Shown piece by piece: positions 1 to 64,000 of a stretch of 64,000 bases of DNA. Every line of letters starts with the position of its first letter. Within the stretch, counting starts at the first letter, position 1. Source of the stretch: Catenuloplanes atrovinosus (GTDB lineage: Bacteria > Actinomycetota > Actinomycetes > Mycobacteriales > Micromonosporaceae); NCBI RefSeq assembly GCF_031458235.1, contig NZ_JAVDYB010000001.1, forward strand, positions 2,625,001-2,689,000, in the 5' to 3' direction. The translations under genes were made by a program, and so were the position numbers. A model generated the notes under the pieces. That model was not told where the DNA came from, ran no database searches, and saw only the letters and a program-made list of their open reading frames with translations.

Positions 1-405
1 TCCACGCAGGCGACGCGCACGGACGTGCAGGCCGCGCTGGCGGCGGGCGCGCGCGGGTTCCTGACCAAGTCGGCGGACGTGCCGGAGATCGCGGCGGCGT
101 TGCGCCAGGTGGCGTCGGGCGGTCAGTACGTGTCCCCCACGCTGGCGGCGCGGCTGCTGCACGCGCCGGCTCCGGTGCCGGCACCGCGCACGGTGCTGAC
201 CGAGCGGGAGCGGCAGGTGCTCGCGCTGCTGGCGCACGGCGAGCGGGACGTGGACATCGCCCGCGCACTGACGATCAGCGTCCGCACCGTACGGTCGCAC
301 CTGGACCGGATCAGGGAGAAGACCGGGCAGCGGCGCCGCTCGGAGCTGACCCGGCTGGCGATCGGCGAGGGCCTGGTGCACCACCAGGGCCACACCGCGG
401 CCTAG
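1..405 (+). CDS. LuxR/NarL-type response regulator, C-terminal part (cut by window start)
   Basis: The reading frame is already open at base 1, so the N-terminus lies outside the window. The first residues (GARGFLTKS) match the end of a receiver domain, where the conserved Lys sits in the LTK motif. A linker follows, then a LuxR-type helix-turn-helix opening with LTERERQVLALLAHG and containing SVRTVRSHLDRIREKTG, the usual recognition-helix region. NarL/FixJ proteins bind DNA as phosphorylated dimers; the target is not visible here. The gene ends convergently with the sugar phosphate cyclase gene, so it is not in the biosynthetic operon, though it could be a neighbouring regulator. The family call is secure. 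Confidence 0.9.
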   Translation, partial: STQATRTDVQAALAAGARGFLTKSADVPEIAAALRQVASGGQYVSPTLAARLLHAPAPVPAPRTVLTERERQVLALLAHGERDVDIARALTISVRTVRSHLDRIREKTGQRRRSELTRLAIGEGLVHHQGHTAA

Positions 406-480
406 GACCGCAGCGGCGGTCCCGTTCCGGCGCGAGCCGTGTCGGTGCGGGAAGCGCGTCGACGTCCGGCTCGACGGGCC

Positions 481-1722
481 TCAGTGCGTCGCGGGATTCG
501 CGGCGTTCCTGGGTACCTCGTCCGCTCGCCGGCGTGCGTGCAGCCGCGTTATGGCCTCCCGTACGGCGGCCACCTCGACCCGCTGGTGCACGCGAACCTT
601 GCCGATGCGCTCGGGCACCGGAAGGTTCAGAACGCCCCCTCGCTGCCGGCTGACGGCGTCCATCGCGTCGATGACCAGGTCTGGCTGGATGAGCTCATGG
701 CATACCGGCGAGCCGACGCTCCGGATGACGGCGTGGATCCGATCGCGTTCGCTCGGCGGCAGCAGGCTCAGCACGGTCGAGTACTCGGCCATCAGGGCGA
801 TGTCGATGCCCACCGCGATCCCGTGTGGCAGCAGGCCCTGCATCTCCAGCGGCGTCGCCAGCAGGTGGCCGAGGTCGACCTGCCGGTTGAGTTGATGCTC
901 CCGCAGGTTGGGCTGGAGATGCCGCAGCATCGAGGTGATGGACAGCCGTGTCACGGTGAGCGATGACGCGCTCTGGAACCCCGTCTCGAGCATCTCCTGG
1001 GCGGAGCGTTCGAGGTTCTCCCAGAGCGCCCCTCCGTCGATGACGGCCATCTTCATGATCTCCATGAGCCCGGCGCGGAGCGTGTCTGCCGAGCACCCTT
1101 GGATCAGTGCGAGGTCGAGGCCCACGTACAGCGGCGCGAAGTAGACGCCGACGCTGTTCTTCTTCCGGCCGCGGTTGAGTGCCCCCTTGACCCCGATGCT
1201 GGCGTCGACGTACGCGGTCGGCGTGGTCGGGATGATCGCCAGCGGCATGCCCTTCCAGACCCAGGCCGCGACGCACCTACCCAGATCGGCGACGGCGCCG
1301 CCGCCGACCACGACGACGAGGTCGCGGCGCTTCGCGTTCGCCTGTACGGCGTCGGCGAGGCGATGAAGCTCGTCCGTGCTCTTGCAGCCCTCACCGCCGT
1401 CCACGACGTACAGCCAATTGTGCACGCCCGCGTCGGTGAGTTCCTGGGCCAGCGCGCGTCCGTACTTCTCGGCGCCGGAGTCGACGATGAGGTGCTGACG
1501 CGGGGACAGTGCCGCGATATCCCCACGGCGCAGCAGGCCGGGCCGCTCGTGGATGGTGTACTGCATGCCTTCGCCGCGGTGGCGCACGCACCACTCGTAC
1601 TCGGCACCGCGGCGGAGGTGGACGCCGTCCGGCCCGCGAACGGGAGATCCGAACTGGCTCACGTGCGGGCTCGATGATCGGCGGGGCCAGGTGAGTCCCA
1701 TGATTCTCGCGCTCAGCGTCAT
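481..1722 (-). CDS. Sugar phosphate cyclase, 2-epi-5-epi-valiolone synthase-like
   Basis: A 413-residue protein of the dehydroquinate synthase superfamily. The NAD-binding GGGAVADL lies near 140-147, followed by PTT and a DASIGVKGALN segment. The zinc ligands are retained as E221 (GLMEIMK), H286 (DLGHLL) and H300 (LLPHG). The segment LQPNL..(x)..VDLGH...PLEM..LLPHGIAVGIDIAL and the RGG.LNLPVP..IG tail look like EEVS/valiolone-type cyclases and not AroB. The second His of the AroB HxxxH pair is Thr290. EEVS enzymes cyclise sedoheptulose 7-phosphate to a C7 cyclitol. The ATG overlaps the stop of the condensation gene by 4 bases (ATGA), which sets the start. A DHQ-like or other cyclase activity remains possible. 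Confidence 0.8.
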   Translation of the reverse strand: MTLSARIMGLTWPRRSSSPHVSQFGSPVRGPDGVHLRRGAEYEWCVRHRGEGMQYTIHERPGLLRRGDIAALSPRQHLIVDSGAEKYGRALAQELTDAGVHNWLYVVDGGEGCKSTDELHRLADAVQANAKRRDLVVVVGGGAVADLGRCVAAWVWKGMPLAIIPTTPTAYVDASIGVKGALNRGRKKNSVGVYFAPLYVGLDLALIQGCSADTLRAGLMEIMKMAVIDGGALWENLERSAQEMLETGFQSASSLTVTRLSITSMLRHLQPNLREHQLNRQVDLGHLLATPLEMQGLLPHGIAVGIDIALMAEYSTVLSLLPPSERDRIHAVIRSVGSPVCHELIQPDLVIDAMDAVSRQRGGVLNLPVPERIGKVRVHQRVEVAAVREAITRLHARRRADEVPRNAANPATH

Positions 1723-3011
1723 CGAGCGGTGGCCCAGGTCTCGAGCAGTTCGCGCATGCGCTCGCCGAGCGCGGTCGCCGCCCCGGCCTCGAACCAGCGG
1801 TCCTTGACCGAGATGCGGACCTGGAGACCCGCGTCGGACTCCGCGCCGTGCACCACGACGGTCCGGTAGCCCCAACCGTCCGACATCGGCAGCTCCGTCA
1901 TGGTCAGGCCGGGCACCGGCTCCGCGGGAAAACGCTGCTCCAGCGTGGCACCGGGGTTGAACGCCGCCGTGGGATGCGGGCTCGGCCTGCCGAACTGCTC
2001 CGGAGCCATGCGGTTGATCAATACGCCGAGCGACACCTGGGAGAAGTCCAGCGCGGTGGCGAAGGCCTCACCGAAACCGGCTATGAACGCGGGCCGGCGG
2101 ACGTCGTCGGCGTGGGTCGCCACCACGACGTTGTCCGCCAGCCAGCCCTGGGTCCGGTGCAGTGATCGGCTCGGGCGATTGGCCACCGCCAGGGTGGTGC
2201 CGACGTCCTCCGCACCGGTGAGCTCATGCAGGGCACCGGCGAGCGCCGCGTGGGCCAGGACCGAGGGGGTCAGGCCACGCAGCATCCCGGTTCCCTGCAG
2301 CCGAGCGAAGGTGTCGGCGTCCACGGTGAAGCGATGGCGGTGAACCCGGGCGTAGTTGGCGCCGCTGAAGCGTTGCCCCGGGATCGGTGCGGGCGGCTGC
2401 GGGCCGATCGGCTTCAGCATCGCGATCCGCTGCTCCACCGTCTCCACTCCGGCGGGTGTCTCCAGCCACGCGTTCTCCTGCTCCACCAGATCCGGGAAGG
2501 TGACCCGGATCGGCGGCAGGGTCACGTGCGGATCGCGGTAGAGACTCCACAGCTCGACGATGAGGATGTGAGCGCTCCACGCGTCGCAGGCGATGTGGTC
2601 GGCGGCCATGCCCAGCAGGGTCGTCGAGTCGTCGACCGGGATCGCGTGCAACCTCGCCAGCGGCCCGCGCGTGAGGTCGAACGGTGCGCGCAGCACCGTG
2701 GCCAGTTCATCCGTCGCATGCTGTGGCGTCCTGGAGGAAGCGGGGAGCCGTGACAGGGTGAGCGCGGTGCGTACCGGCTCCTCGATGTGCCAGTGGTCGT
2801 TGGCGAGGTCGAAGGAACTGCCGAGCACCGGGTGGCGACGTTGGAGGAGGTCCCATGCGTCCGCCAGGCGGGCCAGGTCGAGTTCGCCGTCCACCCGTAC
2901 CGCCCACATGACCTGGTCCGGGTTCACCAGGCGGTCCTCGGCCTGTTCGTTGCGGATCATGCCGAGGCGGTGCAGCATCTTCAGGGAGGGGCGGCGCGAT
3001 GACCGGGGCAT
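1719..3011 (-). CDS. Free-standing NRPS condensation-domain protein
   Basis: A 430-residue single condensation (C) domain without adenylation or carrier domains. It opens with MLHRLGMIRNEQ and a PDQVMWAVRVDG strand. The catalytic motif near residue 140 reads DHIACDA, so the second, catalytic His of HHxxxDG is present while the first His is Asp and the Gly is Ala. The NRPS role is amide or ester formation between a carrier-bound acyl group and an acceptor. Because it is coupled to a carrier protein gene upstream (one-base TGATG overlap) and the cyclase gene downstream, it may transfer an aminoacyl group onto the cyclitol. That is inference; an atypical epimerising or non-catalytic C domain is an alternative. 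Confidence 0.85.
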   Translation of the reverse strand: MPRSSRRPSLKMLHRLGMIRNEQAEDRLVNPDQVMWAVRVDGELDLARLADAWDLLQRRHPVLGSSFDLANDHWHIEEPVRTALTLSRLPASSRTPQHATDELATVLRAPFDLTRGPLARLHAIPVDDSTTLLGMAADHIACDAWSAHILIVELWSLYRDPHVTLPPIRVTFPDLVEQENAWLETPAGVETVEQRIAMLKPIGPQPPAPIPGQRFSGANYARVHRHRFTVDADTFARLQGTGMLRGLTPSVLAHAALAGALHELTGAEDVGTTLAVANRPSRSLHRTQGWLADNVVVATHADDVRRPAFIAGFGEAFATALDFSQVSLGVLINRMAPEQFGRPSPHPTAAFNPGATLEQRFPAEPVPGLTMTELPMSDGWGYRTVVVHGAESDAGLQVRISVKDRWFEAGAATALGERMRELLETWATAR

Positions 3012-3304
3012 CAGGACCTCTCGGTGGTCACGGCGCTGTCGGCGCCGGATGGCAGGGCGAACAGGGCCGGGTCGATGACCGCGGCGGCCAGGTCGGCCAG
3101 GACGGGTCGTCGCAGCACACCGGAGGCCGGCATCTCCAGGCCCGCTCTGCGGGACTCCGTCGCCGCCTCGAGCGCCAGCAGCGAGTCGCCCCCGAGCTCG
3201 AAGAAGTCGTCAGTGTCGGCGATGTCGTCCGGCACCAACGCGAGGGTTTCCGCCCATACCGCGCGCAATGCGGCTATCCGGGCGCTGAGCTCAGGGTGTG
3301 GCAT
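3011..3304 (-). CDS. Free-standing peptidyl/acyl carrier protein
   Basis: A 97-residue carrier protein with the phosphopantetheine site in DDFFELGGDSLLAL; the Ser is about residue 42. GGDS is the form typical of NRPS peptidyl carriers. It is the first gene of a three-gene leftward unit with the C-domain and cyclase genes, all overlapping. The start ATG is preceded by a purine-rich GGAAGG/AGGA stretch. An adenylation enzyme acting in trans must load it; candidates in this window are the free A domain at 26318 and the AMP ligase at 28694. Confidence 0.9.
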   Translation of the reverse strand: MPHPELSARIAALRAVWAETLALVPDDIADTDDFFELGGDSLLALEAATESRRAGLEMPASGVLRRPVLADLAAAVIDPALFALPSGADSAVTTERS

Positions 3305-3504
3305 CGTTCCTGGCCTTCCGCGACGAGTATCCGCAGCTCACACATTCCCACGTGCACTGGTATCGGTGAGCGTCGTGAACGTGTCGCCCCGGAACGCGCC
3401 GTTGCCGCCGGGGCGGAAAGGTTGGGTCGGTCCCTGCCGCCGGCAGGGTGAGGTGGCGCTTATCGCGCATGGCAGTGGCAGTGAGATTCGGCCCAGGGGG
3501 CACC

Positions 3505-3523
3505 GCATCTGGTTTGCAGATGC
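3505..3523. repeat. Perfect 7-bp inverted repeat, possible operator
   Basis: GCATCTG and CAGATGC are separated by five bases (GTTTG). The repeat lies upstream of the leftward carrier gene and downstream of a possible leftward promoter. A dimeric regulator could bind here, or the RNA could fold into a small hairpin in the leader. No regulator gene inside the cluster is an obvious partner. Confidence 0.35.
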
Positions 3524-3581
3524 TCAGCACTCTACAGTGGTCGGACGATCGTGCCTAGCGTCATCGTGGTGACGGATGCCA

Positions 3582-3611
3582 ATGTTGCGCTTCCGGCGCT
3601 ATCGATTTCAA
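3582..3611 (-). promoter_or_regulatory. Possible sigma70-type promoter for the leftward operon
   Basis: On the minus strand TTGAAA (3606-3611) and CAACAT (3582-3587) are 18 bases apart. This would leave a leader of about 275 bases before the carrier gene at 3304. The -35 box is good and the -10 is poor (starts with C), so this is only a candidate. Confidence 0.3.
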
Positions 3612-3984
3612 CCTATGCTGCTGACTGCGGCGAAGCCCGAGCATCGTGCGCTCCACCCCGGGTGACGTGACCGCTGGGGCCGACGCGGCACGCCATCGGG
3701 CGGTGGCGCCGGCCGGTGGGGCGAGGGTCGCGCCGTGGTGCCGGACGCCTCGTCGGACCGAGTCGACGGTGCAAAACCGCTGCTCGGAAGCCTGATGACG
3801 TGGATGGGGCGGATGCGGGCCGGTGCCCGCCCCTGATGTCCGCATCCGTGGCCACATCGCCGGTGGTCATTGCATTCGCCCTGATCCGGCGCCGCGGCCA
3901 CCAGCCGGCCGATGTGGTGTTCGGCCTGCTCGGCGACCTATTAGTGGAGTCCGCCGGATGGGCATTGTGGGGCCTGTAGCGCCC

Positions 3985-4014
3985 TTGACGGCAAGAAAGG
4001 GAAGTTGCTACGTT
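3985..4014 (+). promoter_or_regulatory. Sigma70-type promoter for the rightward biosynthetic operon
   Basis: TTGACG (3985-3990) and TACGTT (4009-4014) are separated by 18 bases, a good actinobacterial housekeeping promoter. Transcription would start near 4021, giving a leader of roughly 255 bases before the carrier gene at 4277. It would drive the tightly packed genes from 4277 to 12800. Confidence 0.55.
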
Positions 4015-4276
4015 CCTTTCGCGAGGCCTGCGGTGGCACTTGTGTGGGCGGGGCGCGACGATCGACGGGGCGGTGTGGCGAATCGTGCTTCCCTTTGAAT
4101 CCTAGTCGCTGTGCCACCCCGTTCGGTGCCTTGAATTTTGCTATTACGTCCATTCTTCTAATGGCGGCCGAGGAATGCTGTGCCCGGCGCGGCCGTCCTT
4201 CACTCGCGCTTTGTCTCCATTGGTCGATGTGGCGAACCGACGCGTCGGTATCTTCGCCGCGGTAGGAGAGAGGAAC

Positions 4277-4564
4277 ATGGTGCCCCCGAACCCTGGTAAT
4301 CCCGGTCCGGATCGCAACGAGGCCGAATTCGAGCGCAGGCTCGCGGACGCGTTCCGAACCGGCCTCGATCTGCCGTCCGGCATCGATGTCACGACGCTGG
4401 CGTTCGGTCAGCACCGCAACTGGGACTCCCTCGGCCACATGTCGCTGATCGTGGCGCTGGAACAGGAGTTCGGCATCAGGCTCGTGGACGACGGGGTCCT
4501 CGACATCGACACCTATGCGACGGCCGCGAGCGCCGTGCGATCCGAGCTGCACCGGAGCGCCTGA
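4277..4564 (+). CDS. Acyl carrier protein
   Basis: A 95-residue carrier protein. The attachment Ser lies in NWDSLGHMSLIVALEQEFGI (about residue 54), a motif closer to free-standing acyl carriers than to the GGDS of NRPS carriers. The start at 4277 is chosen because AGGAGAGAGGA sits just before it. It is the first gene of the rightward operon and is followed by two MaoC-type proteins, so it may carry their acyl substrate. No ketosynthase occurs in the window, so the acyl group must be made or loaded differently. The ligase at 28694 is one possible loader. Confidence 0.88.
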   Translation: MVPPNPGNPGPDRNEAEFERRLADAFRTGLDLPSGIDVTTLAFGQHRNWDSLGHMSLIVALEQEFGIRLVDDGVLDIDTYATAASAVRSELHRSA

Positions 4565-4612
4565 CGGCGCACCGCGATTGTGCAGCGTCCGTCGAGAGGC
4601 CGAGGAGTGTCG

Positions 4613-5806
4613 ATGCAGGATGACGGTTCACAGCTCACCGCGACAATGCCGCCGCGAGGCGACATCGCGATGGTGGCCACACGCAGCAGCCGCTTGATCG
4701 GGTGCCACGCCCCCGACGCCGAGCCCGGAGTCGACGCCGCTGACTGGCTGAGTGTCACGCGCTTCGCCGAGGTCTCGAGCGACGACAATCCGCTCTACAC
4801 CGACGTGCGATACGGAGCCGCCTCGCCGCATCGCACCATGCTGGCGCCGCCGGCCTTCGTCCTGGCGCTTCGATCACCCTGTTCGACCGGGGCACTCGAC
4901 CTGATCCCGAACGAACTCGTCAGCCGCGTCGATACCTTGGAGGTGACCTGGTACGACACCATCCGCCTCGGCGACCGTCTGGCCGGCCGGGTCCGGGTGG
5001 ACGGGGTCGGTCACCGGGCGGAGCCGGGAACGGCGGACCAGGTTCGGATCACCTCGACGGCCGAGTACGAGCGGGACGGGGTGCGCTTCGCACTGGGACG
5101 CGCCGAGGTGTCGATCAGTGCACTCCCGACGCACGACGTCCGGCCGATCCACCGCTACGGTCAGCCGGAGATCGACCGGATGAGCCGGGAGCTCGACGAT
5201 GAGGCGGATCCGCGAGGACCACGACCCCGTCACTGGGGAGACGTGCGGATCGGCGACGCGCTGCCGTCCGTGCTGCGCGGCCCGTTGACCATCTCCGACC
5301 TCGAAGCCTGGGTGATCGCCGCCGGCCGGCCGGTGCGTGCGGGCAATCTTCAGCAACGGTGGCTGGCCGAGCGCGACGGACGCCGCCGGGCGCACCCGCT
5401 CACCGGCTGGCCGGCGTGGGACCGCGCTGAGGCCGCGCTGGATTCCGCCGTCACCGAACCCGCCGGCCCGGCGGCTCCGGCCGAGCTCCTGTTCACCCTC
5501 GCCTGCCAGCTCGTCACCAGTTGGATGGGCGACGACGGATTCCTGCGAAGCCTCAGCCTGCGCGTCGGTGAACCGTTTCGATACGGGGACGCCGTACGGC
5601 TGAGCGGCTCGGTCAGGGATCTGTACCGGCTCACCGGGGCGGACGGGCGGGGATATCACGCCGCCGCGGTCCGGATGACCGGCGTGAATCAGCTCACCCA
5701 GACCGTGTTCGAGGCGGACGCCGTGACGCTGCTCCCGCAGCCCGGCCGGCCGGTTCACCTCCCCGTTCCGGCCGTGCTCCACTGCGACGTCACTCAGGAG
5801 CGCTGA
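4613..5806 (+). CDS. MaoC-like double-hotdog dehydratase/hydratase subunit 1
   Basis: A 397-residue protein with two hotdog folds, about residues 30-180 and 220-395. The N-terminal fold has SSDDNPLYTD, the MaoC segment in which Tyr replaces the usual catalytic His. The C-terminal fold has WMGDDGFLR, where the expected D-x4-H ends in Arg. By motif it therefore lacks a standard catalytic pair. MaoC proteins add or remove water at 3-hydroxyacyl thioesters. The start at 4613 has GAGGAG upstream; the stop overlaps the next ATG by one base (TGATG). Its sister at 5806 keeps a D-x4-H pair, so the two may form a heterodimer with one active subunit. Confidence 0.75.
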   Translation: MQDDGSQLTATMPPRGDIAMVATRSSRLIGCHAPDAEPGVDAADWLSVTRFAEVSSDDNPLYTDVRYGAASPHRTMLAPPAFVLALRSPCSTGALDLIPNELVSRVDTLEVTWYDTIRLGDRLAGRVRVDGVGHRAEPGTADQVRITSTAEYERDGVRFALGRAEVSISALPTHDVRPIHRYGQPEIDRMSRELDDEADPRGPRPRHWGDVRIGDALPSVLRGPLTISDLEAWVIAAGRPVRAGNLQQRWLAERDGRRRAHPLTGWPAWDRAEAALDSAVTEPAGPAAPAELLFTLACQLVTSWMGDDGFLRSLSLRVGEPFRYGDAVRLSGSVRDLYRLTGADGRGYHAAAVRMTGVNQLTQTVFEADAVTLLPQPGRPVHLPVPAVLHCDVTQER

Positions 5807-7131
5807 TGCAGACCTTCGATGAGGCCGTGGCCGAGTTCGTCAAGCAGAGCGAGGAACTCCTGCATCAGGAGAGTCCCGAGGACCGTCCCGCCCCCGCGCC
5901 CGCTCCGCTCGATCCGAGCGCGGTGCCGGTGCCGAGCCTGCTCCAGCTCACCGAGCCGCTGATTCGCCGATATGCCGGTGCGATGGGCGAGGACAATCCC
6001 CTCTACGTCGACCCCGCCTACGGCGAGCGATCCTGGCTGGGCAGCCAGATCTGTCCCGGCACCATCCTCATCCACGTCCGTTACCCGGGTGACCACGGCG
6101 CGCAGCGTCCGCGGGGATACCCGGTGGCGAACTTCCTGTCCGGGGTGGCGTGGGAGTTCTACGACGTCCTCCGCCCCGGCATGCGGTTCGGATCCTCCAA
6201 GGTGCCCCGGGAGCTGACCGTCAGTCGCGGGCGCCTGGCACCGGCGATCTCCCACCACTCCGAGACGTTCTACTGGGACAACTCGCGGGCGCTGGTGGCG
6301 AAGGCCTACGGCCGGCTGCTCCACCTGCCCGTCCCGGAGATGGGGGACAGCCGGATGATCCCCGTGGAACGGCTCGGTGAGCGCCTGTTCTACGACCGGC
6401 GTCCACACGCGTACACCGCCGAGCAGATCGAGCGCCTCCAGGCCTTGGCGGGCGGCGAACGGCGTCGTGGCGGCTCGCCGCTGACCTGGGAGGAGATTCA
6501 GGTCGGGGACAGGCTGCCGGCGATCGTTCAGCCGCCGTACACGATGTGGGACGAACTGCCCTACCAGGCGATGGATCACGGCCTGGACGCCGCGTTCGAC
6601 GGGTCACGACTGGTGCGGGCGTTCCGCCCGGGCTATCTGCGCGCGCGACGCAACCCGGACTTCGCCCGCGTCCACCCGGTGACCGGCTGGCCGTACACGC
6701 CGTACGACGAGCACGAGGACCGCTTTCTCTCGCCGTACCGATGTGAACCGCTGCCGTTCGAGTTCGGCATCCAGCGCGCGCAGATCCCACTCCGGCTGCT
6801 GACCAACTGGGCCGGGGATCACGGTTTCGTGCACCGCATGTACACCTCCATGCGCAAGCCGGTCTTCTACGGCGACGCGGTCGTCTTCACCGGCACGGTG
6901 GTGCGGAAGTACCTCGCCGAACGTACGGACGGCGTCTCCCGATCAGTGCGGTACCCGGCCGCGGCCGTCGAGATCGTCGGAACCAACCAGCGCGACGAGG
7001 TTCATTGCCTGGGATATGCGACGGTTCTGCTGCCCTCCGAGGTCCATGGGCCACTGACGCTGCCCGTACCACATCCGGACCGGCCCGCGTACGTGCCGTT
7101 CGACGAGCACCGGCGCGCCGACTGGTTCTGA
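5806..7131 (+). CDS. MaoC-like double-hotdog dehydratase/hydratase subunit 2
   Basis: A 441-residue paralogue of the preceding protein. The N-terminal hotdog has GEDNPLYVDPAYG, again with Tyr at the His position. The C-terminal hotdog has NWAGDHGFVHRMY, which keeps an Asp and a His five residues apart as in active MaoC domains, so this is the likelier catalytic subunit. An acidic, proline-rich N-terminal stretch (residues 1-45) precedes the fold. Translation is coupled to subunit 1. The substrate is unknown; the coupled carrier gene at 4277 suggests an acyl-carrier thioester, but a CoA ester or a role in cyclitol dehydration cannot be excluded. Confidence 0.78.
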   Translation: MQTFDEAVAEFVKQSEELLHQESPEDRPAPAPAPLDPSAVPVPSLLQLTEPLIRRYAGAMGEDNPLYVDPAYGERSWLGSQICPGTILIHVRYPGDHGAQRPRGYPVANFLSGVAWEFYDVLRPGMRFGSSKVPRELTVSRGRLAPAISHHSETFYWDNSRALVAKAYGRLLHLPVPEMGDSRMIPVERLGERLFYDRRPHAYTAEQIERLQALAGGERRRGGSPLTWEEIQVGDRLPAIVQPPYTMWDELPYQAMDHGLDAAFDGSRLVRAFRPGYLRARRNPDFARVHPVTGWPYTPYDEHEDRFLSPYRCEPLPFEFGIQRAQIPLRLLTNWAGDHGFVHRMYTSMRKPVFYGDAVVFTGTVVRKYLAERTDGVSRSVRYPAAAVEIVGTNQRDEVHCLGYATVLLPSEVHGPLTLPVPHPDRPAYVPFDEHRRADWF

Positions 7132-7152
7132 CCGGCGGGGAGAGGAGACGGG

Positions 7153-8469
7153 ATGGCAACCTCGAGTGCACTCGCCATCGCCGGCGGGCAGCCGGTGATC
7201 GCCGAAGACGTCCACGTGGCGTGGCCCGACATGGATGAGGCGGACCAGCGGGCGGTCGAGCAGGTCCTGCGCGGCCGGGTGATGGCCGGTCCGCACGCGC
7301 CGCAGCTGCGGGCGCTGGAGGAGGAGTACGCGGAGTTCGTGGGGGTTCGGCACTGCGTCGCCACGAGCAGCGGCACGGCGTCGCTGCACGCGTCGCTGGC
7401 CGCGGTGGGTGTCGGGCCCGGCGACGAGGTGATCATTCCGGCGTACACGTTCTCCGCCTCCGCCTTCGCCGCCATGCACCAGGGCGCCACACCGGTGTTC
7501 TGCGACGTCGACCCGCTGACGTACAACCTGGACCCGAACCTGATCGAGCCGCTGATCGGCCCGCGTACGCGGGCGATCATGGCGGTGCACATCCATGGTC
7601 AGCCCGCGGACATGGATGAGATCAACGCCGTCGCGGCCCGGCACGGGGTGCCCGTGGTGGAGGACAACTCACAGGCGCACGGTGTGCGCTACCGCGGCCG
7701 GATGACCGGCTCGCTCGGCCAGGCGGCCGGCGCGAGCATCAACTGGTCGAAGAATCTCGGTGTCGGCGAGGGCGGATTGTTCACCACCGATGACGACGAG
7801 GGGGCACTGGTGGCGCGGCGGCTGGTCCTCTACGGCGAGGACGTGCCCGCGGGAGCGCCACGGCCGTACTGGTCACACGGTGTCGGATACAACTTCCGCG
7901 GTCAGGAGATGGTCTGCGCCGTCGGGCGCACCAGGCTGCGCCGGCTGCCGGAGCACAATGCCCGCGCGCAGGCCAATGCCGCCCGGCTGACCGCGGGGCT
8001 GACCGGGATCAAAGGACTGCGACTGCCGTACGTGGCACCGGACCGGGAGAGTTCCTACTGGCGCTACCAGCTTCAGGTCTGCCCGGAGGACATCGGGTTC
8101 GACGGCGACCCGCGTGACCTCCGGGACCGGATCATGCGAGGGCTCACCGCCGAGGGACTGGAGGTTCTCGTCTGGCAGCCGCAGCCCGTCCCGGCCCAGC
8201 CGGCTTTCCGCCGCAGGGCCCAGGTCTGGCAGCCACGAACCGACGCGGAGCGCCTCCGGCCGTGGGATCCGGCGCGGTTCCCGGTCGCGTCCCGCCTGTG
8301 CGACGTCAGCCTGAGTCTCGGCACCTGGCTGCGCCCGCTGGCGGTGCAGGAGCCGTCGCTGATGGACAGGTACGTCGAGGCGGTCGAGAAGGTGATGGCC
8401 GATCTGGACACCCTGCTGTCGATACCGATCGATCCCTATCCGCGGATGACCGACACCGACCGCCGATGA
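7153..8469 (+). CDS. DegT/DnrJ/EryC1/StrS-type PLP aminotransferase (AHBA-synthase-like)
   Basis: A 438-residue fold-type I PLP enzyme. ATSSGTASLHA (about 70-80) binds the PLP phosphate, D171 in VVEDNSQAHG should pair with the pyridine nitrogen, and K200 in INWSKNLGVGEGG is the Schiff-base Lys. All key residues are present. Family members transfer an amino group to ketosugars or cyclitol ketones and include AHBA synthase. With an EEVS-like cyclase in the cluster, amination of a C7 cyclitol ketone is the natural proposal. The AGAGGAGA ribosome site at 7139 fits the ATG at 7153. Only 21 bases separate it from the MaoC gene. Confidence 0.88.
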   Translation: MATSSALAIAGGQPVIAEDVHVAWPDMDEADQRAVEQVLRGRVMAGPHAPQLRALEEEYAEFVGVRHCVATSSGTASLHASLAAVGVGPGDEVIIPAYTFSASAFAAMHQGATPVFCDVDPLTYNLDPNLIEPLIGPRTRAIMAVHIHGQPADMDEINAVAARHGVPVVEDNSQAHGVRYRGRMTGSLGQAAGASINWSKNLGVGEGGLFTTDDDEGALVARRLVLYGEDVPAGAPRPYWSHGVGYNFRGQEMVCAVGRTRLRRLPEHNARAQANAARLTAGLTGIKGLRLPYVAPDRESSYWRYQLQVCPEDIGFDGDPRDLRDRIMRGLTAEGLEVLVWQPQPVPAQPAFRRRAQVWQPRTDAERLRPWDPARFPVASRLCDVSLSLGTWLRPLAVQEPSLMDRYVEAVEKVMADLDTLLSIPIDPYPRMTDTDRR

Positions 8470-8497
8470 CGGCGCGGCGACGAGGAGGGAGACGGCG

Positions 8498-9331
8498 ATG
8501 AGCCATCGTGCGGAGGGAAAGGTCGCTCTCGTCACCGGGGCGGCACGGGGGCTGGGGCGCGACCACGCGGTCCGGCTCGCCGAGGAGGGTGCCGACCTCA
8601 TCGTGGTGGACATCTGCCGGCGGGTCGAGTCCGTGCCGTACGGGATGCCGGCGGCGACCGATCTCAGTGAGACGGCCGGCCTGGTCCGGGCGCTGGGCCG
8701 GCGGGTGGTCGTCGCCGAGGCGGACGTCCGTGACCCGGCCGCGATGGGCGAGGCGGCCCGCCGCGGTGTGGAGGAACTGGGCCGGCTGGATGTCGTGCTG
8801 GCGAACGCGGGCATCATCTCCTACGGCCCGGCCATGGAACTGACGGAAGCCCAATGGTCGGATGTGCTCGACACCAACCTGACCGGCGCCTGGCACACCG
8901 TCAGGGCCTGCGTCCCGCATCTGATCGCCGGTGACCGTGGCGGTTCGATCGTGCTGACCAGCTCGACCGCCGGGCTCAAGGGCACCGCGAACATCGCCCA
9001 CTACGCCGCCGCCAAACACGGCCTGGTGGGGCTCATGCGAACGCTGGCACTGGAACTCGCCCCGCACCGTATCCGGGTCAACGCGGTGCATCCCACCACC
9101 GCCAACACACCGATGGTGCACAACCCGGCGAACATGCGGATGTTCCTGCCGGACCGCGAGGCTCCGACGGCCGAGGAGTACGTAGCGGCCATGACCGCGC
9201 AGAACGTTCTGCCGGTGCCATGGGTCGAGCCGCGGGACGTGTCCAACGCCGTGCTCTTCCTCGCCTCGGACGAGGCCCGTTACATCACCGGTGTCTCGCT
9301 TCCGGTCGACGCCGGCTGGCTGCTCCGGTGA
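8498..9331 (+). CDS. Mycofactocin-coupled SDR family oxidoreductase
   Basis: A 277-residue short-chain dehydrogenase. The TGAARGLG dinucleotide motif is near 13-20, NAG near 103, the catalytic Ser at 155-156, and Y169/K173 in HYAAAKHG. After the second strand it carries the insertion VDICRRVESVPYG... LSETAGLVRALGRR, the hallmark of SDRs whose bound NAD(H) is not exchangeable and which use mycofactocin as electron carrier. It probably oxidises an alcohol of the cyclitol intermediate to the ketone that the aminotransferases need. The mycofactocin genes themselves are not in the window. GAGGGAGA lies before the ATG. Confidence 0.85.
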   Translation: MSHRAEGKVALVTGAARGLGRDHAVRLAEEGADLIVVDICRRVESVPYGMPAATDLSETAGLVRALGRRVVVAEADVRDPAAMGEAARRGVEELGRLDVVLANAGIISYGPAMELTEAQWSDVLDTNLTGAWHTVRACVPHLIAGDRGGSIVLTSSTAGLKGTANIAHYAAAKHGLVGLMRTLALELAPHRIRVNAVHPTTANTPMVHNPANMRMFLPDREAPTAEEYVAAMTAQNVLPVPWVEPRDVSNAVLFLASDEARYITGVSLPVDAGWLLR

Positions 9332-9365
9332 CGCCCGCCGTTCCCCCGTCCCCCGTGGAGATCCC

Positions 9366-9824
9366 ATGCTGAGTCTGCACCACGTTGCCATCACCGTCGC
9401 CGACCTGGACGCCGCGATCGACTGGTACACCCGCGTCCTTGGTCTGCGGATATCCCGCCTGGAGGCGGAGACCGACGTGAGCGACGCCGCGATCAACCTG
9501 CACGGCGAACGCGTCCGCCTGCGCGGCGCCGAGCTGACCGTCGACGGTGCGGGCGGCCCGTTCGTGGAACTGCACCAGTTCATCACTCCGACGGGTGAGG
9601 GCGCCCGACGGGTCTGCGACACGGGCATCAGCCACTTCGCGTTCTACACCGACGACATCCACGCGGAGTACGACCGGTTGCGCGAACTCGGCGTCACCTT
9701 CAGCACGCCGCCGCAGTACATCGCGGACGGCGGCCTCGCCGGCGACTGGTGGGTCTACTTCACCGACCCCTGGGGCAATCAGCTTCAGCTGGTCTCCCAG
9801 CCGGCCACAGGACGGGTGGGATGA
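9366..9824 (+). CDS. VOC (glyoxalase/bleomycin-resistance fold) protein, possible cyclitol epimerase
   Basis: A 152-residue vicinal-oxygen-chelate protein with two beta-alpha-beta-beta-beta repeats. The metal-site candidates are H5/H6 in LHHVAITV, E in FVELHQF, H in GISHFAFYT and the Asp/Trp-rich DPWGNQLQL end. VOC enzymes isomerise, epimerise or open oxygen substrates through a divalent metal. In the cetoniacytone pathway a VOC protein (CetB) acts as a 2-epi-5-epi-valiolone epimerase, so its presence beside an EEVS-like cyclase is telling. Its stop overlaps the next start (ATGA). A resistance or dioxygenase role is the alternative. Confidence 0.8.
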   Translation: MLSLHHVAITVADLDAAIDWYTRVLGLRISRLEAETDVSDAAINLHGERVRLRGAELTVDGAGGPFVELHQFITPTGEGARRVCDTGISHFAFYTDDIHAEYDRLRELGVTFSTPPQYIADGGLAGDWWVYFTDPWGNQLQLVSQPATGRVG

Positions 9825-10552
9825 CGACGGGGCCGTACGTTCCGGTGGTCGGCGAGGGTGAGGTGTCGCTGGTCTGCTTCCCGTGGGCCGGTGCGGGTGC
9901 ACGTCCGTTCCGCCTCTGGCGGCCGGTCCTGCCCGACGGACTCGCGATGTCGGTCGCCCGGCTGGGCGGCCGCGAGGATCGGGTCGCCGACGCCCCGCCG
10001 ACCGAGTGGAGCGCCGTGGTGTCCGAGCTGGTCGACGCGTTGGACGTCACCGGGCCTTTCGTGTTCTTCGGGCACTGCCTGGGCGCACTGCTCGCCTACG
10101 AGGTCGTGCTGGAGCGCCGCCGCCGCGGCTTGGCCCTCCCGGCCGCTCTCTTGGTGGTGGGCGACGCACCGTCGATCTCCGGTGGGCCGCCGGTTACCGA
10201 CGTGGCCGCCGCGGCGCGCGCGAGCGGAGCGATGGATTCCCGGATACTCGACAACGCCGACGTGTTCGCGCTGTTCGAGCCGGTGCTCCGGGCGGATTTC
10301 CACCTGGCCACGACGTATCGGCGTGGCGACGACCCGGCGTTGCCGATGCCGATCGACGCGTTCGTCGCCTCCGCACGGCCCGAGGAGCGCGCCGGCCTCG
10401 ACGGCTGGGCCGCGGAGACCGCCGAGCGATTCCGGGTGATCATGATCGAGAGCGAGTCGCTGTACCCGAGCGGGGCCTGGACGTCCTTCGGAGCAGCGGT
10501 GGCCGCGTCCGCGACGGCCGCGCTCACCCGTGCGGATCGGTCAGGACTATGA
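9821..10552 (+). CDS. Type II thioesterase-like protein with Cys nucleophile
   Basis: A 243-residue alpha/beta-hydrolase of the type II thioesterase family. It has VSLVCFPWAGAGARPFR near the start, as is usual, and the nucleophile elbow FGHCLGALLAYE near residue 84. Position 86 is Cys where these enzymes have Ser. The C-terminal PGGHFF segment that carries the catalytic His is not recognisable; the matching stretch reads ESESLYPSGAW. It may be an acyltransferase or product-releasing enzyme and not an ordinary editing hydrolase. The start overlaps the VOC stop and its own stop overlaps the next ATG. A second Cys-type homologue lies at 22032. Confidence 0.8.
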   Translation: MTTGPYVPVVGEGEVSLVCFPWAGAGARPFRLWRPVLPDGLAMSVARLGGREDRVADAPPTEWSAVVSELVDALDVTGPFVFFGHCLGALLAYEVVLERRRRGLALPAALLVVGDAPSISGGPPVTDVAAAARASGAMDSRILDNADVFALFEPVLRADFHLATTYRRGDDPALPMPIDAFVASARPEERAGLDGWAAETAERFRVIMIESESLYPSGAWTSFGAAVAASATAALTRADRSGL

Positions 10553-11676
10553 GCCCGGCGGCGCAACGGATAGCTCTCTTCGACAACCGCCTTTCCTTCC
10601 GCGCCGAATGGCCACGGCTGGCGGACGCGATCGGCGGCGTCTTCGAGTCGGACAAGTTCTCCCACGGCCCGGTGACGCGGCGCTTCGAGACGGAGATGGC
10701 GCGGCATGCCGGCGCGGCGTTCGCGATCGGCGTGAACAGCGGCACGGACGCCCTGCGAATCGTTCTGCGGGCCTGCGGAGTGGCCCGGGGCGACGAGGTG
10801 ATCCTGCCTGCTTTCGCCCCGGCCGCGACCGCTGCCGCGGTGTGGCTGATCGGCGCCCGGCCGATCTTCGTGGACGTCCATCCCGATTCGCTCACGCCCA
10901 CGCCGGAGGCGGTCCGGGCCGCCGCCACCGACCGGACCCGGGCTGTCGTCTTCTCCGGCGGAGCGGCCCGCCCGGCCGAGGCGACGGCGGTACGGGCGGA
11001 GGCCGACCGGGCCGGTCTGGCCTTCGCCGAGGACGGCGCCGACGGCATCGCCGCGGCGGACGCGCCCGCGATCCCGATGAACCGGGCCCTGCCGCTGTCC
11101 GCCGGCGCCGTCCTGGGCGGCCTGGGCGACGCGGGAGTGATCCTGACCGACGACGCGGCCGTGGCGGACCGCTGCCGGCTCATCCGGCACCACGGTCGGG
11201 CCGGCGAGTGCGCCGGCCGGGTGAGTGAGCCGACCGCCGCGCTGGTGTCCGGCCTCAACAGCAAGATGGACGACATCCAGGCGGCCGTGCTGTTGGCGCG
11301 GCTGCCCGGCCACACCGAGGTGACCGCGCGCCGGGCCGAACTCGCGGCACGCTATTCCGTACGGCTGGCGCGGGTGGGCCCGGTACGCCCCCTGGCCGCC
11401 AGCGCGACCGGCCGGTACGTCGTCGAGACGCCGGAACGGGACGGGCTGGCCGGCTTTCTCGCCGAGCGCGGGATCGAGACACGGAAGCCGGTCCCCGTTC
11501 CCCTGCACCTGCTCGACTGTTTCGCCGGGCTGGGCGGCCGGCCGGGCGAGCACCCGGTGAGTGAATCCGCTGCCACGGCCACGCTCGAACTACCGCTGTA
11601 CCCGGATCTGGGAACCTCCGGTGTCGACCTCGTCTGCTCGGCCGTCGCCGCCTTCTTCCGGGAGGGGATCCGATGA
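10549..11676 (+). CDS. DegT-type aminotransferase homologue lacking the PLP lysine
   Basis: A 375-residue DegT-fold protein. NSGTDALRIVLRACGV (about 63-78) matches the PLP-phosphate region and D162 lies in FAEDGAD. Where active members have KNLGxxGDxG, this protein reads AVLGGLGDAG, so the Schiff-base Lys is Ala187. The surrounding GLGDAGVILTDD aligns cleanly, so this is not an alignment artefact. The protein cannot be a normal aminotransferase by itself. It overlaps the active paralogue at 11673 by four bases, and DegT active sites are built at dimer interfaces. A heterodimer with a non-catalytic subunit is therefore likely. Confidence 0.82.
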   Translation: MSPAAQRIALFDNRLSFRAEWPRLADAIGGVFESDKFSHGPVTRRFETEMARHAGAAFAIGVNSGTDALRIVLRACGVARGDEVILPAFAPAATAAAVWLIGARPIFVDVHPDSLTPTPEAVRAAATDRTRAVVFSGGAARPAEATAVRAEADRAGLAFAEDGADGIAAADAPAIPMNRALPLSAGAVLGGLGDAGVILTDDAAVADRCRLIRHHGRAGECAGRVSEPTAALVSGLNSKMDDIQAAVLLARLPGHTEVTARRAELAARYSVRLARVGPVRPLAASATGRYVVETPERDGLAGFLAERGIETRKPVPVPLHLLDCFAGLGGRPGEHPVSESAATATLELPLYPDLGTSGVDLVCSAVAAFFREGIR

Positions 11677-12800
11677 GTGCGACGTTGCCGTTCTTTCCCC
11701 CGGCCGTCTTCGATCGCCATCGGGAGATGACGCTGCGGGCGATCTTCGACGTCGGGACAGGGCCGGACCAGCGCTTCTTCGGCGGCGACGCGGTGGCGGA
11801 ACTGGAGCGGCGGATCGCCGCCGCCGCGGGAGTGAGGCACGCCGTCGCCTGCGCGAACGCGACCGGCGGTCTGGCCCTGGTGCTCGACGCCTGGGGGATC
11901 ACGGCCGGCGACGAGGTGATCGTGCCGGCGTACGGTTGTCAGCCGGTCGTGGACACCGTGGTCGAACAGGGTGCGACGCCGGTTTTCGCGGACGTGGATC
12001 CACGAACCTTCACCATCGACCCGGCCGCCGTCGCCGCTGCCGTCACCCCCCGCACGGCGGCGATCCTGCCGGCGCATGTGTTCGCCACGATGGCGGACAT
12101 GCCGGCGCTGGTGGACCTCGCCCGCCGGCACGGCCTGCGTGTCCTCGAGGACGCGGCGGTGGCCCAAGGGGCTACGCTGGCCGGCCGGGCCGCGGGCGCG
12201 TGGGGTGACGCCGGAGTTTACTCGTTCTCACAGTTCAAGCCGTTCGGTGCGATCGGTGAAGGCGGCATCGTGCTGACCGACGACGAGCCGACCGCGATCC
12301 GCTGCCGGCGGCTGCGGCGGGCAGGGACTGACGACGATACCGGCGACGGCGCCGTCGGCCGGCACAGCCGGATGGACGAGGTCCTGGCGCGCTTCCTGTC
12401 GTTGCGGTGGGCCGAGTTGGACCGTCGCCTGAGCCGGAAGCGTGAGATCGCGGCGTTCTATCAGCATCGGCTGCGGCCGGTCGCCGAAGCGGGCGTGGTC
12501 ACCCTGCCGCTCATTCCCGATTCGGAGCCGTGGTGTCACGTGTACGCCATCATGACCGACCGGCGCGACGAGTTGCGGGCGCACCTCGCGGCACGCGGTA
12601 TCGGCAGCCATATCTACTACCCCGTGACTCTGCCGATGCAGCCGGCGTTCGCGGCCTATGCCTCCGGGATGACGTTTCCGCATGCCGAGGCGGTGGCGCG
12701 CGACAATCTCGCGTTGCCGGTGTGGCCGGAACTGTCGGAAAATGATTTGGCGTATATCTCGGATTCGATCATCGAGTTCTTCGGCCGCCACACCGCTTAA
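11673..12800 (+). CDS. DegT/DnrJ/EryC1/StrS-type PLP aminotransferase
   Basis: A 375-residue DegT-family enzyme with all expected elements. NATGGLALVLDAWG is near 62-75, D160 lies in LEDAAVAQGA, and K189 in YSFSQFKPFGAIGEGG is the Schiff-base Lys. The C-terminal segment IGSHIYYPVTLPMQP is typical for sugar aminotransferases. It probably aminates a second position of the cyclitol, or works with the Lys-less homologue encoded just upstream, to which it is translationally coupled (ATGA). It is the last gene of the rightward operon that starts at 4277. The exact substrate is inference. Confidence 0.87.
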   Translation: MSATLPFFPPAVFDRHREMTLRAIFDVGTGPDQRFFGGDAVAELERRIAAAAGVRHAVACANATGGLALVLDAWGITAGDEVIVPAYGCQPVVDTVVEQGATPVFADVDPRTFTIDPAAVAAAVTPRTAAILPAHVFATMADMPALVDLARRHGLRVLEDAAVAQGATLAGRAAGAWGDAGVYSFSQFKPFGAIGEGGIVLTDDEPTAIRCRRLRRAGTDDDTGDGAVGRHSRMDEVLARFLSLRWAELDRRLSRKREIAAFYQHRLRPVAEAGVVTLPLIPDSEPWCHVYAIMTDRRDELRAHLAARGIGSHIYYPVTLPMQPAFAAYASGMTFPHAEAVARDNLALPVWPELSENDLAYISDSIIEFFGRHTA

Positions 12801-13013
12801 GTCGGAGTAACTATGTGGTTGCTGTCCGTCCACATTGACGCTAGCCTCTATGAGGATCATGTGAGTGGCCGGGATCGGCGCGGGCGATTCGGATTCATGG
12901 CGCGTTTATGGCGTTGTTCTGGCGTGGCATTCTCGTGGTCTTCTTCGTAATTCTGGTTTATTTGCCTCGATGGCGCCGGGTCGTCGAGGTGGGACAATCG
13001 GAAGGATGTAACG

Positions 13014-13706
13014 ATGGATCTCGACACCGTCGGCAAAACGAGGTGGAATGACACCTACGTCATCTCCGAGAACCCCAATCTCTGGGGCGACCCGCCGGTG
13101 CCTTTCGTGCACACCGCCGCCGACATCTTCGCCGCGGACAATGCCCACGTCGTGTTGGACCTGCCGGTCGGTGACGGGCGCAACGTTCTTCCGCTGGCCG
13201 CCCGGTTCCCGGCCGTGGTCGGCGGGGACGCGTCGGACAACGGTCTCGCCCTCTGCGCCAACCGGTTGAAGCAGGCGGGCGTCGGCAACGTGCTCCTGCA
13301 GAAGACCGACATCTTCGGGACCAGCTTCCTGGACGACTCGTTCGACGGCATCTTCTGCTGCGAGGTGCTCGGTCACCTGCAGAACCCGGTCGACGCCCTG
13401 CGGGAACTGCTGCGGATCGTGCGACCCGGCCGGCAGGTGGTCACCAACCTCTTCGCCGACGACGAGCCGATCCGTACCGATCCGGCCATGGCCGAGATCG
13501 CGCCCGGCGACTACCAGTTCCTCGAACGGATCTTCTTCCGCTTCTACGACGAGGCCGCGGCCCGTGAGGTGGCCGCGAAGGTCGCGGATCTCGCGGAACT
13601 GGTGTCGATCGACCACATCGATTGGATCGACCCGCCGCACGAGGGTTACCGCAATTACGAGCACGGTCACGCGAGCTGGCTGCTGGTGCTCCGCAAGCAC
13701 GGCTGA
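13014..13706 (+). CDS. Class I SAM-dependent methyltransferase
   Basis: A 230-residue protein with the SAM-binding motif I VLDLPVGDGRNVLPLA (about 47-62) and an acidic end of strand 2 at GGDASDNG. Motif IV is near FDGIFCCEVLGHL and LRIVRPGRQVVTN is the usual post-motif segment. It is probably an O-, N- or C-methyltransferase that tailors the cluster product; the atom cannot be told from sequence. GAAGGA precedes the ATG. The gene is 213 bases downstream of the aminotransferase; a TTGACG is present at 12835 but I find no matching -10, so read-through from the operon is possible. It ends at a strong hairpin. Confidence 0.85.
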   Translation: MDLDTVGKTRWNDTYVISENPNLWGDPPVPFVHTAADIFAADNAHVVLDLPVGDGRNVLPLAARFPAVVGGDASDNGLALCANRLKQAGVGNVLLQKTDIFGTSFLDDSFDGIFCCEVLGHLQNPVDALRELLRIVRPGRQVVTNLFADDEPIRTDPAMAEIAPGDYQFLERIFFRFYDEAAAREVAAKVADLAELVSIDHIDWIDPPHEGYRNYEHGHASWLLVLRKHG

Positions 13707-13724
13707 CCGATCCGCGGACGGCGC

Positions 13725-13757
13725 CGGGCGGCACACTCCCCATGGGTGTGCCGCCCG
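13725..13757. terminator. Bidirectional hairpin between convergent genes
   Basis: CGGGCGGCACAC (13725-13736) pairs perfectly with GTGTGCCGCCCG (13746-13757) around a nine-base loop. It sits between the convergent methyltransferase and SDR genes and can stop transcription from both sides. There is no T run, as is common in actinomycetes. Confidence 0.75.
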
Positions 13758-13790
13758 CGCGGCGACGGAGGGCTCGCGGCGGCCGGGCCG

Positions 13791-14570
13791 CTACTGCGCC
13801 GTCCAGCCGCCGTCGACCGGCAGCACCGTACCGGTCACATAGGACGCCTGGTCCGAGGCGAGCCAGAGCGCGGCCTGCGCCACCTCCTCCGGCCGGGCCA
13901 ATCGGCCCAACGGTATGTTGCGCCGGTAGAACTCGTCGGCGCCCGGGCCGCGCCGGCGCCGTGCCTCCTGAAGCATCGGGGTGTCGATCGGCCCGGCGCA
14001 GACGGCGTTCACCCTGATGCCGCGGGTGGCGTACTCGATCGCCGCGACCCTCGTCAGCCCTACGACACCGTGCTTGGCCGCGGTGTACGGTGCGGCCTGG
14101 AAGTATCCGATCAGACCGGCGATCGAGGACATGTTCACGATGACGCCGCCGCCGGCGCCGGTCATGTGCCGCAGTTGATGTTTCATGCACAGCCAGACGC
14201 CTTTGAGGTTGGTGTTCACGACCCGGTCCCAGAGATCGTCGTCGAAGGCGTCGGTATCCTGGCCGGAGCCCGGCACGCCGGCGTTGTTGAAGGCGGCGTT
14301 CACCCGCCCGTACTCCTCGCATGCACGCGCCATCAGTGAGCGCACGTCGTCCTCCACGGTGACGTCGGCGGGGACCGCCAGCGCCGACCCGCCCAGGTCC
14401 CGAATCCGCCGCACGGTCGCGGTGAGCGGCTCGGCCCGCCGGCCGGCCACCACCACGTTCGCGCCCGCCGCGGCGAACGCGAGGGCGGCCGAGCGGCCGA
14501 CGCCGCTGCCTCCGCCGGTGACCAGTACGGTCCGGCCGGCGAAGAGCCCGGCGTTCGTGTGCACCGCCAT
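13791..14570 (-). CDS. Short-chain dehydrogenase/reductase
   Basis: A 259-residue classical SDR: TGGGSGVG cofactor motif (18-25), NNAG near 95-98, Ser at 148-149, Y162/K166 in PYTAAKHG, and an IRVNAVCAGPIDTPM strand. It lacks the mycofactocin insertion seen in the SDR at 8498, so NAD(P) should be freely exchangeable. It begins directly after the stop of the E1-beta gene (TGAATG), making it the last gene of a leftward unit with the E1 pair. A role in reducing the keto product made by the E1 pair is plausible but unproven. Confidence 0.88.
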   Translation of the reverse strand: MAVHTNAGLFAGRTVLVTGGGSGVGRSAALAFAAAGANVVVAGRRAEPLTATVRRIRDLGGSALAVPADVTVEDDVRSLMARACEEYGRVNAAFNNAGVPGSGQDTDAFDDDLWDRVVNTNLKGVWLCMKHQLRHMTGAGGGVIVNMSSIAGLIGYFQAAPYTAAKHGVVGLTRVAAIEYATRGIRVNAVCAGPIDTPMLQEARRRRGPGADEFYRRNIPLGRLARPEEVAQAALWLASDQASYVTGTVLPVDGGWTAQ

Positions 14571-15548
14571 TCAGCGCTCCATCAGGGAGCGGATCGACTC
14601 GGCCAGCACCGTGCGACTCGGTACCGTCGCGGCTTCCAGGGCGGGACTCGCCGGTACCGGGATGCCCTTGGCGCCCAGCCGCACCACGGGAGCCCGCAGT
14701 TCCGCGAAGGCGGCCTCGGTGATCACTGACGCGATCTCCGCGGTCGGCCCGTAGCGGAGCCAGGACTCGGCCATCACGACGACCCGTCCGGTGCGGCGTG
14801 CCGAGGCGGCCAGCAGCGCGGTGTCCAGCGGGCGAAGCGAACGTACATCGATGACCTCCACCGAGATGCCCTCGTCCGCGAGGTCGTCGGCGGCGGCCGA
14901 CGCTTCACCGACCATGCGGGAAAGCGCGCACACGGTGACGTGGGAGCCCGGCCGGACGATGCTGGCGGTGCCGAGCGGCACCAGCGACTCGCCCTCGGGG
15001 ACCGGCCCGGTGACCTGGTAGAGCCCTCGATGCTCCAGGAAGACGACGGGCTCCTCCGACCGGATCGCCGACTTCAGCAGACCCTTGGCGTCCGCGGGGC
15101 TGGCCGGCATCACCGTGTGGACGTAGGGCAGATGTGCGGTCCACACCTCCAATGACTTCGAGTGCTGCGGACCGGCGGCGCTGCCGGTGCCGCCCTGCGT
15201 CCGGACCACCATGGGAACGCTCAACTGGTTGGCGTGGATGAAGGAGAACACCGAGGCGGCATTGGCCAGGCTGTCCAGTGCCAGGCTCAGGAAGTCCGCG
15301 TACATGATCTCGACGATCGGTCGCAGGCCGCTCATCGCCATCCCGACCGCCGCGCCCACCATCCCGTTCTCCGAGATCGGGGTGTCGACGACCCGCCGGT
15401 CGCCGAACTTGTTCATCAGCCCCGCGGTGACGCCGAAGACGCCGCCGTAGAGCGCCACATCCTGGCCGAGCACGACCACGTTGCCGTCCCGTTCCATCTC
15501 CTCCAGCAGCGCCTCGTTCAGCGCGGCCGCGTACGTCAACTCCCTCAT
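14571..15548 (-). CDS. 2-oxoacid dehydrogenase E1 component, beta subunit
   Basis: A 325-residue transketolase-like beta subunit. It starts with MRELTYAAALNEALLEEMERDGNV and has GQDVALYGGVFGVT and DTPISENGMVGAAVGMA, the typical TPP-pyrimidine side with the conserved Glu. The C-terminal transketolase domain has DVRSLRPLDTALL. With the alpha subunit it should form a TPP enzyme that decarboxylates a 2-oxoacid. No E2 acyltransferase or E3 gene lies nearby. The pair may therefore hand its acyl carbanion to a different acceptor, or borrow E2/E3 from elsewhere. It overlaps the alpha gene by four bases. Confidence 0.88.
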   Translation of the reverse strand: MRELTYAAALNEALLEEMERDGNVVVLGQDVALYGGVFGVTAGLMNKFGDRRVVDTPISENGMVGAAVGMAMSGLRPIVEIMYADFLSLALDSLANAASVFSFIHANQLSVPMVVRTQGGTGSAAGPQHSKSLEVWTAHLPYVHTVMPASPADAKGLLKSAIRSEEPVVFLEHRGLYQVTGPVPEGESLVPLGTASIVRPGSHVTVCALSRMVGEASAAADDLADEGISVEVIDVRSLRPLDTALLAASARRTGRVVVMAESWLRYGPTAEIASVITEAAFAELRAPVVRLGAKGIPVPASPALEAATVPSRTVLAESIRSLMER

Positions 15549-16519
15549 GCCGGCACCCCGTCCCAGCGCTGGATGTGTTCGGTGAGGTCAGCGGGATCCG
15601 GCCACGGGGACGACAGGGCGAACTCGATCGCCTCCGCGAGTTCCCCGGCGACCGCACGGTCGATCTCTTCCAGGCGGCTCGCCGCGACACCGCGGTCGCG
15701 GAGCCGCTGTGCGCTCAGCTCCAGGGGATCGGTGAAACCACTGCCCTCGGCCTCGATCCGATAGCCGCCCCGGTCGGACATCGAGAACGGCCCGGTCCGG
15801 TAGGTCACCGCCTCGATCAGGGCGGGGCCGCCGCCGCTCCGGGCCCGGTCGGCGGCTTCCCGGACCGCGCGGTGCACCTCCTCGACATCGTTGCCGTCGA
15901 CCCGGGTGCCGGGAATGCCGTATCCCCGGCCGCGCGCGGCGAGCGTGGTCTCGTGAACGTGCCGATCCAGGCGGACCGTCAACCCGTACTGATTGTTCTC
16001 CACCACGAAGATCACCGGCAGTTGCCACAGCGCCGCCATGTTGAGCGCCTCGTTGAACGCTCCGGAGTTGACGGCGCCGTCACCGGTGACGCACAGGGTG
16101 ACCGCGCCTCGGCCGGCCAGTTTGTGCGCGTATCCGTGTCCCACGGCCAGCAGCAGCGAGTGCCCCACGACGCCGCTGGCGCCGAGCACGCCGCGGGTGG
16201 CGTCGGCGATGATCATGTGGCCGGCGCGCCCGCCGGAGAGCCCGGTCGCGCGCCCGGCCATCTCCGCGATGCACGGCCCCAGCGGGATCTCCATCCCGAC
16301 GTACTGGGCGTGCGGCCGGTGGGTCAGGGTCACCACGTCGCCCGGCCGCAGGGCGGCGGTGGCGCCGATGCCCGCCGCCTCCTGGCCGGTGCTGGTATGC
16401 ATCGGCCCGCGGATCGATCCCGCTCGGGAGAGCCGCGTGAGTTCCTCATCGAGCTGTCTCGACAGCGTCATCCGGCGGTGTAACGTCAGGAGGTCCTCCG
16501 TGCCCAGCGGCAGCTGCAT
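15545..16519 (-). CDS. 2-oxoacid dehydrogenase E1 component, alpha subunit
   Basis: A 324-residue alpha subunit with the TPP-phosphate/Mg motif VTGDGAVNSGAFNEALNMAALW followed by VVENNQYGLTV. It also has HRPHAQYVGM and GRAGHMI, where the family has His and Ser contacts to TPP. The length and sequence style match acetoin or branched-chain type E1 alpha. It lies between the ATP-grasp gene upstream and the beta subunit, with an ATGA overlap to beta. Being embedded in a biosynthetic cluster suggests it supplies or transfers an acyl unit for the product, which is inference. Confidence 0.88.
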   Translation of the reverse strand: MQLPLGTEDLLTLHRRMTLSRQLDEELTRLSRAGSIRGPMHTSTGQEAAGIGATAALRPGDVVTLTHRPHAQYVGMEIPLGPCIAEMAGRATGLSGGRAGHMIIADATRGVLGASGVVGHSLLLAVGHGYAHKLAGRGAVTLCVTGDGAVNSGAFNEALNMAALWQLPVIFVVENNQYGLTVRLDRHVHETTLAARGRGYGIPGTRVDGNDVEEVHRAVREAADRARSGGGPALIEAVTYRTGPFSMSDRGGYRIEAEGSGFTDPLELSAQRLRDRGVAASRLEEIDRAVAGELAEAIEFALSSPWPDPADLTEHIQRWDGVPA

Positions 16520-16549
16520 GCTGATCCCTCTCGTGACCTGGTCTGCGGG

Positions 16550-17788
16550 TTAGAACTCGTAGTCGATCCATGGGACGCTCTCGATCGCGGCCACGACGTC
16601 GGCCAGTTCCGCATGCGTTCCGGTGGTGCCGATCACCGAGGCGACGCGGCTCTCCGTGCCGGCTCGCCAGTCCACCGGGTCCCCCCGCCGGGCATGCACG
16701 ATCAGGCGCTCGACATGCGGGAGCCGCTTCACGCGCAGGGGTGCTCGGACGTCCGCGACCGCGCGAGCCGCCAGCGGCGGGATGAGGTGGTAGTGGAAGG
16801 CGATCGGGCCCGGCGGCGGCGTTCCGGCATCGATCGGCAGACCCAGAGCGCTCCGGATGGCGATCTCGGCCGGGCTCGGGTTGCCTGAGCGGACCGCGAG
16901 GTCGTCGACGGTGCCGCCCAGACGTCCGTTCACCTCGATGAGTCGCGGCCCGGTCGGCGTGAGCTTGATCTCGACGTCCGCCAGCCCGGTCCTGATGTTC
17001 AGCGCCCGGACTGCGCGGCCGGCCAGGTCACGGACGTGGGCGAGGTCCGGTTCGGGGACCACCGACGCGGTGGCGTACCCACCGCGGTCCCGGAACGGTT
17101 CCGCCGCCGCGAACTTGCTCGTGACGAACCGGGGCTCGACCCGGTCGCCGGCCGCCACGCAGTCGACCGCGATGAAGTCGCCCCATGGATGATCGGTGTG
17201 GCGCCCGACCAGCAGCTCCTCGAGCAGCAGCGTGCGCTCCTGACCGTCGTTCAGCAGGAATTCAAGGGTCTGCCGGCAGTCCTTCTCGTCGGACACGGCA
17301 ATCGTGTTCCTGCTGGCGGCGCCATACGTCGGCTTGATCACGGCCGGGAGCCCGACGTGGGCGATCGCCTCGTCGATCTGATCCAGCCGCTCGACCACCC
17401 TGAATCGGATGGCCTCCAGCCCGGCGGCCGCGAAACGCTCACGCTGGCGATCCTTGCGGACGATGGCGTCGATGTCGGACGGGGCGTGGAATGCGCAACC
17501 CAGCGCGTCCGCCAGTTCGGCGGTCAGCCGAAGCTGCGGCTCGCTGAAGGTCACCACACCGGCCGGTCGCAGCGCGCGGCACGCGCGAATCAGCTCGGCC
17601 GGGCTGCGACCGGCCGTGGGAATGACGACGCCGACTGACTCCAGCAGGCTTCGGGCGCTTCTGGTGTGCGCCGTGTCCGGTACCACGAAGGCCACCCGGA
17701 GCTGTAGTGCATCCGCAATTTCGGCGATTCGATAAGGGGAAAGGCTGCCGTAGTCGTAGACCGTGACAAGAGTGGACCGGCTTTCCAC
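16550..17788 (-). CDS. ATP-grasp carboxylate-amine ligase
   Basis: A 412-residue ATP-grasp protein. The ATP-binding Lys lies in GLPAVIKPTYGAASRNT, and a second ATP segment at ERTLLLEELLVG. The metal-binding segment is GLADVEIKLTPTGPRLIEVNGRLGG, with the usual Glu and Asn. An N-terminal Rossmann-like lobe precedes these. Such enzymes activate a carboxylate as acyl phosphate and join it to an amine, for example amino acid to peptide or aminocyclitol. I place the start at the GTG at 17788 because GAAAGG lies seven bases upstream; an ATG at 17983 would add 65 residues that look non-coding. It leads the leftward unit through 13791. Confidence 0.85.
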   Translation of the reverse strand: MESRSTLVTVYDYGSLSPYRIAEIADALQLRVAFVVPDTAHTRSARSLLESVGVVIPTAGRSPAELIRACRALRPAGVVTFSEPQLRLTAELADALGCAFHAPSDIDAIVRKDRQRERFAAAGLEAIRFRVVERLDQIDEAIAHVGLPAVIKPTYGAASRNTIAVSDEKDCRQTLEFLLNDGQERTLLLEELLVGRHTDHPWGDFIAVDCVAAGDRVEPRFVTSKFAAAEPFRDRGGYATASVVPEPDLAHVRDLAGRAVRALNIRTGLADVEIKLTPTGPRLIEVNGRLGGTVDDLAVRSGNPSPAEIAIRSALGLPIDAGTPPPGPIAFHYHLIPPLAARAVADVRAPLRVKRLPHVERLIVHARRGDPVDWRAGTESRVASVIGTTGTHAELADVVAAIESVPWIDYEF

Positions 17789-18041
17789 GGGCAGCCTTTC
17801 GTCGTCCGGCTTCGTGGCCGAGGGCGGAACGAGGAATTGATGGCCGGGTATGAATCGGTGAGACGCGTGGCCGACCGTGCTTCGGCGCCGAACTGAGGCC
17901 TCGCCGCAAGCGATGCCCGGCTCGCCTGCGGTGTGAGCGTATGGGATGGCGAGCGTTATCCGCAATGGATGCACGGAAGTCACCGTGAGTCGACGGGAAG
18001 CGCGGAGCTCACGATCTCTGCTAGGGTCGGCGCGCGGGGTC

Positions 18042-18061
18042 TATAGTGGACTCGCTAGTCC
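18042..18061 (+). promoter_or_regulatory. Possible -10 box with an adjoining operator-like inverted repeat
   Basis: TATAGT (18042-18047) is followed at once by GGACT-CGCT-AGTCC (18048-18061), a 5-bp perfect inverted repeat at the expected transcription start. No good -35 is visible. It lies in the roughly 300-base divergent region between the ATP-grasp gene and the SagB-type gene (17789-18089), in which I see no protein gene. A repressor bound here would block the rightward SagB-exporter operon. Confidence 0.35.
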
Positions 18062-18089
18062 GGCATCGGGGCCGTCCTGGCCGTCATCA

Positions 18090-19493
18090 ATGGGCCCGAT
18101 CGTGTTCACCTGGGTGTTGTCGGAGGGGATCCTCCTGGAGAACGAGGCCGTCCTATACCACGAACTGACAGCCTATTCGCGTGACCGGCATTGGCTGAAA
18201 CCTATCTCGGACGAGCGTATCCTGCGCGGCTTCCGTCCGTTGTCACAGGGACGGCGGCCGTGGCCGGACAAACGTTACGACGCGGCACTGGATCGCGTGT
18301 CGCTGCCGGCCCCCGCCGCCGCGGCGACGGCCGGCCTCGATCTCGCCGTGCTGTCGCGTCTGCTCAACGACTCCGCCGGCATGCGGACTGCCGCCGGCCG
18401 CGGCGAGCTCCGGTTCCGGGCGGCGAGTTCCGCGGGAAACCGGCATCCCATCGAGTCCTACGTCTGCGCCCGCGGTATCACCGGCCTGCCCGATGGGGTG
18501 TGGCACTACGACGCCGCCGCGCACCGGCTCGTCCTGGTCGGCCCGGCACCGCGAGGCGAGTGTGCGGCACTCCTGCTCACCGGTGTGCCCTGGCGCACCT
18601 GCTGGCGATACGCCGAGCGCGGATACCGGCACCTGTGGTGGGACGCCGGGTCCCAGATCGCGAACCTGTCGGTGGTCGCCGACCACCTCCGGGTGCCGGC
18701 CACCGTCCGTCTCGGCTTCGCGGACGCGGATGCCGCCGCGCTGGTCGGTGCCGAGACTCCGTGGGAGCTTCCGCTCGTCGCGGTGACTCTCGGCCGCGGC
18801 GAGCCGGCGCTCGAGGCGAGTGGTCCCGCCGAACCGGGCGACCTCGGGCCGGATCACACCTCGTTCCCGCTGATCGATATGGTCCACGACGCGACGACGC
18901 TGGCCGATTCGGCCGCGGCGCGGGCCTGGACACGGGCGATCGGCGGCGGTCCGTCCGGCACCACCTCTTCGCTCGTGCCGTTCATCGCCGGGCGCCGCTC
19001 GGCCGGGCGTTTCGTCGCGGGTGCGCACACCGGCGCCGGGCAACTGCATCAGGTCCTCGATCTGGCCGCCGCAGAGCTGCACTGGGACGGGGACGTCGAC
19101 GTGGACCTCCACGTCATCGTGCACACGGTGCGCGGGATCGCTCCGGGTCTGTACCGATGGCACGAGGGGACGCTCCAGCGGGTGCCGGCGGACATCGGGC
19201 CGCACGACGCGTACGAGCTCGCGGTGCGGCAGGACCCGGCCCGCGATGCGGCCTTCGTGCTGCTGCTCTCCTGTGACCTGCGGCGGCTCGTGGCCGGGCG
19301 GGGCGCGCGCGCATATCGCGCCGTGCAGCTCGCGGCCGGTGTCGTCGTGGGCCGCGCGTATCTGGCCGCCGCCGCGGCCGGTCTGGGCTGTCGTGCGCTG
19401 ACCTTCAATGACGATGTGCTGGCGCGGATGCTGCCCGCATCGCCGGCCGGTCTGCTGCTCGCGGCGGTCGGCGTTCCGGGTGGGAAGGACTGA
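18090..19493 (+). CDS. SagB/ThcOx-type double nitroreductase-fold oxidase
   Basis: About 467 residues with two nitroreductase-like halves. The first has LSRLLNDSAGMR, RAASSAGNRHPIESYV and GVWHYDAAAHRLVLVG. The second has RRSAGRFV, LHQVLDLAAAEL and GLYRWHEGTLQRV. These match FMN-dependent SagB/McbC-type dehydrogenases, which oxidise azolines or similar peptide units. No YcaO or precursor peptide is present, so the substrate is probably an NRPS-derived or small-molecule intermediate. The start is uncertain: the ATG at 18090 lacks a ribosome site, and GTG/TTG codons at 18102, 18114 and 18117 are alternatives. It is followed closely by the ABC genes. Confidence 0.75.
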   Translation: MGPIVFTWVLSEGILLENEAVLYHELTAYSRDRHWLKPISDERILRGFRPLSQGRRPWPDKRYDAALDRVSLPAPAAAATAGLDLAVLSRLLNDSAGMRTAAGRGELRFRAASSAGNRHPIESYVCARGITGLPDGVWHYDAAAHRLVLVGPAPRGECAALLLTGVPWRTCWRYAERGYRHLWWDAGSQIANLSVVADHLRVPATVRLGFADADAAALVGAETPWELPLVAVTLGRGEPALEASGPAEPGDLGPDHTSFPLIDMVHDATTLADSAAARAWTRAIGGGPSGTTSSLVPFIAGRRSAGRFVAGAHTGAGQLHQVLDLAAAELHWDGDVDVDLHVIVHTVRGIAPGLYRWHEGTLQRVPADIGPHDAYELAVRQDPARDAAFVLLLSCDLRRLVAGRGARAYRAVQLAAGVVVGRAYLAAAAAGLGCRALTFNDDVLARMLPASPAGLLLAAVGVPGGKD

Positions 19494-19496
19494 GCG

Positions 19497-20468
19497 TTGG
19501 AACCGATCATCACCGTGGAGAACCTGACCCGGAGCTTCCGGTCCCGTCAGGGTCTGCTGAGCCGGACGGTCCGGGAGGTCCAGGCGGTCAAGGGGGTCTC
19601 CTTCGAGGTGGGCAGGGGCGAGCTGTTCGGCCTGCTCGGCCCGAACGGCGCCGGTAAGACGACCACGATCAAGATGCTGCTGACCCTGCTGCTGCCCACC
19701 TCCGGCAGCGCCCGCGTGCTCGGGCGTGACGTGGTGGCGGACGCGCGGGCGGTGCGCCGGCGCGTCGGCTTCGTGTTCGGTGGCGATCGAGGGCTCTACG
19801 AGCGGTTGTCCGCCCGTGACAACCTTCGGTACTTCGCCGAGCTGTACGGCTTGTCCGGGCGGGAGCAGCGCGCGCGCATCCCCGAGCTGTTGGAGCTGGT
19901 CGGCTTGCGTGGGCGGGAGGCCGACCGCGTCGAAGGATATTCGCGAGGCATGCGGCAGCGGCTGCACCTGGCGCGCGGGCTCCTCCACCGGCCGGAGGTG
20001 CTGTTCCTGGACGAGCCGAGCATCGGTATCGACCCGGTCGGCTCGAGGGAACTGCGGACCACCGTCCGTCGCCTGGTGGACCACGGCACTACGGTGCTGC
20101 TGACCACCCACTACATGTTCGAGGCCGACGAGTTGTGCGACCGGATCGCCGTGATCGCCGACGGGCGCATCGTCGCGGAGGGTACGCCCGAGGCGCTCAA
20201 GGAGGGCGTCAACGACGGCACGGTCACCGAGGTGGAGGTGTTCGGAGCGCCGGAGGACATCCAGGGCCGCCTGACGGCCGTTCCCGGTGTGGAGTCGGTG
20301 CATCTGGAGGCGCAGGGGCCGGCCCAGGTGATCGTGGTGCGCGCCGGCCGCGGCCGGGAAGTCACCACGGACGTCCTCGCCCACCTGACCGGCTGCCGGA
20401 TCGGGCGCGTCTCGACACGCCGCCCCACGCTGGAGGACGCCTACATCGAGCTGGTGGGTGGGCGGTGA
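19497..20468 (+). CDS. ABC-2 type exporter ATP-binding protein (DrrA-like)
   Basis: A 323-residue ABC ATPase. Walker A is GPNGAGKTTT (about 46-55), the signature reads YSRGMRQRL and Walker B is LFLDEPSIGIDP, followed by the switch His in TTHYMF. A C-terminal regulatory tail of about 90 residues follows, as in DrrA-type drug and natural-product exporters. The start is a TTG with GGGAAGGA nine bases upstream, four bases after the SagB stop. It is coupled to two permease genes. With them it should export the cluster product and may give self-resistance. Confidence 0.9.
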   Translation: MEPIITVENLTRSFRSRQGLLSRTVREVQAVKGVSFEVGRGELFGLLGPNGAGKTTTIKMLLTLLLPTSGSARVLGRDVVADARAVRRRVGFVFGGDRGLYERLSARDNLRYFAELYGLSGREQRARIPELLELVGLRGREADRVEGYSRGMRQRLHLARGLLHRPEVLFLDEPSIGIDPVGSRELRTTVRRLVDHGTTVLLTTHYMFEADELCDRIAVIADGRIVAEGTPEALKEGVNDGTVTEVEVFGAPEDIQGRLTAVPGVESVHLEAQGPAQVIVVRAGRGREVTTDVLAHLTGCRIGRVSTRRPTLEDAYIELVGGR

Positions 20469-21238
20469 GCGGCACGCTGCGCTTCCTGGCCGTGGCCTGG
20501 TGGCTGCATCTCAAGAGCCGGAGCAGGTCGGCCTTCGACGGGTTGCTCTCCGTCGTGTGGCCGTTGTTCTTCGCCACCGCGGTGCTGTTGATGTACCGGG
20601 CCGGTAACGCCGGTGACGCGACGCTGGTCGCCGCCGTGGTGGGTGCCGCCGCCATGGGCGTCTGGTCGGCGACGACGCTGGCCTCGTCCTCGATCGAGGA
20701 GGAACGAGCCCAGGGCACGCTGGAACTCCAGGTCGGTGCTCCGCGCTCGTTCACGATCCAGCTGATCCCGATCATGCTGTCGATGACCACGGTGGGCCTC
20801 TACAGCCTGGTCGCCGTGTTCCTGTGGGGTCGCTTCGTCTTCGGCATCGAGATCGTGGTGGCGAGCGTGCCGGCGTTCCTCGTCGCGATCGCGGTGACCG
20901 TGTTCTCGATCGCGATGCTCGGCTTCCTGCTCGCGGTGAGCGCGGTGCGTTACCGGGCCGCGTGGGCGCTGGGAGCGGCACTGGAACTGCCCATCTGGCT
21001 GCTCTGCGGCTTCCTGGTGCCGGTGTCGGCGCTGCCCGGCTGGGTCCAGCCGCTGTCCTGGCTGCTGGCGCCGACCTGGGGTGTCTCGGCGTTGCGGGCC
21101 GCGGTGGCGGGTCACACCGCGGTGGACGACCTGCTGCGCTGCCTCGGTCTCGGCGTGGCGTACATCTTGATCGGCGCCGTCCAGTCCCATCGGTTGGTGC
21201 GGTCCGCCCGCCGGCACGCGACGTTGGCGCTGACATGA
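20465..21238 (+). CDS. ABC-2 type exporter permease 1
   Basis: A 257-residue membrane protein with about six hydrophobic segments, including LLSVVWPLFFATAVLLMY, ATLVAAVVGAAAMGVW and PAFLVAIAVTVFSIAM. The GTG start overlaps the ATPase stop (GTGA). The SSIEEERAQGTLELQVGAPRS loop after the second segment is typical of ABC-2 permeases (coupling helix to the ATPase). It forms the channel together with the next gene product. Confidence 0.85.
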   Translation: MSGTLRFLAVAWWLHLKSRSRSAFDGLLSVVWPLFFATAVLLMYRAGNAGDATLVAAVVGAAAMGVWSATTLASSSIEEERAQGTLELQVGAPRSFTIQLIPIMLSMTTVGLYSLVAVFLWGRFVFGIEIVVASVPAFLVAIAVTVFSIAMLGFLLAVSAVRYRAAWALGAALELPIWLLCGFLVPVSALPGWVQPLSWLLAPTWGVSALRAAVAGHTAVDDLLRCLGLGVAYILIGAVQSHRLVRSARRHATLALT

Positions 21239-22023
21239 TCGCCGCGCTTCGTGTGCTGCTGATCGGCGGCATGACCAGTTATCGGGCGCTGTTCAACTGG
21301 CTGACGCCGTGGATCCTGATCCCGACGTTCTTCGTGACCCCGCTCGTGCAGATCCTCCTGTTCGCCTACGTAGGGCGGGTCGCCAGGGTGGGTGACGACA
21401 CCTACTACCTGATCGGCAACGCCGTCCAGTACGCGGCCATACCCTGCCTGTTCGCCATGGGCCGCACGATCAGCGGTGAACGCCGCCAGGGGACGCTGGG
21501 CATCCTGCTCGCCTCACCGGCGCCCAGGGTGCCGCTGTTCCTGGGCCGTGCCCTACCGGTCATCGTCAACGGCGCCGTGGTCTGCGCGGTGGCCCTCGGG
21601 CTCGGCGCGCTGTTGCTGGGTGTGCGGATACCACTGGACGGGTTGCCGCTGTTGGCCGTCGCGATCGTGGTGTGCGCGTTCTCCTGCACCGGCCTGGGTC
21701 TGCTCACCGCGGCGGTGGCACTGCGGGTGCGGGAGGCCTCGGTCTTGTCCAACCTGGTGTTCGGCGTCCTGCTCATCTTCGCGGGAGTGAACGTCCCGAT
21801 CGCCTCGCTGCCGGGCTGGATGTCCGCCGTCTCCGGATGGTTGCCACTGACGCACGGCATCGACGCCGCTCGGCGGGCGGCGGCGGGCGCTTCCGCCGGC
21901 CCGGTGGGTGAGCTGCTGGTGCAAGAGGCGGCGTTGGGTGCCGGATACGCCCTCGCCGGGTTGGCGCTACTGGCCTGGCTGGAACGGGAGAGCCGGCGGA
22001 TGGCCACGCTCGAGGTGATGTGA
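21235..22023 (+). CDS. ABC-2 type exporter permease 2
   Basis: A 262-residue ABC-2 permease with six hydrophobic segments. It has FNWLTPWILIPTFFVTPLVQILLF near the start and the coupling loop SGERRQGTLGILLASPAPR. PIASLPGWMSAVSGWLPLTHGIDAARRAAAG lies before the last helix, as is common in DrrB-like proteins. ATGA overlap with permease 1. It probably pairs with permease 1 as a heterodimer. Confidence 0.87.
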   Translation: MIAALRVLLIGGMTSYRALFNWLTPWILIPTFFVTPLVQILLFAYVGRVARVGDDTYYLIGNAVQYAAIPCLFAMGRTISGERRQGTLGILLASPAPRVPLFLGRALPVIVNGAVVCAVALGLGALLLGVRIPLDGLPLLAVAIVVCAFSCTGLGLLTAAVALRVREASVLSNLVFGVLLIFAGVNVPIASLPGWMSAVSGWLPLTHGIDAARRAAAGASAGPVGELLVQEAALGAGYALAGLALLAWLERESRRMATLEVM

Positions 22024-22031
22024 TCTCCGGG

Positions 22032-22763
22032 TCAGCGGATCTCGGAGCCGCCGGTGAGGAGATCCGCGAACAACTGGAGGAGGGAGGTGCCGGGCTCGCG
22101 GCTGGGCAGTGTGCCGGGTGGCGCGGGAACGGTCACGCACCGCTCGGCCGTCACCGCGCCCCAGTCCTCGCCGTCCGTGGCCGCGCCGACCACGATCAGG
22201 GGGACGGACAGCCGCGCACCGTCGGCCGGACGGTATCCGCGCACGATACGGCTGTCCGCGATGATCGGTCCGACGAAGACGTCGTAGTACGCCGGCCGGC
22301 TCAGTACGGCGGCCGGCACGAGATTGGTGGCGAGCAGATACTCGATCGTCTCCGCCCGGCTCAGATCCTCGAAGTCGGGCTCGTTCACCGACGGCTGCCA
22401 CGGAAAACCACTGATGGCCAAAAAAACGGGCTTCGGTGCGCCCCGCCGGTCCAATTCCCTGACCATTTCGAGGAGCGGCGGAACGCCGGCGCATTGACCG
22501 TATAGTGCGAATCTCCGATTATGGCCTAATGATTCGAGGAACTGTTCCACTATTTCGTCGACCACCGCCGGCAACGAGGGCAGATAGGCCTCGCGGCCGC
22601 GTGTCTCGCGGCCTGGCAGCCGGACGGCGGACACGTCGAACAGCTGCTCGGCCTGCTTGGACCAGCTACGGAACTCCGCTGCGCCGCTCCCGGCCTGTCC
22701 TAGACAGAGCAGTTGGGGGAGCTCGTCACGTGGCCCGGTGAGGTGCACGATGGTCTCGGACAT
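22032..22763 (-). CDS. Type II thioesterase-like protein with Cys nucleophile (second copy)
   Basis: A 243-residue alpha/beta-hydrolase related to type II thioesterases: PQLLCLGQAGSGAAEFRSW near the start, VRLPGRETR, then the nucleophile elbow ALYGQCAGVPPLLEM. Position 91 is Cys instead of Ser and the preceding His of GHSxG is Gln. The C-terminal His-bearing segment is not evident (PPGTLPSREPG). The start at 22763 has GGAGAG just before it. It ends nine bases from the permease end and is transcribed towards it. It may transfer or release acyl groups and not hydrolyse misloaded carriers. Confidence 0.78.
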   Translation of the reverse strand: MSETIVHLTGPRDELPQLLCLGQAGSGAAEFRSWSKQAEQLFDVSAVRLPGRETRGREAYLPSLPAVVDEIVEQFLESLGHNRRFALYGQCAGVPPLLEMVRELDRRGAPKPVFLAISGFPWQPSVNEPDFEDLSRAETIEYLLATNLVPAAVLSRPAYYDVFVGPIIADSRIVRGYRPADGARLSVPLIVVGAATDGEDWGAVTAERCVTVPAPPGTLPSREPGTSLLQLFADLLTGGSEIR

Positions 22764-22997
22764 GCTCTCCGATCGCAGGTTGGAGATCCCTTGCCGTCCA
22801 TCAGTTTGTATCACCCGTCCGATGCTTCCGTCCACTGTGCCTCCGGGGTTTCCAATTCGTCGAGTGGAGGCTAGAGTGTCGATGGAGTCATCGAAGTCTC
22901 TCGTTGCGTGTCGGCCCCTTCTTATTCGGTCGCCAACCCTCCGCGCCATGGGCGCTATCTGACTTATCCGAACTGTGACCGGAGGAGCTTCCGCGCC

Positions 22998-25900
22998 ATG
23001 GGTAACGTTCCCGGAAAGCCGGATGTATCCCGGGTGTACGCCCGGTTCGTTCAGGCCGCCGAGGCGGGCCCGGACAGGCCCGCGGTGATCGAGGCGTCGG
23101 GTGCCACGACTACTTATGGTGAGCTCGCCGCGGCGGCACGGCAGGTCGGAGCGAGCCTGGCCGCGGCGGGTTTCCGGCCGGGTGACCGCGCGGCCGTCGT
23201 CTGGACCGTGGGGCTGCCGACGGTGGCGGCGATACTCGGCGTCCTCGACGCGGGCGGCACCTACGTCCCGATCGACCCCGACGCTCCGGACGGCCGATGG
23301 GACTTCCTGCTCGCCGATGCCGCTCCGGTCGCGGTGCTCACCTCCGCTCCGGCGCACTCGGCCAGGATTCGCGCGATCCGCCCGCACGCGAAATCCGTGT
23401 CCACGGTCCGCGATCTGGAGCTGTTCACCACCGACGCCGCTCCGGCCGACGGTGACGTCGACGGCTGCTACCTGATCTACACCTCGGGGTCGACCGGAGT
23501 GCCGAAGGGGGTGGTCATCACCCACCACAACCTGCAGGCGACGCTCGACGCCGGATGCGCGGTCATCAACGCCGGTGTGAACGACCGCTGGTCGGTCTTC
23601 CACTCCTTCTCCTTCGACTTCTCGGTCTGGGAACTGTTCGGCCCGCTGGTCACGGGCGGCGCCGCGGTGCTCGTCCCGCCGTCGGCTCGGCGTGACCCCG
23701 CCCTGTTCAAGGAGCTACTGGATCGGACCGCGGTCACCGTCCTCAGCCAGACGCCCGGTGCCTTCCGTGGTCTGGTCGGTCACTACGCCGACGCCACGGC
23801 CGGCTCGCTGCGGGTCGTCGTCTTCGGCGGTGAGCGTCTCGACCCGGCCGTTCTCGCGCCCTGGTTCGCTCGGCACGGCGACGAGACCCCGGAACTGATC
23901 AACATGTACGGCATCACCGAATGCACGATCCACGTGACGTACCGCCGGATCCGGGTGGGGGATGCGGCGCGCCCGGTGAGTCCGATCGGGCGTCCGTTCC
24001 CGCACCTGACCGTCCACCTGCTCGACCCGGACGGCACGGCGATCACCGCACCCGGCGTGGTCGGTGAACTGTACGTGTCCGGGGCCGGCGTCGCGTCCGG
24101 CTACCTCAACCGAGCGCCGGAGACGGCCGCGGCCTTCGTCCCGGACACGTTCCCGGGCGGCGCTCGGCGGATGTACCGCACCGGGGACCTGGCCAGGTGG
24201 GACGAGCGCGGCGAGTTGCTCTACGAGGGGCGGCGCGACCGCCAGCTCAAGATCCGCGGTCATCGCATCGAGCCGGGTGAGATCCAGGCCGCGCTGGCCA
24301 CGCTCGGATACAGCGACACACTGGCGACGGTGGGCACGGACGAGGCCGGCCACGCCCGGCTCGTCGTGTACGTGGTCACCGAGGAGAGCGGCGTCGAACG
24401 TGCCATCCTCGGCCAGCTGCGGGACACGCTGCCGGGCTACCTGGTGCCGAGCCGCATCGTGTTGATCCGTGGCCTGCCGCTGACCCCGAACGGCAAGATC
24501 GACGAGGCTGCGTTGCCCGAGGCGTTCCCCGCGGCCGCTGCACCGGCCGAGGCGAGCCCGGCCGGCGACCCGCGGGAGGCCCTCCTGCGCGACGTGTGGA
24601 CGGACGTCCTCGGCGTGGACGGCATCGAGGGCGACGACGACTTCTTCGACATCGGCGGTGACAGCCTGCTGGCGATCCGCGTCGTGGCGGCGGTGACGAC
24701 CGGTGGATACCCGATGACCGTGGAGGATCTCTACCGGGGCCGGACGTTGACGGCGGTTGCCGCCGGCCTCGTCGCGGCCGATCCGGTCGCCGGCGCGGAG
24801 GCGGGCCCCGCCCCGGTGACCCGGCTACCGGCGACCCGGACCCAACAGGGCATCCTCTTCGAGGCCAGAGTGCATCGCGCTCGCGCGCTCTACCATGACT
24901 TCGCGAGCCTGCTGGTGGAGGCGCGGTGGGACGCGGCCCGGCTGCGCCGGGCCCTGCGCACGACCACAGCGCGGCAGCCCACGTTGCGTACGGCGTTCGA
25001 GTCCACCGCGACGGGCATGTACCAGACGGTGACGCCAGAGGTGGACGTCGAGTGCACCGTTGTCGACCTGCGGACGGACGATCCCCGAGGCGCCGACCCG
25101 CTGCGCCGGCTCTGGATGGACGCGGAGCGGCGGCGGGGTTTCGTCATGAGCCGGCCGCCGTTGTTCCGGGCACAGGCCGTCGTGCTCAGTGATGACGTCT
25201 TCCGGCTGACGCTCAGCTTTCACCATGCCGTCCTCGACGGATGGAGCGTCGGCCTGGTGGCCGGCGAGCTGGTGCGGGCGTATCTGGACGACACGGACCC
25301 CGCCTCGCACGCCCCCGCCTCACCGACCCTGATGAGCGTCTACGCCGAGGCCGAGGAAGCGGCCTGCCGATCGGACGTGACGATCGCATACTGGCGGGAT
25401 TACCTGACGGGCCTGACACGCGCCGACTTCGCCCGCGTGCCCGACGTCGGCGCACCGGGCGAGGTCGTCATCATGCCGTTCGCCACCGGTGACCTCGCCG
25501 CGATTCGGGCAATCGCCCGGAGCAGCCGCACGTCGGTCAAGAACGTACTGCTGACCGTTCATCTGGTGGCCCTCGCCGCGGTCTGCTCCGTAGGGCCCGC
25601 GGTGAGTTCGGCCGTGGTCACCAGCGCCCGGCCCGCGATACCGGGCGCGGACACGGTCGCGGGCCTCTTCCTCACCACCCTGCCGGTTACGCTGCGCGTG
25701 GCGTCCGCGACGTGGCGGGACGCGTTGCGGGCGGTCGGCGACCGGGAGGTCGCGCACCTGCCGCATCGCCGGTTCCCCGCGGCCGAGATGGCGCGGCTGG
25801 CGCCGGACGCCGTACCCAACACGTTGTTCAACTTCACCGACTTCCACCACCTGAGCCCGCGGGACGGGCGGCGGCTGCCCGTCCTTGACTACGTGGAGAC

Positions 25901-26084
25901 CGATCTGAACAACTTCGACCTGTCCGCCGACTACAGCGCCGTCGGGGCGACACTGCAGCTCACGGCGCGGGCGGATCTGTCCCGCGTGCCGGTGCGCACC
26001 TCCTCGGCATACGTGACGGCGGTCCGTTCCGCGCTGGACCGGCTGACCGCCGGCGGCGGCGATCTCGACAGCACCGTTCTGTGA
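22998..26084 (+). CDS. NRPS module A-PCP-C, threonine-like specificity code
   Basis: A 1028-residue NRPS. The A domain (about 15-510) has YTSGSTG (~160), NMYGITE (~302), KIRGHRIEPG (~418) and NGKID (~497). The binding-pocket residues that I read off are D-F-W-S-V-G-M-I-H-K, closest to the Thr code DFWNIGMVHK. The PCP has FFDIGGDSLLAIR with Ser ~555. The C domain (~635-1028) has an intact HHAVLDG at ~742. The order A-PCP-C without a leading C suggests a start module whose C domain joins the Thr unit to a partner carrier, such as the next gene. GGAGGAG lies 10 bases before the ATG. Confidence 0.88.
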   Translation: MGNVPGKPDVSRVYARFVQAAEAGPDRPAVIEASGATTTYGELAAAARQVGASLAAAGFRPGDRAAVVWTVGLPTVAAILGVLDAGGTYVPIDPDAPDGRWDFLLADAAPVAVLTSAPAHSARIRAIRPHAKSVSTVRDLELFTTDAAPADGDVDGCYLIYTSGSTGVPKGVVITHHNLQATLDAGCAVINAGVNDRWSVFHSFSFDFSVWELFGPLVTGGAAVLVPPSARRDPALFKELLDRTAVTVLSQTPGAFRGLVGHYADATAGSLRVVVFGGERLDPAVLAPWFARHGDETPELINMYGITECTIHVTYRRIRVGDAARPVSPIGRPFPHLTVHLLDPDGTAITAPGVVGELYVSGAGVASGYLNRAPETAAAFVPDTFPGGARRMYRTGDLARWDERGELLYEGRRDRQLKIRGHRIEPGEIQAALATLGYSDTLATVGTDEAGHARLVVYVVTEESGVERAILGQLRDTLPGYLVPSRIVLIRGLPLTPNGKIDEAALPEAFPAAAAPAEASPAGDPREALLRDVWTDVLGVDGIEGDDDFFDIGGDSLLAIRVVAAVTTGGYPMTVEDLYRGRTLTAVAAGLVAADPVAGAEAGPAPVTRLPATRTQQGILFEARVHRARALYHDFASLLVEARWDAARLRRALRTTTARQPTLRTAFESTATGMYQTVTPEVDVECTVVDLRTDDPRGADPLRRLWMDAERRRGFVMSRPPLFRAQAVVLSDDVFRLTLSFHHAVLDGWSVGLVAGELVRAYLDDTDPASHAPASPTLMSVYAEAEEAACRSDVTIAYWRDYLTGLTRADFARVPDVGAPGEVVIMPFATGDLAAIRAIARSSRTSVKNVLLTVHLVALAAVCSVGPAVSSAVVTSARPAIPGADTVAGLFLTTLPVTLRVASATWRDALRAVGDREVAHLPHRRFPAAEMARLAPDAVPNTLFNFTDFHHLSPRDGRRLPVLDYVETDLNNFDLSADYSAVGATLQLTARADLSRVPVRTSSAYVTAVRSALDRLTAGGGDLDSTVL

Positions 26085-26094
26085 GGAAGTGATC

Positions 26095-26325
26095 GTGAAT
26101 CACAAGGAAATCGTGCACTCGACCGTCGCCCGTACCCTCGGCGTTCCGGCGGTGGACGGCAGCGCGAGCTTCTTCGATTTGGGCGGCGACTCGCTCAGCG
26201 CGCTGCGGGTCATCACCCTGCTCGAGCAGCAGCTCGGCCACACGCTCGACATCGTCGACCTGCTGACCGCTCCCACGCTGGACGACTACGCCGCCGACCT
26301 TCCCGCGGCGGCCGGCCATGCCTGA
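26095..26325 (+). CDS. Free-standing peptidyl carrier protein
   Basis: A 76-residue carrier with SFFDLGGDSLSALRVITLLEQ; the phosphopantetheine Ser is about residue 31. GAGGA seven bases upstream supports the GTG at 26095; a GTG at 26089 would sit inside the ribosome site. It follows the NRPS gene by ten bases, and its last codons overlap the free A-domain gene. It is therefore the probable in-trans partner loaded by that A domain and used by the upstream C domain. Confidence 0.9.
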   Translation: MNHKEIVHSTVARTLGVPAVDGSASFFDLGGDSLSALRVITLLEQQLGHTLDIVDLLTAPTLDDYAADLPAAAGHA

Positions 26326-27727
26326 CACCGTCTGGGAGGCGTTCCGCGCGCACGGCCGGAGCCGGCCCGACCGGTGCGCGGTCCGCACGGACGGCTCCAT
26401 GATCTCCTACCGGGAGCTGGCACGGCGCGTCGAGTCGCTGATCGCCGGCCTGCCGGCCGTACCCGCCGGCGGAGCGGTCGGCGTGCTCACCGACGATCCC
26501 TTCGTCGCGCTGCAGGCGTTCCTCGCCGCCAGCGCGATCGGATGCGTCTTCGTCCCGCTGGGCACCGATCATCCGGAAGCGCGCCGGCAGCAGATCCTCG
26601 ACGACGTGGACGCGCACGTCGTCCTCACCGGTGACCATGACGGCAAGGTCGTGGTACGCGACATCCGGTCCGCCGCGCGGCCCGCCGGTCGCTTCGACAA
26701 CGTCGCCTACGTGTACTTCACGTCGGGCTCGACCGGGCGCCCGAAGGGAGTCATGATCTCCGTCGCCGCGCTGAGCGAGCGCCTCGCCGGCCTGGCGCGG
26801 TGGCCCGGGCTGAACGAGGACGACGCCATCCTCGCGCTGACCCATCCGACCTTCGACATCTTCATCGCGGAGACCCTGCTCCCGCTGACCGTGGGGGCCG
26901 GCATCGTGACCTCGAGGTGGCGATCGCGCTCGGACATCCGAGGGATCGCCGACGTGGTCGCACGTGCCCGGCCCACCGTCGTCCAGGCCACCCCGAGCTG
27001 GTGGCGGCTCGCGCTCGGAGCCGGCCTGCAACCGCGCGGGGAGCGGATCTGGTGCGGCGGGGAGGCGATGTCCCCGGCGCTCGCCCGGCGGCTGCTCGCC
27101 GGTTCGCCGCGGGTCTTCAACGTGTACGGCCCGACCGAGGCGACGATCTGGTGCTCCGCGGCGGAGATCACCGATCCGGACACCATCAGACTCGGCCGGC
27201 CCGTTCCCGGCGTACGGCTGGAGGTGGACGGCGAGGACGGCGAGGGTGAACTCGTCATCCACGGCTCGGGCCTGGCCGACGGGTACGTCGACCGGCCCGA
27301 GGAGACGGCACGGGCCTTCCGCACCGACGATACCGGCCGGGTCGTCGCATACCGCTCGGGCGACCGCGTGCTTCGCCTCGGCGACGGTTCACTGGAGTTC
27401 CGCGGCCGGCTCGACCGGCAGGTCAAGGTGCGCGGTAACCGCCTGGAACTCGGGGAGGTGGAGAGCTTCCTGGAAGGGCATCCGCAGGTGATCGAATGCG
27501 CCGTGGAGGTGGCGGCCGACGAGTCCGGGGAGTCGCTCTCGCTGGTCGCCTTCATCGTCGCGCGAGGGGAGGTCAGCGCCGTGGAACTGCGTCGGTGGCT
27601 ACGGGAGCGGCTGCCGGACGGACACGTGCCCGCGCACATCCGGTTCACCGGTGCCATGCCGCGCACCACCGCGGGAAAGCTCGACCGGATCGCGCTGGGC
27701 GCTCAGGCGAACCAGTTCATCTCCTGA
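26318..27727 (+). CDS. Free-standing NRPS adenylation domain, glycine-like code
   Basis: A 469-residue amino-acid-activating enzyme: YFTSGSTGRPKGV (~131), NVYGPTEATIW (~268), YRSGDRV, GRLDRQVKVRGNRLELGEVE and AGKLDR near the end with the catalytic Lys. Pocket residues read as D-I-A-Q-W-G-V-I-W-K, nearest to the Gly code DILQLGLIWK, so a small amino acid is likely. This is a by-eye assignment. It overlaps the carrier gene by eight bases, which suggests it loads that carrier. Its 3' end overlaps the convergent DUF2332 gene by 25 bases. Confidence 0.87.
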   Translation: MPDTVWEAFRAHGRSRPDRCAVRTDGSMISYRELARRVESLIAGLPAVPAGGAVGVLTDDPFVALQAFLAASAIGCVFVPLGTDHPEARRQQILDDVDAHVVLTGDHDGKVVVRDIRSAARPAGRFDNVAYVYFTSGSTGRPKGVMISVAALSERLAGLARWPGLNEDDAILALTHPTFDIFIAETLLPLTVGAGIVTSRWRSRSDIRGIADVVARARPTVVQATPSWWRLALGAGLQPRGERIWCGGEAMSPALARRLLAGSPRVFNVYGPTEATIWCSAAEITDPDTIRLGRPVPGVRLEVDGEDGEGELVIHGSGLADGYVDRPEETARAFRTDDTGRVVAYRSGDRVLRLGDGSLEFRGRLDRQVKVRGNRLELGEVESFLEGHPQVIECAVEVAADESGESLSLVAFIVARGEVSAVELRRWLRERLPDGHVPAHIRFTGAMPRTTAGKLDRIALGAQANQFIS

Positions 27728-28638
27728 CCATGGCCGAGCGTCCAGGCGAGCGGGCGGCCGTCCAGCGACAGGACGTTGTAGAGCGTGTCGCCCGGCGGCG
27801 GCGGGAGCTCGGGGAAGGGGACCACGTCCGGGGCCTCCACCGAGATCCAGTGACCGGGCAACTCGCCCACCATGGCCAGGAACCGGTTCCGCCGCTCGAC
27901 CGGCACCTGGTAGAGCACCGAGGTGTGGAAGACGACCAGTGTCGCGTCCGACGGCGCCCGGGCGGCCAGGTCGCGCAGATCGTCCACCAGGTCGCCGCGG
28001 ACCAGCAACGGCGGATCCGCGGCGACGATCGCGGCCGCGGATTTCAGCCGCTGCCGGCGATTGCGTTGTTCCGGCCAGATCAACGCGTCCAGCCAGGCGA
28101 CGTCGGACTCGTCGGTCACGTCGAGCGGGTTCAGGTCGAGGCCGGCACGCCAGACGACCTCCGGCAGCCGATCGGGCGGGGCGGTGCCGGTGAGCGCGCA
28201 ATCGAGCACCGGGTGACCGTCGCCGACCGGGTGGTCGCCGTAGCGGTACGCGTACCTGTCCGGGTACAGCCCGAGCCCGGCGGCCGCGCCGACCTCCAGC
28301 AGGGCCAGCGGCTGCGGCAGCGAGGCCAGCACCGGCAGCAGCAGCGCGCAGCGGCCGGCCTCGTTGGTCTGCGTGGCCCGGCTGCGCAACTCGGCCTCCA
28401 CCGCCGGCCAGTGCGCGACCGTGAACGCGCGGAACGCCTCCGGATCGTCGACCGGCCCGCCGAGCAGCCGCACCACCGCCAGCAGCAGGTTCGGCTGCCG
28501 TTTCGGCGAGGGCACCCGCTCGAGCAGGGCGAGCAGCTCGGTGTCTCGCGAGATGGCGAGCGACAGTCGCTCGTACGTCGGCGATCCGGGGTGAGCTTCC
28601 CGGGTGGCGAAATCGGAATACAGGGCGGCAACCGGCAC
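27703..28638 (-). CDS. DUF2332 family protein
   Basis: A 311-residue protein with the LLGGPVDDPEAFRAFTVAHWPAVEAELR region and the LLEVGAAAGLGLYPDRYAYRYG motif typical of DUF2332. The latter looks like the glycine-rich SAM-binding loop of a methyltransferase, as does LVVFHTSVLYQVP further on. The biochemical role of the family is unknown to me. It is encoded opposite to its neighbours, and overlaps the A-domain gene end by 25 bases. It could be a tailoring enzyme or an unrelated gene caught between cluster genes. Confidence 0.75.
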   Translation of the reverse strand: MPVAALYSDFATREAHPGSPTYERLSLAISRDTELLALLERVPSPKRQPNLLLAVVRLLGGPVDDPEAFRAFTVAHWPAVEAELRSRATQTNEAGRCALLLPVLASLPQPLALLEVGAAAGLGLYPDRYAYRYGDHPVGDGHPVLDCALTGTAPPDRLPEVVWRAGLDLNPLDVTDESDVAWLDALIWPEQRNRRQRLKSAAAIVAADPPLLVRGDLVDDLRDLAARAPSDATLVVFHTSVLYQVPVERRNRFLAMVGELPGHWISVEAPDVVPFPELPPPPGDTLYNVLSLDGRPLAWTLGHGQEMNWFA

Positions 28639-28693
28639 GAAGCGATGCTCTCATAGCCCGGCGCCGGTGCGAGGCAGGGGAAGGGGTGAACCG

Positions 28694-29926
28694 GTGACGC
28701 TGTGGCATCCCGGTGCGCGTGTCATCGACGCGGAGACCGGGGAGTCCGTGACGCCCGGGCTGATCGACGCCGCGGCGGCTGAGCTCACCGCGAACGGCGA
28801 CCGCGTTCCGGTGTTCCTGCCGATGCCGTCGACCGTGCCGGCGGTGGCCCGCTATCTGGCCGCCCTGCGGCTCGGCCGGCCGGTGGTGCTGCTCGATCCG
28901 GATGCCCGCCACCCCGGGCTGGCCGAGCGCTACACCGTTGATCGGGTGCACCCGGAGCTGGCGCTGCTGCTCACCACCAGCGGCTCCACCGGGGACCCGA
29001 AGCTGGTCCGGCTGTCCCGCTCCGCGGTGCTGGCCAACGCTGAGCAGGTGGCGGGCAGCCTCGGGATCACCGGGGACGACGTCGCCGTCACGACGTTGCC
29101 GCTGTTCTACTCGTACGGGCTGTCGGTGCTGCACTCGCACCTGCTGCGTGGCGCGACGGTGGTGCTGGAACGGACCGGCATCATGCAGCGGACCTTCTGG
29201 AACGCGGTCCGCGCGCACCGGGTGACCTCGTTGGCGTTCGTACCGTACCAGTACGAGATGCTGCGCAGGCTGGGCTTCGATCCGGCCGAGCTGCCGTCGG
29301 TGCGGACCATCACGCAGGCCGGCGGCCGGCTCCGCACCGACCTGATCAGCGACTTCGCGCAGCGGATGGCGGCGGTCGGCGGCCGGATGTTCGTGATGTA
29401 CGGCCAGACCGAGGCGGCGCCGCGGATGGCCACGCTTCCCCCTGACCGGCTCGTGGACAAGCTCGGCTCGGTCGGACTGGCGGTGCCGGGTGGCGCGTTC
29501 ACCGTCGAGAAGGGTGAGGTGGTCTACCGCGGACCCAACGTGATGATGGGGTACGCGCACAGCGGTGCCGACCTGGCCAAGGGGGACGAACTGGGCGGCG
29601 TGCTGCACACCGGCGATCTGGGCCGGCTCGACGACGAGGGCTTCCTGTTCCTCACCGGACGGATCACGCGGATGGGCAAGGTGTTCGGCGTCCGGATCAA
29701 CCTGGATGACGTCGAACGGCACTTCCCGGTCGCCGCGGTGGCCGGCGACGACAGGCTGCACGTCTTCGCCGAGGCGACCTCCGCCGACGAGGCCCGCAGG
29801 CTGCGCGCCACCATCGCCGAATGGCTGGGCACCCACTTCACCGGGGTGGACGTGCGCCCGATCGACGCGCTGCCGCTGCTGCCGAACGGCAAGACCGACT
29901 ACCGGGCGCTGGAGGCGTCGCTGTGA
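28694..29926 (+). CDS. AMP-dependent acyl/amino acid ligase
   Basis: A 410-residue adenylate-forming enzyme, shorter than usual because the N-terminal lobe is reduced. It has LLLTTSGSTGDPKLVRLS, TLPLFYSYGLSVLHSHLL, FVMYGQTEAAPRM, LHTGDLGRLDDEGFLFLTGRI and a C-terminal LPNGKTDY with the catalytic Lys. The GTG at 28694 follows AAGGGG. It should activate a carboxylic acid and load it onto CoA or one of the free carriers. The acid is unknown; the ANL motifs resemble fatty-acyl or aryl ligases more than A domains. It diverges from the DUF2332 gene. Confidence 0.83.
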   Translation: MTLWHPGARVIDAETGESVTPGLIDAAAAELTANGDRVPVFLPMPSTVPAVARYLAALRLGRPVVLLDPDARHPGLAERYTVDRVHPELALLLTTSGSTGDPKLVRLSRSAVLANAEQVAGSLGITGDDVAVTTLPLFYSYGLSVLHSHLLRGATVVLERTGIMQRTFWNAVRAHRVTSLAFVPYQYEMLRRLGFDPAELPSVRTITQAGGRLRTDLISDFAQRMAAVGGRMFVMYGQTEAAPRMATLPPDRLVDKLGSVGLAVPGGAFTVEKGEVVYRGPNVMMGYAHSGADLAKGDELGGVLHTGDLGRLDDEGFLFLTGRITRMGKVFGVRINLDDVERHFPVAAVAGDDRLHVFAEATSADEARRLRATIAEWLGTHFTGVDVRPIDALPLLPNGKTDYRALEASL

Positions 29927-30933
29927 GCGGCGCCGACACCGCGGAGCACGGTCATGGCGTGGTGCAGGTCGTCCTCGGTGTCCGGCACGTCCAAGATGAT
30001 CGTCTCAGCGCCCATGTCCCGATAGGCGGCGACAAGACGGGTGACCTCCGCGTAACTGCCCACCAGATAAGGGCAGAACGTTTTGTATGTTCGGAAGGGG
30101 TGCAGCCAATATGTGTCCGCCGAGGGTTCCGTCGAACGCGCGTCATCGGAAAGGGCCGCATGCCACTTCGAATCCGACAGTCGCTGTGCCAGCCTGTGCA
30201 TCCGGCGGCCGGCAGGGTCGGCGGGAAAGCGTGAGACGGCGGTTTTCCAGGCCTCCGCGGAGGTTTCCCTGGCGATGATGCCGATCCGTATGCCCACGGC
30301 ATGCGCCGACTCTCTCCACGCGTTTCCGACATCGTCCGGGTGCGCGGGATAGGTCAGGCGCGTGGCATCCAGGCTGTCCGTCACCTCCCGGCTCGCCGGC
30401 GAGTTCCCGGAAACGAATAGGCGGGGTGCCAGAGCGGGTGGTAGAGGGGGATGGAAGGTCGCCTTGTCCACGCGGTAGTGGTCGCCGTGAAAAATGGTCG
30501 GCGATTGCGTCGAGAGAAGGTCACGGATGATGAGGGCGAACTCCCGCAGCCGTCGGTATCTGCCGTCGTGATCCTCCCGCAGGGGATCGCCCAGTTCGGC
30601 GAGATGCTTGGCGAAACCTCCGGTGATGAGGTTCAGGTCGACCTGGCGCTCATGCAACCAGGCCAACGAGGCGACGGCCTTGGCGACCGCGTACGGGTGT
30701 GTGTAGACCGGCTGCACGGCGACCATCGGCACCAGGGTGTCGGTGCGCTCGATCACCGTCTGGGCGGTGAGCCACACGTCGGTGAGGGAGTTGTCGGCGT
30801 ACACCAGGAACCCCCGGCAGCCGGCCGCCTCCGTCCATCGCGACACGTCCCGCAGGCGCGTCAGGTACTGCTTCGGAGAGTCCACGGTGGAGGCCGGGCA
30901 GGTCGTGTAAACGGTGAACGGCGACCCGGTCAT
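29899..30933 (-). CDS. LLM-class flavin-dependent monooxygenase
   Basis: A 344-residue luciferase-like TIM-barrel enzyme close to the alkanesulfonate monooxygenase branch. It has RWTEAAGCRGFLVYADNS, PMVAVQPVYTHPYAVAKAVASLAWLHERQVDLNLITGG, RYRRLREFALIIRDLL and PRLFVSGNSPAS. These use reduced FMN to hydroxylate or cleave substrates. It is preceded by a free carrier gene in the same direction, so the substrate may be carrier-bound. Its end overlaps the convergent ligase gene by 28 bases. It looks like the last enzyme of the cluster's right arm. Confidence 0.87.
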   Translation of the reverse strand: MTGSPFTVYTTCPASTVDSPKQYLTRLRDVSRWTEAAGCRGFLVYADNSLTDVWLTAQTVIERTDTLVPMVAVQPVYTHPYAVAKAVASLAWLHERQVDLNLITGGFAKHLAELGDPLREDHDGRYRRLREFALIIRDLLSTQSPTIFHGDHYRVDKATFHPPLPPALAPRLFVSGNSPASREVTDSLDATRLTYPAHPDDVGNAWRESAHAVGIRIGIIARETSAEAWKTAVSRFPADPAGRRMHRLAQRLSDSKWHAALSDDARSTEPSADTYWLHPFRTYKTFCPYLVGSYAEVTRLVAAYRDMGAETIILDVPDTEDDLHHAMTVLRGVGAAHSDASSAR

Positions 30934-31044
30934 GTGCCGGCCACCGCATCCCCTGCCGCTTCTGCCGCCAGTTCCGGTTTGGCGTATCGGGGCACACCGC
31001 CTCCTGTTGTCTGCCGTACCGAGAAAGTGCTGACCGACCCGGTC

Positions 31045-31302
31045 TCAGGTCTGCCGGAGCCGGGACAGATAGGCCTCGGAACAGCCCGCGAGAACCTCAC
31101 TCAATCGCCCGTCGAAGAAAAGGCTTTCCACCGGAAATTCGATGCCGAGTCGGGCTTCCACTCGTTCGATGAGTTCGACTGCCAGGACCGAGTCGCCGCC
31201 GAGGGCGAAGAAGTCGTCTTCCGGCCGGACGGTGTCTACGCCGAGGAGCGCGCGCCATTCTCGATGCACCGCTTCCGTGACGTCGGTATCCTGTTCAGGC
31301 AT
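31045..31302 (-). CDS. Free-standing peptidyl carrier protein
   Basis: An 85-residue carrier protein, DDFFALGGDSVLAVELIERVE, with the attachment Ser near residue 37. GAGGAA precedes the ATG at 31302. It is read in the same direction as the LLM monooxygenase gene 110 bases downstream and has its own good promoter. It is the fourth free carrier of the cluster, and probably presents a substrate to the monooxygenase. Confidence 0.9.
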   Translation of the reverse strand: MPEQDTDVTEAVHREWRALLGVDTVRPEDDFFALGGDSVLAVELIERVEARLGIEFPVESLFFDGRLSEVLAGCSEAYLSRLRQT

Positions 31303-31357
31303 CTTCGATTCCTCGGCGAGCTGTCCGGTCAGGATCGACCTCCGACGCGACAAGGAA

Positions 31358-31386
31358 ATCCTCGATCGGATACCGCCGCATGTCAA
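31358..31386 (-). promoter_or_regulatory. Sigma70-type promoter for the carrier-LLM unit
   Basis: On the minus strand TTGACA (31381-31386, a perfect -35) and GAGGAT (31358-31363, five of six to TAGGAT) are 17 bases apart. This places the transcript start about 50 bases before the carrier gene at 31302. The rest of the 31303-31571 gap holds nothing else that I can support. Confidence 0.6.
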
Positions 31387-31571
31387 GAACGTTTCGCTAT
31401 CCGGGCCGTATCCCGGGGTGAACCGGTTACCGGAGCCGCGCGCGTTCCACGGTTGGTCATGCTCGGACACGTATTGACGGGAGTCGGTGACGGACCGGCC
31501 CGGCCCGGGCGCCCACGTCGCCGCGTCCACGGCTGGACGGCAACATCGAGCCCGCCGCGGCCGATGCGCTA

Positions 31572-32123
31572 CTAGTGTTGAGTCGCCGAGGTGAAGACGC
31601 GGGTCTGCGCGGTCACGGTCTCGGCGAACGTGAGGAGCCCGCGGCTGAGCCCGTCCGCGATCGACACGGCGGCCCGGGTGTGGCGTTCCGAGACCTCCTG
31701 CGCCCGCCGGACCACGGCGGCGGAGTCCGTCGAGTTCCGCGCCATGGCGGTGAGCCGGCTCGCGTCGAACCGGAACGCGGCGATCTGCTCGACCACGGCC
31801 CGCTCGGCGCGCCACAGCTGCCGGACCGTGTCGTGCAGGCCGTTGGAGAGCTGGCCGCACAGCGTGTCCGCGGCCGTGCACCCGCCGGGCAGCGGGGCCG
31901 TGTCCCGCTGGAAGTCCTCGCCGGTCGGCGCGGCCCACGCGGCGGCGAGCCGGGTGCGGGCGTCGATCAGCTCGCGGGCGGCCGACTCGGCGTGCGCGCC
32001 GCAGGCGGCGTACGCCGTGGCCATCCGGGTGAGCGTGCCGACGTCACCGGTGACCATCCGGCGTACGCGGGCCAGTTCCTCGTCGCACGTGCTCAGGATT
32101 CGCTTGACGTCGTCGGCCGCCAT
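31572..32123 (-). CDS. WXG100/DUF-type helical protein, function unknown
   Basis: A 183-residue, almost all-helical protein with many Ala, Arg and Glu, no signal peptide and no membrane segment. Its pattern (long helices, ARTRLAAAWAAPTGEDFQRD with a Trp in the middle) resembles the helical proteins found next to type VII secretion substrates. I do not recognise a named family. AGAGGAG precedes the ATG. It is divergent from the DUF1023 hydrolase gene 164 bases away, whose N-terminus is also WXG-like, so the two are probably functionally linked. Confidence 0.6.
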   Translation of the reverse strand: MAADDVKRILSTCDEELARVRRMVTGDVGTLTRMATAYAACGAHAESAARELIDARTRLAAAWAAPTGEDFQRDTAPLPGGCTAADTLCGQLSNGLHDTVRQLWRAERAVVEQIAAFRFDASRLTAMARNSTDSAAVVRRAQEVSERHTRAAVSIADGLSRGLLTFAETVTAQTRVFTSATQH

Positions 32124-32287
32124 CGCGCCGCTCCTCTCCCGGGATTGAGTCCTCCCGGACGCTACGGCGCGGCACGGCGGCACGGCACGATGCAACTACC
32201 CCGCCGGTGCGGGGTATTTCTGACCTGCCTGCGCCCTCGCCGGCCCCGATACGGTCGCGGCATCCGCCGGATCGGAGGGGAGGCGCG

Positions 32288-33634
32288 ATGTCCGTGAACC
32301 TGTACGCGGAGCCCGACGCCATGCTGCAGGGCGCGGGACGGCTCGCCGCCGCCGCGGCCGAGCTGGCACCGGCCGCGACGAAGCAGGCGATGGCCGGCAC
32401 GCCCGCCGGTGAGCAGTTCGGGCGGGTCCCCGGCTCGGTCGCCGCCACCGCGGCCTGCCGTGCCGCGTTCGACGTGCTCCAGCGGTTCCTGACCGAGACC
32501 GCGACACGCGTGGAACGACTCTCGGAGGCGGTACGGACCGTCTCCGGCCGCTACGGCCGGATGGACGCCCGCCTCCGGCAGCTCTACCACGAGCTGCTGA
32601 CCGAGTCGGACGGCCAGCGCCGGGACAACCTCGGGCTCGCGGTCGCCACCGCGCCGGCCACCGGCGCCGATCCGGCCGCGGTCGACGACTGGTGGCAGCG
32701 CCGGGACGCGGACGCCCGGGAGCGCATGGTGACCACGCACCCGGAGCTGATCGGCGCCCTGGACGGCGTGCCGATCGAGGCGCGCGACCGCGCGAACCGC
32801 GCGCTGCTGGAGAGGGCGCTGGCCGAGCAGCGGCAACTGCTCGCGGAGAAGAACGCGGGCGGATCCACGGCCGAGACGCTGGAGGTCGGCGGCAAGGTGG
32901 CGGCGCTGGAGGCCATCCAGCGGAGGCTGGCCGACCCGGGCACCCGGCTGCCCGCGTTCCTGGTCGCGCTCGACGCCGGCGGAGACGGTAGGACCATCAT
33001 CTCGGCCGGCAACCCGGACACCGCGTCCCGGTCGCTGACGTACGTGCCCGGCATGTACTCGAACCTGGCGTCGGCACCGACGATCTTCGATGACATCGAC
33101 GTGATCGCCGCGCGGGCGCCGCAGGGCACGGCGATGTCGCTGTGGCTGAACTACGACGCGCCGAACGGGTTGGACGAGGTGCAGCTGCGCACGCACGCGC
33201 AGGAGGCCGCGCCGCACCTGACCCGGTATCTGGACGGGTTGCGGATAACCCACCAGGGCGAGTCCGCTCCGTGGAACGTGTTGCTGGCACACAGCTACGG
33301 CACCACCACGGTGGGGGTCACGGGTGCGACGTTCGGGATCGACGTGGACCGGGCGCACCTGATGGGCTCGATCGGCACCACCGTGCCGTCCGTGCACGGG
33401 CTGCTGGGCGTCGACCCGGGAGACGTGACCGTGATGACCACCCCGAACGATGTGGCGCACCTGGTGCCGGGGTACCCCGGTTGGCACGGACCGGACCCGT
33501 CGCTGCCGGAGTGGAACGGCGTGGTCATTCCGCTGCCCTACGAGGGCGGCATGGTGGACAGCCACACGATGTATCTGAAGGACCCGCGCGTGCAGGACTT
33601 CATCCTCAAGCTGCTGGGCGGGGAGGGCCGGTAG
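32288..33634 (+). CDS. DUF1023 alpha/beta-hydrolase with WXG-like helical N-terminus
   Basis: A 448-residue protein. Residues 1-200 are helical, with a long repeat-poor Ala/Arg/Glu region like WXG100-type proteins. Residues ~210-448 are the DUF1023 hydrolase domain with YVPGMYSNLASAP and the nucleophile elbow LLAHSYGTTTVGV. A PNDVAHLVPG segment follows, with an Asp, and GGMVDSHTMY near the end carries the probable catalytic His. The substrate is unknown; the family is common in actinomycetes and often near ESX-type genes. GAGGGGAGG precedes the ATG. It ends directly against the convergent glycoside hydrolase gene. Confidence 0.82.
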   Translation: MSVNLYAEPDAMLQGAGRLAAAAAELAPAATKQAMAGTPAGEQFGRVPGSVAATAACRAAFDVLQRFLTETATRVERLSEAVRTVSGRYGRMDARLRQLYHELLTESDGQRRDNLGLAVATAPATGADPAAVDDWWQRRDADARERMVTTHPELIGALDGVPIEARDRANRALLERALAEQRQLLAEKNAGGSTAETLEVGGKVAALEAIQRRLADPGTRLPAFLVALDAGGDGRTIISAGNPDTASRSLTYVPGMYSNLASAPTIFDDIDVIAARAPQGTAMSLWLNYDAPNGLDEVQLRTHAQEAAPHLTRYLDGLRITHQGESAPWNVLLAHSYGTTTVGVTGATFGIDVDRAHLMGSIGTTVPSVHGLLGVDPGDVTVMTTPNDVAHLVPGYPGWHGPDPSLPEWNGVVIPLPYEGGMVDSHTMYLKDPRVQDFILKLLGGEGR

Positions 33635-34810
33635 TCACCGTGACCGGGAGCGCAGCGCCTCGTACGCCGGCTTGCTGGCGCCGTCCGCGCGCAGCAGTCC
33701 GAAGTGGTGCTCCCGGTCGGCGCCGCCGAAGTCGCGCAGCGTGTAGTACAGCAGCGGTCCCGTGTTCGCGATCTCGTCCGTCCACAGTGCGTAGATCCGC
33801 TCCAGCAGCACCGCCTGCTCCCGCTCGCCGATCGACGGCCGCCCGCCGGTGGGGGCGCCGGTCTCCGTGCCCCACAGCACCGTGCCCGTGTCGCCGCGCT
33901 CGTCCATCAGCTCGCGGATGCGCCGCGCGGTGGCCATCTCGCCGCTGTCCGGCTCGGGCGCGTCCGGGTACGGGTGCACCGCCACCGCGTCGCAGATCTC
34001 CCGCAGCCCCCGGTCGTAGAGCGCGCGGTACCAGTCCAGGCTCGGCACGCCGGTCGCTCCGCCGCCGGTGCCGCCGGAGAGCACGACCGCGTCCGGGTCC
34101 GCCGCGTGGATCGCCCGGTACGCCTCGGTCAGCAGCGCGTGGTAGGCGTCCACGTCCGGTTGCGGGCTCCAGGCGATCGGCAGGTTCGGCTCGTTCCAGA
34201 TCTCCCACGTGCCGACCCGGTCCCGGTAGCGCTCCACCGCCCGCGCCGCGAACGCGGCGAACCCGGCCCGCTGTTCCGCGGTGACCGGCCCGTGGTTCCA
34301 CTGCGCGCCGGCCGGGCGCGCCCAGGCCGCGGTGCTGCCCAGGACGAGCAGCACGGACAGCCCGCGGGCGCGGGCGGCGGTGACGCCGCGGTCCAGTTCG
34401 GTCCAGTCGAACGTGCCGCGCGCGATCTCGATCTCCGACCACGCCGCGTCGAACCGGACCCAGCCGACGCCGAGCGCGGCGACCCGGTCCAGGTCGGCCG
34501 CGGGATCGTCGTACAGCAGCCGGACGCCGGGGATCGCGACGCCGGCGCGCTGATCGCGCGCGGCCGTGACCGTGGACGGCGAGGGGGAGGCCGAGGGCGA
34601 CGGTGACGGGCCGGCACCGAGGAACGCGGAGGACCAGGGGGCGGGCGCGGGTGGCGGGGCGGGCGACGACGGCGCCGGGAAGACCGGCCCGGGCGCCGCG
34701 CGGCGGGCGGGTATCCCACCGGCCGCGATCAGCAACGACGCGACCAGCACCGGGACCACGGCCGCGACCGCCGCCCACCGGAGGCGCGCGCGGCGGGCGT
34801 GTCGACTCAT
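33635..34810 (-). CDS. Secreted or anchored glycoside hydrolase (clan GH-A, GH39/GH5-like)
   Basis: A 391-residue protein. Residues 15-32 are a hydrophobic signal or anchor segment, followed by a Pro/Ser-rich linker to ~82. The catalytic TIM barrel (~85-391) has RFDAAWSEIE, the acid/base Glu207 in TWEIWNEPN and the likely nucleophile Glu316 in LWGTETGAP. The substrate is not predictable. It is divergent from the glycosyltransferase operon at 35132, and such hydrolases often trim or degrade the polysaccharide made by their neighbours. A lipid-linked glycan is an alternative target. Confidence 0.83.
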   Translation of the reverse strand: MSRHARRARLRWAAVAAVVPVLVASLLIAAGGIPARRAAPGPVFPAPSSPAPPPAPAPWSSAFLGAGPSPSPSASPSPSTVTAARDQRAGVAIPGVRLLYDDPAADLDRVAALGVGWVRFDAAWSEIEIARGTFDWTELDRGVTAARARGLSVLLVLGSTAAWARPAGAQWNHGPVTAEQRAGFAAFAARAVERYRDRVGTWEIWNEPNLPIAWSPQPDVDAYHALLTEAYRAIHAADPDAVVLSGGTGGGATGVPSLDWYRALYDRGLREICDAVAVHPYPDAPEPDSGEMATARRIRELMDERGDTGTVLWGTETGAPTGGRPSIGEREQAVLLERIYALWTDEIANTGPLLYYTLRDFGGADREHHFGLLRADGASKPAYEALRSRSR

Positions 34811-35131
34811 GAGAATCTCCGCATTTCACGAGTGGAATTCGCGTACGAAACAATACCGTACCGTAAATTAATATCGATGTTCCTTGTTTCACGCGTCCGA
34901 TGTGCACTAACGTATCGATGCGTTGCTCGCCGTCGATTGTGCACGGACAGGGGGGACCCCCAGGTTTCATATTGCACGGGGACGGATGTCACCAGGCAAT
35001 GGGGTCACAACTCCATCAAAGTTGCGCAGATCAAGTTTGCATCCCGGCACCTCAGAGGTGATCAAGGCTGTCCGGCGGCGAACATATAACATTGTCGTTC
35101 CTCGATGTTTACTGCCCTGAAACGGAGAATC
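34811..35131. other. Divergent intergenic region of the glycan locus
   Basis: About 320 bases of clearly lower GC content than the neighbouring genes. It contains a perfect 13-base palindrome CACCTC-A-GAGGTG at 35048-35060 and, near 35085, a TATAAC that could be a -10 for the rightward operon without a clear -35. An ATG at 35105 is in frame with the first glycosyltransferase but lacks a ribosome site. No other gene is visible. Confidence 0.45.
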
Positions 35132-35917
35132 ATGGCGACCGTGTCGGTCATCATCCCCGCGTACAACGAGCAGCAGAACATCCCGCAGACCATCGCGGCC
35201 ATTCCCACCGAGCGCCTGCGCGCGTCCGGATACGACGTCGAGATCCTGGTCGTCGACAACGCCTCCACGGACGGCACCGGTGAGGTGGCGCGCGAGCACG
35301 GCGCGCGCGTGCTGGTGCAGCCGGTCCGCGGGTACGGCAACGCGTACCGGGCCGGCTTCGCCAACTGCGTCGGCGACGTGATCGCCACCGGGGACGCGGA
35401 CCTGACGTATCCGTTCGAGATCCTGCCCGAGGCGGTGCACCGGCTGGAGACCGAGCGGCTGGACTTCCTGACCACCGACCGGCTGGCCCGGCTGGACCCG
35501 CAGTCGATGACCCGCTCGCACATCTGGGGCAACCACGCGCTCAGCCTGATCACCCGGTGGTTGTTCTCCGTGCCGTTCCGGGATTCCCAGTCCGGCATGT
35601 GGATCTTCCGGCGGCACCTGCTGGACCGGATGCGGCTGCGCTCCGGCGGCATGGCGTTCTCCCAGGAACTGAAGGTGGAGGCGTACCGCAGCGGCTTCCG
35701 GTGCGCGGAGATCCCGATCGCGTACTACCCGCGCGGCGGCGAGACGAAGAACCGCACCGTGGTCGACGGCATCGGCAACCTCAGCCAGCTCATCGCGGCC
35801 CGCATGCGCAACGGCCGCGCGCCGCGCCCGGTCGTGCGCCCGCGCCCGCCGGTGCTGACCGCGTCCGTGCCCGCCGTCGACAGCACCGTGCACGCCGACC
35901 GGCACGCCCGGGACTGA
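35132..35917 (+). CDS. Family 2 glycosyltransferase, DPM1-like
   Basis: A 261-residue GT2 enzyme: VSVIIPAYNEQQNIPQTI, EILVVDNASTDGT and the GDADLTYP motif (DxD plus TYP), as in polyprenyl-phosphate sugar transferases. FRDSQSGMWIFRR and FSQELKVEAYRSG follow. No membrane segment is visible, so it is a soluble DPM1-type enzyme that should transfer a sugar to a polyprenyl phosphate at the membrane face. I choose the ATG at 35132 because CGGAGA lies seven bases upstream; the ATG at 35105 would add nine residues. It is the first gene of an operon running to 44594. Confidence 0.87.
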   Translation: MATVSVIIPAYNEQQNIPQTIAAIPTERLRASGYDVEILVVDNASTDGTGEVAREHGARVLVQPVRGYGNAYRAGFANCVGDVIATGDADLTYPFEILPEAVHRLETERLDFLTTDRLARLDPQSMTRSHIWGNHALSLITRWLFSVPFRDSQSGMWIFRRHLLDRMRLRSGGMAFSQELKVEAYRSGFRCAEIPIAYYPRGGETKNRTVVDGIGNLSQLIAARMRNGRAPRPVVRPRPPVLTASVPAVDSTVHADRHARD

Positions 35918-35918
35918 C

Positions 35919-37061
35919 GTGCGCATCCTGATCGTCACCAGCTACTTCCCACCACACGTCGGCGGCGTCGAGGCGGTCGCCCAGCGCCAGGCCCGCGTGC
36001 TCGCCGCGCACGGGCACGAGGTCGCGGTCGCCACCGGCCGCTACGACGCGCACCTGCCGGAACGGGCGGACGAGCACGGGTACACGGTGTGGCGGCTGCC
36101 CGCGGCGAACCCGATCGAGCGGCGCACCGGTGTGCCGTACCCGCTGATGGGTGTGGGGTTCTGGCGCGGGCTGCGGCGACTGGTGCGCTGGTCCGAGGCG
36201 GTGCACGTGCACGACGTGCTGTATCAGCCGCCGCAGGCCGCCGCACTGCTCGCGGTGCGCGCCGGGCGGGCGCTGTTCGCCACCCAGCACGTGGGACCCA
36301 CCAACCACCCCCATCCGGTGGTACGGACCGTGGAGCGCTCGGTCGGCACGGTCGGCGGCCGGCTGATCTGGCCCCGCTGCCGGCGCGTGGTCGCCTACAA
36401 CGCGCGGGTCGCCGCGCACCTGCGGGCCGGCGGCGTGCCCGAGGAGCGGATCTGGCGCGCCGAGATCGGCGTGGACACCACCGCGTTCGCGCCCGGGCCG
36501 GCCGACCCGGGGCTGCGCGCACGGTGGGGCCTGCCGGGCGACGTGCCGATCGTGCTGTTCGTCGGCCGGCTGGTCAGCTACAAGGGCTACCGCAGCGTGC
36601 TCGCGGCGGCCGGGCCGGGACGGCACGTGGTGCTCGCCGGGCCCGGCACGCTCGACGTGCCGCTGCCGCCCGGCGCCACCTCGCTCGGCCCGGTGCCCGC
36701 GTCCGCGCTGCCCGGCCTCTACCGGCTGGCGGACGTGTTCGTGCTGCCGTCGCGCGGCGAGGTCTTCCCGATCGTGGCGCGCGAGGCGATGGCCACCGGC
36801 CTGCCCGTGGTGCTCACCGACGGCCCCCGGTACGACGACTACGGCGTGGACCGGGCGCTGCTGCGCCTGATCGCGCCGGAGCCGATGCCGGTCCGCGCCG
36901 CCGTGGACCAGATCCTGGCGGACGACGCGCTGCGCCGGCGGATGGGCCGATACGCCCGTGAGCTGGCCGAACGATTCTTCGACTGCACCGTGGCGGACGA
37001 TCGGCTGCTGCGACTGTACGACACCGTGCCGGTCGCCGCCGGCCGAGGAGGTGCCCAATGA
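35919..37061 (+). CDS. Family 4 glycosyltransferase
   Basis: A 380-residue GT-B enzyme. It starts with MRILIVTSYFPPHVGGVEAVAQRQA, the typical acceptor-side GG motif. The donor side has VLFVGRLVSYKGY, PGLYRLADVFVLPSRGEVFPIVAREAMATGLPVV, with the EX7E motif Glu residues. The GTG start follows the previous stop by one base. It should add a sugar from a nucleotide donor to a growing lipid-linked glycan in the cytoplasm. The donor is unknown. Confidence 0.88.
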   Translation: MRILIVTSYFPPHVGGVEAVAQRQARVLAAHGHEVAVATGRYDAHLPERADEHGYTVWRLPAANPIERRTGVPYPLMGVGFWRGLRRLVRWSEAVHVHDVLYQPPQAAALLAVRAGRALFATQHVGPTNHPHPVVRTVERSVGTVGGRLIWPRCRRVVAYNARVAAHLRAGGVPEERIWRAEIGVDTTAFAPGPADPGLRARWGLPGDVPIVLFVGRLVSYKGYRSVLAAAGPGRHVVLAGPGTLDVPLPPGATSLGPVPASALPGLYRLADVFVLPSRGEVFPIVAREAMATGLPVVLTDGPRYDDYGVDRALLRLIAPEPMPVRAAVDQILADDALRRRMGRYARELAERFFDCTVADDRLLRLYDTVPVAAGRGGAQ

Positions 37062-38008
37062 CGATCACCGTGGTCGTGCTCACCTACGACAGCGAGGAGA
37101 CGCTCGACGCCTGCCTCGACTCGCTCGCGGGCCAGAGCACGCTCCCCGCCGAGATCATCGTCGTGGACGACGACTCCACCGACCGTACCCTCGACATCAC
37201 GGCCGCGTTCGCGGCGCACAGCCCGGTGCCGGTGCGAGTGCTGCGCAACGGCAGCCACAACATCTCGCGTGGCCGCAACATCGGGCTCGCGGCCGCGACC
37301 ACGCCGATCGTCGCGTTCATCGACTCCGACGCGTGGGCCGACCCGGGCTGGATCGCCGGGCTGGCGGACGCGTTCGCCGTGCACCCCGAGGCCGCGGTGA
37401 TCGGCGGCGGCGTCGACACCGACCACGCCACCGCGTTCGCGCGGGCGATCGCGATCAACGACGGCGCGGTGCGCGCCGCGGCCACCACCGGATCGTTGCT
37501 GGTCGCCGGCTGTAATCTGGCCGTGCACCGGGATCGCGCCGGCGGCGCGGGCTTCGACGAGCGGTGGGTGTACGCGGAGGACATCGAGTACGCGCACCGC
37601 ATCCGGCACTGGGCGATCGCACCGTCGGCCCGCGTCCGGCATGCCAGCCGCGCCACGCCGCGCCGCTACCTGCGCCAGATGTACCTGTACGGGCTCTGGA
37701 AGGCCCGCTACACGCTGCACACCGGGCACGTGCGGCTGGTGGACTGGTCGGCCAGTGCGGCGCTGCTCGGCACGCCCGTGCTCGCGCTGCTCCTCGGGCC
37801 GTGGTGGTTGCTGGCGTACCCGGCGTTCTGCGCGGCGGAGACGCTGGTGGTCGCCGTGTTCCGGCGTCCCGCACCGTGGCTGCTGCCGCTGATGTTCCTC
37901 GGCTGGCTGGTGAAGAACACCGGCTGGGGGATCGGCATGCTGGCCGGGCTCGGCCGCGGCGCGGTCCGCGAGCCGCGCACACCGGTGCCGGCCGGGACGG
38001 CGGGCTGA
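37058..38008 (+). CDS. Family 2 glycosyltransferase with C-terminal membrane segments
   Basis: A 316-residue GT2 enzyme: TITVVVLTYDSEETLDACLDSL, EIIVVDDDSTDRT and FIDSDAWADPGWI (DSD). FDERWVYAEDIEYAHRI supplies the ED general-base motif. Residues ~230-295 contain two hydrophobic stretches (ALLGTPVLALLLGPWWLLAYPAF and LPLMFLGWLVKNTGW), so it is probably membrane-attached. ATGA overlap with the GT4 gene. It extends the same glycan. Confidence 0.87.
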   Translation: MTITVVVLTYDSEETLDACLDSLAGQSTLPAEIIVVDDDSTDRTLDITAAFAAHSPVPVRVLRNGSHNISRGRNIGLAAATTPIVAFIDSDAWADPGWIAGLADAFAVHPEAAVIGGGVDTDHATAFARAIAINDGAVRAAATTGSLLVAGCNLAVHRDRAGGAGFDERWVYAEDIEYAHRIRHWAIAPSARVRHASRATPRRYLRQMYLYGLWKARYTLHTGHVRLVDWSASAALLGTPVLALLLGPWWLLAYPAFCAAETLVVAVFRRPAPWLLPLMFLGWLVKNTGWGIGMLAGLGRGAVREPRTPVPAGTAG

Positions 38009-38009
38009 C

Positions 38010-39107
38010 GTGGAGATCGTGCAGGTCGCCGGCTTCTACCCGCCGCACCTCGGCGGCGAGGAACTGGTCGCGCAGCGGCTCGCCGAGGCACAGGCGGAGC
38101 GGCACAGCGTCACCGTCTACACCTCGCGCACCGGCGACGCGCCGCCGGTCGAGCGACACGGGAACCTGCGCGTGGTCCGCGATCGCGCGTGGCACCTGGG
38201 CAACACGCCGGTCATCCCCGCGCTGACCGGCCGGCTGCTGCGCCACGCGCCGGCCCCGGACGTGCTGCACGTGCACGGCGGCCTGGCCGTGCTGCCGGAG
38301 ATGGTCCGGTACGCGGCCCGGCGCCGGCGGGTGCCGTACGTCGTGCACGTCCACCTCATGGTGCGCCCCTCATCCGCGGCCGGGCGGGTGCTGCTCGCGC
38401 CGTACCAGCGGCATCTCTACGCCCGCTTTCTGCGCGCGGCCGACGCGGTCATCTGCCTCAGCGGCGCCATGCGCGACGAGTTGGCCGACACGTTCGGCGT
38501 GGACACCACGCGGATCACGGTGGTCCGCAACGGCGTCGACCGCGCCCGGTTCGCCCCCGTGCCGTTCGCCGCGCGCGCCACCCGGACGCTGCTGTTCGTC
38601 GGCCGGCTGACCGCGCAGAAGGACCCGCTCGCGGCGGTCGAGGCGATGCGCGGTCTGCCGCCGGACGTGACGCTGCGCATCGCCGGCGACGGCGAGCTGC
38701 GTGACGCGATCGCCCGCCGCGCCGCCGAGCTGGGGCTGCGTACCGTGACGCTGCTCGGCCGGCTGGACGCGGACGCGCTGGCGGAGGAGTACCGCCGGGC
38801 CACCGCCGTGCTCATGCCGTCCACCCACGAGGGACTGCCGCTGGTGCTGCTGGAGGCGTTGAGCACGGGCGCGCCGGTGGTCTGCACCGCGCTGCCCGAG
38901 CTGGTCGAGGCCGGTGGCGACGCCGTGCTCGCGGTCCGCCGGGACGCGTTCCCCGGCGCGGTCCGCGCGCTGCTGGACGACCCCGGCCGCCGGGCCGCGC
39001 TGTCCCGCGCGGCCGAGCGCCGGGCCGCGCAGTTCAGCTGGGAGGCCACCACGGACGCGGTCGAGCGCGTCTACCGGCGGGTGCGCTCCGACGTGGTGGC
39101 CCGATGA
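38010..39107 (+). CDS. Family 4 glycosyltransferase
   Basis: A 365-residue GT-B enzyme. It starts with EIVQVAGFYPPHLGGEELVAQRLAEA and has HVHGGLAVLPEM, VVRNGVDRARFAP, LLFVGRLTAQKDPLAAVEAM and VLMPSTHEGLPLVLLEALSTGAPVV. The Glu residues of the EX7E motif are present. GTG start one base after the previous stop, stop overlapping the next ATG. It is a paralogue of the enzyme at 35919 and probably adds another residue. Confidence 0.88.
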   Translation: MEIVQVAGFYPPHLGGEELVAQRLAEAQAERHSVTVYTSRTGDAPPVERHGNLRVVRDRAWHLGNTPVIPALTGRLLRHAPAPDVLHVHGGLAVLPEMVRYAARRRRVPYVVHVHLMVRPSSAAGRVLLAPYQRHLYARFLRAADAVICLSGAMRDELADTFGVDTTRITVVRNGVDRARFAPVPFAARATRTLLFVGRLTAQKDPLAAVEAMRGLPPDVTLRIAGDGELRDAIARRAAELGLRTVTLLGRLDADALAEEYRRATAVLMPSTHEGLPLVLLEALSTGAPVVCTALPELVEAGGDAVLAVRRDAFPGAVRALLDDPGRRAALSRAAERRAAQFSWEATTDAVERVYRRVRSDVVAR

Positions 39108-41353
39108 CGCTCACCACGGTCGCGCCGCCACCGCGGCCGTCCGCGCCCGCCCGGCACGTGCGCCGCACCCGGTACGGCCCCGTGCTCGTGCCGCTGGCCG
39201 TGCTGGCGCTGCTGCACGTGCTGGTGCTGGCCGGCGCGCCCGCCCCGCTCCGGGCCGCGGCCGGGCTGCCGCTGGTGGCGCTGCTGCCGGGCGCGCTGCT
39301 GCTGCGTGTGCTCGGCGTGCGCCGCCGCGGCGCGGAGGCGGTCTTCCTGGCCGCCGTCATGTCGCTGGCGGTGCTGCTGGCCACCGCGACGCCGCTGGCC
39401 CTGGCGGGCCGGCTGAGCCCGCTGGATTGCCTGCTCGGATTGGACCTCACCCTGGCGGTGCTGGCCGTGGCGGCTGCGGTACGCGGCCGTCATCGCGCCC
39501 GTGCCGGCGAGGACGGCCGGGTGCCGGCACCCCGGAACACGGCCCCGGTCGTCCTCGTCAACACCGCCACGCTGCTGGTGGCCGGTGCCGGCGTGGCCCT
39601 GGCCGCGCTCGGCGCCGCCCGGCTGAACGCGGGCGGCGGCCCGGAGCTGACGCTCGCCGGGTTCGCCGCCGTGCTGGTCGCGCTGGCCGGGGCCGCGTAC
39701 GCGGCCGGCCGGCACCGTCCCGGCGTCGCGGCGGCCACGCTCTACCTGGCCGGGCTGGCGGTGCTGCTCGGCACCTCGCTGCGCGGCACCGGCGTGACCG
39801 GGCACGACATCAAGATCGAATATCACGTGCTGATGGACGTGCTGGACGCCGGGCGGTGGCGGCCCGGCGGCGTCTACCCCGGCTACAACTCCTGCCTGAG
39901 CCTGACCACGCTGCCGGCGTTCCTCGCCCGCCTGCTCGGGCTGGCGCCGCTGGACGTGTTCCGGGTGGCGTACCAGCTCATCTTCGCGCTGGCGCCGGTC
40001 GGCGCGTTCCTGCTGGCGCGGCGGCTGCTGCCGCCGGTCGCCGCGGTGCTCGCGGCCGGGCTGTTCATCGCGTTCCCCACGTTCGTCAACGACCTGCCGA
40101 TGCTGAACCGGCAGGAGATCGCGCTGCTGTTCTTCCTGGTGCTGCTGCTCGGCCTGTTCGACACCCGCGGCGCCCGCGGCCCGCGGATCGCGCTGCTGCT
40201 GATCGCGGCGGCCGGGCTGACCGTCTCGCACTACTCCAGCACCGCGGTCGCGGCCGGCCTGCTCGCGGTCGCCGCGCTGCTGCGGCTGGCCCGCCGCCGG
40301 ATACCGTCCACCCGGGACGGTGTGCGGCGGCCACCGGCGCTGGCCTGGCCGGCCGGCGCGCTCGCGGCGATGCTGGTCGCCTGGGCGCTGTGCACCGGCA
40401 GCGCGGGCGCGTTCGCGGAGGGCGTGGCGCAGACCGGGCGGGCGATCGGCGAGCGCGCCACGGTGCTGTCCGACTCCACCCGCTACCTGCGGCCCGGCGA
40501 GGACGCGCCGGACGACCGCACCGCGCTGGCGTCCTACGTGGACGGGCTGCGCACCGAGCGGGAGCTGGCGCTGCTGCCCGGCTGCGAGTCCGCGCCGCTG
40601 CCCGCGGACGAGCTGGCGCTGACACCGCTGGGCACCGCGATCCGCGCACCGCACACCGCGAACACGCTGCTGCGGCAGGTGATCCTGCTGCTCTACCTGG
40701 CCGGTGCCGCGGCCGGCTGCGCGCTGCTCTGGTGGCGCGTGCACCGGTCCGGGCGGCCCTCGACCCGGGTCTCCGCCGAGCTCGGCACGGCCGCGCTGGC
40801 GCTGCTCGGCGTGGCCGTGGTCGCACCCCAGATCACCGACTCGTACGGGCTGCTGCGCCTCTACCAGCAACTGCTGCCGCTGCTCGCCCCGGCGATCCTG
40901 CTGGCCGTGCGCCGGGTGCCGCGCCGCGCGCTGGTCGCGCTGGCCGTGGTCGTGCTCGCCTCCACCAGCGGCCTGGTCCCGCGCCTGACCGGCGGCTACC
41001 CGCCGCAGCTCAACCTCGCCGACGCCGGGCCGTACTACCACGCCTGGTACGCCACGGACGGCCACGCCCGGGACGCCGCCGCGGTGGAGCGGGCGATCCC
41101 GGCCGGCGCGCCGCTGCTGGCCGACAGCTGGGTCTCCGCGCTGCTGCGCACGTACACCGAGCTCCAGCCGGTCGAGGGGGTGGCGCCCGGCGCGCTCTGG
41201 GCCGACTCCTACGTGGTGGTCCGCACGGACGGGTTCGCCACCGCGGTGATCGGCGAGCGCGTGGTCCGCTACACGTTCCCGCCCGGCTGCCTGACCGGCG
41301 GGCGCACGCTCGTCGCCACCGCCGGCGCGCTGCAGGTGTGGAGCCCGGCATGA
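39104..41353 (+). CDS. Large polytopic membrane protein, possible GT-C transferase or polymerase
   Basis: A 749-residue protein with about twelve to fourteen hydrophobic segments through residue ~620 and a short soluble C-terminal part. The extracytoplasmic loop after the sixth segment has GHDIKIEYHVLMDVL, whose acidic residues resemble the catalytic loop of GT-C enzymes. LNRQEIALLFF and LTVSHYSSTAVAAG follow. It looks like the DUF2206-type membrane proteins of actinomycetes. In this operon it could polymerise glycan units or transfer sugars from polyprenyl carriers outside the membrane. The exact role is unknown. Confidence 0.72.
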   Translation: MTLTTVAPPPRPSAPARHVRRTRYGPVLVPLAVLALLHVLVLAGAPAPLRAAAGLPLVALLPGALLLRVLGVRRRGAEAVFLAAVMSLAVLLATATPLALAGRLSPLDCLLGLDLTLAVLAVAAAVRGRHRARAGEDGRVPAPRNTAPVVLVNTATLLVAGAGVALAALGAARLNAGGGPELTLAGFAAVLVALAGAAYAAGRHRPGVAAATLYLAGLAVLLGTSLRGTGVTGHDIKIEYHVLMDVLDAGRWRPGGVYPGYNSCLSLTTLPAFLARLLGLAPLDVFRVAYQLIFALAPVGAFLLARRLLPPVAAVLAAGLFIAFPTFVNDLPMLNRQEIALLFFLVLLLGLFDTRGARGPRIALLLIAAAGLTVSHYSSTAVAAGLLAVAALLRLARRRIPSTRDGVRRPPALAWPAGALAAMLVAWALCTGSAGAFAEGVAQTGRAIGERATVLSDSTRYLRPGEDAPDDRTALASYVDGLRTERELALLPGCESAPLPADELALTPLGTAIRAPHTANTLLRQVILLLYLAGAAAGCALLWWRVHRSGRPSTRVSAELGTAALALLGVAVVAPQITDSYGLLRLYQQLLPLLAPAILLAVRRVPRRALVALAVVVLASTSGLVPRLTGGYPPQLNLADAGPYYHAWYATDGHARDAAAVERAIPAGAPLLADSWVSALLRTYTELQPVEGVAPGALWADSYVVVRTDGFATAVIGERVVRYTFPPGCLTGGRTLVATAGALQVWSPA

Positions 41354-43836
41354 CGGCCCGGCGCATCCTGCACGTGATCAACCTGGGTACCACCTGCGGT
41401 GGCGCGGAACGGCTCGCGTCCGCGCTGGTCGCCGCGCAGCGCCGGCAGGGCCACCAGGTGCGGGTGCTGTCCAGCGACCGGGACGCCGACGGCGTCCGGT
41501 TCAGCGACGTGACCTGGCCGCAGCGGACCGGCGGGCCGTGGTGGCGCCGGCTGGCCGGACTGTTCCGGAACCCGGCCGCGTCGGCCGCGCTCACCGCGCA
41601 GCTGCGCGAGTTCCGGCCGGACGTGGTGCACCTGCACACGGTCGGGCTGCTCTCGCCCAGCGCGCTGCGGGCGCTCGCGGACGTGCCGACCGTGCACACG
41701 CTGCACGGCCCGGAGCCGTTCCTGCGCACGGCCGCGCGCTACTGCATGCCGGCGTCGTACCACCGGGCCGGCGCACCGGACCGGCCGAGCTGGCGCGGCT
41801 GGCTCTGGCTGCTGCTCACCGCCGTGCTGCTCGGCCCGCTGTGGCGGCGCGCGCTGGGCGTGGTCGACCTGCGGATCGCGCCGAGCCGGTACATCGCGGG
41901 CCTGGCCGGCGGCGCCACCCTGGTGGTGCCGAACGGCCTCACGTCCGCCCCGCCGGCGCCGGCCGCCACCGGGCCCGGCCCGCGCGTGGTCTTCGCCGGC
42001 CGGCTCGTACCCGCGAAGGGCCCGCACGTGCTCGTCGACGCGGTGCCGCGGCTGCTCGAGGCCGTGCCGGACGCGCGCGTCACCATCTGCGGCGACGGGC
42101 CCCTGCTCACGCGGCTGCGCCGCCGGGTCGACGAACTCGGCATCGGGTACGCCGTGGAGCTGACCGGCTGGCTCGACCCGCCCCAGGTCGCGGCCCGGAT
42201 CGCGGGCGCGGACGTGGTGGTGGTCCCCTCGGTGTGGCCGGAGGGATTCGGGCTCACCTGCCTGGAGGCGCTCGCCGCCGGCCGGGCCGTGGTCGCGTCC
42301 GACGTCGGCGCGCTGTCCGAGCTGGTCACGCCCGGGCGCACCGGCCTGCTGGTGCCGCCCGCCGAACCGGACGCGCTGGCCGGTGCCGTGGCGCTGCTGC
42401 TCGGCAACCCGCCGCTGCGCGACCGGCTCGGCGCGGCCGGGCGCGAGCTGAGCCGCGGGTACGGCATGGACGCCCACCACGAGGCCGTCTCCGCCGCGTA
42501 CACCGAGGCGATCGCGCAGCCGCGCCGCCCGTCGCCGCTGGCCCGGCTGCGCGACGACAGCCTGCTGCGCAACTCGGCGATGCTGCTGCTGGCCACGCTC
42601 ACGCTGGCCGGCGGCGGGTTCATCTTCTGGCAGTTCGTGGCGCGGCTGTTCACGCCCGCGGAGGTCGGCGAGGCGAGCGCGCTCATCTCCGTCTCCACGC
42701 TGCTGGCCAACATCGCGCTGCTCGGCATGAACAACTCGCTGATCCGCTACCTGGACCGGTGGCCGGACCCGGCCCGTACGGTCAACACCGGCGTGCTCGT
42801 GGTGGCCGCCGCCGCGCTGGCCGGCGCGACCGTGTTCGTGCTGGCCGCGCCGCTGCTGCTGCCGATCGTCGCGGGCGGCCTGACGCCCGCGCGGGCGGCC
42901 GCGTTCGTGGCGCTGACCGTGATCGCCGCGCTCGGCATGCTGTACGACAACGTGTTCATCGCGTGGCGGCGCAGCGGGCACATCCTGTCCCGGAACGTGC
43001 TGGTGGTGGCCATGCGGCTGGTGCTGCCGGGCGTGCTGGCCGGGCTGGGCGCGTTCGGCGTGTTCGGCGCGTACTGGCTGGCGTTCGCGGTGGCGCTGCT
43101 GCCGAACCTGGTGGTGCTCGGCCGCCGGTACCGGCTGCGGGCGGCCGGCAGCGCGCGCCGGCTGGGCGACATGTGGCGGTACTCGATCGGCACGTACGTG
43201 TCGTCGATCATCCTGATGCTGCCCACGCTGCTGATGCCCGCGCTGGTCACCCAGCGCACCGGCGCGGAACCGGCCGCGCAGTTCTACATCGCGTCGCTGG
43301 TCGCGGGCGTGCTGCTGTTCGTGCCGCAGGCGGCCGGGCGCGGGCTGTTCGCGGAGGCGCAGCACGACGGCGGCCGGGTCGGCGCACACCTGCCGCGCGT
43401 GCTGCGGCTGACCGCGGTGGTGCAGGTGCCGTTGCTGGCCCTGCTCGTCGCCGCGGGCTGGCCGGTGCTGCTGATCTTCGGTCCGGTGTACGCGGACGCG
43501 TACCCGCTGATGATCCTGCTGGCCGTGGCGAACGCGCTGAACTCCATCGGCTACGTGGGCAGCACGCTGCTGCTGGTCTCCGGCCGGACCCGGCTGCTGT
43601 GCCTGCTGTCCGGCGCGGCCTACGGGATCGCGGTGGTCGGCGGGTGGTTCGTGGCGCCGTACGGGCTGATGTGGATCGGCGGTGCGCTGCTGGCCGGCGA
43701 ACTCGTGCTGGCCGGCGGCTACCTGTGGGTGATCATGGCGGCGCTGCGCGAGCCGCCCCCGTCCCCGCCCGCCACGCCCGCCGTGCCGCGGCAGCGGTCG
43801 TCGGTGGCGGTCCCGGAGCCCGGAGCCGCGCCGTGA
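41350..43836 (+). CDS. Glycosyltransferase (GT4)-MOP flippase fusion
   Basis: An 828-residue protein. Residues 1-395 are a GT4 enzyme: RILHVINLGTTCGGAERLA, HLHTVGLLSPSAL, VVFAGRLVPAKGPHVLVDA and VPSVWPEGFGLTCLEALAAG with the EX7E Glu residues near 297. Residues ~400-800 are a Wzx/MOP-type flippase with about 12 membrane segments, beginning LLRNSAMLLLATLTLAGGGF and including FWQFVARLFTPAEVGEASA. The frame is open throughout and no internal start has a good ribosome site. One protein would thus add a sugar and flip the lipid-linked product. ATGA overlap with the membrane-protein gene. Confidence 0.87.
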   Translation: MTARRILHVINLGTTCGGAERLASALVAAQRRQGHQVRVLSSDRDADGVRFSDVTWPQRTGGPWWRRLAGLFRNPAASAALTAQLREFRPDVVHLHTVGLLSPSALRALADVPTVHTLHGPEPFLRTAARYCMPASYHRAGAPDRPSWRGWLWLLLTAVLLGPLWRRALGVVDLRIAPSRYIAGLAGGATLVVPNGLTSAPPAPAATGPGPRVVFAGRLVPAKGPHVLVDAVPRLLEAVPDARVTICGDGPLLTRLRRRVDELGIGYAVELTGWLDPPQVAARIAGADVVVVPSVWPEGFGLTCLEALAAGRAVVASDVGALSELVTPGRTGLLVPPAEPDALAGAVALLLGNPPLRDRLGAAGRELSRGYGMDAHHEAVSAAYTEAIAQPRRPSPLARLRDDSLLRNSAMLLLATLTLAGGGFIFWQFVARLFTPAEVGEASALISVSTLLANIALLGMNNSLIRYLDRWPDPARTVNTGVLVVAAAALAGATVFVLAAPLLLPIVAGGLTPARAAAFVALTVIAALGMLYDNVFIAWRRSGHILSRNVLVVAMRLVLPGVLAGLGAFGVFGAYWLAFAVALLPNLVVLGRRYRLRAAGSARRLGDMWRYSIGTYVSSIILMLPTLLMPALVTQRTGAEPAAQFYIASLVAGVLLFVPQAAGRGLFAEAQHDGGRVGAHLPRVLRLTAVVQVPLLALLVAAGWPVLLIFGPVYADAYPLMILLAVANALNSIGYVGSTLLLVSGRTRLLCLLSGAAYGIAVVGGWFVAPYGLMWIGGALLAGELVLAGGYLWVIMAALREPPPSPPATPAVPRQRSSVAVPEPGAAP

Positions 43837-44594
43837 CCCTGGCCGGGCGTGCCGTGCAGGCGGCCGGCGCCCGCTGGCGCCGCCGCGTCGCCGACCGTGC
43901 CGCCGACGTCACCGGCACGCTCGCCGGCCGCGCGCTGCTGGTGCTGGCGCCGCACCCGGACGACGAGACGTTCGGCTGCGGCGCCCTGATCGCCCGCGCC
44001 CGCGCCGCCGGCAGCCCGGTCACCGTCGCGGTCGCCACGGACGGCGCCCGCAGCACCGCCTCCGCCCGCCTGAGCCCCGCCGGCCTTGCCCGGCTCCGCA
44101 CCGGCGAACTGCACGCCGCGTGCGCCGCCCTCGGCGTCACCGACGTGCTCCAGCTCGGCTTCCCGGACGGCGGCCTCACCGACCGCCGGGACGCGCTCAC
44201 CACCCGGCTCCGGGGGCTCTATCGAGACCTCCGGCCCGAGTACGTGCTGTTGCCGTGCCGCCAGGACGCGCACCCCGACCATCGCGCGCTGCACGAGGCG
44301 GCGCTGGCCGCCGGACCGCCGCGCGCACTGGCGTACCCGGTGTGGGCGTGGTTCGAGGCGCCGGTCTTCCCGGCCGCCGCGGCGGCCGACCGGGTCGCGC
44401 TCTGGGCGTGGGCGGCCGCCCGGTCCGGCTGGCTCCGCGTCCCGACCGGTCCGTACCTGGCGGCCAAGCGCGAGGCCGTCTCCGCCTACCTCAGCCAGAC
44501 CACGAACCTGACCGGCGAGCCGGGGTGGAGCCACCTGGATCCGCGCTTCGTCGCCGCCTTCCTGGGCCCGCACGAGGTGTTCCGCCCCGCGTGA
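43833..44594 (+). CDS. PIG-L/LmbE family deacetylase
   Basis: A 253-residue zinc hydrolase: LLVLAPHPDDETFGCGALI (His41, Asp44 zinc ligands, Asp43 base) and QDAHPDHRALHEAAL supplying the third His. These enzymes remove acetyl groups from N-acetylglucosamine-type substrates. The GTG start overlaps the fusion gene stop (GTGA), so the enzyme belongs to the glycan operon and probably deacetylates a HexNAc residue of the product or precursor. A mycothiol-type MshB role is less likely in this context. Confidence 0.88.
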   Translation: MTLAGRAVQAAGARWRRRVADRAADVTGTLAGRALLVLAPHPDDETFGCGALIARARAAGSPVTVAVATDGARSTASARLSPAGLARLRTGELHAACAALGVTDVLQLGFPDGGLTDRRDALTTRLRGLYRDLRPEYVLLPCRQDAHPDHRALHEAALAAGPPRALAYPVWAWFEAPVFPAAAAADRVALWAWAAARSGWLRVPTGPYLAAKREAVSAYLSQTTNLTGEPGWSHLDPRFVAAFLGPHEVFRPA

Positions 44595-44595
44595 C

Positions 44596-44625
44596 GGTGG
44601 CGCGGGCACGACGGCCCCCGCCACC
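44596..44625. terminator. Possible hairpin terminator after the glycan operon
   Basis: GGTGGCG (44596-44602) pairs with CGCCACC (44619-44625), and GGGC with GCCC can extend the stem inside. It lies between the PIG-L gene and the convergent secreted-protein gene, where a terminator is expected. Confidence 0.4.
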
Positions 44626-44636
44626 GCCGTGCGCGG

Positions 44637-45089
44637 TCACCGACAGACGAAGCTGGCGGCACCCACCCGCGTCTCGCCGTCCCATGCCCCGGTCGAGGCG
44701 TTCTGCCACGTGAAGCCGGCTGCGAAGGTGATGGATACGGTGCTGCCCTGCGTGCAGTAGGCCAGGGGAGTCTCCAGCCGTTCCCACTCGGCGCTGCGCA
44801 CGCCGTCGCCGCTCTGGTAGGTGATATCGGTGTCCACCCAGGCCATGTCGACGTTGTAGTCGTGACCGCCCGCCGTGTCCGTGACCTCCGCCCGGGCGCG
44901 GAAGCGATTGTTCACATCGTCGAAGCGCAGCTCCAGGCAGCGCTTGATCTGCGTGCCGACGCACGTGCCCCCGGTCGCGGGGTAGGCGTGGATGGTGGCC
45001 TGCGCGCTCGACGCGCTGCCCACGACGGCCGACGCGGCCAGCGCGGTGACGGCGAGCAGCCGTACCAGGATTCTCGGGGTCTTGTTCAC
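44637..45089 (-). CDS. Small secreted protein, function unknown
   Basis: A 150-residue protein with a clear signal peptide: positive MNKTPRILVR, hydrophobic LLAVTALAASAVVGSA and a likely cleavage after ASSAQA (about residue 31). The mature part is about 120 residues, rich in beta-strand patterns (HDYNVDMAWVDTDITYQSGDGV, TVSITFAAGFTW). It has four Cys, spaced as two pairs, consistent with disulfides outside the cell. I do not recognise a family. It is a single-gene unit. Confidence 0.75.
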   Translation of the reverse strand: MNKTPRILVRLLAVTALAASAVVGSASSAQATIHAYPATGGTCVGTQIKRCLELRFDDVNNRFRARAEVTDTAGGHDYNVDMAWVDTDITYQSGDGVRSAEWERLETPLAYCTQGSTVSITFAAGFTWQNASTGAWDGETRVGAASFVCR

Positions 45090-45319
45090 ATCGCCTCACT
45101 TCGGTTGGACGCCGGGACGACCGGCCTGCCGACATCCACGGTCGCCGTTACGCCGCCCGCCCGCGTCCGCCCCGCCACGCAACCTCCGCTACGTCATCAC
45201 GCGTACCGCACGGCGGTGCCCACGCCCGGCCGCGTACGGCCGCCGGGCTTGACCTCACGCGCGCTTCAGGTTCGAGACTGCCTTCGACGTGGCGGGACAC
45301 GCACGGGGAGGCGGGGAGC

Positions 45320-46222
45320 ATGAAGGCGGCGCTGTATCGGCGGACCGGTGGGCCCGAGGTGCTGGAGTGGAGTGACATCGAGACGCCCGAGGCCGGGCCG
45401 GGGGAGGTGCGGGTGCGGGTGCGGGCCGCCGGGGTGCAGCCGATCGACTGTGCCGTCCGTGCCGGCTTCGTGCCCGGCTGGCTGAAGACCGGGCTGCCCG
45501 GCATTCCCGGCAACGAGTTCGCCGGCGTCGTCGATCAGAGCCGGGCGGACGGGTTCGCGGCCGGGGACGAGGTGCTCGGGTTCGGGTTCGGGCGGTCGGC
45601 GGCCGAATTCGTCGTGGTGCCGGCGGCGCAGGTGACCGCGAAACCGGCGGCGATGCCGTGGGAGGTCGCGGGCGGGTTCAGCGCCGCCGCGCAGACCGCG
45701 CACATCGCGCTGGAACTGCTCGCCCCGAAGCCGGGCGAGACGATCCTGGTGCACGGCGCCGCGGGGGCGGTCGGCGGCGTCGCGGTGCAGCTCGCGCGGC
45801 GGGCGAAGGCGCGGGTCGTGGGCACGGCCAGCGCGGCCAACCACGACTATCTGCGCTCGCTCGGCGTCGAGCCGGCCGAGTACGGCGAGGGCCTCGGCGA
45901 CCGGCTCCGGGCGCTGCTGCCGGACGGCGCGGACCTGGTGCTGGACGGCGCCGGCGGGGAGGCGCTGGACCTGTCGCTGGAGCTGTGCGCCGACCGTACC
46001 CGCATCCTCACGCTGGTCGACCACGGCCGGGCCGCCGGCCTCGGCGTCCGTACCACCGAGAATCTCCGCTCCGCCGCCCGCCTGGCCGAACTCGCCGCGC
46101 TCTACGTCGCCGGCGAACTGCGCTTCCCGATCCGCCGCAGCGTTCCGATGTGGACGGCCGCGGAGGCGCACCGCGAGGTGGAGACCGGTCACGGCCGCGG
46201 CAAGGTCGTGCTGGTCGCGTGA
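45320..46222 (+). CDS. NADP-dependent quinone oxidoreductase-type alcohol dehydrogenase (no zinc)
   Basis: A 300-residue medium-chain reductase: MKAALYRRTGGPEVLEW, GNEFAGVVD, and the cofactor motif LVHGAAGAVGGVAVQLARR. The zinc-binding Cys/His set of true alcohol dehydrogenases is absent, as in zeta-crystallin-like quinone reductases. It probably reduces electrophilic alkenes or quinones with NADPH. GGGGAG lies before the ATG. The stop overlaps the GTG of the following LLM enzyme, so the two are co-translated. Confidence 0.88.
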   Translation: MKAALYRRTGGPEVLEWSDIETPEAGPGEVRVRVRAAGVQPIDCAVRAGFVPGWLKTGLPGIPGNEFAGVVDQSRADGFAAGDEVLGFGFGRSAAEFVVVPAAQVTAKPAAMPWEVAGGFSAAAQTAHIALELLAPKPGETILVHGAAGAVGGVAVQLARRAKARVVGTASAANHDYLRSLGVEPAEYGEGLGDRLRALLPDGADLVLDGAGGEALDLSLELCADRTRILTLVDHGRAAGLGVRTTENLRSAARLAELAALYVAGELRFPIRRSVPMWTAAEAHREVETGHGRGKVVLVA

Positions 46223-47103
46223 GGATCGGCGTGATCCTGCCGTCGGTGGAGGTGCAGCGCCGGGACGGCATCGACCTGGCCACGGCCGCCCGGCACGCGG
46301 AGGACGCCGGGCTGGACGGCGTCTGGCACGGCGACCATCTCGCGGTCGGCACGCCCACCGTGGACTGTATGGTCGCGCTGACCGTCGCCGCGACCGCGAC
46401 GCGCTCGATCGGGATCGGCGCGAGCGTGTTCGTACCGGCGATCAGGCCGTTGGTCTGGGCCGCCAAACAGGTCGCGAGCCTGCAACTGGTGTCCGGCGGC
46501 CGGCTGCGGCTCGGCATCGGCTCCGGCGGCGGCCGAGCGCAGTGGGCGGCCGCCGGCGTACCGTTCGGCGAGCGCGGCCACCGCACCGAGACCGCGCTGC
46601 GGCTGCTGCCGCGCCTCATCGCGGGCGACCCGGTGACGCTGCCGGACGGGACCGACGTGCGGCTGGCGCCGGGCGCCGACGTCCCACCACTGTGGATCGG
46701 CAACGCCTCCGCGGCGGCGATCGACCGCGCGGCCCGGCTCGGCGACGGCTGGTTCCCGTCGCTGATCACGCCGGCCGCGGTCGGCGCGGGCCGGTCGCGC
46801 CTGCCCGCGTCGGCGACCGTCACGATCGGCGCGCTGGCCGCCCTGGGCGACGCACCCGGCACACCGTCCCGCGCCGAACTCGCCTCCGGGATCGCCGCGG
46901 CCTACCGGCACACCGCGCACGACGCTGATCAACTACCCATCACCGGCGGTACGGACGAGGCCGCCGCCCGGGTGGCGGAATACGCCGCGCACGGCGCCAC
47001 CCACCTGGTCGCGGGCCTCTCCGGCCCGGACTGGCGCGCCCAGGTCGACCTGCTCGCCGAGGTCCGCCGCCGGTGCGACGACGTGATCGCTGTGGGTGGT
47101 TAA
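46219..47103 (+). CDS. LLM-class flavin/F420-dependent oxidoreductase
   Basis: A 294-residue luciferase-like protein: VRIGVILPS, AARHAEDAGLDGVWHGDHL, LGIGSGGGRAQWAAAGVPFGERG, DVPPLWIGNASAAAIDRAARLGDGWFPS and a C-terminal GATHLVAGL. The length and motifs fit the F420-dependent branch common in actinomycetes. The GTG at 46219 overlaps the previous stop (GTGA). The substrate is unknown; pairing with an ene/quinone reductase suggests detoxification or small-molecule reduction. Confidence 0.85.
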   Translation: MRIGVILPSVEVQRRDGIDLATAARHAEDAGLDGVWHGDHLAVGTPTVDCMVALTVAATATRSIGIGASVFVPAIRPLVWAAKQVASLQLVSGGRLRLGIGSGGGRAQWAAAGVPFGERGHRTETALRLLPRLIAGDPVTLPDGTDVRLAPGADVPPLWIGNASAAAIDRAARLGDGWFPSLITPAAVGAGRSRLPASATVTIGALAALGDAPGTPSRAELASGIAAAYRHTAHDADQLPITGGTDEAAARVAEYAAHGATHLVAGLSGPDWRAQVDLLAEVRRRCDDVIAVGG

Positions 47104-47137
47104 CATGTGCGGGTCGGCGTCGCGGAGGAGTCTGTCG

Positions 47138-47449
47138 ATGAGTGAGGTTGTCCGGTACGCGCTGGATGACGGCGCGGTGGTGTCGTTCGAGGTGGAGCCG
47201 CCGGAGGGGTTTGCGGAGGCGTCGGCCGACCGGGTGGTGGGCCGGGTGCGGCAGGCGGTCCGTCCGGCAGTGGACGCGGCGCGGGAGGTTCTCGATCAGG
47301 TGAAGGGGCACGGGCCTTCGGAGGTCGAGGTGAAGTTCGGGGTCAAGGTCTCCGGGACGGCCGACTGGCTGGTGGCGAAGGCGGCGACCGAGGGGAACTT
47401 CGAGGTCACGCTGCGGTGGCGGCCGGACGGGGAGGCGGCGGGGTCGTGA
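47138..47449 (+). CDS. Trypco1-like (CU044_2847 family) small protein
   Basis: A 103-residue protein: MSEVVRYALDDGAVVSFEVEPPEG, then a helical ASADRVVGRVRQAVRPAVDAAREVLDQV, then VEVKFGVKVSGTADWLVAKAATEGNFEVTLRW. This is the layout of the trypsin-co-occurring domain 1 (Trypco1), which in many bacteria is encoded beside a trypsin-like effector in NTP-dependent conflict systems. Here the GTG of a trypsin-NTPase gene overlaps its stop (GTGA), which is exactly that arrangement. GGAGGAG precedes the ATG. It probably regulates or is recognised by the protease. Confidence 0.8.
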   Translation: MSEVVRYALDDGAVVSFEVEPPEGFAEASADRVVGRVRQAVRPAVDAAREVLDQVKGHGPSEVEVKFGVKVSGTADWLVAKAATEGNFEVTLRWRPDGEAAGS

Positions 47450-50400
47450 ATCGGCCGTCGGTCCCGTCGGAGGATCCGTGGACGCTGGCGGTGCATCGCA
47501 GCGACACGGGGTTCACGCCGGCCGGAACGGCGGTGGCGATCTCGGCGCGGCGCGCGTTGACGTGCGCGCACGTGGTGCTGGACGATTTCGACGGGCCCGG
47601 CAGCGGCCGGGCGGCCGAGTCGTTGTGGGTGTCGTTTCCGAAGGTGACGTCGCTGTGGAAGGTCCGGCGGCGGGTGGCGCGGGTGGAGTACGACACCGAT
47701 GATCCGCAGACCGCGGATGTGGCGGTGTTGCATCTGGCCGAGGACATGCCCGCGGCGGTGGAGCCTGCGCGGCTGAAGTTGTTGGACCCGGCGGTGCTGG
47801 CCGGACGACGCTGGTGGGCGTTCGGGTTCCCGGCGAGCAGCCGGCGTAACGGCAGCGAGGCCACCGGGACCGTGGGAGCGCGGCTGGCCCACGGCTGGGT
47901 CAGGCTGGATGTGGACGCGGGCGTGTCGTGGCCGGTGGAGAAGGGGTTCAGCGGCGGCGGATTGTGGGTGCCGGAGTACGACGCGGTCGCCGGCATAGTG
48001 GGCCAGGCCGTGCCGTCGGGTGACCGACGCGGTGACGCACAGGCGTTGACGCTGGCCCAGGCGGATGTGTTCCTGCCGGACGCCAAGTTGCGGGTGCAGG
48101 CGGGCTGGTCGGCGCCGGACGCGGGAGCGTCGGCGATGGCGTCGTGGGGCTGGCAACTGCATACCGACCCGGAGGCCGGCCGTCACTGGCGGCCGAGGAG
48201 CCGCGGTGTGACCACGGAATACGACCGCGGCTACCGGTTCCAGGGGCGCACCGCGGCGCTACGGGAGATCGTCGGCTGGCTCGACCGGCCGGTGCCGGAC
48301 GCACGGGTCCTGGTCGTGACCGGGTCACCGGGCGTCGGCAAGTCGGCGGTGCTGGGCCGGATCGTCGCCACCGCGGACCGGCGGCTGCGCGCGGAGCTTC
48401 CGCCGGGTGATGACGGGGTCGTCGCATCGCCGGGTGCGGTGGGGTGCGCGGTGCACGTCAAAGGCAAGACGGCGCTGGAGGTCGCGCGGGAGATAGCCCG
48501 CGCGGCGGGGGCGGTGCTGCCGGAGCGCGCCGAGGACGTCGTGGGCGTGGTCCGGGACGTGCTAGAGGAGCGTCCGGGGCGGTTCAACGTCGTCGTGGAC
48601 GCGGTCGACGAGGCCGCCACCGGTGAGGACGCCCGGGCGGTGCTGGCAGCTGTGGTGCTGCCGCTGGTGCAGTCGTGCGGCCGGCTCGGTGCGCAGGTGG
48701 TGTGCGGCAGTCGCCGGGCCGACTCCGCCGGTGATCTGCTGCGGGTCCTCGACGGCGCGGCGGTGGAGATCGACCTTGATCTACCGGCTTACTTCACGGT
48801 GGGTGACCTGGAGGCCTATACGGCGGCGACGCTACGGCTGATCGGTGCGGAGCGGCCCGGCAACCCGTACGAGGATCCCGCGGTGGCGTGGCCGGTCGCC
48901 CGGCGGATCGCGGCACTCGCCGAGCCGAACTTCCTGATCGCCGGGCTGGAGGCCCGGCGCCGAGGGCTCTACGACGAGACCGCGGCCGACCCGGCCGGGT
49001 TGACGCTGACCGCGACCGTCGACGCGGCATTGAGCGCCTACCTGGGACGCGTACCGCCGGTCGGTGGCGTGTCCGGGCGGGACCTGCTGACCGTGCTGGC
49101 CTATGCGGAGGCGCCGGGTTGGACACCGGAACTCTGGCATATCGCGGCCGCCGCGCTCGGGAACCTGGTCAGCCCGGTGGATCTGGAACGGTTCGCCCGC
49201 TCGGCCGCGGCCAGTTTCCTGGTGGAGACGTCCACCGCGGCTGAGGCATCGACGTTTCGTCTGTTCCACCAGGCGCTCAACGATGCACTGTTGCGTGACC
49301 GCTCGGCGGGCGGGATCCGGTTCGCCGAGCAGCAGATCGCCCGGGCGTTCATGGCATTCGGGCGCGATCGGGGCTGGGGCGGGGCACCGGCTTATCTCCT
49401 CCGGGCGCTGCCCGGGCACGCCGACCGGGCCGGGCTCATCGACGAACTACTCGCCGACGACGACTACCTGCTCCACGCCGATCTGTCCCGGCTGCTCGAA
49501 CCAGCCAACCACGCCACCACCTCGGAAGGCCGCCGAAGTGCACGGACGCTGCACCTCACCCTCCAAGCCAGCAACGCCGAGCCCGCCCACCGCGCGGCGA
49601 TGTTCACCATCACCCAAGCCCTCGAAGGCTTCCCGATTACCACCACCGACCAGCCCATGCCGTACCGGGCACGATGGGCCGCCACCCACCCCCGCGCCGA
49701 ACTACGCCGCCTCGACGGCCATACCGGGGCAGTGGTATCGGTCTGCGCGGTAACTGTCGAAGGGCGGAGCCTGCTCGCCTCCGCCGGCTACGACAGGCAT
49801 GTGCGGCTGTGGGATCCCAGCTCCGGCACGGAGGTACGGCGCCTGAACGGCCACACCAACTGGGTGAACGCGGTGTGCGCGGTGAATGTCGCCGGACGGG
49901 CCGTACTCGCGTCTGCCGGCTACGACAGGGCAGTGTGGTTGTGGGACCCTGACACCGGCGCAGAGCTGCGCCGCATCGAGGGCCACACCGGCTCGGTAAA
50001 CGCGGTGTGCGCGGTCACCGTTAACGGCGCGACTGTGCTCGCCTCTGCCAGTAACGACAGGTCGGTGCGGTTGTGGGATCCCGGCTCCGGTGCGGAGGTG
50101 CGCCGCCTGAAGGGCCACACCAACTGGGTGAACGCGGTATGCGCGGTGAACGTCGGCGGACAGACTGTGCTCGCGTCTGCCAGTACCGACAAGTCGGTGC
50201 GGTTGTGGGACCCCGGCACCGGTGCCGAACTGCGCCGTCTAGACGGCCACACCGACAGCGTGAAAGCGGTATGCGCGGTGAATGTCAACGGACGGGTCCT
50301 GCTCGCGTCCGCCGGTTACGACGGGTCGGTGCGGTTGTGGGATCCCGGCTCCGGTGCGGAGTTGCGTCGCCTGAAAGGCTACACCAGTTGGGTGGACGCG

Positions 50401-51513
50401 GTGGACGTGGACGGGCGAACTTTGCTCGCGTCCGCCGGTTACGACGGGTCGGTGCGGTTGTGGAATCCCGGCTCCGGCGCGGAGTTGCGCCGCCTGAAGG
50501 GCCACACCAACTCGGTGAGCGCGGTGTGCGCGGTGCCCGTGGACGGGCGGACTCTGCTCGCGTCCGCCGGTTACGACAAGTCGGTGCGGTTGTGGGACCC
50601 AGGCACCGATGCGGAGTTGCATCGCCTGAACGGCCACACCGACAGGGTGAACGCGATATGCACGGTCACCTCCACCGGCCGGACCCTCCTCGCGTCCGCC
50701 GGCAACGACAGGTCGGTGCGGTTGTGGGATCCCGGCTCGGGCGCGGAGGTGCGCGTCCTAGGCCGACACACCAGCTGGGTGAATGCGGTATGCGCGATCA
50801 CCGCTGATGGGGCTACTCTCCTCGCCTCCGCCGGCATCGAGAGGTCGGTGCGGTTGTGGGATCCCGCGACCGGCACGGAGCTGCGGCTCCTGAGCGGCCA
50901 CACCGGCTGGGTGAACGCGATGTGTGCGGTAACCGTGGATGGACGGCCTCTGCTCGCCTCCGCCAGCACTGTCCGGTCGGTGCTGTTGTGGGACCCCAGC
51001 ACCGGCGTCCAGCTGCGTAGCCTGAACGGCCACACCGACAGGGTGAAGGCGGTGTGCGTGGCGCACGTCGATGGGCGGCCGCTTCTCGCGTCCGGCAGCC
51101 AGGACAGGTCGGTGAGGTTGTGGGATCCCGGCACCGGTACCGAGCTTCGCCGCCTGCAGGGCCACACCGGCTGGGTGAACGCGGTATGCGCGGTGAACGT
51201 TGACGGGCGGACACTGCTCGCGTCCGCCGGCAACGACAGGTCGGTGCGGTTGTGGGATCTGGGCACCGGCGCCGAGCTGCGCCGCCTAGACGGCCACACC
51301 GACAGCGTCAACGCGGTATGCGCGGTGAACCTCGACGGGCGGACGCTGCTCGCGTCCGCCGGCAACGACGAATCCGTGCGGCTGTGGGACCCCAGCACCG
51401 GCCGCCATCGGCGGACGATCCCCGTGCATCACCCGGCAACAGCATGTCTCAGCATCGACGGCACCCTTGTAGTCGCCCTCGACGTAGGCGTCCTCGCCAT
51501 CGACCTCGTATGA
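47446..51513 (+). CDS. Trypsin-like protease-STAND/NACHT NTPase-WD40 protein
   Basis: A 1355-residue protein. An N-terminal trypsin-fold domain (1-225) has the full triad: H42 in TCAHVV, D91 in TADVAVL, S169 in KGFSGGGLW. The NTPase core has Walker A GSPGVGKS (293-300) and Walker B NVVVDAVDEA (381-390). A helical region with FHQALNDALLRD follows (~580-750). Residues 754-1322 are 13 tandem WD40 repeats plus a degenerate 14th, enough for two seven-blade propellers. There is no signal peptide or membrane segment. By architecture the propellers sense, the NTPase switches and the protease acts, as in STAND-type immune proteins. Confidence 0.9.
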   Translation: MNRPSVPSEDPWTLAVHRSDTGFTPAGTAVAISARRALTCAHVVLDDFDGPGSGRAAESLWVSFPKVTSLWKVRRRVARVEYDTDDPQTADVAVLHLAEDMPAAVEPARLKLLDPAVLAGRRWWAFGFPASSRRNGSEATGTVGARLAHGWVRLDVDAGVSWPVEKGFSGGGLWVPEYDAVAGIVGQAVPSGDRRGDAQALTLAQADVFLPDAKLRVQAGWSAPDAGASAMASWGWQLHTDPEAGRHWRPRSRGVTTEYDRGYRFQGRTAALREIVGWLDRPVPDARVLVVTGSPGVGKSAVLGRIVATADRRLRAELPPGDDGVVASPGAVGCAVHVKGKTALEVAREIARAAGAVLPERAEDVVGVVRDVLEERPGRFNVVVDAVDEAATGEDARAVLAAVVLPLVQSCGRLGAQVVCGSRRADSAGDLLRVLDGAAVEIDLDLPAYFTVGDLEAYTAATLRLIGAERPGNPYEDPAVAWPVARRIAALAEPNFLIAGLEARRRGLYDETAADPAGLTLTATVDAALSAYLGRVPPVGGVSGRDLLTVLAYAEAPGWTPELWHIAAAALGNLVSPVDLERFARSAAASFLVETSTAAEASTFRLFHQALNDALLRDRSAGGIRFAEQQIARAFMAFGRDRGWGGAPAYLLRALPGHADRAGLIDELLADDDYLLHADLSRLLEPANHATTSEGRRSARTLHLTLQASNAEPAHRAAMFTITQALEGFPITTTDQPMPYRARWAATHPRAELRRLDGHTGAVVSVCAVTVEGRSLLASAGYDRHVRLWDPSSGTEVRRLNGHTNWVNAVCAVNVAGRAVLASAGYDRAVWLWDPDTGAELRRIEGHTGSVNAVCAVTVNGATVLASASNDRSVRLWDPGSGAEVRRLKGHTNWVNAVCAVNVGGQTVLASASTDKSVRLWDPGTGAELRRLDGHTDSVKAVCAVNVNGRVLLASAGYDGSVRLWDPGSGAELRRLKGYTSWVDAVDVDGRTLLASAGYDGSVRLWNPGSGAELRRLKGHTNSVSAVCAVPVDGRTLLASAGYDKSVRLWDPGTDAELHRLNGHTDRVNAICTVTSTGRTLLASAGNDRSVRLWDPGSGAEVRVLGRHTSWVNAVCAITADGATLLASAGIERSVRLWDPATGTELRLLSGHTGWVNAMCAVTVDGRPLLASASTVRSVLLWDPSTGVQLRSLNGHTDRVKAVCVAHVDGRPLLASGSQDRSVRLWDPGTGTELRRLQGHTGWVNAVCAVNVDGRTLLASAGNDRSVRLWDLGTGAELRRLDGHTDSVNAVCAVNLDGRTLLASAGNDESVRLWDPSTGRHRRTIPVHHPATACLSIDGTLVVALDVGVLAIDLV
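49705..51411 (+). repeat. Thirteen tandem WD40-coding repeats of 132 bp
   Basis: The segment codes exactly 13 units of 44 residues, except unit 6, which lacks three residues (CAV) and is 123 bases. Each unit runs RRL-GHT--VNAVCAV-V-GR-LLASAG-DRSVRLWDP-TG-EL. The units are very similar at DNA level too, for example TCGGTGCGGTTGTGGGA recurs in most. Differences concentrate at a few positions (after GHT, and between LASAG and SV). This allows unit gain, loss or recombination. Explains the repetitive sequence; it is not a CRISPR. Confidence 0.93.
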
Positions 51514-51544
51514 ACCCACGACATACGGTCGCGTTCAGTTCCGT

Positions 51545-52408
51545 CTACAGCGCGGCCAGGATCTTTCGCGTCCAGACCGGTACGGCGGCCCGCACCTCGG
51601 GCGTGACGAGCGCGAGCAGCGTGTCGTCCGGTGTCCCGGCCGGGCCGATGACCAGGCCGGTGCGCGCGTCGAGGCCGGTGTCGGTGGCGGCGGTGAGTGG
51701 TGCGCGGGCGGCGACCGCCACCGGGGTCGAGAGGCCCTGGCGGATCTGTTCCCAGTGCGGGCGCGCGGCCGGGGGCAGGACGTCGATGGTCATCTGCGCC
51801 GCGTTGTCCGTGGCGGCGGGGCCGGGGTCGGCCGCGAAGACGGCGACGCCCCGGTCCCTGAGGTGCTCGGCCAGTTCGAGGGTGTGGACGAGGTGGGCCA
51901 GCTTGGCGCGCCCGGTGGCGGCCATGCCGTAGTAGGGGCCGGGGGCCTCCACGTCGTCGAAGACGGGCTGGGCGGCCACCATGACGCTGGAGGTGATGTT
52001 GACGATCCGGCTGGGTGCACCGGCGATGAGCGCGTCCAGCAGCGCCTCGGTGAGCACGTAGGGGGAGAGGTGGTTGAGTGCGACGCTCGCCTCGATGCCC
52101 TCGGGGCTCTCCCGGCGGTCGGTCCATATTCCGCCCACGTTGTTGACCAGCAGGTGGACGGGGCCCTCGGCGGCCAGCCGTGACCCGAGTGCCCGGGTCG
52201 CGGACACGGACGACAGGTCCGCGGCGACGAATCGGGCCGCGGGGCGGCCGGCCGCCGCGTCGATCCGGGCCGCGGCGGCGTCGCCGCGCGCCCGGTCCCG
52301 GCCGATGACGGTGACGTGCCAGCCCTGGGCGGCCAGTCCCACCGCCGTCTGCAGGCCGATCCCCGCCGTGCCACCGGTCACCACTGCTGTGCGGGCAAGC
52401 ACTGTCAT
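51545..52408 (-). CDS. SDR-family protein, retinol-dehydrogenase-like, atypical active site
   Basis: A 287-residue SDR: TAVVTGGTAGIGLQTA cofactor motif, VNNVGGIW, and ITSSVMV with the catalytic Ser. At the YxxxK position the sequence is TGRAK, so Tyr is replaced by Thr while the Lys is kept; nearby YY lies six to seven residues earlier. The protein may be inactive, or may use the nearby Tyr. I take the ATG at 52408, with GGAGC upstream, and not a longer start at 52471. Divergent from a LysR regulator, which probably controls it. Confidence 0.82.
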   Translation of the reverse strand: MTVLARTAVVTGGTAGIGLQTAVGLAAQGWHVTVIGRDRARGDAAAARIDAAAGRPAARFVAADLSSVSATRALGSRLAAEGPVHLLVNNVGGIWTDRRESPEGIEASVALNHLSPYVLTEALLDALIAGAPSRIVNITSSVMVAAQPVFDDVEAPGPYYGMAATGRAKLAHLVHTLELAEHLRDRGVAVFAADPGPAATDNAAQMTIDVLPPAARPHWEQIRQGLSTPVAVAARAPLTAATDTGLDARTGLVIGPAGTPDDTLLALVTPEVRAAVPVWTRKILAAL

Positions 52409-52554
52409 AGGTCGTTCAGCTCCGTTTCCCGGGATGCGACGGGATGCCGTCCCGCCGTCTCCACCAGGCAACCGCCGGGCGGGCGGGGAGGGAAGGTGCG
52501 ATCGGGCATAGCACCATGCCGGTGTGACATAACGCCTCGTGCGACCATGCCTGC

Positions 52555-53469
52555 ATGGGTGAGGTGGAGATCCGGCAGGTCGGCTACTTCGTCGCGGTGG
52601 CGGAGGAGCTGAACTTCACCAGGGCGGCGCAGCGCCTCAACATGACCCAGCCCGCCCTCTCCCGCGCCGTGCGGGCGGTGGAGCGGAGCGTGGGCGGCCC
52701 GCTGCTGACGCGTACCGCCCAGGGATTGACCCTCACCCCCGCCGGTCAGGTCATGCTCACCGAGGGCCGGGCCCTGCTGAGCCAGTCCGCGCACCTCCTG
52801 GCCCGCGTGCGGGGCGCGACCCGTCCGCGTGGCCCGCTCACCGTGACCAGCCCCGGATGCGACGCCTTCCTGCTGGACCGGCTCGTCCGGTCGTACAACG
52901 ACACCGGTCCGGATCTTCCGGCCGAGGCGGCGGTGGGCACGTTCCACGACCAGTTCGAGCGTCTCGGTGACGGCCGGGCCGACCTCGCGCTGTGGCGCGG
53001 CATCCCGCCCGCCGAAGGGCTCCACGGCCTCGTCGTGCGCTACGAGCGCGTCAACGCCCTGGTCGGCGCCGCACACCGGCTCGCCCGGCAGGACGGTGTG
53101 ACCCTCGCCGACCTGGCCGGCGAGCAGGTGGTGACGTGGGCGGCGGCCGGCCCCAGCGATCCGCTGATCGATCCGCGCCTGTGGCCGGACGGCGTGCCCG
53201 GCGCGTCGGGTCCCCGGGTCGTGGACGGGCTGCAGATGCTGGCCGTCGTCCGGCTCGGCCACGCCATCGCCCTGACCGTCGCCACGCACGACGCCACGCC
53301 CGCCCCGGAGGGTACGGTGCGCGTGCCGCTGCGCGACGGCCCCCGGCTGCCGCTGCGTCTACTGTGGTCACGATCCCGCGACGCCGAGCACGTGCGCCGT
53401 TTCGCCCGGCACGCGGCGAGCACCATGCGGGACGGTCAGCCGGCCCGGGCCGCGAGAGCGTCGTCCTGA
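52555..53469 (+). CDS. LysR-type transcriptional regulator
   Basis: A 304-residue regulator with a winged HTH at 4-65 (VGYFVAVAEELNFTRAAQRLNMTQPALSRAVRAVE) and a periplasmic-binding-type effector domain to ~285. The 146-base gap to the divergent SDR gene is the expected place for its operator, and two ACCATGCC copies occur there. LysR proteins usually activate the divergent gene and repress themselves. The effector is unknown. Confidence 0.9.
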   Translation: MGEVEIRQVGYFVAVAEELNFTRAAQRLNMTQPALSRAVRAVERSVGGPLLTRTAQGLTLTPAGQVMLTEGRALLSQSAHLLARVRGATRPRGPLTVTSPGCDAFLLDRLVRSYNDTGPDLPAEAAVGTFHDQFERLGDGRADLALWRGIPPAEGLHGLVVRYERVNALVGAAHRLARQDGVTLADLAGEQVVTWAAAGPSDPLIDPRLWPDGVPGASGPRVVDGLQMLAVVRLGHAIALTVATHDATPAPEGTVRVPLRDGPRLPLRLLWSRSRDAEHVRRFARHAASTMRDGQPARAARASS

Positions 53470-53479
53470 TCGGTGCCCG

Positions 53480-53751
53480 CGGTGCCTCGTTGTGCGACCA
53501 CGCACGGACGAGCTGCTCGTCCGCGTCGGCGAGCGGGATCTCGGCGGCCTCGGCGCGTTGCAGGACGTTGCTGACGACGGCGTCGCCTATCTCGGCCGAG
53601 GCCGGCGCCGGGACGCGGAAGAGCGGGCACCGCGCGGCCGGACGAGCAGCGGGGTCATGTCGGAGTCCCCCGAGGCGATGACGAACTCGTCGTACCGGGT
53701 GGGGCTGAGCACCGCGTCGAGCGGATACCGTGAGGCCGCCGTCGGACGGCG
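53480..53751 (-). pseudogene. Decayed NYN (PIN-like) domain nuclease gene
   Basis: On the minus strand an open stretch between stops at 53752 and 53587 encodes RYPLDAVLSPTRYDEFVIASGDSDMTPLLVR. This is the strand-and-loop of NYN/LabA-type nuclease domains that carries the SGDSD acidic residues. The frame then breaks, and a second frame continues with a plausible C-terminal part (GDAVVSNVLQRAEAAEIPLADADEQLVRAW) into the end of the LysR gene. The N-terminal half is missing. The 585-base gap 53470-54054 is otherwise without genes. An intact gene broken by sequencing errors is the alternative. Confidence 0.5.
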
Positions 53752-54042
53752 CTACACCGGCCGCATCTTGGCGCGGGTCGCGCCGGCGTCCTCACTCGTA
53801 CGTGGTCGGAGGATCGACGGTGGGGCCACGCGGGCGGACCGTCGAGGACGCCGGGAGGACCTCATTCACGTGTCGGAAAGTCGTCGGGATGTATTTCGCG
53901 GCTCTCTTGACAGCCTCACCGGCCGGCGCGCGCCGAACCCGGCCACACCGCTCTGACCTGGGCAAAAAGGCCGTTGGTCGATTGACGGGCACCGCGCGGC
54001 GCGGGGCGGTGCGCGGTCCGGCCGGGGGCGTGTCCACGGCCG

Positions 54043-54048
54043 TAGGAT
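54043..54048 (+). promoter_or_regulatory. -10 box (TAGGAT) suggesting a leaderless transcript
   Basis: TAGGAT ends six bases before the GTG start at 54055, so transcription would begin at or next to the start codon. Leaderless mRNAs are frequent in actinomycetes. No -35 match is visible and the phosphatase start lacks a ribosome site, which agrees with this reading. Confidence 0.45.
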
Positions 54049-54054
54049 CAGCAC

Positions 54055-55266
54055 GTGCCGGCGGCCCGGGAAGGTGATGTGGAGCAGCGGCTGCGACGCC
54101 TGCGGACGCTGGCGGACAGCGGCCTGTCCCGGCTGAGCGGCGAGCGGCTGACCGACGAGCTGCTGGACCGGGCCAGGACCGTGCTCGGCACCGACACCGC
54201 CGTGGCCCTGCTGCTGGACCGGCACGCGCTGCAACTGGCCGTCACCGCGGCGAAGGGGCTGGAGGAGGAGTTGCGCCGCCGGATCCGGATCCCGGTCGGC
54301 GCGGGGTTCGCCGGCCGGGTCGCCGCGACCGGCGGGCCGGTGATCATCGCGGAGGTCGGGCCGGGCGACGTGGCCAGCCCGGTCCTGGCCGGCGCGGGCG
54401 TACGGTCGCTGCTCGGTGTGCCGATGTTCTCCGGCGGTGAGGTGATCGGCGTGGTGCACGTCGGCACCCGCGCGCCGCGCCGGTTCACCGCGGAGGACGT
54501 CGAGCTGCTGGAGCTGGTCGCGGACCGGATCAGCGCCGCCATGATCGCCGGCACCCGTGGGCTGGACCACGCCGCCGCGCTGGCGCTGCAGCGCAGCCTG
54601 CTGCCGACCCGGCTGCCGGAGGTGCCCGGCCTCGACCTCGCCGCCCGGTACGTACCCGGTCACGACGCCGGCGTCAGCGGCGACTGGTACGACGTGTTCA
54701 CGCTCCCGGGTGACCGGCTGGGCCTGGTCATCGGGGACGTGTCCGGGCACGGGCTGGCCGCGGCCGTGGTGATGGGCCGGCTGCGCAGCGCGCTGCGGGC
54801 GTACGCGCTGACCTCGCGCGACCCGGCCGCGGTGCTCACCCACCTGGACCACAAGGTCGACCACTTCGAGGCGGGCAGCCTGGCCACGGTCGCGTACGCG
54901 GTGGTCAGCCCGGACCGTACCCGCATCCACCTGTCGCTGGCCGGGCACCTGCCGCCGGTGCTGGCCGCGCCGGGCACGCCCGCCGCGCCGGTGGACGTCC
55001 CGGTGGACGCGCCGCTCGGGCTGTGGCCGAGCCGGCCGGCGCGCCGCACCACCACGCTCGTCCTGCCCGTCGGCGGCCTGCTGGTGTGCTACACGGACGG
55101 GCTGGTCGAGCGGCGCACCGAGATCATCGACGAGGGCATCCGCCGGCTCGCCGCCGCGGTGCACCCCGGCTCGGCCGAGGAGAGCTGCGCCAAGATCATG
55201 GCGCTGCTCGGCCTGGAACAGCCCGCCGACGACATCGCCGTGCTCGCGGTGCACCGGCGGCCGTGA
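54055..55266 (+). CDS. GAF-SpoIIE (PP2C-type) serine phosphatase
   Basis: A 403-residue protein. A GAF sensor domain covers ~30-165 (IPVGAGFAGRVAATGGPVIIAEV, SLLGVPMFSGGEVIGVVHVG). A SpoIIE/PP2C domain covers ~180-400, with metal-binding Asp residues in SGDWYDVF, IGDVSGHG, CYTDGLVE and ADDIAVLA all present. Such proteins usually dephosphorylate anti-sigma-factor antagonists in response to a bound ligand or redox state. No anti-sigma genes lie beside it here. Confidence 0.9.
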   Translation: MPAAREGDVEQRLRRLRTLADSGLSRLSGERLTDELLDRARTVLGTDTAVALLLDRHALQLAVTAAKGLEEELRRRIRIPVGAGFAGRVAATGGPVIIAEVGPGDVASPVLAGAGVRSLLGVPMFSGGEVIGVVHVGTRAPRRFTAEDVELLELVADRISAAMIAGTRGLDHAAALALQRSLLPTRLPEVPGLDLAARYVPGHDAGVSGDWYDVFTLPGDRLGLVIGDVSGHGLAAAVVMGRLRSALRAYALTSRDPAAVLTHLDHKVDHFEAGSLATVAYAVVSPDRTRIHLSLAGHLPPVLAAPGTPAAPVDVPVDAPLGLWPSRPARRTTTLVLPVGGLLVCYTDGLVERRTEIIDEGIRRLAAAVHPGSAEESCAKIMALLGLEQPADDIAVLAVHRRP

Positions 55267-55275
55267 CGGCCGGCC

Positions 55276-56139
55276 TCAGCGCGCGGCGGGCAGCGCGGTG
55301 GCGGCCCACGAGCCGAGCAGCGTGAGCGCCTCCGCGGTGGGGGAGCCCGGCTGCGCCGCGTAGATCGTCATGGCCAGGCCCGGCTCCGCGTCCAGGCTCA
55401 TCGTCTCGTACGCCAGCGCCAGGTCACCGACCACGTGGTGGTGGAAGCGCTTGGTGCCGGTGCCGTGGATGCGCACGTCGTGGGCGCCCCAGCGGCGGCG
55501 GAAGTCGTCACTGCGCGTGCTCAGCTCGCCGACCAGGTCGTGCAGGCTCTTGTCGTGCGGGTCGACGCCGGCGGCGGTGCGCAGGTTCGCCACGGTCATG
55601 TCCGCGAACAGCTCCCAGTCCGGGAAGAGCCGGCGTGCCGCGGAGTCCAGGAACGTGAACCGGGCGAAGTTCGGCGTCGGGGACGGGTAGGCGTAGATGT
55701 CCGCGTACATGGCGCGGCCCAGCAGGTTCGCCGCGATCAGGTCCTGCCGTCCGTTGGCCACGATCGCCGGGCTGGTGATCGCGTCCAGCGTCCACTGCAG
55801 GCTGGGCCGGGCCGTCGCCTGCCGGGGCCGCCGGCTGGGCCGGGTCAGCACGTTGCTGCCGTTCGCCGCCTGCGCCAGGTGCAGCAGGTGACCGCGTTCG
55901 GCGTCGTCGAGCTGGAGGGCGCGGGCGATCGCGTCGAGCACGCCCGCGGACACGCCGGCCAGCGCGCCGCGCTCCAGCTTCGCGTAGTACTCGACGCTCA
56001 TCCCGGCCAGCGCGGCCACCTCGGCGCGCCGCAGCCCGGGCACCCGGCGCTGCCCGACGGCCGGCAGCCCGGCGCGCTCCGGCGTGATCCTGGCGCGGCG
56101 GGTGGTCAGGAAGTCGCGTACCTCGGCCCGGTTGTCCAC
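55276..56139 (-). CDS. XRE-family regulator with MmyB-like ligand domain
   Basis: A 287-residue regulator. The HTH (about 35-60) reads LRRAEVAALAGMSVEYYAKLERG, followed by a C-terminal ligand-binding domain (~105-280) of the MmyB type with LIAANLLGRAMYAD and DFRRRWGAHDVR. The start is a GTG at 56139; GGAGG lies too close upstream for a normal ribosome site, so the true start or mode of initiation is uncertain. It is divergent from a zinc dehydrogenase gene and the gap holds a perfect palindrome, so it probably represses that gene. Confidence 0.85.
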   Translation of the reverse strand: MDNRAEVRDFLTTRRARITPERAGLPAVGQRRVPGLRRAEVAALAGMSVEYYAKLERGALAGVSAGVLDAIARALQLDDAERGHLLHLAQAANGSNVLTRPSRRPRQATARPSLQWTLDAITSPAIVANGRQDLIAANLLGRAMYADIYAYPSPTPNFARFTFLDSAARRLFPDWELFADMTVANLRTAAGVDPHDKSLHDLVGELSTRSDDFRRRWGAHDVRIHGTGTKRFHHHVVGDLALAYETMSLDAEPGLAMTIYAAQPGSPTAEALTLLGSWAATALPAAR

Positions 56140-56176
56140 CCCTCCGACGGTACGGCGCGCGACCGCGACATGGGAT

Positions 56177-56189
56177 GTACTGGCAGTAC
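56177..56189. promoter_or_regulatory. Perfect 13-bp palindrome, likely operator
   Basis: GTACTG-G-CAGTAC lies 38 bases from the XRE start and about 80 bases before the zinc dehydrogenase start. It is the natural binding site for the dimeric XRE protein and would control both divergent genes. Confidence 0.6.
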
Positions 56190-56271
56190 GTCCTTCGTCA
56201 GTGACTCCCCGCGACCGGCCGGATGAGGTGTGCTGATTGTCGGCACATCTGCTGAAGCGAGGAGAGACATC

Positions 56272-57294
56272 ATGCGAGGCGTTGTCATGCACGCCCCCGG
56301 CGACGTCCGGGTGGAGCAGCTCGACGACCCGCGGATCGAGGCGCCGACCGACGCGATCATCCGCCTGTCCGCGACCTGCGTCTGCGGCTCCGACCTGTGG
56401 CCGTACCGGGGGACCGACAAGGTCGAGGGCCCGACCCGGATGGGGCACGAGTACGCCGGCGTCGTCGAGGAGGTCGGCGCCGAGGTCACCACGGTCCGGC
56501 CCGGCCAATTCGTGGTCGGCTCGTTCTTCGCCTCGGACAACACCTGTGAGCTGTGCCGGGCCGGCTACCAGAGCGCCTGCGTGCGCCACGTGCCGATGGG
56601 CACGCTCGGCTCCCAGGCGGAGTACCTGCGCGTCCCGCTCGCCGACGGCACGCTGGTCGCCACGCCGGAGGTGCCGCCCGCCGATTTGGTCCCGGACTAC
56701 CTGGCCGCCTCCGACGTGCTCGGCACCGGCTGGTTCGCCGCGGTCGCGGCCGAGGCCGGCCCCGGCCGTACCGTGGCGGTGGTCGGCGACGGCGCGGTCG
56801 GGCTGCTCGCTGTTTTGGCCGCCCGGCAGCTCGGCGCCGAACGGGTCATCGCGATGAGCCGGCACGAGCCCCGCCAGCGGCTGGCCCGCGAGTTCGGCGC
56901 CACGGACATCGTCACCGAGCGCGGCGACGAGGGCATCGCCCGGATCAAGGACCTCACGGGCGGGCTCGGCGCGCACTCCGTCGTCGAGGCGGTCGGCACA
57001 CAGGAGTCGATGACCCAGGCCATCCACTCCGCGCGCCGCGGCGGAAGCGTCGGTTTCGTGGGCATCACCCACGACGTGAGCCTGGACGGCATGGAGGTGT
57101 TCTGGTCGCTGGTACGCCTGCAGGGCGGCCCGGCACCGGTCCGCCGCTTCCTGCCGGAGCTGATGCGCCTGATCGGCGACCGGACGATCAACCCGGGCCG
57201 CGTCTTCGACCTGGAGCTGCCGCTCGACCGGGCCGCCGACGGCTACCGCGCGATGGACGAGCGCCGCGCGATCAAGACGCTGCTGCGCCCCTGA
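56272..57294 (+). CDS. Zinc-dependent medium-chain alcohol dehydrogenase
   Basis: A 340-residue dehydrogenase. The catalytic zinc site is at CVCGSDLWPYRG and GHEYAGVVEEVG. A structural-zinc-like lobe has CELCRAGYQSAC, and the Rossmann motif is VVGDGAVGLLAVLAARQLGA. GGAGAGA precedes the ATG at 56272. It oxidises alcohols or reduces aldehydes with NAD(P); the substrate is unknown. It is divergent from the XRE regulator and probably induced through it. It ends at a strong hairpin. Confidence 0.9.
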   Translation: MRGVVMHAPGDVRVEQLDDPRIEAPTDAIIRLSATCVCGSDLWPYRGTDKVEGPTRMGHEYAGVVEEVGAEVTTVRPGQFVVGSFFASDNTCELCRAGYQSACVRHVPMGTLGSQAEYLRVPLADGTLVATPEVPPADLVPDYLAASDVLGTGWFAAVAAEAGPGRTVAVVGDGAVGLLAVLAARQLGAERVIAMSRHEPRQRLAREFGATDIVTERGDEGIARIKDLTGGLGAHSVVEAVGTQESMTQAIHSARRGGSVGFVGITHDVSLDGMEVFWSLVRLQGGPAPVRRFLPELMRLIGDRTINPGRVFDLELPLDRAADGYRAMDERRAIKTLLRP

Positions 57295-57303
57295 GGCGCC
57301 GGT

Positions 57304-57342
57304 GGTCCCGGTCACGGCCGTGGTACGGCCGTGACCGGGACC
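57304..57342. terminator. Bidirectional 17-bp hairpin terminator
   Basis: A perfect 17-base stem (57304-57320 with 57326-57342, GGTCCCGG... / ...CCGGGACC) with a five-base loop TGGTA. It lies exactly between the convergent dehydrogenase and secreted-esterase genes. The stem is strong enough to stop transcription from both sides. Confidence 0.88.
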
Positions 57343-57352
57343 GCGGTGCGGA

Positions 57353-60016
57353 TCAGTCGGTGACGGTGCCGGACAGCGGGGGCCGGTCGACCGTGACGAA
57401 GTGCAGGTCGACGCGTTCCTCCGGCTCGGCGACGCCGTCGGCCACGATCGGGATGCGCAGTTCGGCGGTCACCTGGCCGGGCTCGAGCGACGGCCACCAG
57501 TAGACCACCTGGGACAGCGGCCGGGACGGCTCGGCCGGCACGCCGAACGTGTCCAGCAGCCACCGCGGGTCGACGTCCGTGGTGGACAGCTCCGGCGTGC
57601 CGTCGGCCGGCGGCATCGCGACCAGCACGATCTCGTCGTAGCGCGACTCGGACGGTGCGGAGAGCGTGAGCCGCCAGGTCAGGGCGTCGCCCTCGGTGAC
57701 GCGGTCGGCGACCGGGTCCACGGAGACCTCCGCGGCCGGGTCGTCGTTGCGCACGTCGACCGTGCCGACGTAGTCGCCGATCACCAGGCCGGACTCCGCC
57801 TTGGCCAGCACCTCGATGCGCTCCGGCTGGTGGTTCCAGACGGTGTCGCCGCGCACCGTGACCGGCACGTCGATCCGGTCCTGACCGGGGGCGACCGTGG
57901 CGTCCCAGGTGACGCCGTCGCCGTTCGGCTGGACGACGGACAGGCGCATCCGTCCTTGCGTACCGCCGGTGATGGAGACCGGGATCTGGTAGGTCTTCTC
58001 GCCGGTGTCACCCTCGGTCACCACCAGGCCGGCGATGTCGACGCGCGGCAGCGCGACCGGGCGCGGGTCGGGCGTGCCGGGCGCCCAGCCCCAGGCGTCG
58101 ATCAGCCAGGCCGTGCCGGTCGCGGCGCGCGGCGTCAGGATGAGCTGGGCCACGTCGCGGACGCCCTTGCGCGGCACCCGCACCTCCTGCGCCCAGACCG
58201 GCGTGCCGAACTCGCCGGCCGGCAGCCCGGTCAGCGTCACGTCGCCGAGCGCGGTGGTCCGGCCGGACGAGTCGACCGCGGACACGCCGAACGTGGTGGC
58301 CGGCGCGTTGCCCGGTACGGCCAGGCGCAGCGCCAGCTCGCGCGCGTCACCGAGCCGGGCGGGCGACGGCGGCGTGACCGTCATCGGCGTGCCGGCCGCG
58401 GTCCAGTCGTAGCGGACCGCGCGCCGGTCCGGCTCGTCGAACAGCAGCCGGAACGTCGCGAAGTGCGGCGAGCCGAGCGGCGAGGACAGGCAGGCCGCGG
58501 CCTCGTCCCGGCTGACCTGGTCGCAGAGCCGGGCGCCACCGCCGGTGCGGACCGCCTCGTCCGGCAGCACCACCGGCGTACGGTTGCCGCCGACCGCGTG
58601 GCTGAGCACCCGGGCCGGGTCGGCGGACGGCGCGCGGCGGCCGGAGCCGTCCAGCAGCGGCCGGACCCGGTCGTCCCCGTCGACGAACAGCCGGGCCGCG
58701 GCCGCGATGTAGACCGCGCCCATGGTCTGCTGGTCGGCCGCGGCCAGGCGGATCGGCGAGGCCGTCCCGCACACCGGGTCCTCCGGCAGGAACCAGTCGT
58801 CGGTGGAGGGCGCGGCCGACTGACCGGGCGTCCACTCGGTGTTGAAGAAGTTGTGGTTCGCGCCGACCGCGTACAGCACGCTGTGCAGCGCCCGGCCCTT
58901 GCTCACGCCGCGAGTGGCGTCCGCGAAGAGCTGGCCCTGCAGATCGGCGACGTCGCCGTCGCACCCGGGCAGGATCGTCACCGACGGCACGTCCGCGGCC
59001 GGGTTCTGCCCGAACAGCGTCGGCCCGATCAGCAGCAGCCCGCGGATGGTCCACCGGGCCGCGCCGGGCGCGCCGTCCGAGGCGGCCGGCGGCGGGGTCA
59101 GCGAGTCGATCGCGGCCCGGTTGACGCCCTCGCCGCCACGCGAGTGCCCCATCAGGAACACCCGGTCCAGGTCCGCGACCGGCGACGACCGCACGATCGG
59201 CGGTGCGCCGGCCCGATCTCCGGCCCAGCCGGCCCACAGCGCCAGATGCCGCCGGACCAGCGCGGACCGGGCGTCCGCACCGGCCTCGTCGACCGCGTTG
59301 TCCTGCGCGTTGATGCCGTTCGCCGCGATGGACACGGTGATGTAGCCCTGCGAGGCCAGCAGCTCCTGCGCCTCCAGGTAGCCGAGGTGGCTCGGCACCG
59401 GCACGCTGCCCGCCGCGCACGGCCAGTCCAGCTCGAACTCGGCGCCGTCCGGCGCATAGCACCACAGGTGCCGCCCGTGCAGGAACAGCGCGAGCGGCCG
59501 CTTCCCCGGCGCGCCCTGCGGCGCGACCACCTCGGCCAGCATCTCGACCGGCTCCGGGAGCCGGGGGAGCGTGACGCCGGGCAGCTCGTACGATCCGCGG
59601 ACGGTCCGGTACGGACCCTTCACACCGGGGTCGACCGCGTTCGGCGGCAGCGGCGCCGGGTCGGTGACCCGCGCGGGCGCCGCGTTGCGGGCTGCCGGCG
59701 GCGCGTCCAGGCGGCGCCCGCCGGCCCGCACCGACAGGTCCGCCGGGAGCGTGCCCGAGCCGGTCTCGAGGCGGAGCGTGCGCTGGTCGGAGTCGGTTGC
59801 CGGGCGCCCGAGCAGCCGGTCACCGGACCAGAACTCGACCACGGCGTCACCGATCGGCACCGGCCGTTCGGACCGCCAGGTGAGCCGGCCGTCCTCGACC
59901 GACCAGCCGTCCACGGACGTCGGCGCGGGGGTGGGCGTGGGCGCGGACCACGCCGGCACGCCGGAGCCGGCGACCAGGACCACGCTGACCGCGATCGTAA
60001 GCAGGGTTCGTCGCAT
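57353..60016 (-). CDS. Large secreted alpha/beta-hydrolase with Calx-beta-like C-terminus
   Basis: An 887-residue exported protein. The signal peptide is MRRTLLTIAVSVVLVAGSGVPAWSA (cleavage near 26), then a Thr/Pro stretch. The hydrolase domain (~150-500) has LFLHGRHLWCYAP, the nucleophile elbow FLMGHSRGGEGVNRA and a VGANHNFFNTEW that may hold the catalytic His. A beta-rich middle follows. The last ~200 residues read like Calx-beta modules (VTEGDTGEKTYQIPVSI, VTEGDALTWRLTLSAPS, DGVAEPEERVDLHF). It is probably an extracellular esterase or lipase. The ATG at 60016 gives the cleanest signal peptide. Confidence 0.8.
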   Translation of the reverse strand: MRRTLLTIAVSVVLVAGSGVPAWSAPTPTPAPTSVDGWSVEDGRLTWRSERPVPIGDAVVEFWSGDRLLGRPATDSDQRTLRLETGSGTLPADLSVRAGGRRLDAPPAARNAAPARVTDPAPLPPNAVDPGVKGPYRTVRGSYELPGVTLPRLPEPVEMLAEVVAPQGAPGKRPLALFLHGRHLWCYAPDGAEFELDWPCAAGSVPVPSHLGYLEAQELLASQGYITVSIAANGINAQDNAVDEAGADARSALVRRHLALWAGWAGDRAGAPPIVRSSPVADLDRVFLMGHSRGGEGVNRAAIDSLTPPPAASDGAPGAARWTIRGLLLIGPTLFGQNPAADVPSVTILPGCDGDVADLQGQLFADATRGVSKGRALHSVLYAVGANHNFFNTEWTPGQSAAPSTDDWFLPEDPVCGTASPIRLAAADQQTMGAVYIAAAARLFVDGDDRVRPLLDGSGRRAPSADPARVLSHAVGGNRTPVVLPDEAVRTGGGARLCDQVSRDEAAACLSSPLGSPHFATFRLLFDEPDRRAVRYDWTAAGTPMTVTPPSPARLGDARELALRLAVPGNAPATTFGVSAVDSSGRTTALGDVTLTGLPAGEFGTPVWAQEVRVPRKGVRDVAQLILTPRAATGTAWLIDAWGWAPGTPDPRPVALPRVDIAGLVVTEGDTGEKTYQIPVSITGGTQGRMRLSVVQPNGDGVTWDATVAPGQDRIDVPVTVRGDTVWNHQPERIEVLAKAESGLVIGDYVGTVDVRNDDPAAEVSVDPVADRVTEGDALTWRLTLSAPSESRYDEIVLVAMPPADGTPELSTTDVDPRWLLDTFGVPAEPSRPLSQVVYWWPSLEPGQVTAELRIPIVADGVAEPEERVDLHFVTVDRPPLSGTVTD

Positions 60017-60237
60017 GTCACCGTGTCTAGTGCACGGAGGCAAATGCGTAAATGTCCATCCGGTGTCCGGACGCTGTCCGTTCTGCTCGCCGCGACCGGT
60101 CCGAGTCCCGCCTTACGGGTCCGGATCGGCCGAAAGTCGTACCGGCCCCCGCCCGTCTTCAGGTCCTTCGCCGGAGGCGGCGGCCGTCCCCGGCGCGGCA
60201 CGCTGGAACGGACCCCGACAATCCCAGGGAGGACGCG

Positions 60238-60492
60238 ATGACGGTGACGACGACGCTCAGCGCGATGGCCACGGCACTGTCCGGCCTGGTCGCCGACTCG
60301 GCGAACCCACCGGCCGACGCCCGCACGGTCCGGCGCCTGCTCGAGGCCCTCCGCCTCGGCACCGGCGACGGCTCCCCGGACGCCCTGGCCCGTGCGGTAC
60401 GCCGCTTCCAGGCCGCGGTCGGCCTGCCCACCGACGGCGTGGCCGGCCCGCGCACCGTCCACATGATGATCACCACCCTCCGCCAGGCCTGA
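60238..60492 (+). CDS. Small peptidoglycan-binding-domain protein
   Basis: An 84-residue protein. ALARAVRRFQAAVGLPTDGVAGPRTVHMMITTL is the second half of a PG_binding_1 repeat, with the conserved FQ..GL..DG..GP.T pattern. There is no signal peptide, which is odd for a wall-binding module, so the protein may act inside the cell or be a truncated relic. AGGGAGG lies just before the ATG at 60238. Confidence 0.75.
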   Translation: MTVTTTLSAMATALSGLVADSANPPADARTVRRLLEALRLGTGDGSPDALARAVRRFQAAVGLPTDGVAGPRTVHMMITTLRQA

Positions 60493-60530
60493 GTCCGCGA
60501 TCACGGCCTCCCGGCCGGCCGCTCGCGTAC

Positions 60531-60557
60531 GGCAGGGTCGCCGACGGCGACCCTGCC
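60531..60557. terminator. Bidirectional hairpin terminator
   Basis: GGCAGGGTCGCC (60531-60542) and GGCGACCCTGCC (60546-60557) pair perfectly around GAC; the inner pairs may open to give a five-base loop. It lies between the convergent peptidoglycan-binding and beta-lactamase-type genes. Confidence 0.8.
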
Positions 60558-60608
60558 ATGACGATCTACGCCGCCGACGCGCTTCGGGCGCTCGTCGCCC
60601 GGTGCCGG

Positions 60609-61700
60609 TCAGTCCACGGGTACGCCGTCGTCCGCCGGGTGGGGGAACTCGGCGCTGAGCACGTCGTCGAAGACGGGCAGGCCGGGCCAGTCGCCGTTGA
60701 CGTGCAGGGCGGCCAGGTGGCGGCCGTCGCGGGTGCCCATGGTGCAGGACCAGGAGCCGTAGGTGGCGCCCGCGTTGCCCCAGACCGTGGCCCCGCTGCT
60801 CAGCGTCTGGGTGAAGACGCCGAGGCCGTACCGGGTGCCCGGAATCCAGCCGGAGCCGTCGGTGTCGACGGTGGTGAGCATGTCGGACAGCTGCGCGGCC
60901 GGCAGCAGCCGCCCGCCGAGCAGGGCGCCGAAGAAGCGGGTGAGGTCGCCGGTGGTGGAGACGAGCCCGCCGGCCGCCCAGGCGAAGGACTGGTCCATGT
61001 CGGTGGCGTCGTGGACGCGCGGGTCCGGGCCGGTGGCGAAGAGGGTGGAGTAGTGCACCGGGTGCGGGCCGCGGATGCTCGCCTCACCGGTGGCGGGCAG
61101 GTAGGTGCCGGTCAGGCCGAGCTGCCGGACGATCCGCCGGTCGAGTTCCTCGGCGAACGTCTGCCCGGTCACCCGCTCGACGATCATCGCGGCGAGGATG
61201 TAGTTGGTGTTGGAGTAGGCGAACCGCTCCCCGGGGGCCGCGTACGGCGGGTGGGCCAGCGCGATCCGCACCAGCCGCTCCGGGCGGTACCGGTCGTGGC
61301 GGTGGGCGTACCAGGCCTCGCCGACGCCGTTGCGGAAGAACTCCGGCGCGTTGGTGTAGGCGAAGATGCCGCTGGTGTGGTTGAGCAGCTGCCGGACGGT
61401 GACGGTCGCGCCGTCGTACCCGTTGCCCCGGACCAGGCCGGGTAGCCAGCGCTCGATCGGGTCGTCGAGCACGATCCGGTGCGCGGCGGCGAGCTGCAGC
61501 ACGACCGTCGCGGTGAACGCCTTGCTGGCGCTGCCGATGCGGAACCGCTCGTCCGGTGCGCGGCGGCGCCCGGTGGCGGTGTCGGACAGGCCCGCGGACC
61601 CGCACCAGCGGGCGCGGCCGTCGACGATCTCGGCGGCGATGCCGGGGGCGCCGGCGTCGTGGACGGCCCGGTCGAGGGCGTCCTGCACGGTGGTCCTCAT
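60609..61700 (-). CDS. Serine hydrolase of the class C beta-lactamase/DD-peptidase family
   Basis: A 363-residue enzyme with the SxxK motif S57-A-S-K60 in RIGSASKAFTA, the YxN motif in FAYSNTNYILA and a C-terminal GNAGATYGSWSC region where the family has HxG/KTG. It starts LDRAVHDAGAPGIAAEIVDG. There is no signal peptide, so it is probably cytoplasmic and more likely an esterase or peptidase than a true beta-lactamase. It is divergent from a GbsR/MarR-type regulator with a dyad in the gap, and may be its target. Confidence 0.85.
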   Translation of the reverse strand: MRTTVQDALDRAVHDAGAPGIAAEIVDGRARWCGSAGLSDTATGRRRAPDERFRIGSASKAFTATVVLQLAAAHRIVLDDPIERWLPGLVRGNGYDGATVTVRQLLNHTSGIFAYTNAPEFFRNGVGEAWYAHRHDRYRPERLVRIALAHPPYAAPGERFAYSNTNYILAAMIVERVTGQTFAEELDRRIVRQLGLTGTYLPATGEASIRGPHPVHYSTLFATGPDPRVHDATDMDQSFAWAAGGLVSTTGDLTRFFGALLGGRLLPAAQLSDMLTTVDTDGSGWIPGTRYGLGVFTQTLSSGATVWGNAGATYGSWSCTMGTRDGRHLAALHVNGDWPGLPVFDDVLSAEFPHPADDGVPVD

Positions 61701-61823
61701 CGAAATTCCTCCCCGTTCGCATGTTTTCGGAACAAGGAAAACGCTACGGTACGTTCAGATCCCCCTCAATTCCTGACCGGCGTTAGAGCAGCTCAGAGCG
61801 GATTTATTGATTGCACCGACGCT

Positions 61824-61856
61824 GCAGTTGAATGCAACGGCGTTGCACTGAACTGC
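61824..61856. promoter_or_regulatory. 33-bp interrupted dyad, likely operator
   Basis: GCAGTT(61824-61829)-GAA-TGCAAC(61833-61838)-GGC-GTTGCA(61842-61847)-CTG-AACTGC(61851-61856). Both half-site pairs are exact reverse complements about one centre. The dyad ends 14 bases before the regulator start at 61871, so it should overlap its promoter and allow autoregulation. An extra TTGCA copy lies at 61811. Confidence 0.7.
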
Positions 61857-61870
61857 GCGCGAAGGCAACA

Positions 61871-62629
61871 ATGCCGGGTATGGCCACGGACCGGCTCACC
61901 CTGGAGGATCGGCGGTACATCGCCGCCCGGCTCGCCGACGGCACGCCGTACGCGGAGATAGCGCGGCACCTGGATCGGCCCACCTCCACGATCAGCCGGG
62001 AGGTGAACCGCAACGGCGGCCCTCGCCGTTACCGGCCGGAACTCGCCCAGCGGGCCACGGCCGCCCGCGCCAGGCGCCGCCCCGGGGTGGCCGCCCCGCC
62101 CGGCCCCGCCGCCACCGACGGCCGCGACCCGCGGGCCGTGCGCGGCGTCCGCGACGAGCTCACCGCGATGATCGCGCACACCGGGCTGCCGCCGATGGCG
62201 GCCCGGGTGCTGACCGAGCTCTTCACCACCGACGCCGGCCGGCTCACCGCGGCCGAGCTGACCGGCCGCCTGCGGGTCAGCCCCGCGTCGATCTCCAAGG
62301 CCGTCGCCGACCTCGAACGGCAGGGCCTGCTGCGCCGCGAACGCGCCCCGCGAGACCGCCGCGACCACTACGTCATCGACGACGACGTGTGGATCCGGGC
62401 CTGGGTGGCCAGCGTCCGGATGAACCTGCTGCTGGCCGAGGGCACCCGCCGGGCCGCCGAGGTCCTCGGCCCCGGCACGCCCGCCGGCGGGCGCCTGCAA
62501 GGCACCAGCCAGTTCCTGGAACGCGTCATGCACGACATGACCCGCACCGCCGAGCGGTGGCTCCACGAACACGGTGCGGTCACCGCGATCGTCGCCGGTG
62601 ATGAGGGGCCGACAGCTGTTTTGTCGTAG
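61871..62629 (+). CDS. GbsR/MarR-type regulator with an IS30-like N-terminal HTH
   Basis: A 252-residue protein. Residues 8-48 (LEDRRYIAARLADGTPYAEIARHLDRPTSTISREV) look like the HTH_38 domain at the start of IS30-type transposases. Residues ~95-250 form a MarR/GbsR winged helix (LTAAELTGRLRVSPASISKAVADLERQGLLRRERAPRDRRDHYVI) and a helical dimerisation tail. GAAGG precedes the ATG at 61871; an internal ATG at 61880 is possible. The double DNA-binding layout fits the long, two-part dyad upstream. Confidence 0.82.
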   Translation: MPGMATDRLTLEDRRYIAARLADGTPYAEIARHLDRPTSTISREVNRNGGPRRYRPELAQRATAARARRRPGVAAPPGPAATDGRDPRAVRGVRDELTAMIAHTGLPPMAARVLTELFTTDAGRLTAAELTGRLRVSPASISKAVADLERQGLLRRERAPRDRRDHYVIDDDVWIRAWVASVRMNLLLAEGTRRAAEVLGPGTPAGGRLQGTSQFLERVMHDMTRTAERWLHEHGAVTAIVAGDEGPTAVLS

Positions 62630-62676
62630 CCCGTCGATACTGTGCCGCCCATCGTCCATCGATCTGGGGAGGCAGG

Positions 62677-64000
62677 GTGCGCAGTTTCGAGCATCGGAGC
62701 TCGGAATCCGCGAAGTTCTGGCAGGTGTCGCAGGACGGCGCCGCCGTCACGATCCGATTCGGGCGCATCGGCGCCGCCGGGCAGACACGGGTGAAGGAGC
62801 TCGCCACCGAGGAGGCGGCGAGCCGGCACGTGGCCGGCCTGATCGCGGAAAAGGTCAAGAAGGGCTACCTGGAGGTGGGCTCCGCCGAGCCGGCCGCACC
62901 GTCCATTGCGGCCGAGCCGGTCCAGGATGGACCGGTCGAGCTGCCGGACGAGGATACGTTCGTCCTTCCCGACGCGTGGGTGCGCAAGATCAGGCCGCGG
63001 CGCGGTGGGCGGCCGGGCGCCCGGCCGCCCTCGCTGGCCGGTGCGGTGGCCAAGGCCGACGGCATCCTGGCGGAGACCCGCGATCACCGTGAACGGGTGC
63101 TGGCGGACCGGCGCAGCGAACCGGATCTGGTGGCCGCCGCCCGTGCGTTCCTGGACGGGAGCCGGATCACCCCACTCGGCGCGGCGGCGACCGCGTGGGC
63201 CTCCTGGGACGTCTTCGCCTATCCGTACGTCAAGGCGGCGGTCGCCGACGGATGGGTCGCGGCGCACGGGCTGGCCTTCGCGGCGGAGGCGGTCCTGGAG
63301 TTGAGCGGTCTGCAGAACGGGCGTGGCGGCCACCTCGGCCGGACCGAGCGCATCTCGTACTGGCTGGGCGCCCCGTGGCGGCTGGCGGCGGAGCGCGTGC
63401 GGGCCCGCCTCGCCGTGGCCGACGACGCGGCGTACGAGCACGCTCGGCAGGCGATCGAGGCCTACCGGTCCACGAAACAGCACCTGCTCGCGGCGTTCCT
63501 GCTCCCCACCGAACCCGGATGGCTCGGCGAGGACTGCCCGGCCGAGCTGCGCGATGACGCGCTGGCCGCGTTCGTGGTGTCCACCCCGCAGGAGTGGGAG
63601 CGCATCAGCCACCACGTCCGCGCATTCGACCTGTCGCAGTCGCTCGGCCTGCTGGCCACCGTCCTCGATGTGATCGGGCCGACGGTGGGGGCGCGTCTGC
63701 TCGCCCTGGTGGGCGGAGGAAGTTACACCGAGGAGCGGCGTGCGGTGTTCAACGGCCTGACGCTGATCCCCACCGACGAGGCGTTCGAGGCGCTGGTGCG
63801 CCACGCCGACGACGACCTGGCGGAACCCGCGCTGTTGGAGGCCGCGGAGCGGTTCCCGGTGCGGGCCCTGCGTCTGCTCGGGCTCGCGGCCGATGCCCCG
63901 GACAGCCACCGGCGCATCACCGAGCTGCTGCACCGGCGCGTCACCGCGAACCCGGAGATCGCCCGCGCGGCGCTGCCCCTGCTGCCGGAGGCCTCCCGCC
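62677..64000 (+). CDS. WGR-domain protein, DUF4132/MolR-like (cut by window end)
   Basis: The frame is open from the GTG at 62677 (GGGGAGG upstream) to the last base, at least 441 residues. Residues 1-70 are a WGR domain: FWQVSQDGAAVTIRFGRIGAAGQTRVKEL... EKVKKGYLEV. An acidic linker follows, then a long helical-repeat region with RAFLDGSRITPLGAAATAWASWDVFAY. This layout matches WGR-DUF4132 proteins related to MolR. WGR domains often bind nucleic-acid ends. The function here is unknown and the C-terminus lies outside the window. Confidence 0.8.
   Translation, partial: MRSFEHRSSESAKFWQVSQDGAAVTIRFGRIGAAGQTRVKELATEEAASRHVAGLIAEKVKKGYLEVGSAEPAAPSIAAEPVQDGPVELPDEDTFVLPDAWVRKIRPRRGGRPGARPPSLAGAVAKADGILAETRDHRERVLADRRSEPDLVAAARAFLDGSRITPLGAAATAWASWDVFAYPYVKAAVADGWVAAHGLAFAAEAVLELSGLQNGRGGHLGRTERISYWLGAPWRLAAERVRARLAVADDAAYEHARQAIEAYRSTKQHLLAAFLLPTEPGWLGEDCPAELRDDALAAFVVSTPQEWERISHHVRAFDLSQSLGLLATVLDVIGPTVGARLLALVGGGSYTEERRAVFNGLTLIPTDEAFEALVRHADDDLAEPALLEAAERFPVRALRLLGLAADAPDSHRRITELLHRRVTANPEIARAALPLLPEASR

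What the first reader, a model, noticed from the sequence alone, without database searches (positions are those of the whole stretch)
481..31302. Cyclase-VOC-aminotransferase cluster joined to a dissociated NRPS: probable new aminocyclitol-peptide
Seen: an EEVS-like sugar phosphate cyclase, VOC protein, three DegT proteins, ATP-grasp ligase, A-PCP-C NRPS, free A, C and four carriers, and an exporter in one 31-kb block without a ketosynthase. Known: EEVS plus a VOC epimerase plus a DegT aminotransferase make C7N aminocyclitols (cetoniacytone-type logic). Inferred: amino acids (Thr-like, Gly-like) are joined to that core. I recognise no known product with this set.
Basis: partly seen in the sequence, partly recalled or inferred. 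Interest (0 to 1): 0.85.

Follow-up and report, generated by a model that had tools for sequence, protein, structure and literature searches.

The report
New aminocyclitol-peptide gene cluster island
A relative of Micromonospora carries a 31-kilobase inserted block of genes that looks like the recipe for an unknown small molecule, a sugar-like ring with amino groups joined to an acyl group and amino acids, and parts of the same recipe recur in other bacteria beside different ring-making enzymes.

Summary
The block (about 406-31,570) is a lineage-specific island in a Micromonosporaceae genome; two congeners lack it. Micromonospora chokoriensis has a sister cluster (type I). The cyclase is not AroB or DOIS (AU tests) and is rejected from ValA's subclade; with its M. 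chokoriensis homologue (68%) it forms a long branch near the sedoheptulose-7-phosphate cyclases, with EEVS's His360 changed to Gln. Whether it lies beside or within the wider EEVS group is unresolved. A scan of 84,980 species for one MaoC protein gave 10 loci. In 8 of 11 (window included, about four cluster types) a cyclitol-forming gene of one of three kinds stands near: EEVS-like, DOIS or myo-inositol-phosphate synthase. DegT2 lacks the catalytic lysine in all three clusters that have it. Best reading: an N-acylated C7 aminocyclitol joined to Thr-like and Gly-like residues. Product, acyl group and bonds are inferred. The literature listings seen named no such cluster; MIBiG and antiSMASH could not be run.

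The parts
481..1722 (-). Sugar phosphate cyclase (own long branch with M. chokoriensis near the S7P cyclases; ValA His360 position is Gln, KN-Arg position is Ser)
   Evidence: Pfam DHQ_synthase/DHQS_C; PDB ValA 5e-40; fingerprint; trees and AU tests; start
1719..3011 (-). Free condensation domain (motif DHxxxDAWS in place of HHxxxDG, shared with M. chokoriensis)
   Evidence: Pfam 8e-25; motif
3011..3304 (-). Free peptidyl carrier protein
   Evidence: PF00550 2.6e-13
4277..4564 (+). Acyl carrier protein (WDSLGHM)
   Evidence: PF00550, 0.014, below cut-off; conserved in related clusters
4580..5806 (+). MaoC1, hotdog (FAS1_DH_region) protein
   Evidence: PF13452 4.7e-8; residues
5806..7131 (+). 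MaoC2, probably double-hotdog protein
   Evidence: PF13452 5.8e-5; alignments; AF2 model pLDDT 65, pTM 0.73 and fold search to MaoC hydratases/dehydratases (TM-score 0.3-0.43)
7153..8469 (+). DegT1 aminotransferase (PLP Lys present)
   Evidence: PF01041 5.5e-88; best PDB match 8gyh 2.5e-80
8498..9331 (+). SDR oxidoreductase (TIGR03971 model, 401 bits against cut-off 300)
9366..9824 (+). VOC/glyoxalase-fold protein, putative cyclitol epimerase
   Evidence: PF00903 2e-21; start
9821..10552 (+). Thioesterase 1 (type II)
   Evidence: PF00975 1.4e-24; start
10549..11676 (+). DegT2, DegT fold without the PLP lysine (Ala)
   Evidence: PF01041 3.8e-66; start
11673..12800 (+). DegT3 aminotransferase (PLP Lys present)
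   Evidence: PF01041 1.9e-87
13014..13706 (+). SAM methyltransferase
   Evidence: PF08241
13791..14570 (-). SDR oxidoreductase 2
   Evidence: PF13561
14571..15548 (-). E1-beta-like TPP subunit
15545..16519 (-). E1-alpha-like TPP subunit (PDH-type, below the curated PDH cut-offs)
16550..17983 (-). ATP-grasp amino-acid ligase
   Evidence: PF13535; weak BacD/DdaF similarity
18090..19493 (+). SagB-like FMN oxidoreductase
   Evidence: TIGR03605 4.5e-29; start
19497..20468 (+). ABC transporter ATPase (DrrA type)
20465..21238 (+). ABC-2 permease 1
   Evidence: start
21235..22023 (+). ABC-2 permease 2
   Evidence: start
22032..22742 (-). Thioesterase 2
   Evidence: PF00975 3e-11; start
22908..26084 (+). 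NRPS A-PCP-C; A code DFWSVGMIH(K), Thr-like
   Evidence: code read by motif
26089..26325 (+). Free PCP
   Evidence: PF00550 7.7e-16
26318..27727 (+). Free A domain; code DIAQWGVIW(K), Gly-like
27703..28638 (-). DUF2332 protein
   Evidence: PF10094 1.2e-75
28694..29926 (+). Stand-alone AMP ligase (acyl-ACP ligase type)
   Evidence: start
29899..30933 (-). Luciferase-like monooxygenase, last gene of the block
   Evidence: PF00296 3.5e-28

Best explanation
The 31-kb block is a lineage-specific (probably acquired) biosynthetic island. It probably makes an N-acylated, multiply aminated C7 cyclitol linked to amino acids, exported by its own ABC transporter. Steps: (1) the divergent cyclase closes sedoheptulose 7-phosphate to a C7 keto-cyclitol, perhaps not 2-epi-5-epi-valiolone itself; (2) the VOC protein epimerises it; (3) the SDR oxidises and DegT1 and DegT3 aminate ring ketones, with lysine-less DegT2 as a non-catalytic or active-site-completing partner of DegT3; (4) the AMP ligase loads a short carboxylic acid on the free ACP and the MaoC1/MaoC2 pair adjusts the thioester; (5) the free C domain transfers an acyl or aminoacyl group to a ring amine; (6) the A-PCP-C protein (Thr-like), the free A/PCP (Gly-like) and the ATP-grasp ligase add amino acids; (7) E1-alpha/beta with SDR2, SagB, the methyltransferase and the monooxygenase tailor, and the thioesterases edit or release. 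Shown: gene content, island borders, the sister cluster, the recurrence of the ACP/ligase/MaoC/DegT1 set near cyclitol enzymes, residue changes. Inferred: every substrate, bond and order of steps.
For: Sister cluster in M. chokoriensis: cyclase 68%, VOC 73%, AMP ligase 67%, MaoC2 71%, DegT1 65%, SDR 68%, C 48%, DegT3 53%, DegT2 40%, MaoC1 47%, ACP 58%, ATP-grasp 33%, A 28%. The cyclase pair is rejected from AroB and DOIS and keeps the metal-ligand and other superfamily positions compared. MaoC pair near a cyclitol-forming gene in 8 of 11 loci, of three enzyme kinds; all 7 loci with DegT1 after MaoC2 have one. Other AMP-ligase relatives (50-65% to the window's) sit in three operons with an SDR, a divergent DegT, sugar-modifying genes and, in one, a hexapeptide acyltransferase, the look of N-acyl amino-sugar loci. 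Island: the flanks lie 256 and 248 bases apart in two congeners.
Against: No metabolite, activity or expression data. The window's AMP ligase is closer to the amino-sugar-type ligases (50-65%) and to M. chokoriensis (67%) than to most cassette ligases (43-50%), and in both type I clusters it stands apart from the ACP, so its pairing with that ACP is inferred. The Microtetraspora locus has the ACP-ligase-MaoC set with no DegT1 and no cyclitol gene seen. The 8 loci are not independent (for example cluster proteins of L037 and L038 are mostly 72-93% alike). Neither MaoC protein has the hydratase-2 histidine (0 of 20 aligned) and the C-terminal His of MaoC2 is Arg in 3 of 10, so dehydratase chemistry is not shown. 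The ATP-grasp and A domains are poorly conserved with M. chokoriensis (33% and 28%); the E1 pair, SagB, MT, DUF2332, thioesterases, transporter and monooxygenase gave no match in its 80 kb, and SDR2 only matched other SDRs. No lipoyl/E2 component was hit. The cyclase's place is unsettled: AU does not reject it even on the AroB/DOIS side of the deepest branch (p 0.38).
Confidence: 0.5

Rival explanations
1. Canonical C7N aminocyclitol cluster: the cyclase makes 2-epi-5-epi-valiolone as EEVS does, the VOC protein makes the 5-epi isomer (ValD/CetB logic, recalled), DegT aminates it, and the NRPS genes only add a side chain.
For: Sisterhood with all EEVS rows is not rejected (p 0.32); with two long rows left out the pair falls among EEVS-like rows at low support; ValA's Asp281 and the metal ligands are kept.
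Against: His360 is Gln in both members of the pair, while Asp281/His360 are kept in 20 of 22 other family cyclases; the KN-Arg change to Ser is less telling, as Arg is kept in 18 of 22. Nesting with ValA's subclade is rejected (p 0.006). No kinase, nucleotidyltransferase or pseudoglycosyltransferase was hit.
Confidence: 0.3
2. Two fused pathways: a cyclitol route and an unrelated small peptide route that share an island but not a product.
For: A and ATP-grasp genes are weakly conserved between the two type I clusters (28-33%) and the window has many genes with no own counterpart in M. chokoriensis.
Against: PCP, A, ATP-grasp, C, DegT2 and DegT3 are contiguous in M. chokoriensis, and an ATP-grasp with DegT1-3 recurs in Umezawaea beside a DOIS-type cyclase, so the ligase genes travel with the cyclitol genes.
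Confidence: 0.15
3. Mycosporine-like amino acid cluster variant (cyclase, methyltransferase, ATP-grasp ligase, NRPS-like enzyme).
For: The four enzyme types co-occur here; grouping with DDGS is not rejected by itself (p 0.13).
Against: The DDGS residues Ala and Thr at the two fingerprint sites are absent (Asp and Gln here); the methyltransferase has no match in the sister cluster; the VOC protein, three DegT proteins and the MaoC pair are foreign to that pathway (recalled).
Confidence: 0.04

Closest known systems
Validamycin/acarbose/cetoniacytone C7N-aminocyclitol clusters (EEVS + VOC-type epimerase + aminotransferase)
   Same: Sugar phosphate cyclase near the EEVS group, beside a VOC protein and DegT aminotransferases
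   Different: Cyclase outside ValA's subclade with His360 changed; no kinase, nucleotidyltransferase or pseudoglycosyltransferase hit; dissociated NRPS, MaoC pair, TPP E1 pair and SagB present
Micromonospora chokoriensis NRRL B-24750 cluster (L033/G160), no product found in the listings searched
   Same: Cyclase, VOC, ACP, MaoC1/2, AMP ligase, DegT1-3, SDR, C, ATP-grasp, A, PCP
   Different: Adds an aspartate decarboxylase (PanD) beside the AMP ligase; no own counterpart of the E1 pair, SagB, methyltransferase, thioesterases, SDR2, DUF2332, LLM, transporter or whole A-PCP-C protein was found in 80 kb
Umezawaea tangerina and Lysobacter sp. yr284 DOIS-type clusters
   Same: MaoC pair near a sugar phosphate cyclase; Umezawaea also has ACP, AMP ligase, DegT1-3 and ATP-grasp
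   Different: Cyclase is of the 2-deoxy-scyllo-inosose synthase type (Umezawaea protein against 2d2x, 9.8e-73) with cupin and SDR; Lysobacter has a different carrier and A protein, a glutamine-synthetase-like and a FemAB-like gene and no DegT1
Streptomyces fumanus, S. orinoci, S. sp. NEAU-Y11, Mangrovihabitans myo-inositol-phosphate-synthase clusters
   Same: ACP, AMP ligase, MaoC1, MaoC2, DegT1 in the same order
   Different: Cyclitol from a myo-inositol-1-phosphate-synthase homologue; FemAB-like protein and MFS exporter; no counterpart of the window's NRPS genes within 10 kb by tblastn (large unscanned ORFs lie further out in S. orinoci)
QncN/QncL and SclQ glycolyl-ACP systems (quinocarcin, scleric acid)
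   Same: Two-subunit TPP (E1-alpha/beta type) enzyme in an NRPS cluster
   Different: No lipoyl/acyltransferase component was hit here

Membership tests
[quoted passage not shown]
   All compared positions kept in the window and M. chokoriensis proteins
[quoted passage not shown] that two sites tell EEVS from DDGS is from a passage of PMC4426668, their identity is recalled) | tested here: not met
   Asp kept, His360 is Gln in both; 20 of 22 other family cyclases have Asp/His
[quoted passage not shown]
   Outside the 21-row EEVS group (83/93) in the first tree; between L007/L019 and the rest at 61/30 and 74/83 in the second; nesting with ValA's subclade rejected p 0.006; sister position not rejected p 0.32
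[quoted passage not shown]
   No assay
3-dehydroquinate synthase (AroB) | Groups with AroB | tested here: not met
   AU p 0.0007; TIGR01357 162 bits against cut-off 305
[quoted passage not shown]
   AU p 0.007
C7N-aminocyclitol cluster | S7P cyclase + VOC epimerase + aminotransferase in one cluster | tested here: inconclusive
   The three gene types are present; the cyclase's substrate is not shown
C7N-aminocyclitol cluster | Cyclitol kinase, nucleotidyltransferase and pseudoglycosyltransferase (validamycin/acarbose type) | tested here: not met
   No such hit among the genes of 481-30933 (Pfam on all 28; NCBIfam on part); not required for the cetoniacytone type (recalled)
Mycosporine-like amino acid cluster | DDGS-type cyclase (Ala/Thr fingerprint) | tested here: not met
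   Asp/Gln instead
(R)-specific enoyl hydratase 2 / MaoC dehydratase | Double-hotdog fold | tested here: inconclusive
   MaoC2 model pLDDT 65, pTM 0.73; best matches MSMEG_6754 dehydratase (E 9e-13, TM 0.42, rmsd 14 A) and mesaconyl- and itaconyl-CoA hydratases; leans towards met
(R)-specific enoyl hydratase 2 / MaoC dehydratase | Asp-x-Asn-Pro-Leu-His catalytic motif (recalled) | tested here: not met
   Tyr or Phe at the His in 20 of 20 MaoC1/MaoC2 proteins
DegT/DnrJ/EryC1/StrS aminotransferase (DegT2) | Schiff-base lysine | tested here: not met
   Ala, Gly, Asn in window, M. chokoriensis, Umezawaea
MIBiG entry with the same set | Same gene set in a characterised cluster | not testable with these tools
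   MIBiG not held; the listings (25 of 55 shown; 20 of 264 shown) named no such cluster

The most novel reading that the evidence does not exclude
The ACP/AMP-ligase/MaoC1/MaoC2/DegT1 set is an undescribed, portable module that installs an ACP-borne acyl group on aminocyclitols made by three unrelated or distantly related entry enzymes (an EEVS-like S7P cyclase, DOIS, myo-inositol-phosphate synthase). The type I clusters then use a new S7P cyclase activity and a paired live/lysine-less DegT to make a new class of acylated C7 aminocyclitol peptides.
Probability: 0.27. Interest if true: 0.82.

Novelty: new variant of a known kind. Interest (0 to 1): 0.62.

Why it matters
If true, aminocyclitols of three biosynthetic origins share one acyl-carrier-based tailoring module. 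That would explain a set of clusters for which I found no product and give a search handle for new aminocyclitols. The cyclase pair offers a direct test of which pocket residues set product outcome among S7P cyclases, and the DegT2/DegT3 pair a test of whether a lysine-less aminotransferase subunit is needed for activity.

Tried and rejected
Canonical MaoC dehydratase with a GD....H dyad in MaoC2: dropped, because the C-terminal His is Arg in L037, L038 and L040 and the N-terminal His is missing in all 20 proteins. Plain AroB: rejected by the AU test. Literal mycofactocin dependence of the SDR: the model score is over cut-off, but neither the window genome nor M. chokoriensis has the mycofactocin radical-SAM protein over cut-off (0 of 2; other mycofactocin genes not searched), so the label is not taken as function. 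A QncN/QncL-type glycolyl-ACP route for the E1 pair (precedents seen as passages in PMC6335953 and PMC5384830): kept only as a possibility, as no lipoyl/E2 gene was hit in the block. E1-alpha relatives were found in 5 of 6 genomes searched (window genome included), 33-43% alike apart from the window's own gene; in the other genomes none lies on the contig that carries the cluster, and the two other own-genome copies lie 5 Mb and 1.9 Mb away. PanD as a hint at beta-alanine: a second PanD copy sits beside the M. chokoriensis AMP ligase, but the window genome has no PanD match (3 of 10 genomes had none), so it cannot be general. Viral contigs gave no relative of the cyclase. At E <= 1e-60 the cyclase hit only G000 among 394 class genomes and only G000 and M. 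chokoriensis among 397 order genomes. In 23 cyclase loci with 1.5-kb flanks only M. chokoriensis had a VOC relative beside the cyclase. The first fingerprint table mis-read reverse-strand loci; it was redone. L003 was dropped from the trees, as its sequence lacks the superfamily positions.

Literature: PMC4426668, PMC5133447, PMC3288074, PMC7081202, PMC8599487, PMC6335953 and PMC5384830 were seen as found passages only; other papers were seen in search listings only. Kean 2014, Osborn 2017 and Wu 2007 are not held, so ValA's two fingerprint residues are recalled. The ValD/CetB epimerase role, 'Fic25' as my recollection for PDB 8gyh, the ESX look of the left flank and the meaning of the specificity codes are recalled labels.

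Full report
What is there. The window lies at G000:C1:2,625,001-2,689,000 of an 8.9-Mb single-contig genome. Its family also holds M. chokoriensis: G160 contig 1 and record NZ_JOAN01000001.1 both have 759,615 bases, hence Micromonosporaceae by inference. Coding-phase and family scans give the genes listed under parts.

Borders. Left of 405 stands a response-regulator gene and, further left, genes that look like a type VII secretion locus (recalled from their form, not scanned). Right of 31,570 stand a weakly WXG100-like gene and an alpha/beta hydrolase. GC is 0.68-0.73 in 2-kb windows of the block, 0.71-0.73 just right of it and mostly 0.70-0.78 further right, and 0.754 over 15.6 kb at the left end. 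In congener G003 the DNA matching window 1-374 and 33,645-40,000 (84% and 83% identity) lies 256 bases apart, so there the hydrolase region is missing too. In congener G002, window 7-383 and 31,833-33,460 (83% and 70%) match stretches 248 bases apart. Of five genomes in the genus, window genome included, the response regulator is found in three and the hydrolase in two. The block is therefore a lineage-specific island of about 31 kb. Gain here rather than loss elsewhere is inferred; the cyclase is in one of the five genomes.

The sister cluster. M. chokoriensis carries a related cluster. Counterparts of the cyclase, VOC, ACP, MaoC1, MaoC2, DegT1, SDR, AMP ligase, C, DegT2, DegT3, ATP-grasp, an A domain and a PCP are present, at 28-73% identity. 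The E1 pair, SagB, methyltransferase, both thioesterases, DUF2332, monooxygenase and transporter gave no match in its 80 kb; SDR2 matched only other SDRs, and nothing matched the A-PCP-C protein as a whole. The sister cluster adds an aspartate decarboxylase next to the AMP ligase, one of two copies in that genome, while the window genome has none.

The cyclase. Best PDB match is ValA, then the DDGS of 5TPR. The tree has 33 rows: the window, 23 cyclases found in 354 family genomes, the own AroB, two DOIS-type relatives and six references; L003 was dropped. The window and M. chokoriensis proteins form one 100/100 branch on the S7P-cyclase side of the deepest split (100/99), outside the 21-row EEVS group (83/93). 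AU tests reject grouping with AroB alone (p 0.0007), with DOIS alone (0.007) and with ValA's subclade (0.006; this last group was chosen after seeing the tree). They do not reject sisterhood with all EEVS (0.32), a place on the AroB/DOIS side of the deepest split (0.38) or joining DDGS (0.13). Without two long rows the pair stays on the S7P side (100/100) but falls between L007/L019, which carry Asp/His, and the other EEVS rows, at low support (61/30, 74/83). So the pair is a long, deep branch near or within the EEVS group; its exact place is open. ValA's Asp281 and the metal ligands are kept; His360 is Gln and the Arg of the KN-Arg motif is Ser in both. Asp281/His360 are kept in 20 of 22 other family cyclases, the Arg in 18 of 22. 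The enzyme probably works like an S7P cyclase, but it fails one EEVS fingerprint site, so it is not filed as EEVS. At E <= 1e-60 no further member appeared in 394 class and 397 order genomes beyond the two known.

The recurring set. A scan of 84,980 species with a two-sequence MaoC2 alignment (two short peptide patterns, so close relatives only) gave 10 loci. With the window that makes 11. MaoC1 and MaoC2 are adjacent in 10 of 11. An ACP and a stand-alone AMP ligase accompany them in 9 of 11, in the order ACP, AMP ligase, MaoC1, MaoC2 in 7; in the two type I clusters the ligase stands apart. DegT1 follows MaoC2 in 7 of 11; the Actinoallomurus contig ends 270 bases after MaoC2, so it cannot tell. 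A cyclitol-forming gene is present in 8 of 11: EEVS-like in the window and M. chokoriensis; DOIS-type in Umezawaea and Lysobacter (2d2x, 9.8e-73 for the Umezawaea protein; 100/100 with the DOIS of 2d2x); a myo-inositol-1-phosphate-synthase homologue in S. orinoci by Pfam and in S. fumanus, NEAU-Y11 and Mangrovihabitans by 69-92% identity to it. None was seen in the Microtetraspora, Actinoallomurus and SAR202 loci, where 5, 2 and 0 neighbouring genes were scanned. All 7 loci with DegT1 have a cyclitol gene. The loci are related to each other, so this is about four cluster types, not eight independent cases. It argues that DegT1 aminates the cyclitol and that the ACP module serves it.

What the acyl module may do. 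Other relatives of the AMP ligase sit in three operons (own genome at 8.39-8.41 Mb, Mangrovihabitans, Umezawaea; 50, 65 and 51% to the window's ligase; 60, 75 and 64% over the matched stretch). There an SDR and, in two of three, a called ACP lie beside the ligase and DegT is divergent; near them lie an epimerase/dehydratase-type (Polysacc_synt_2) gene in two, a Gfo/Idh/MocA gene and a hexapeptide acyltransferase in Umezawaea, and LuxE/LuxC-like genes in two (Pfam run on 10 proteins, the rest by similarity). That is the look of N-acylation of amino sugars. The window's ligase is closer to these than to most ligases of the recurring set (43-50%), so the type I ligase may have its own substrate, or may not serve this ACP. 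The MaoC2 model matches mycobacterial dehydratases and mesaconyl- and itaconyl-CoA hydratases, at modest model quality and TM-scores of 0.3-0.43. The usual His is Tyr or Phe in 20 of 20 MaoC1/MaoC2 proteins, so the reaction is open.

DegT2 and DegT3. The pair is conserved in the window, M. chokoriensis and Umezawaea. DegT2 has Ala, Gly or Asn at the PLP-lysine site; the three DegT3 and seven DegT1 proteins compared keep Lys. A lysine-less partner in three clusters, the other two at 40% and 47-48% identity to the window's, suggests a kept structural or active-site-completing role.

The peptide part. A1 reads DFWSVGMIH (Thr-like) and A2 DIAQWGVIW (Gly-like) by motif positions that I applied by hand. 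The free C has DHxxxDAWS in both type I clusters. The M. chokoriensis A code differs (D-P-Y-Y-L-V-V-T by the same reading), so the amino acids are expected to differ.

Literature. The listings named no cluster with this set; some returned no paper, 92 showed 25 of 55 and 93 showed 20 of 264. This does not cover most subscription journals or MIBiG.

Changes after checking. The place of the cyclase relative to EEVS is weaker than I first wrote, and the window's ligase is nearer to the amino-sugar type; I therefore lowered the best explanation from 0.55 to 0.5, raised the canonical-EEVS rival from 0.25 to 0.3 and lowered the novel case from 0.3 to 0.27.

Verdict. A real, discrete and unusual aminocyclitol-type cluster. 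It is a new variant of a known kind; its best new features are the gene set shared among cyclitol clusters of three origins, the off-fingerprint cyclase and the lysine-less DegT2.

Noticed in passing
window 8498-9331: SDR scores 401 bits against a cut-off of 300 for a mycofactocin-coupled SDR model, yet neither this genome nor M. chokoriensis has the mycofactocin radical-SAM protein over cut-off.
   Followed up: partly
window 10549-11676; L033:14600-15712; L036:4747-5862: DegT-fold protein without the PLP lysine, beside a DegT3 that keeps it, in all three clusters.
   Followed up: yes
G000:C1:8391001-8411000 (L042): Second ACP/SDR/AMP-ligase operon in the same genome, divergent from DegT and Polysacc_synt_2 genes; looks like an N-acyl amino-sugar locus.
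   Followed up: partly
L040 (Lysobacter sp. yr284) 2740-8796: DOIS-type cyclase, cupin-like and SDR-like genes, glutamine-synthetase-like protein, carrier and A protein in one run, next to the MaoC pair.
   Followed up: partly
L034, L035, L037, L038: Conserved myo-inositol-phosphate-synthase clusters with a FemAB-like protein and the ACP/ligase/MaoC/DegT1 set; no product found in the listings searched.
   Followed up: partly
G000 whole genome: No match to the aspartate decarboxylase family PF02261; 3 of 10 genomes searched had none, M. chokoriensis has two copies.
   Followed up: no
window 47416-51513: 1,365-residue protein with many WD40 repeats, outside the cluster.
   Followed up: no
window 35105-41353: Run of four glycosyltransferases and a 749-residue protein right of the island; the stretch 33645-40000 aligns with congener G003 in one piece.
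   Followed up: no
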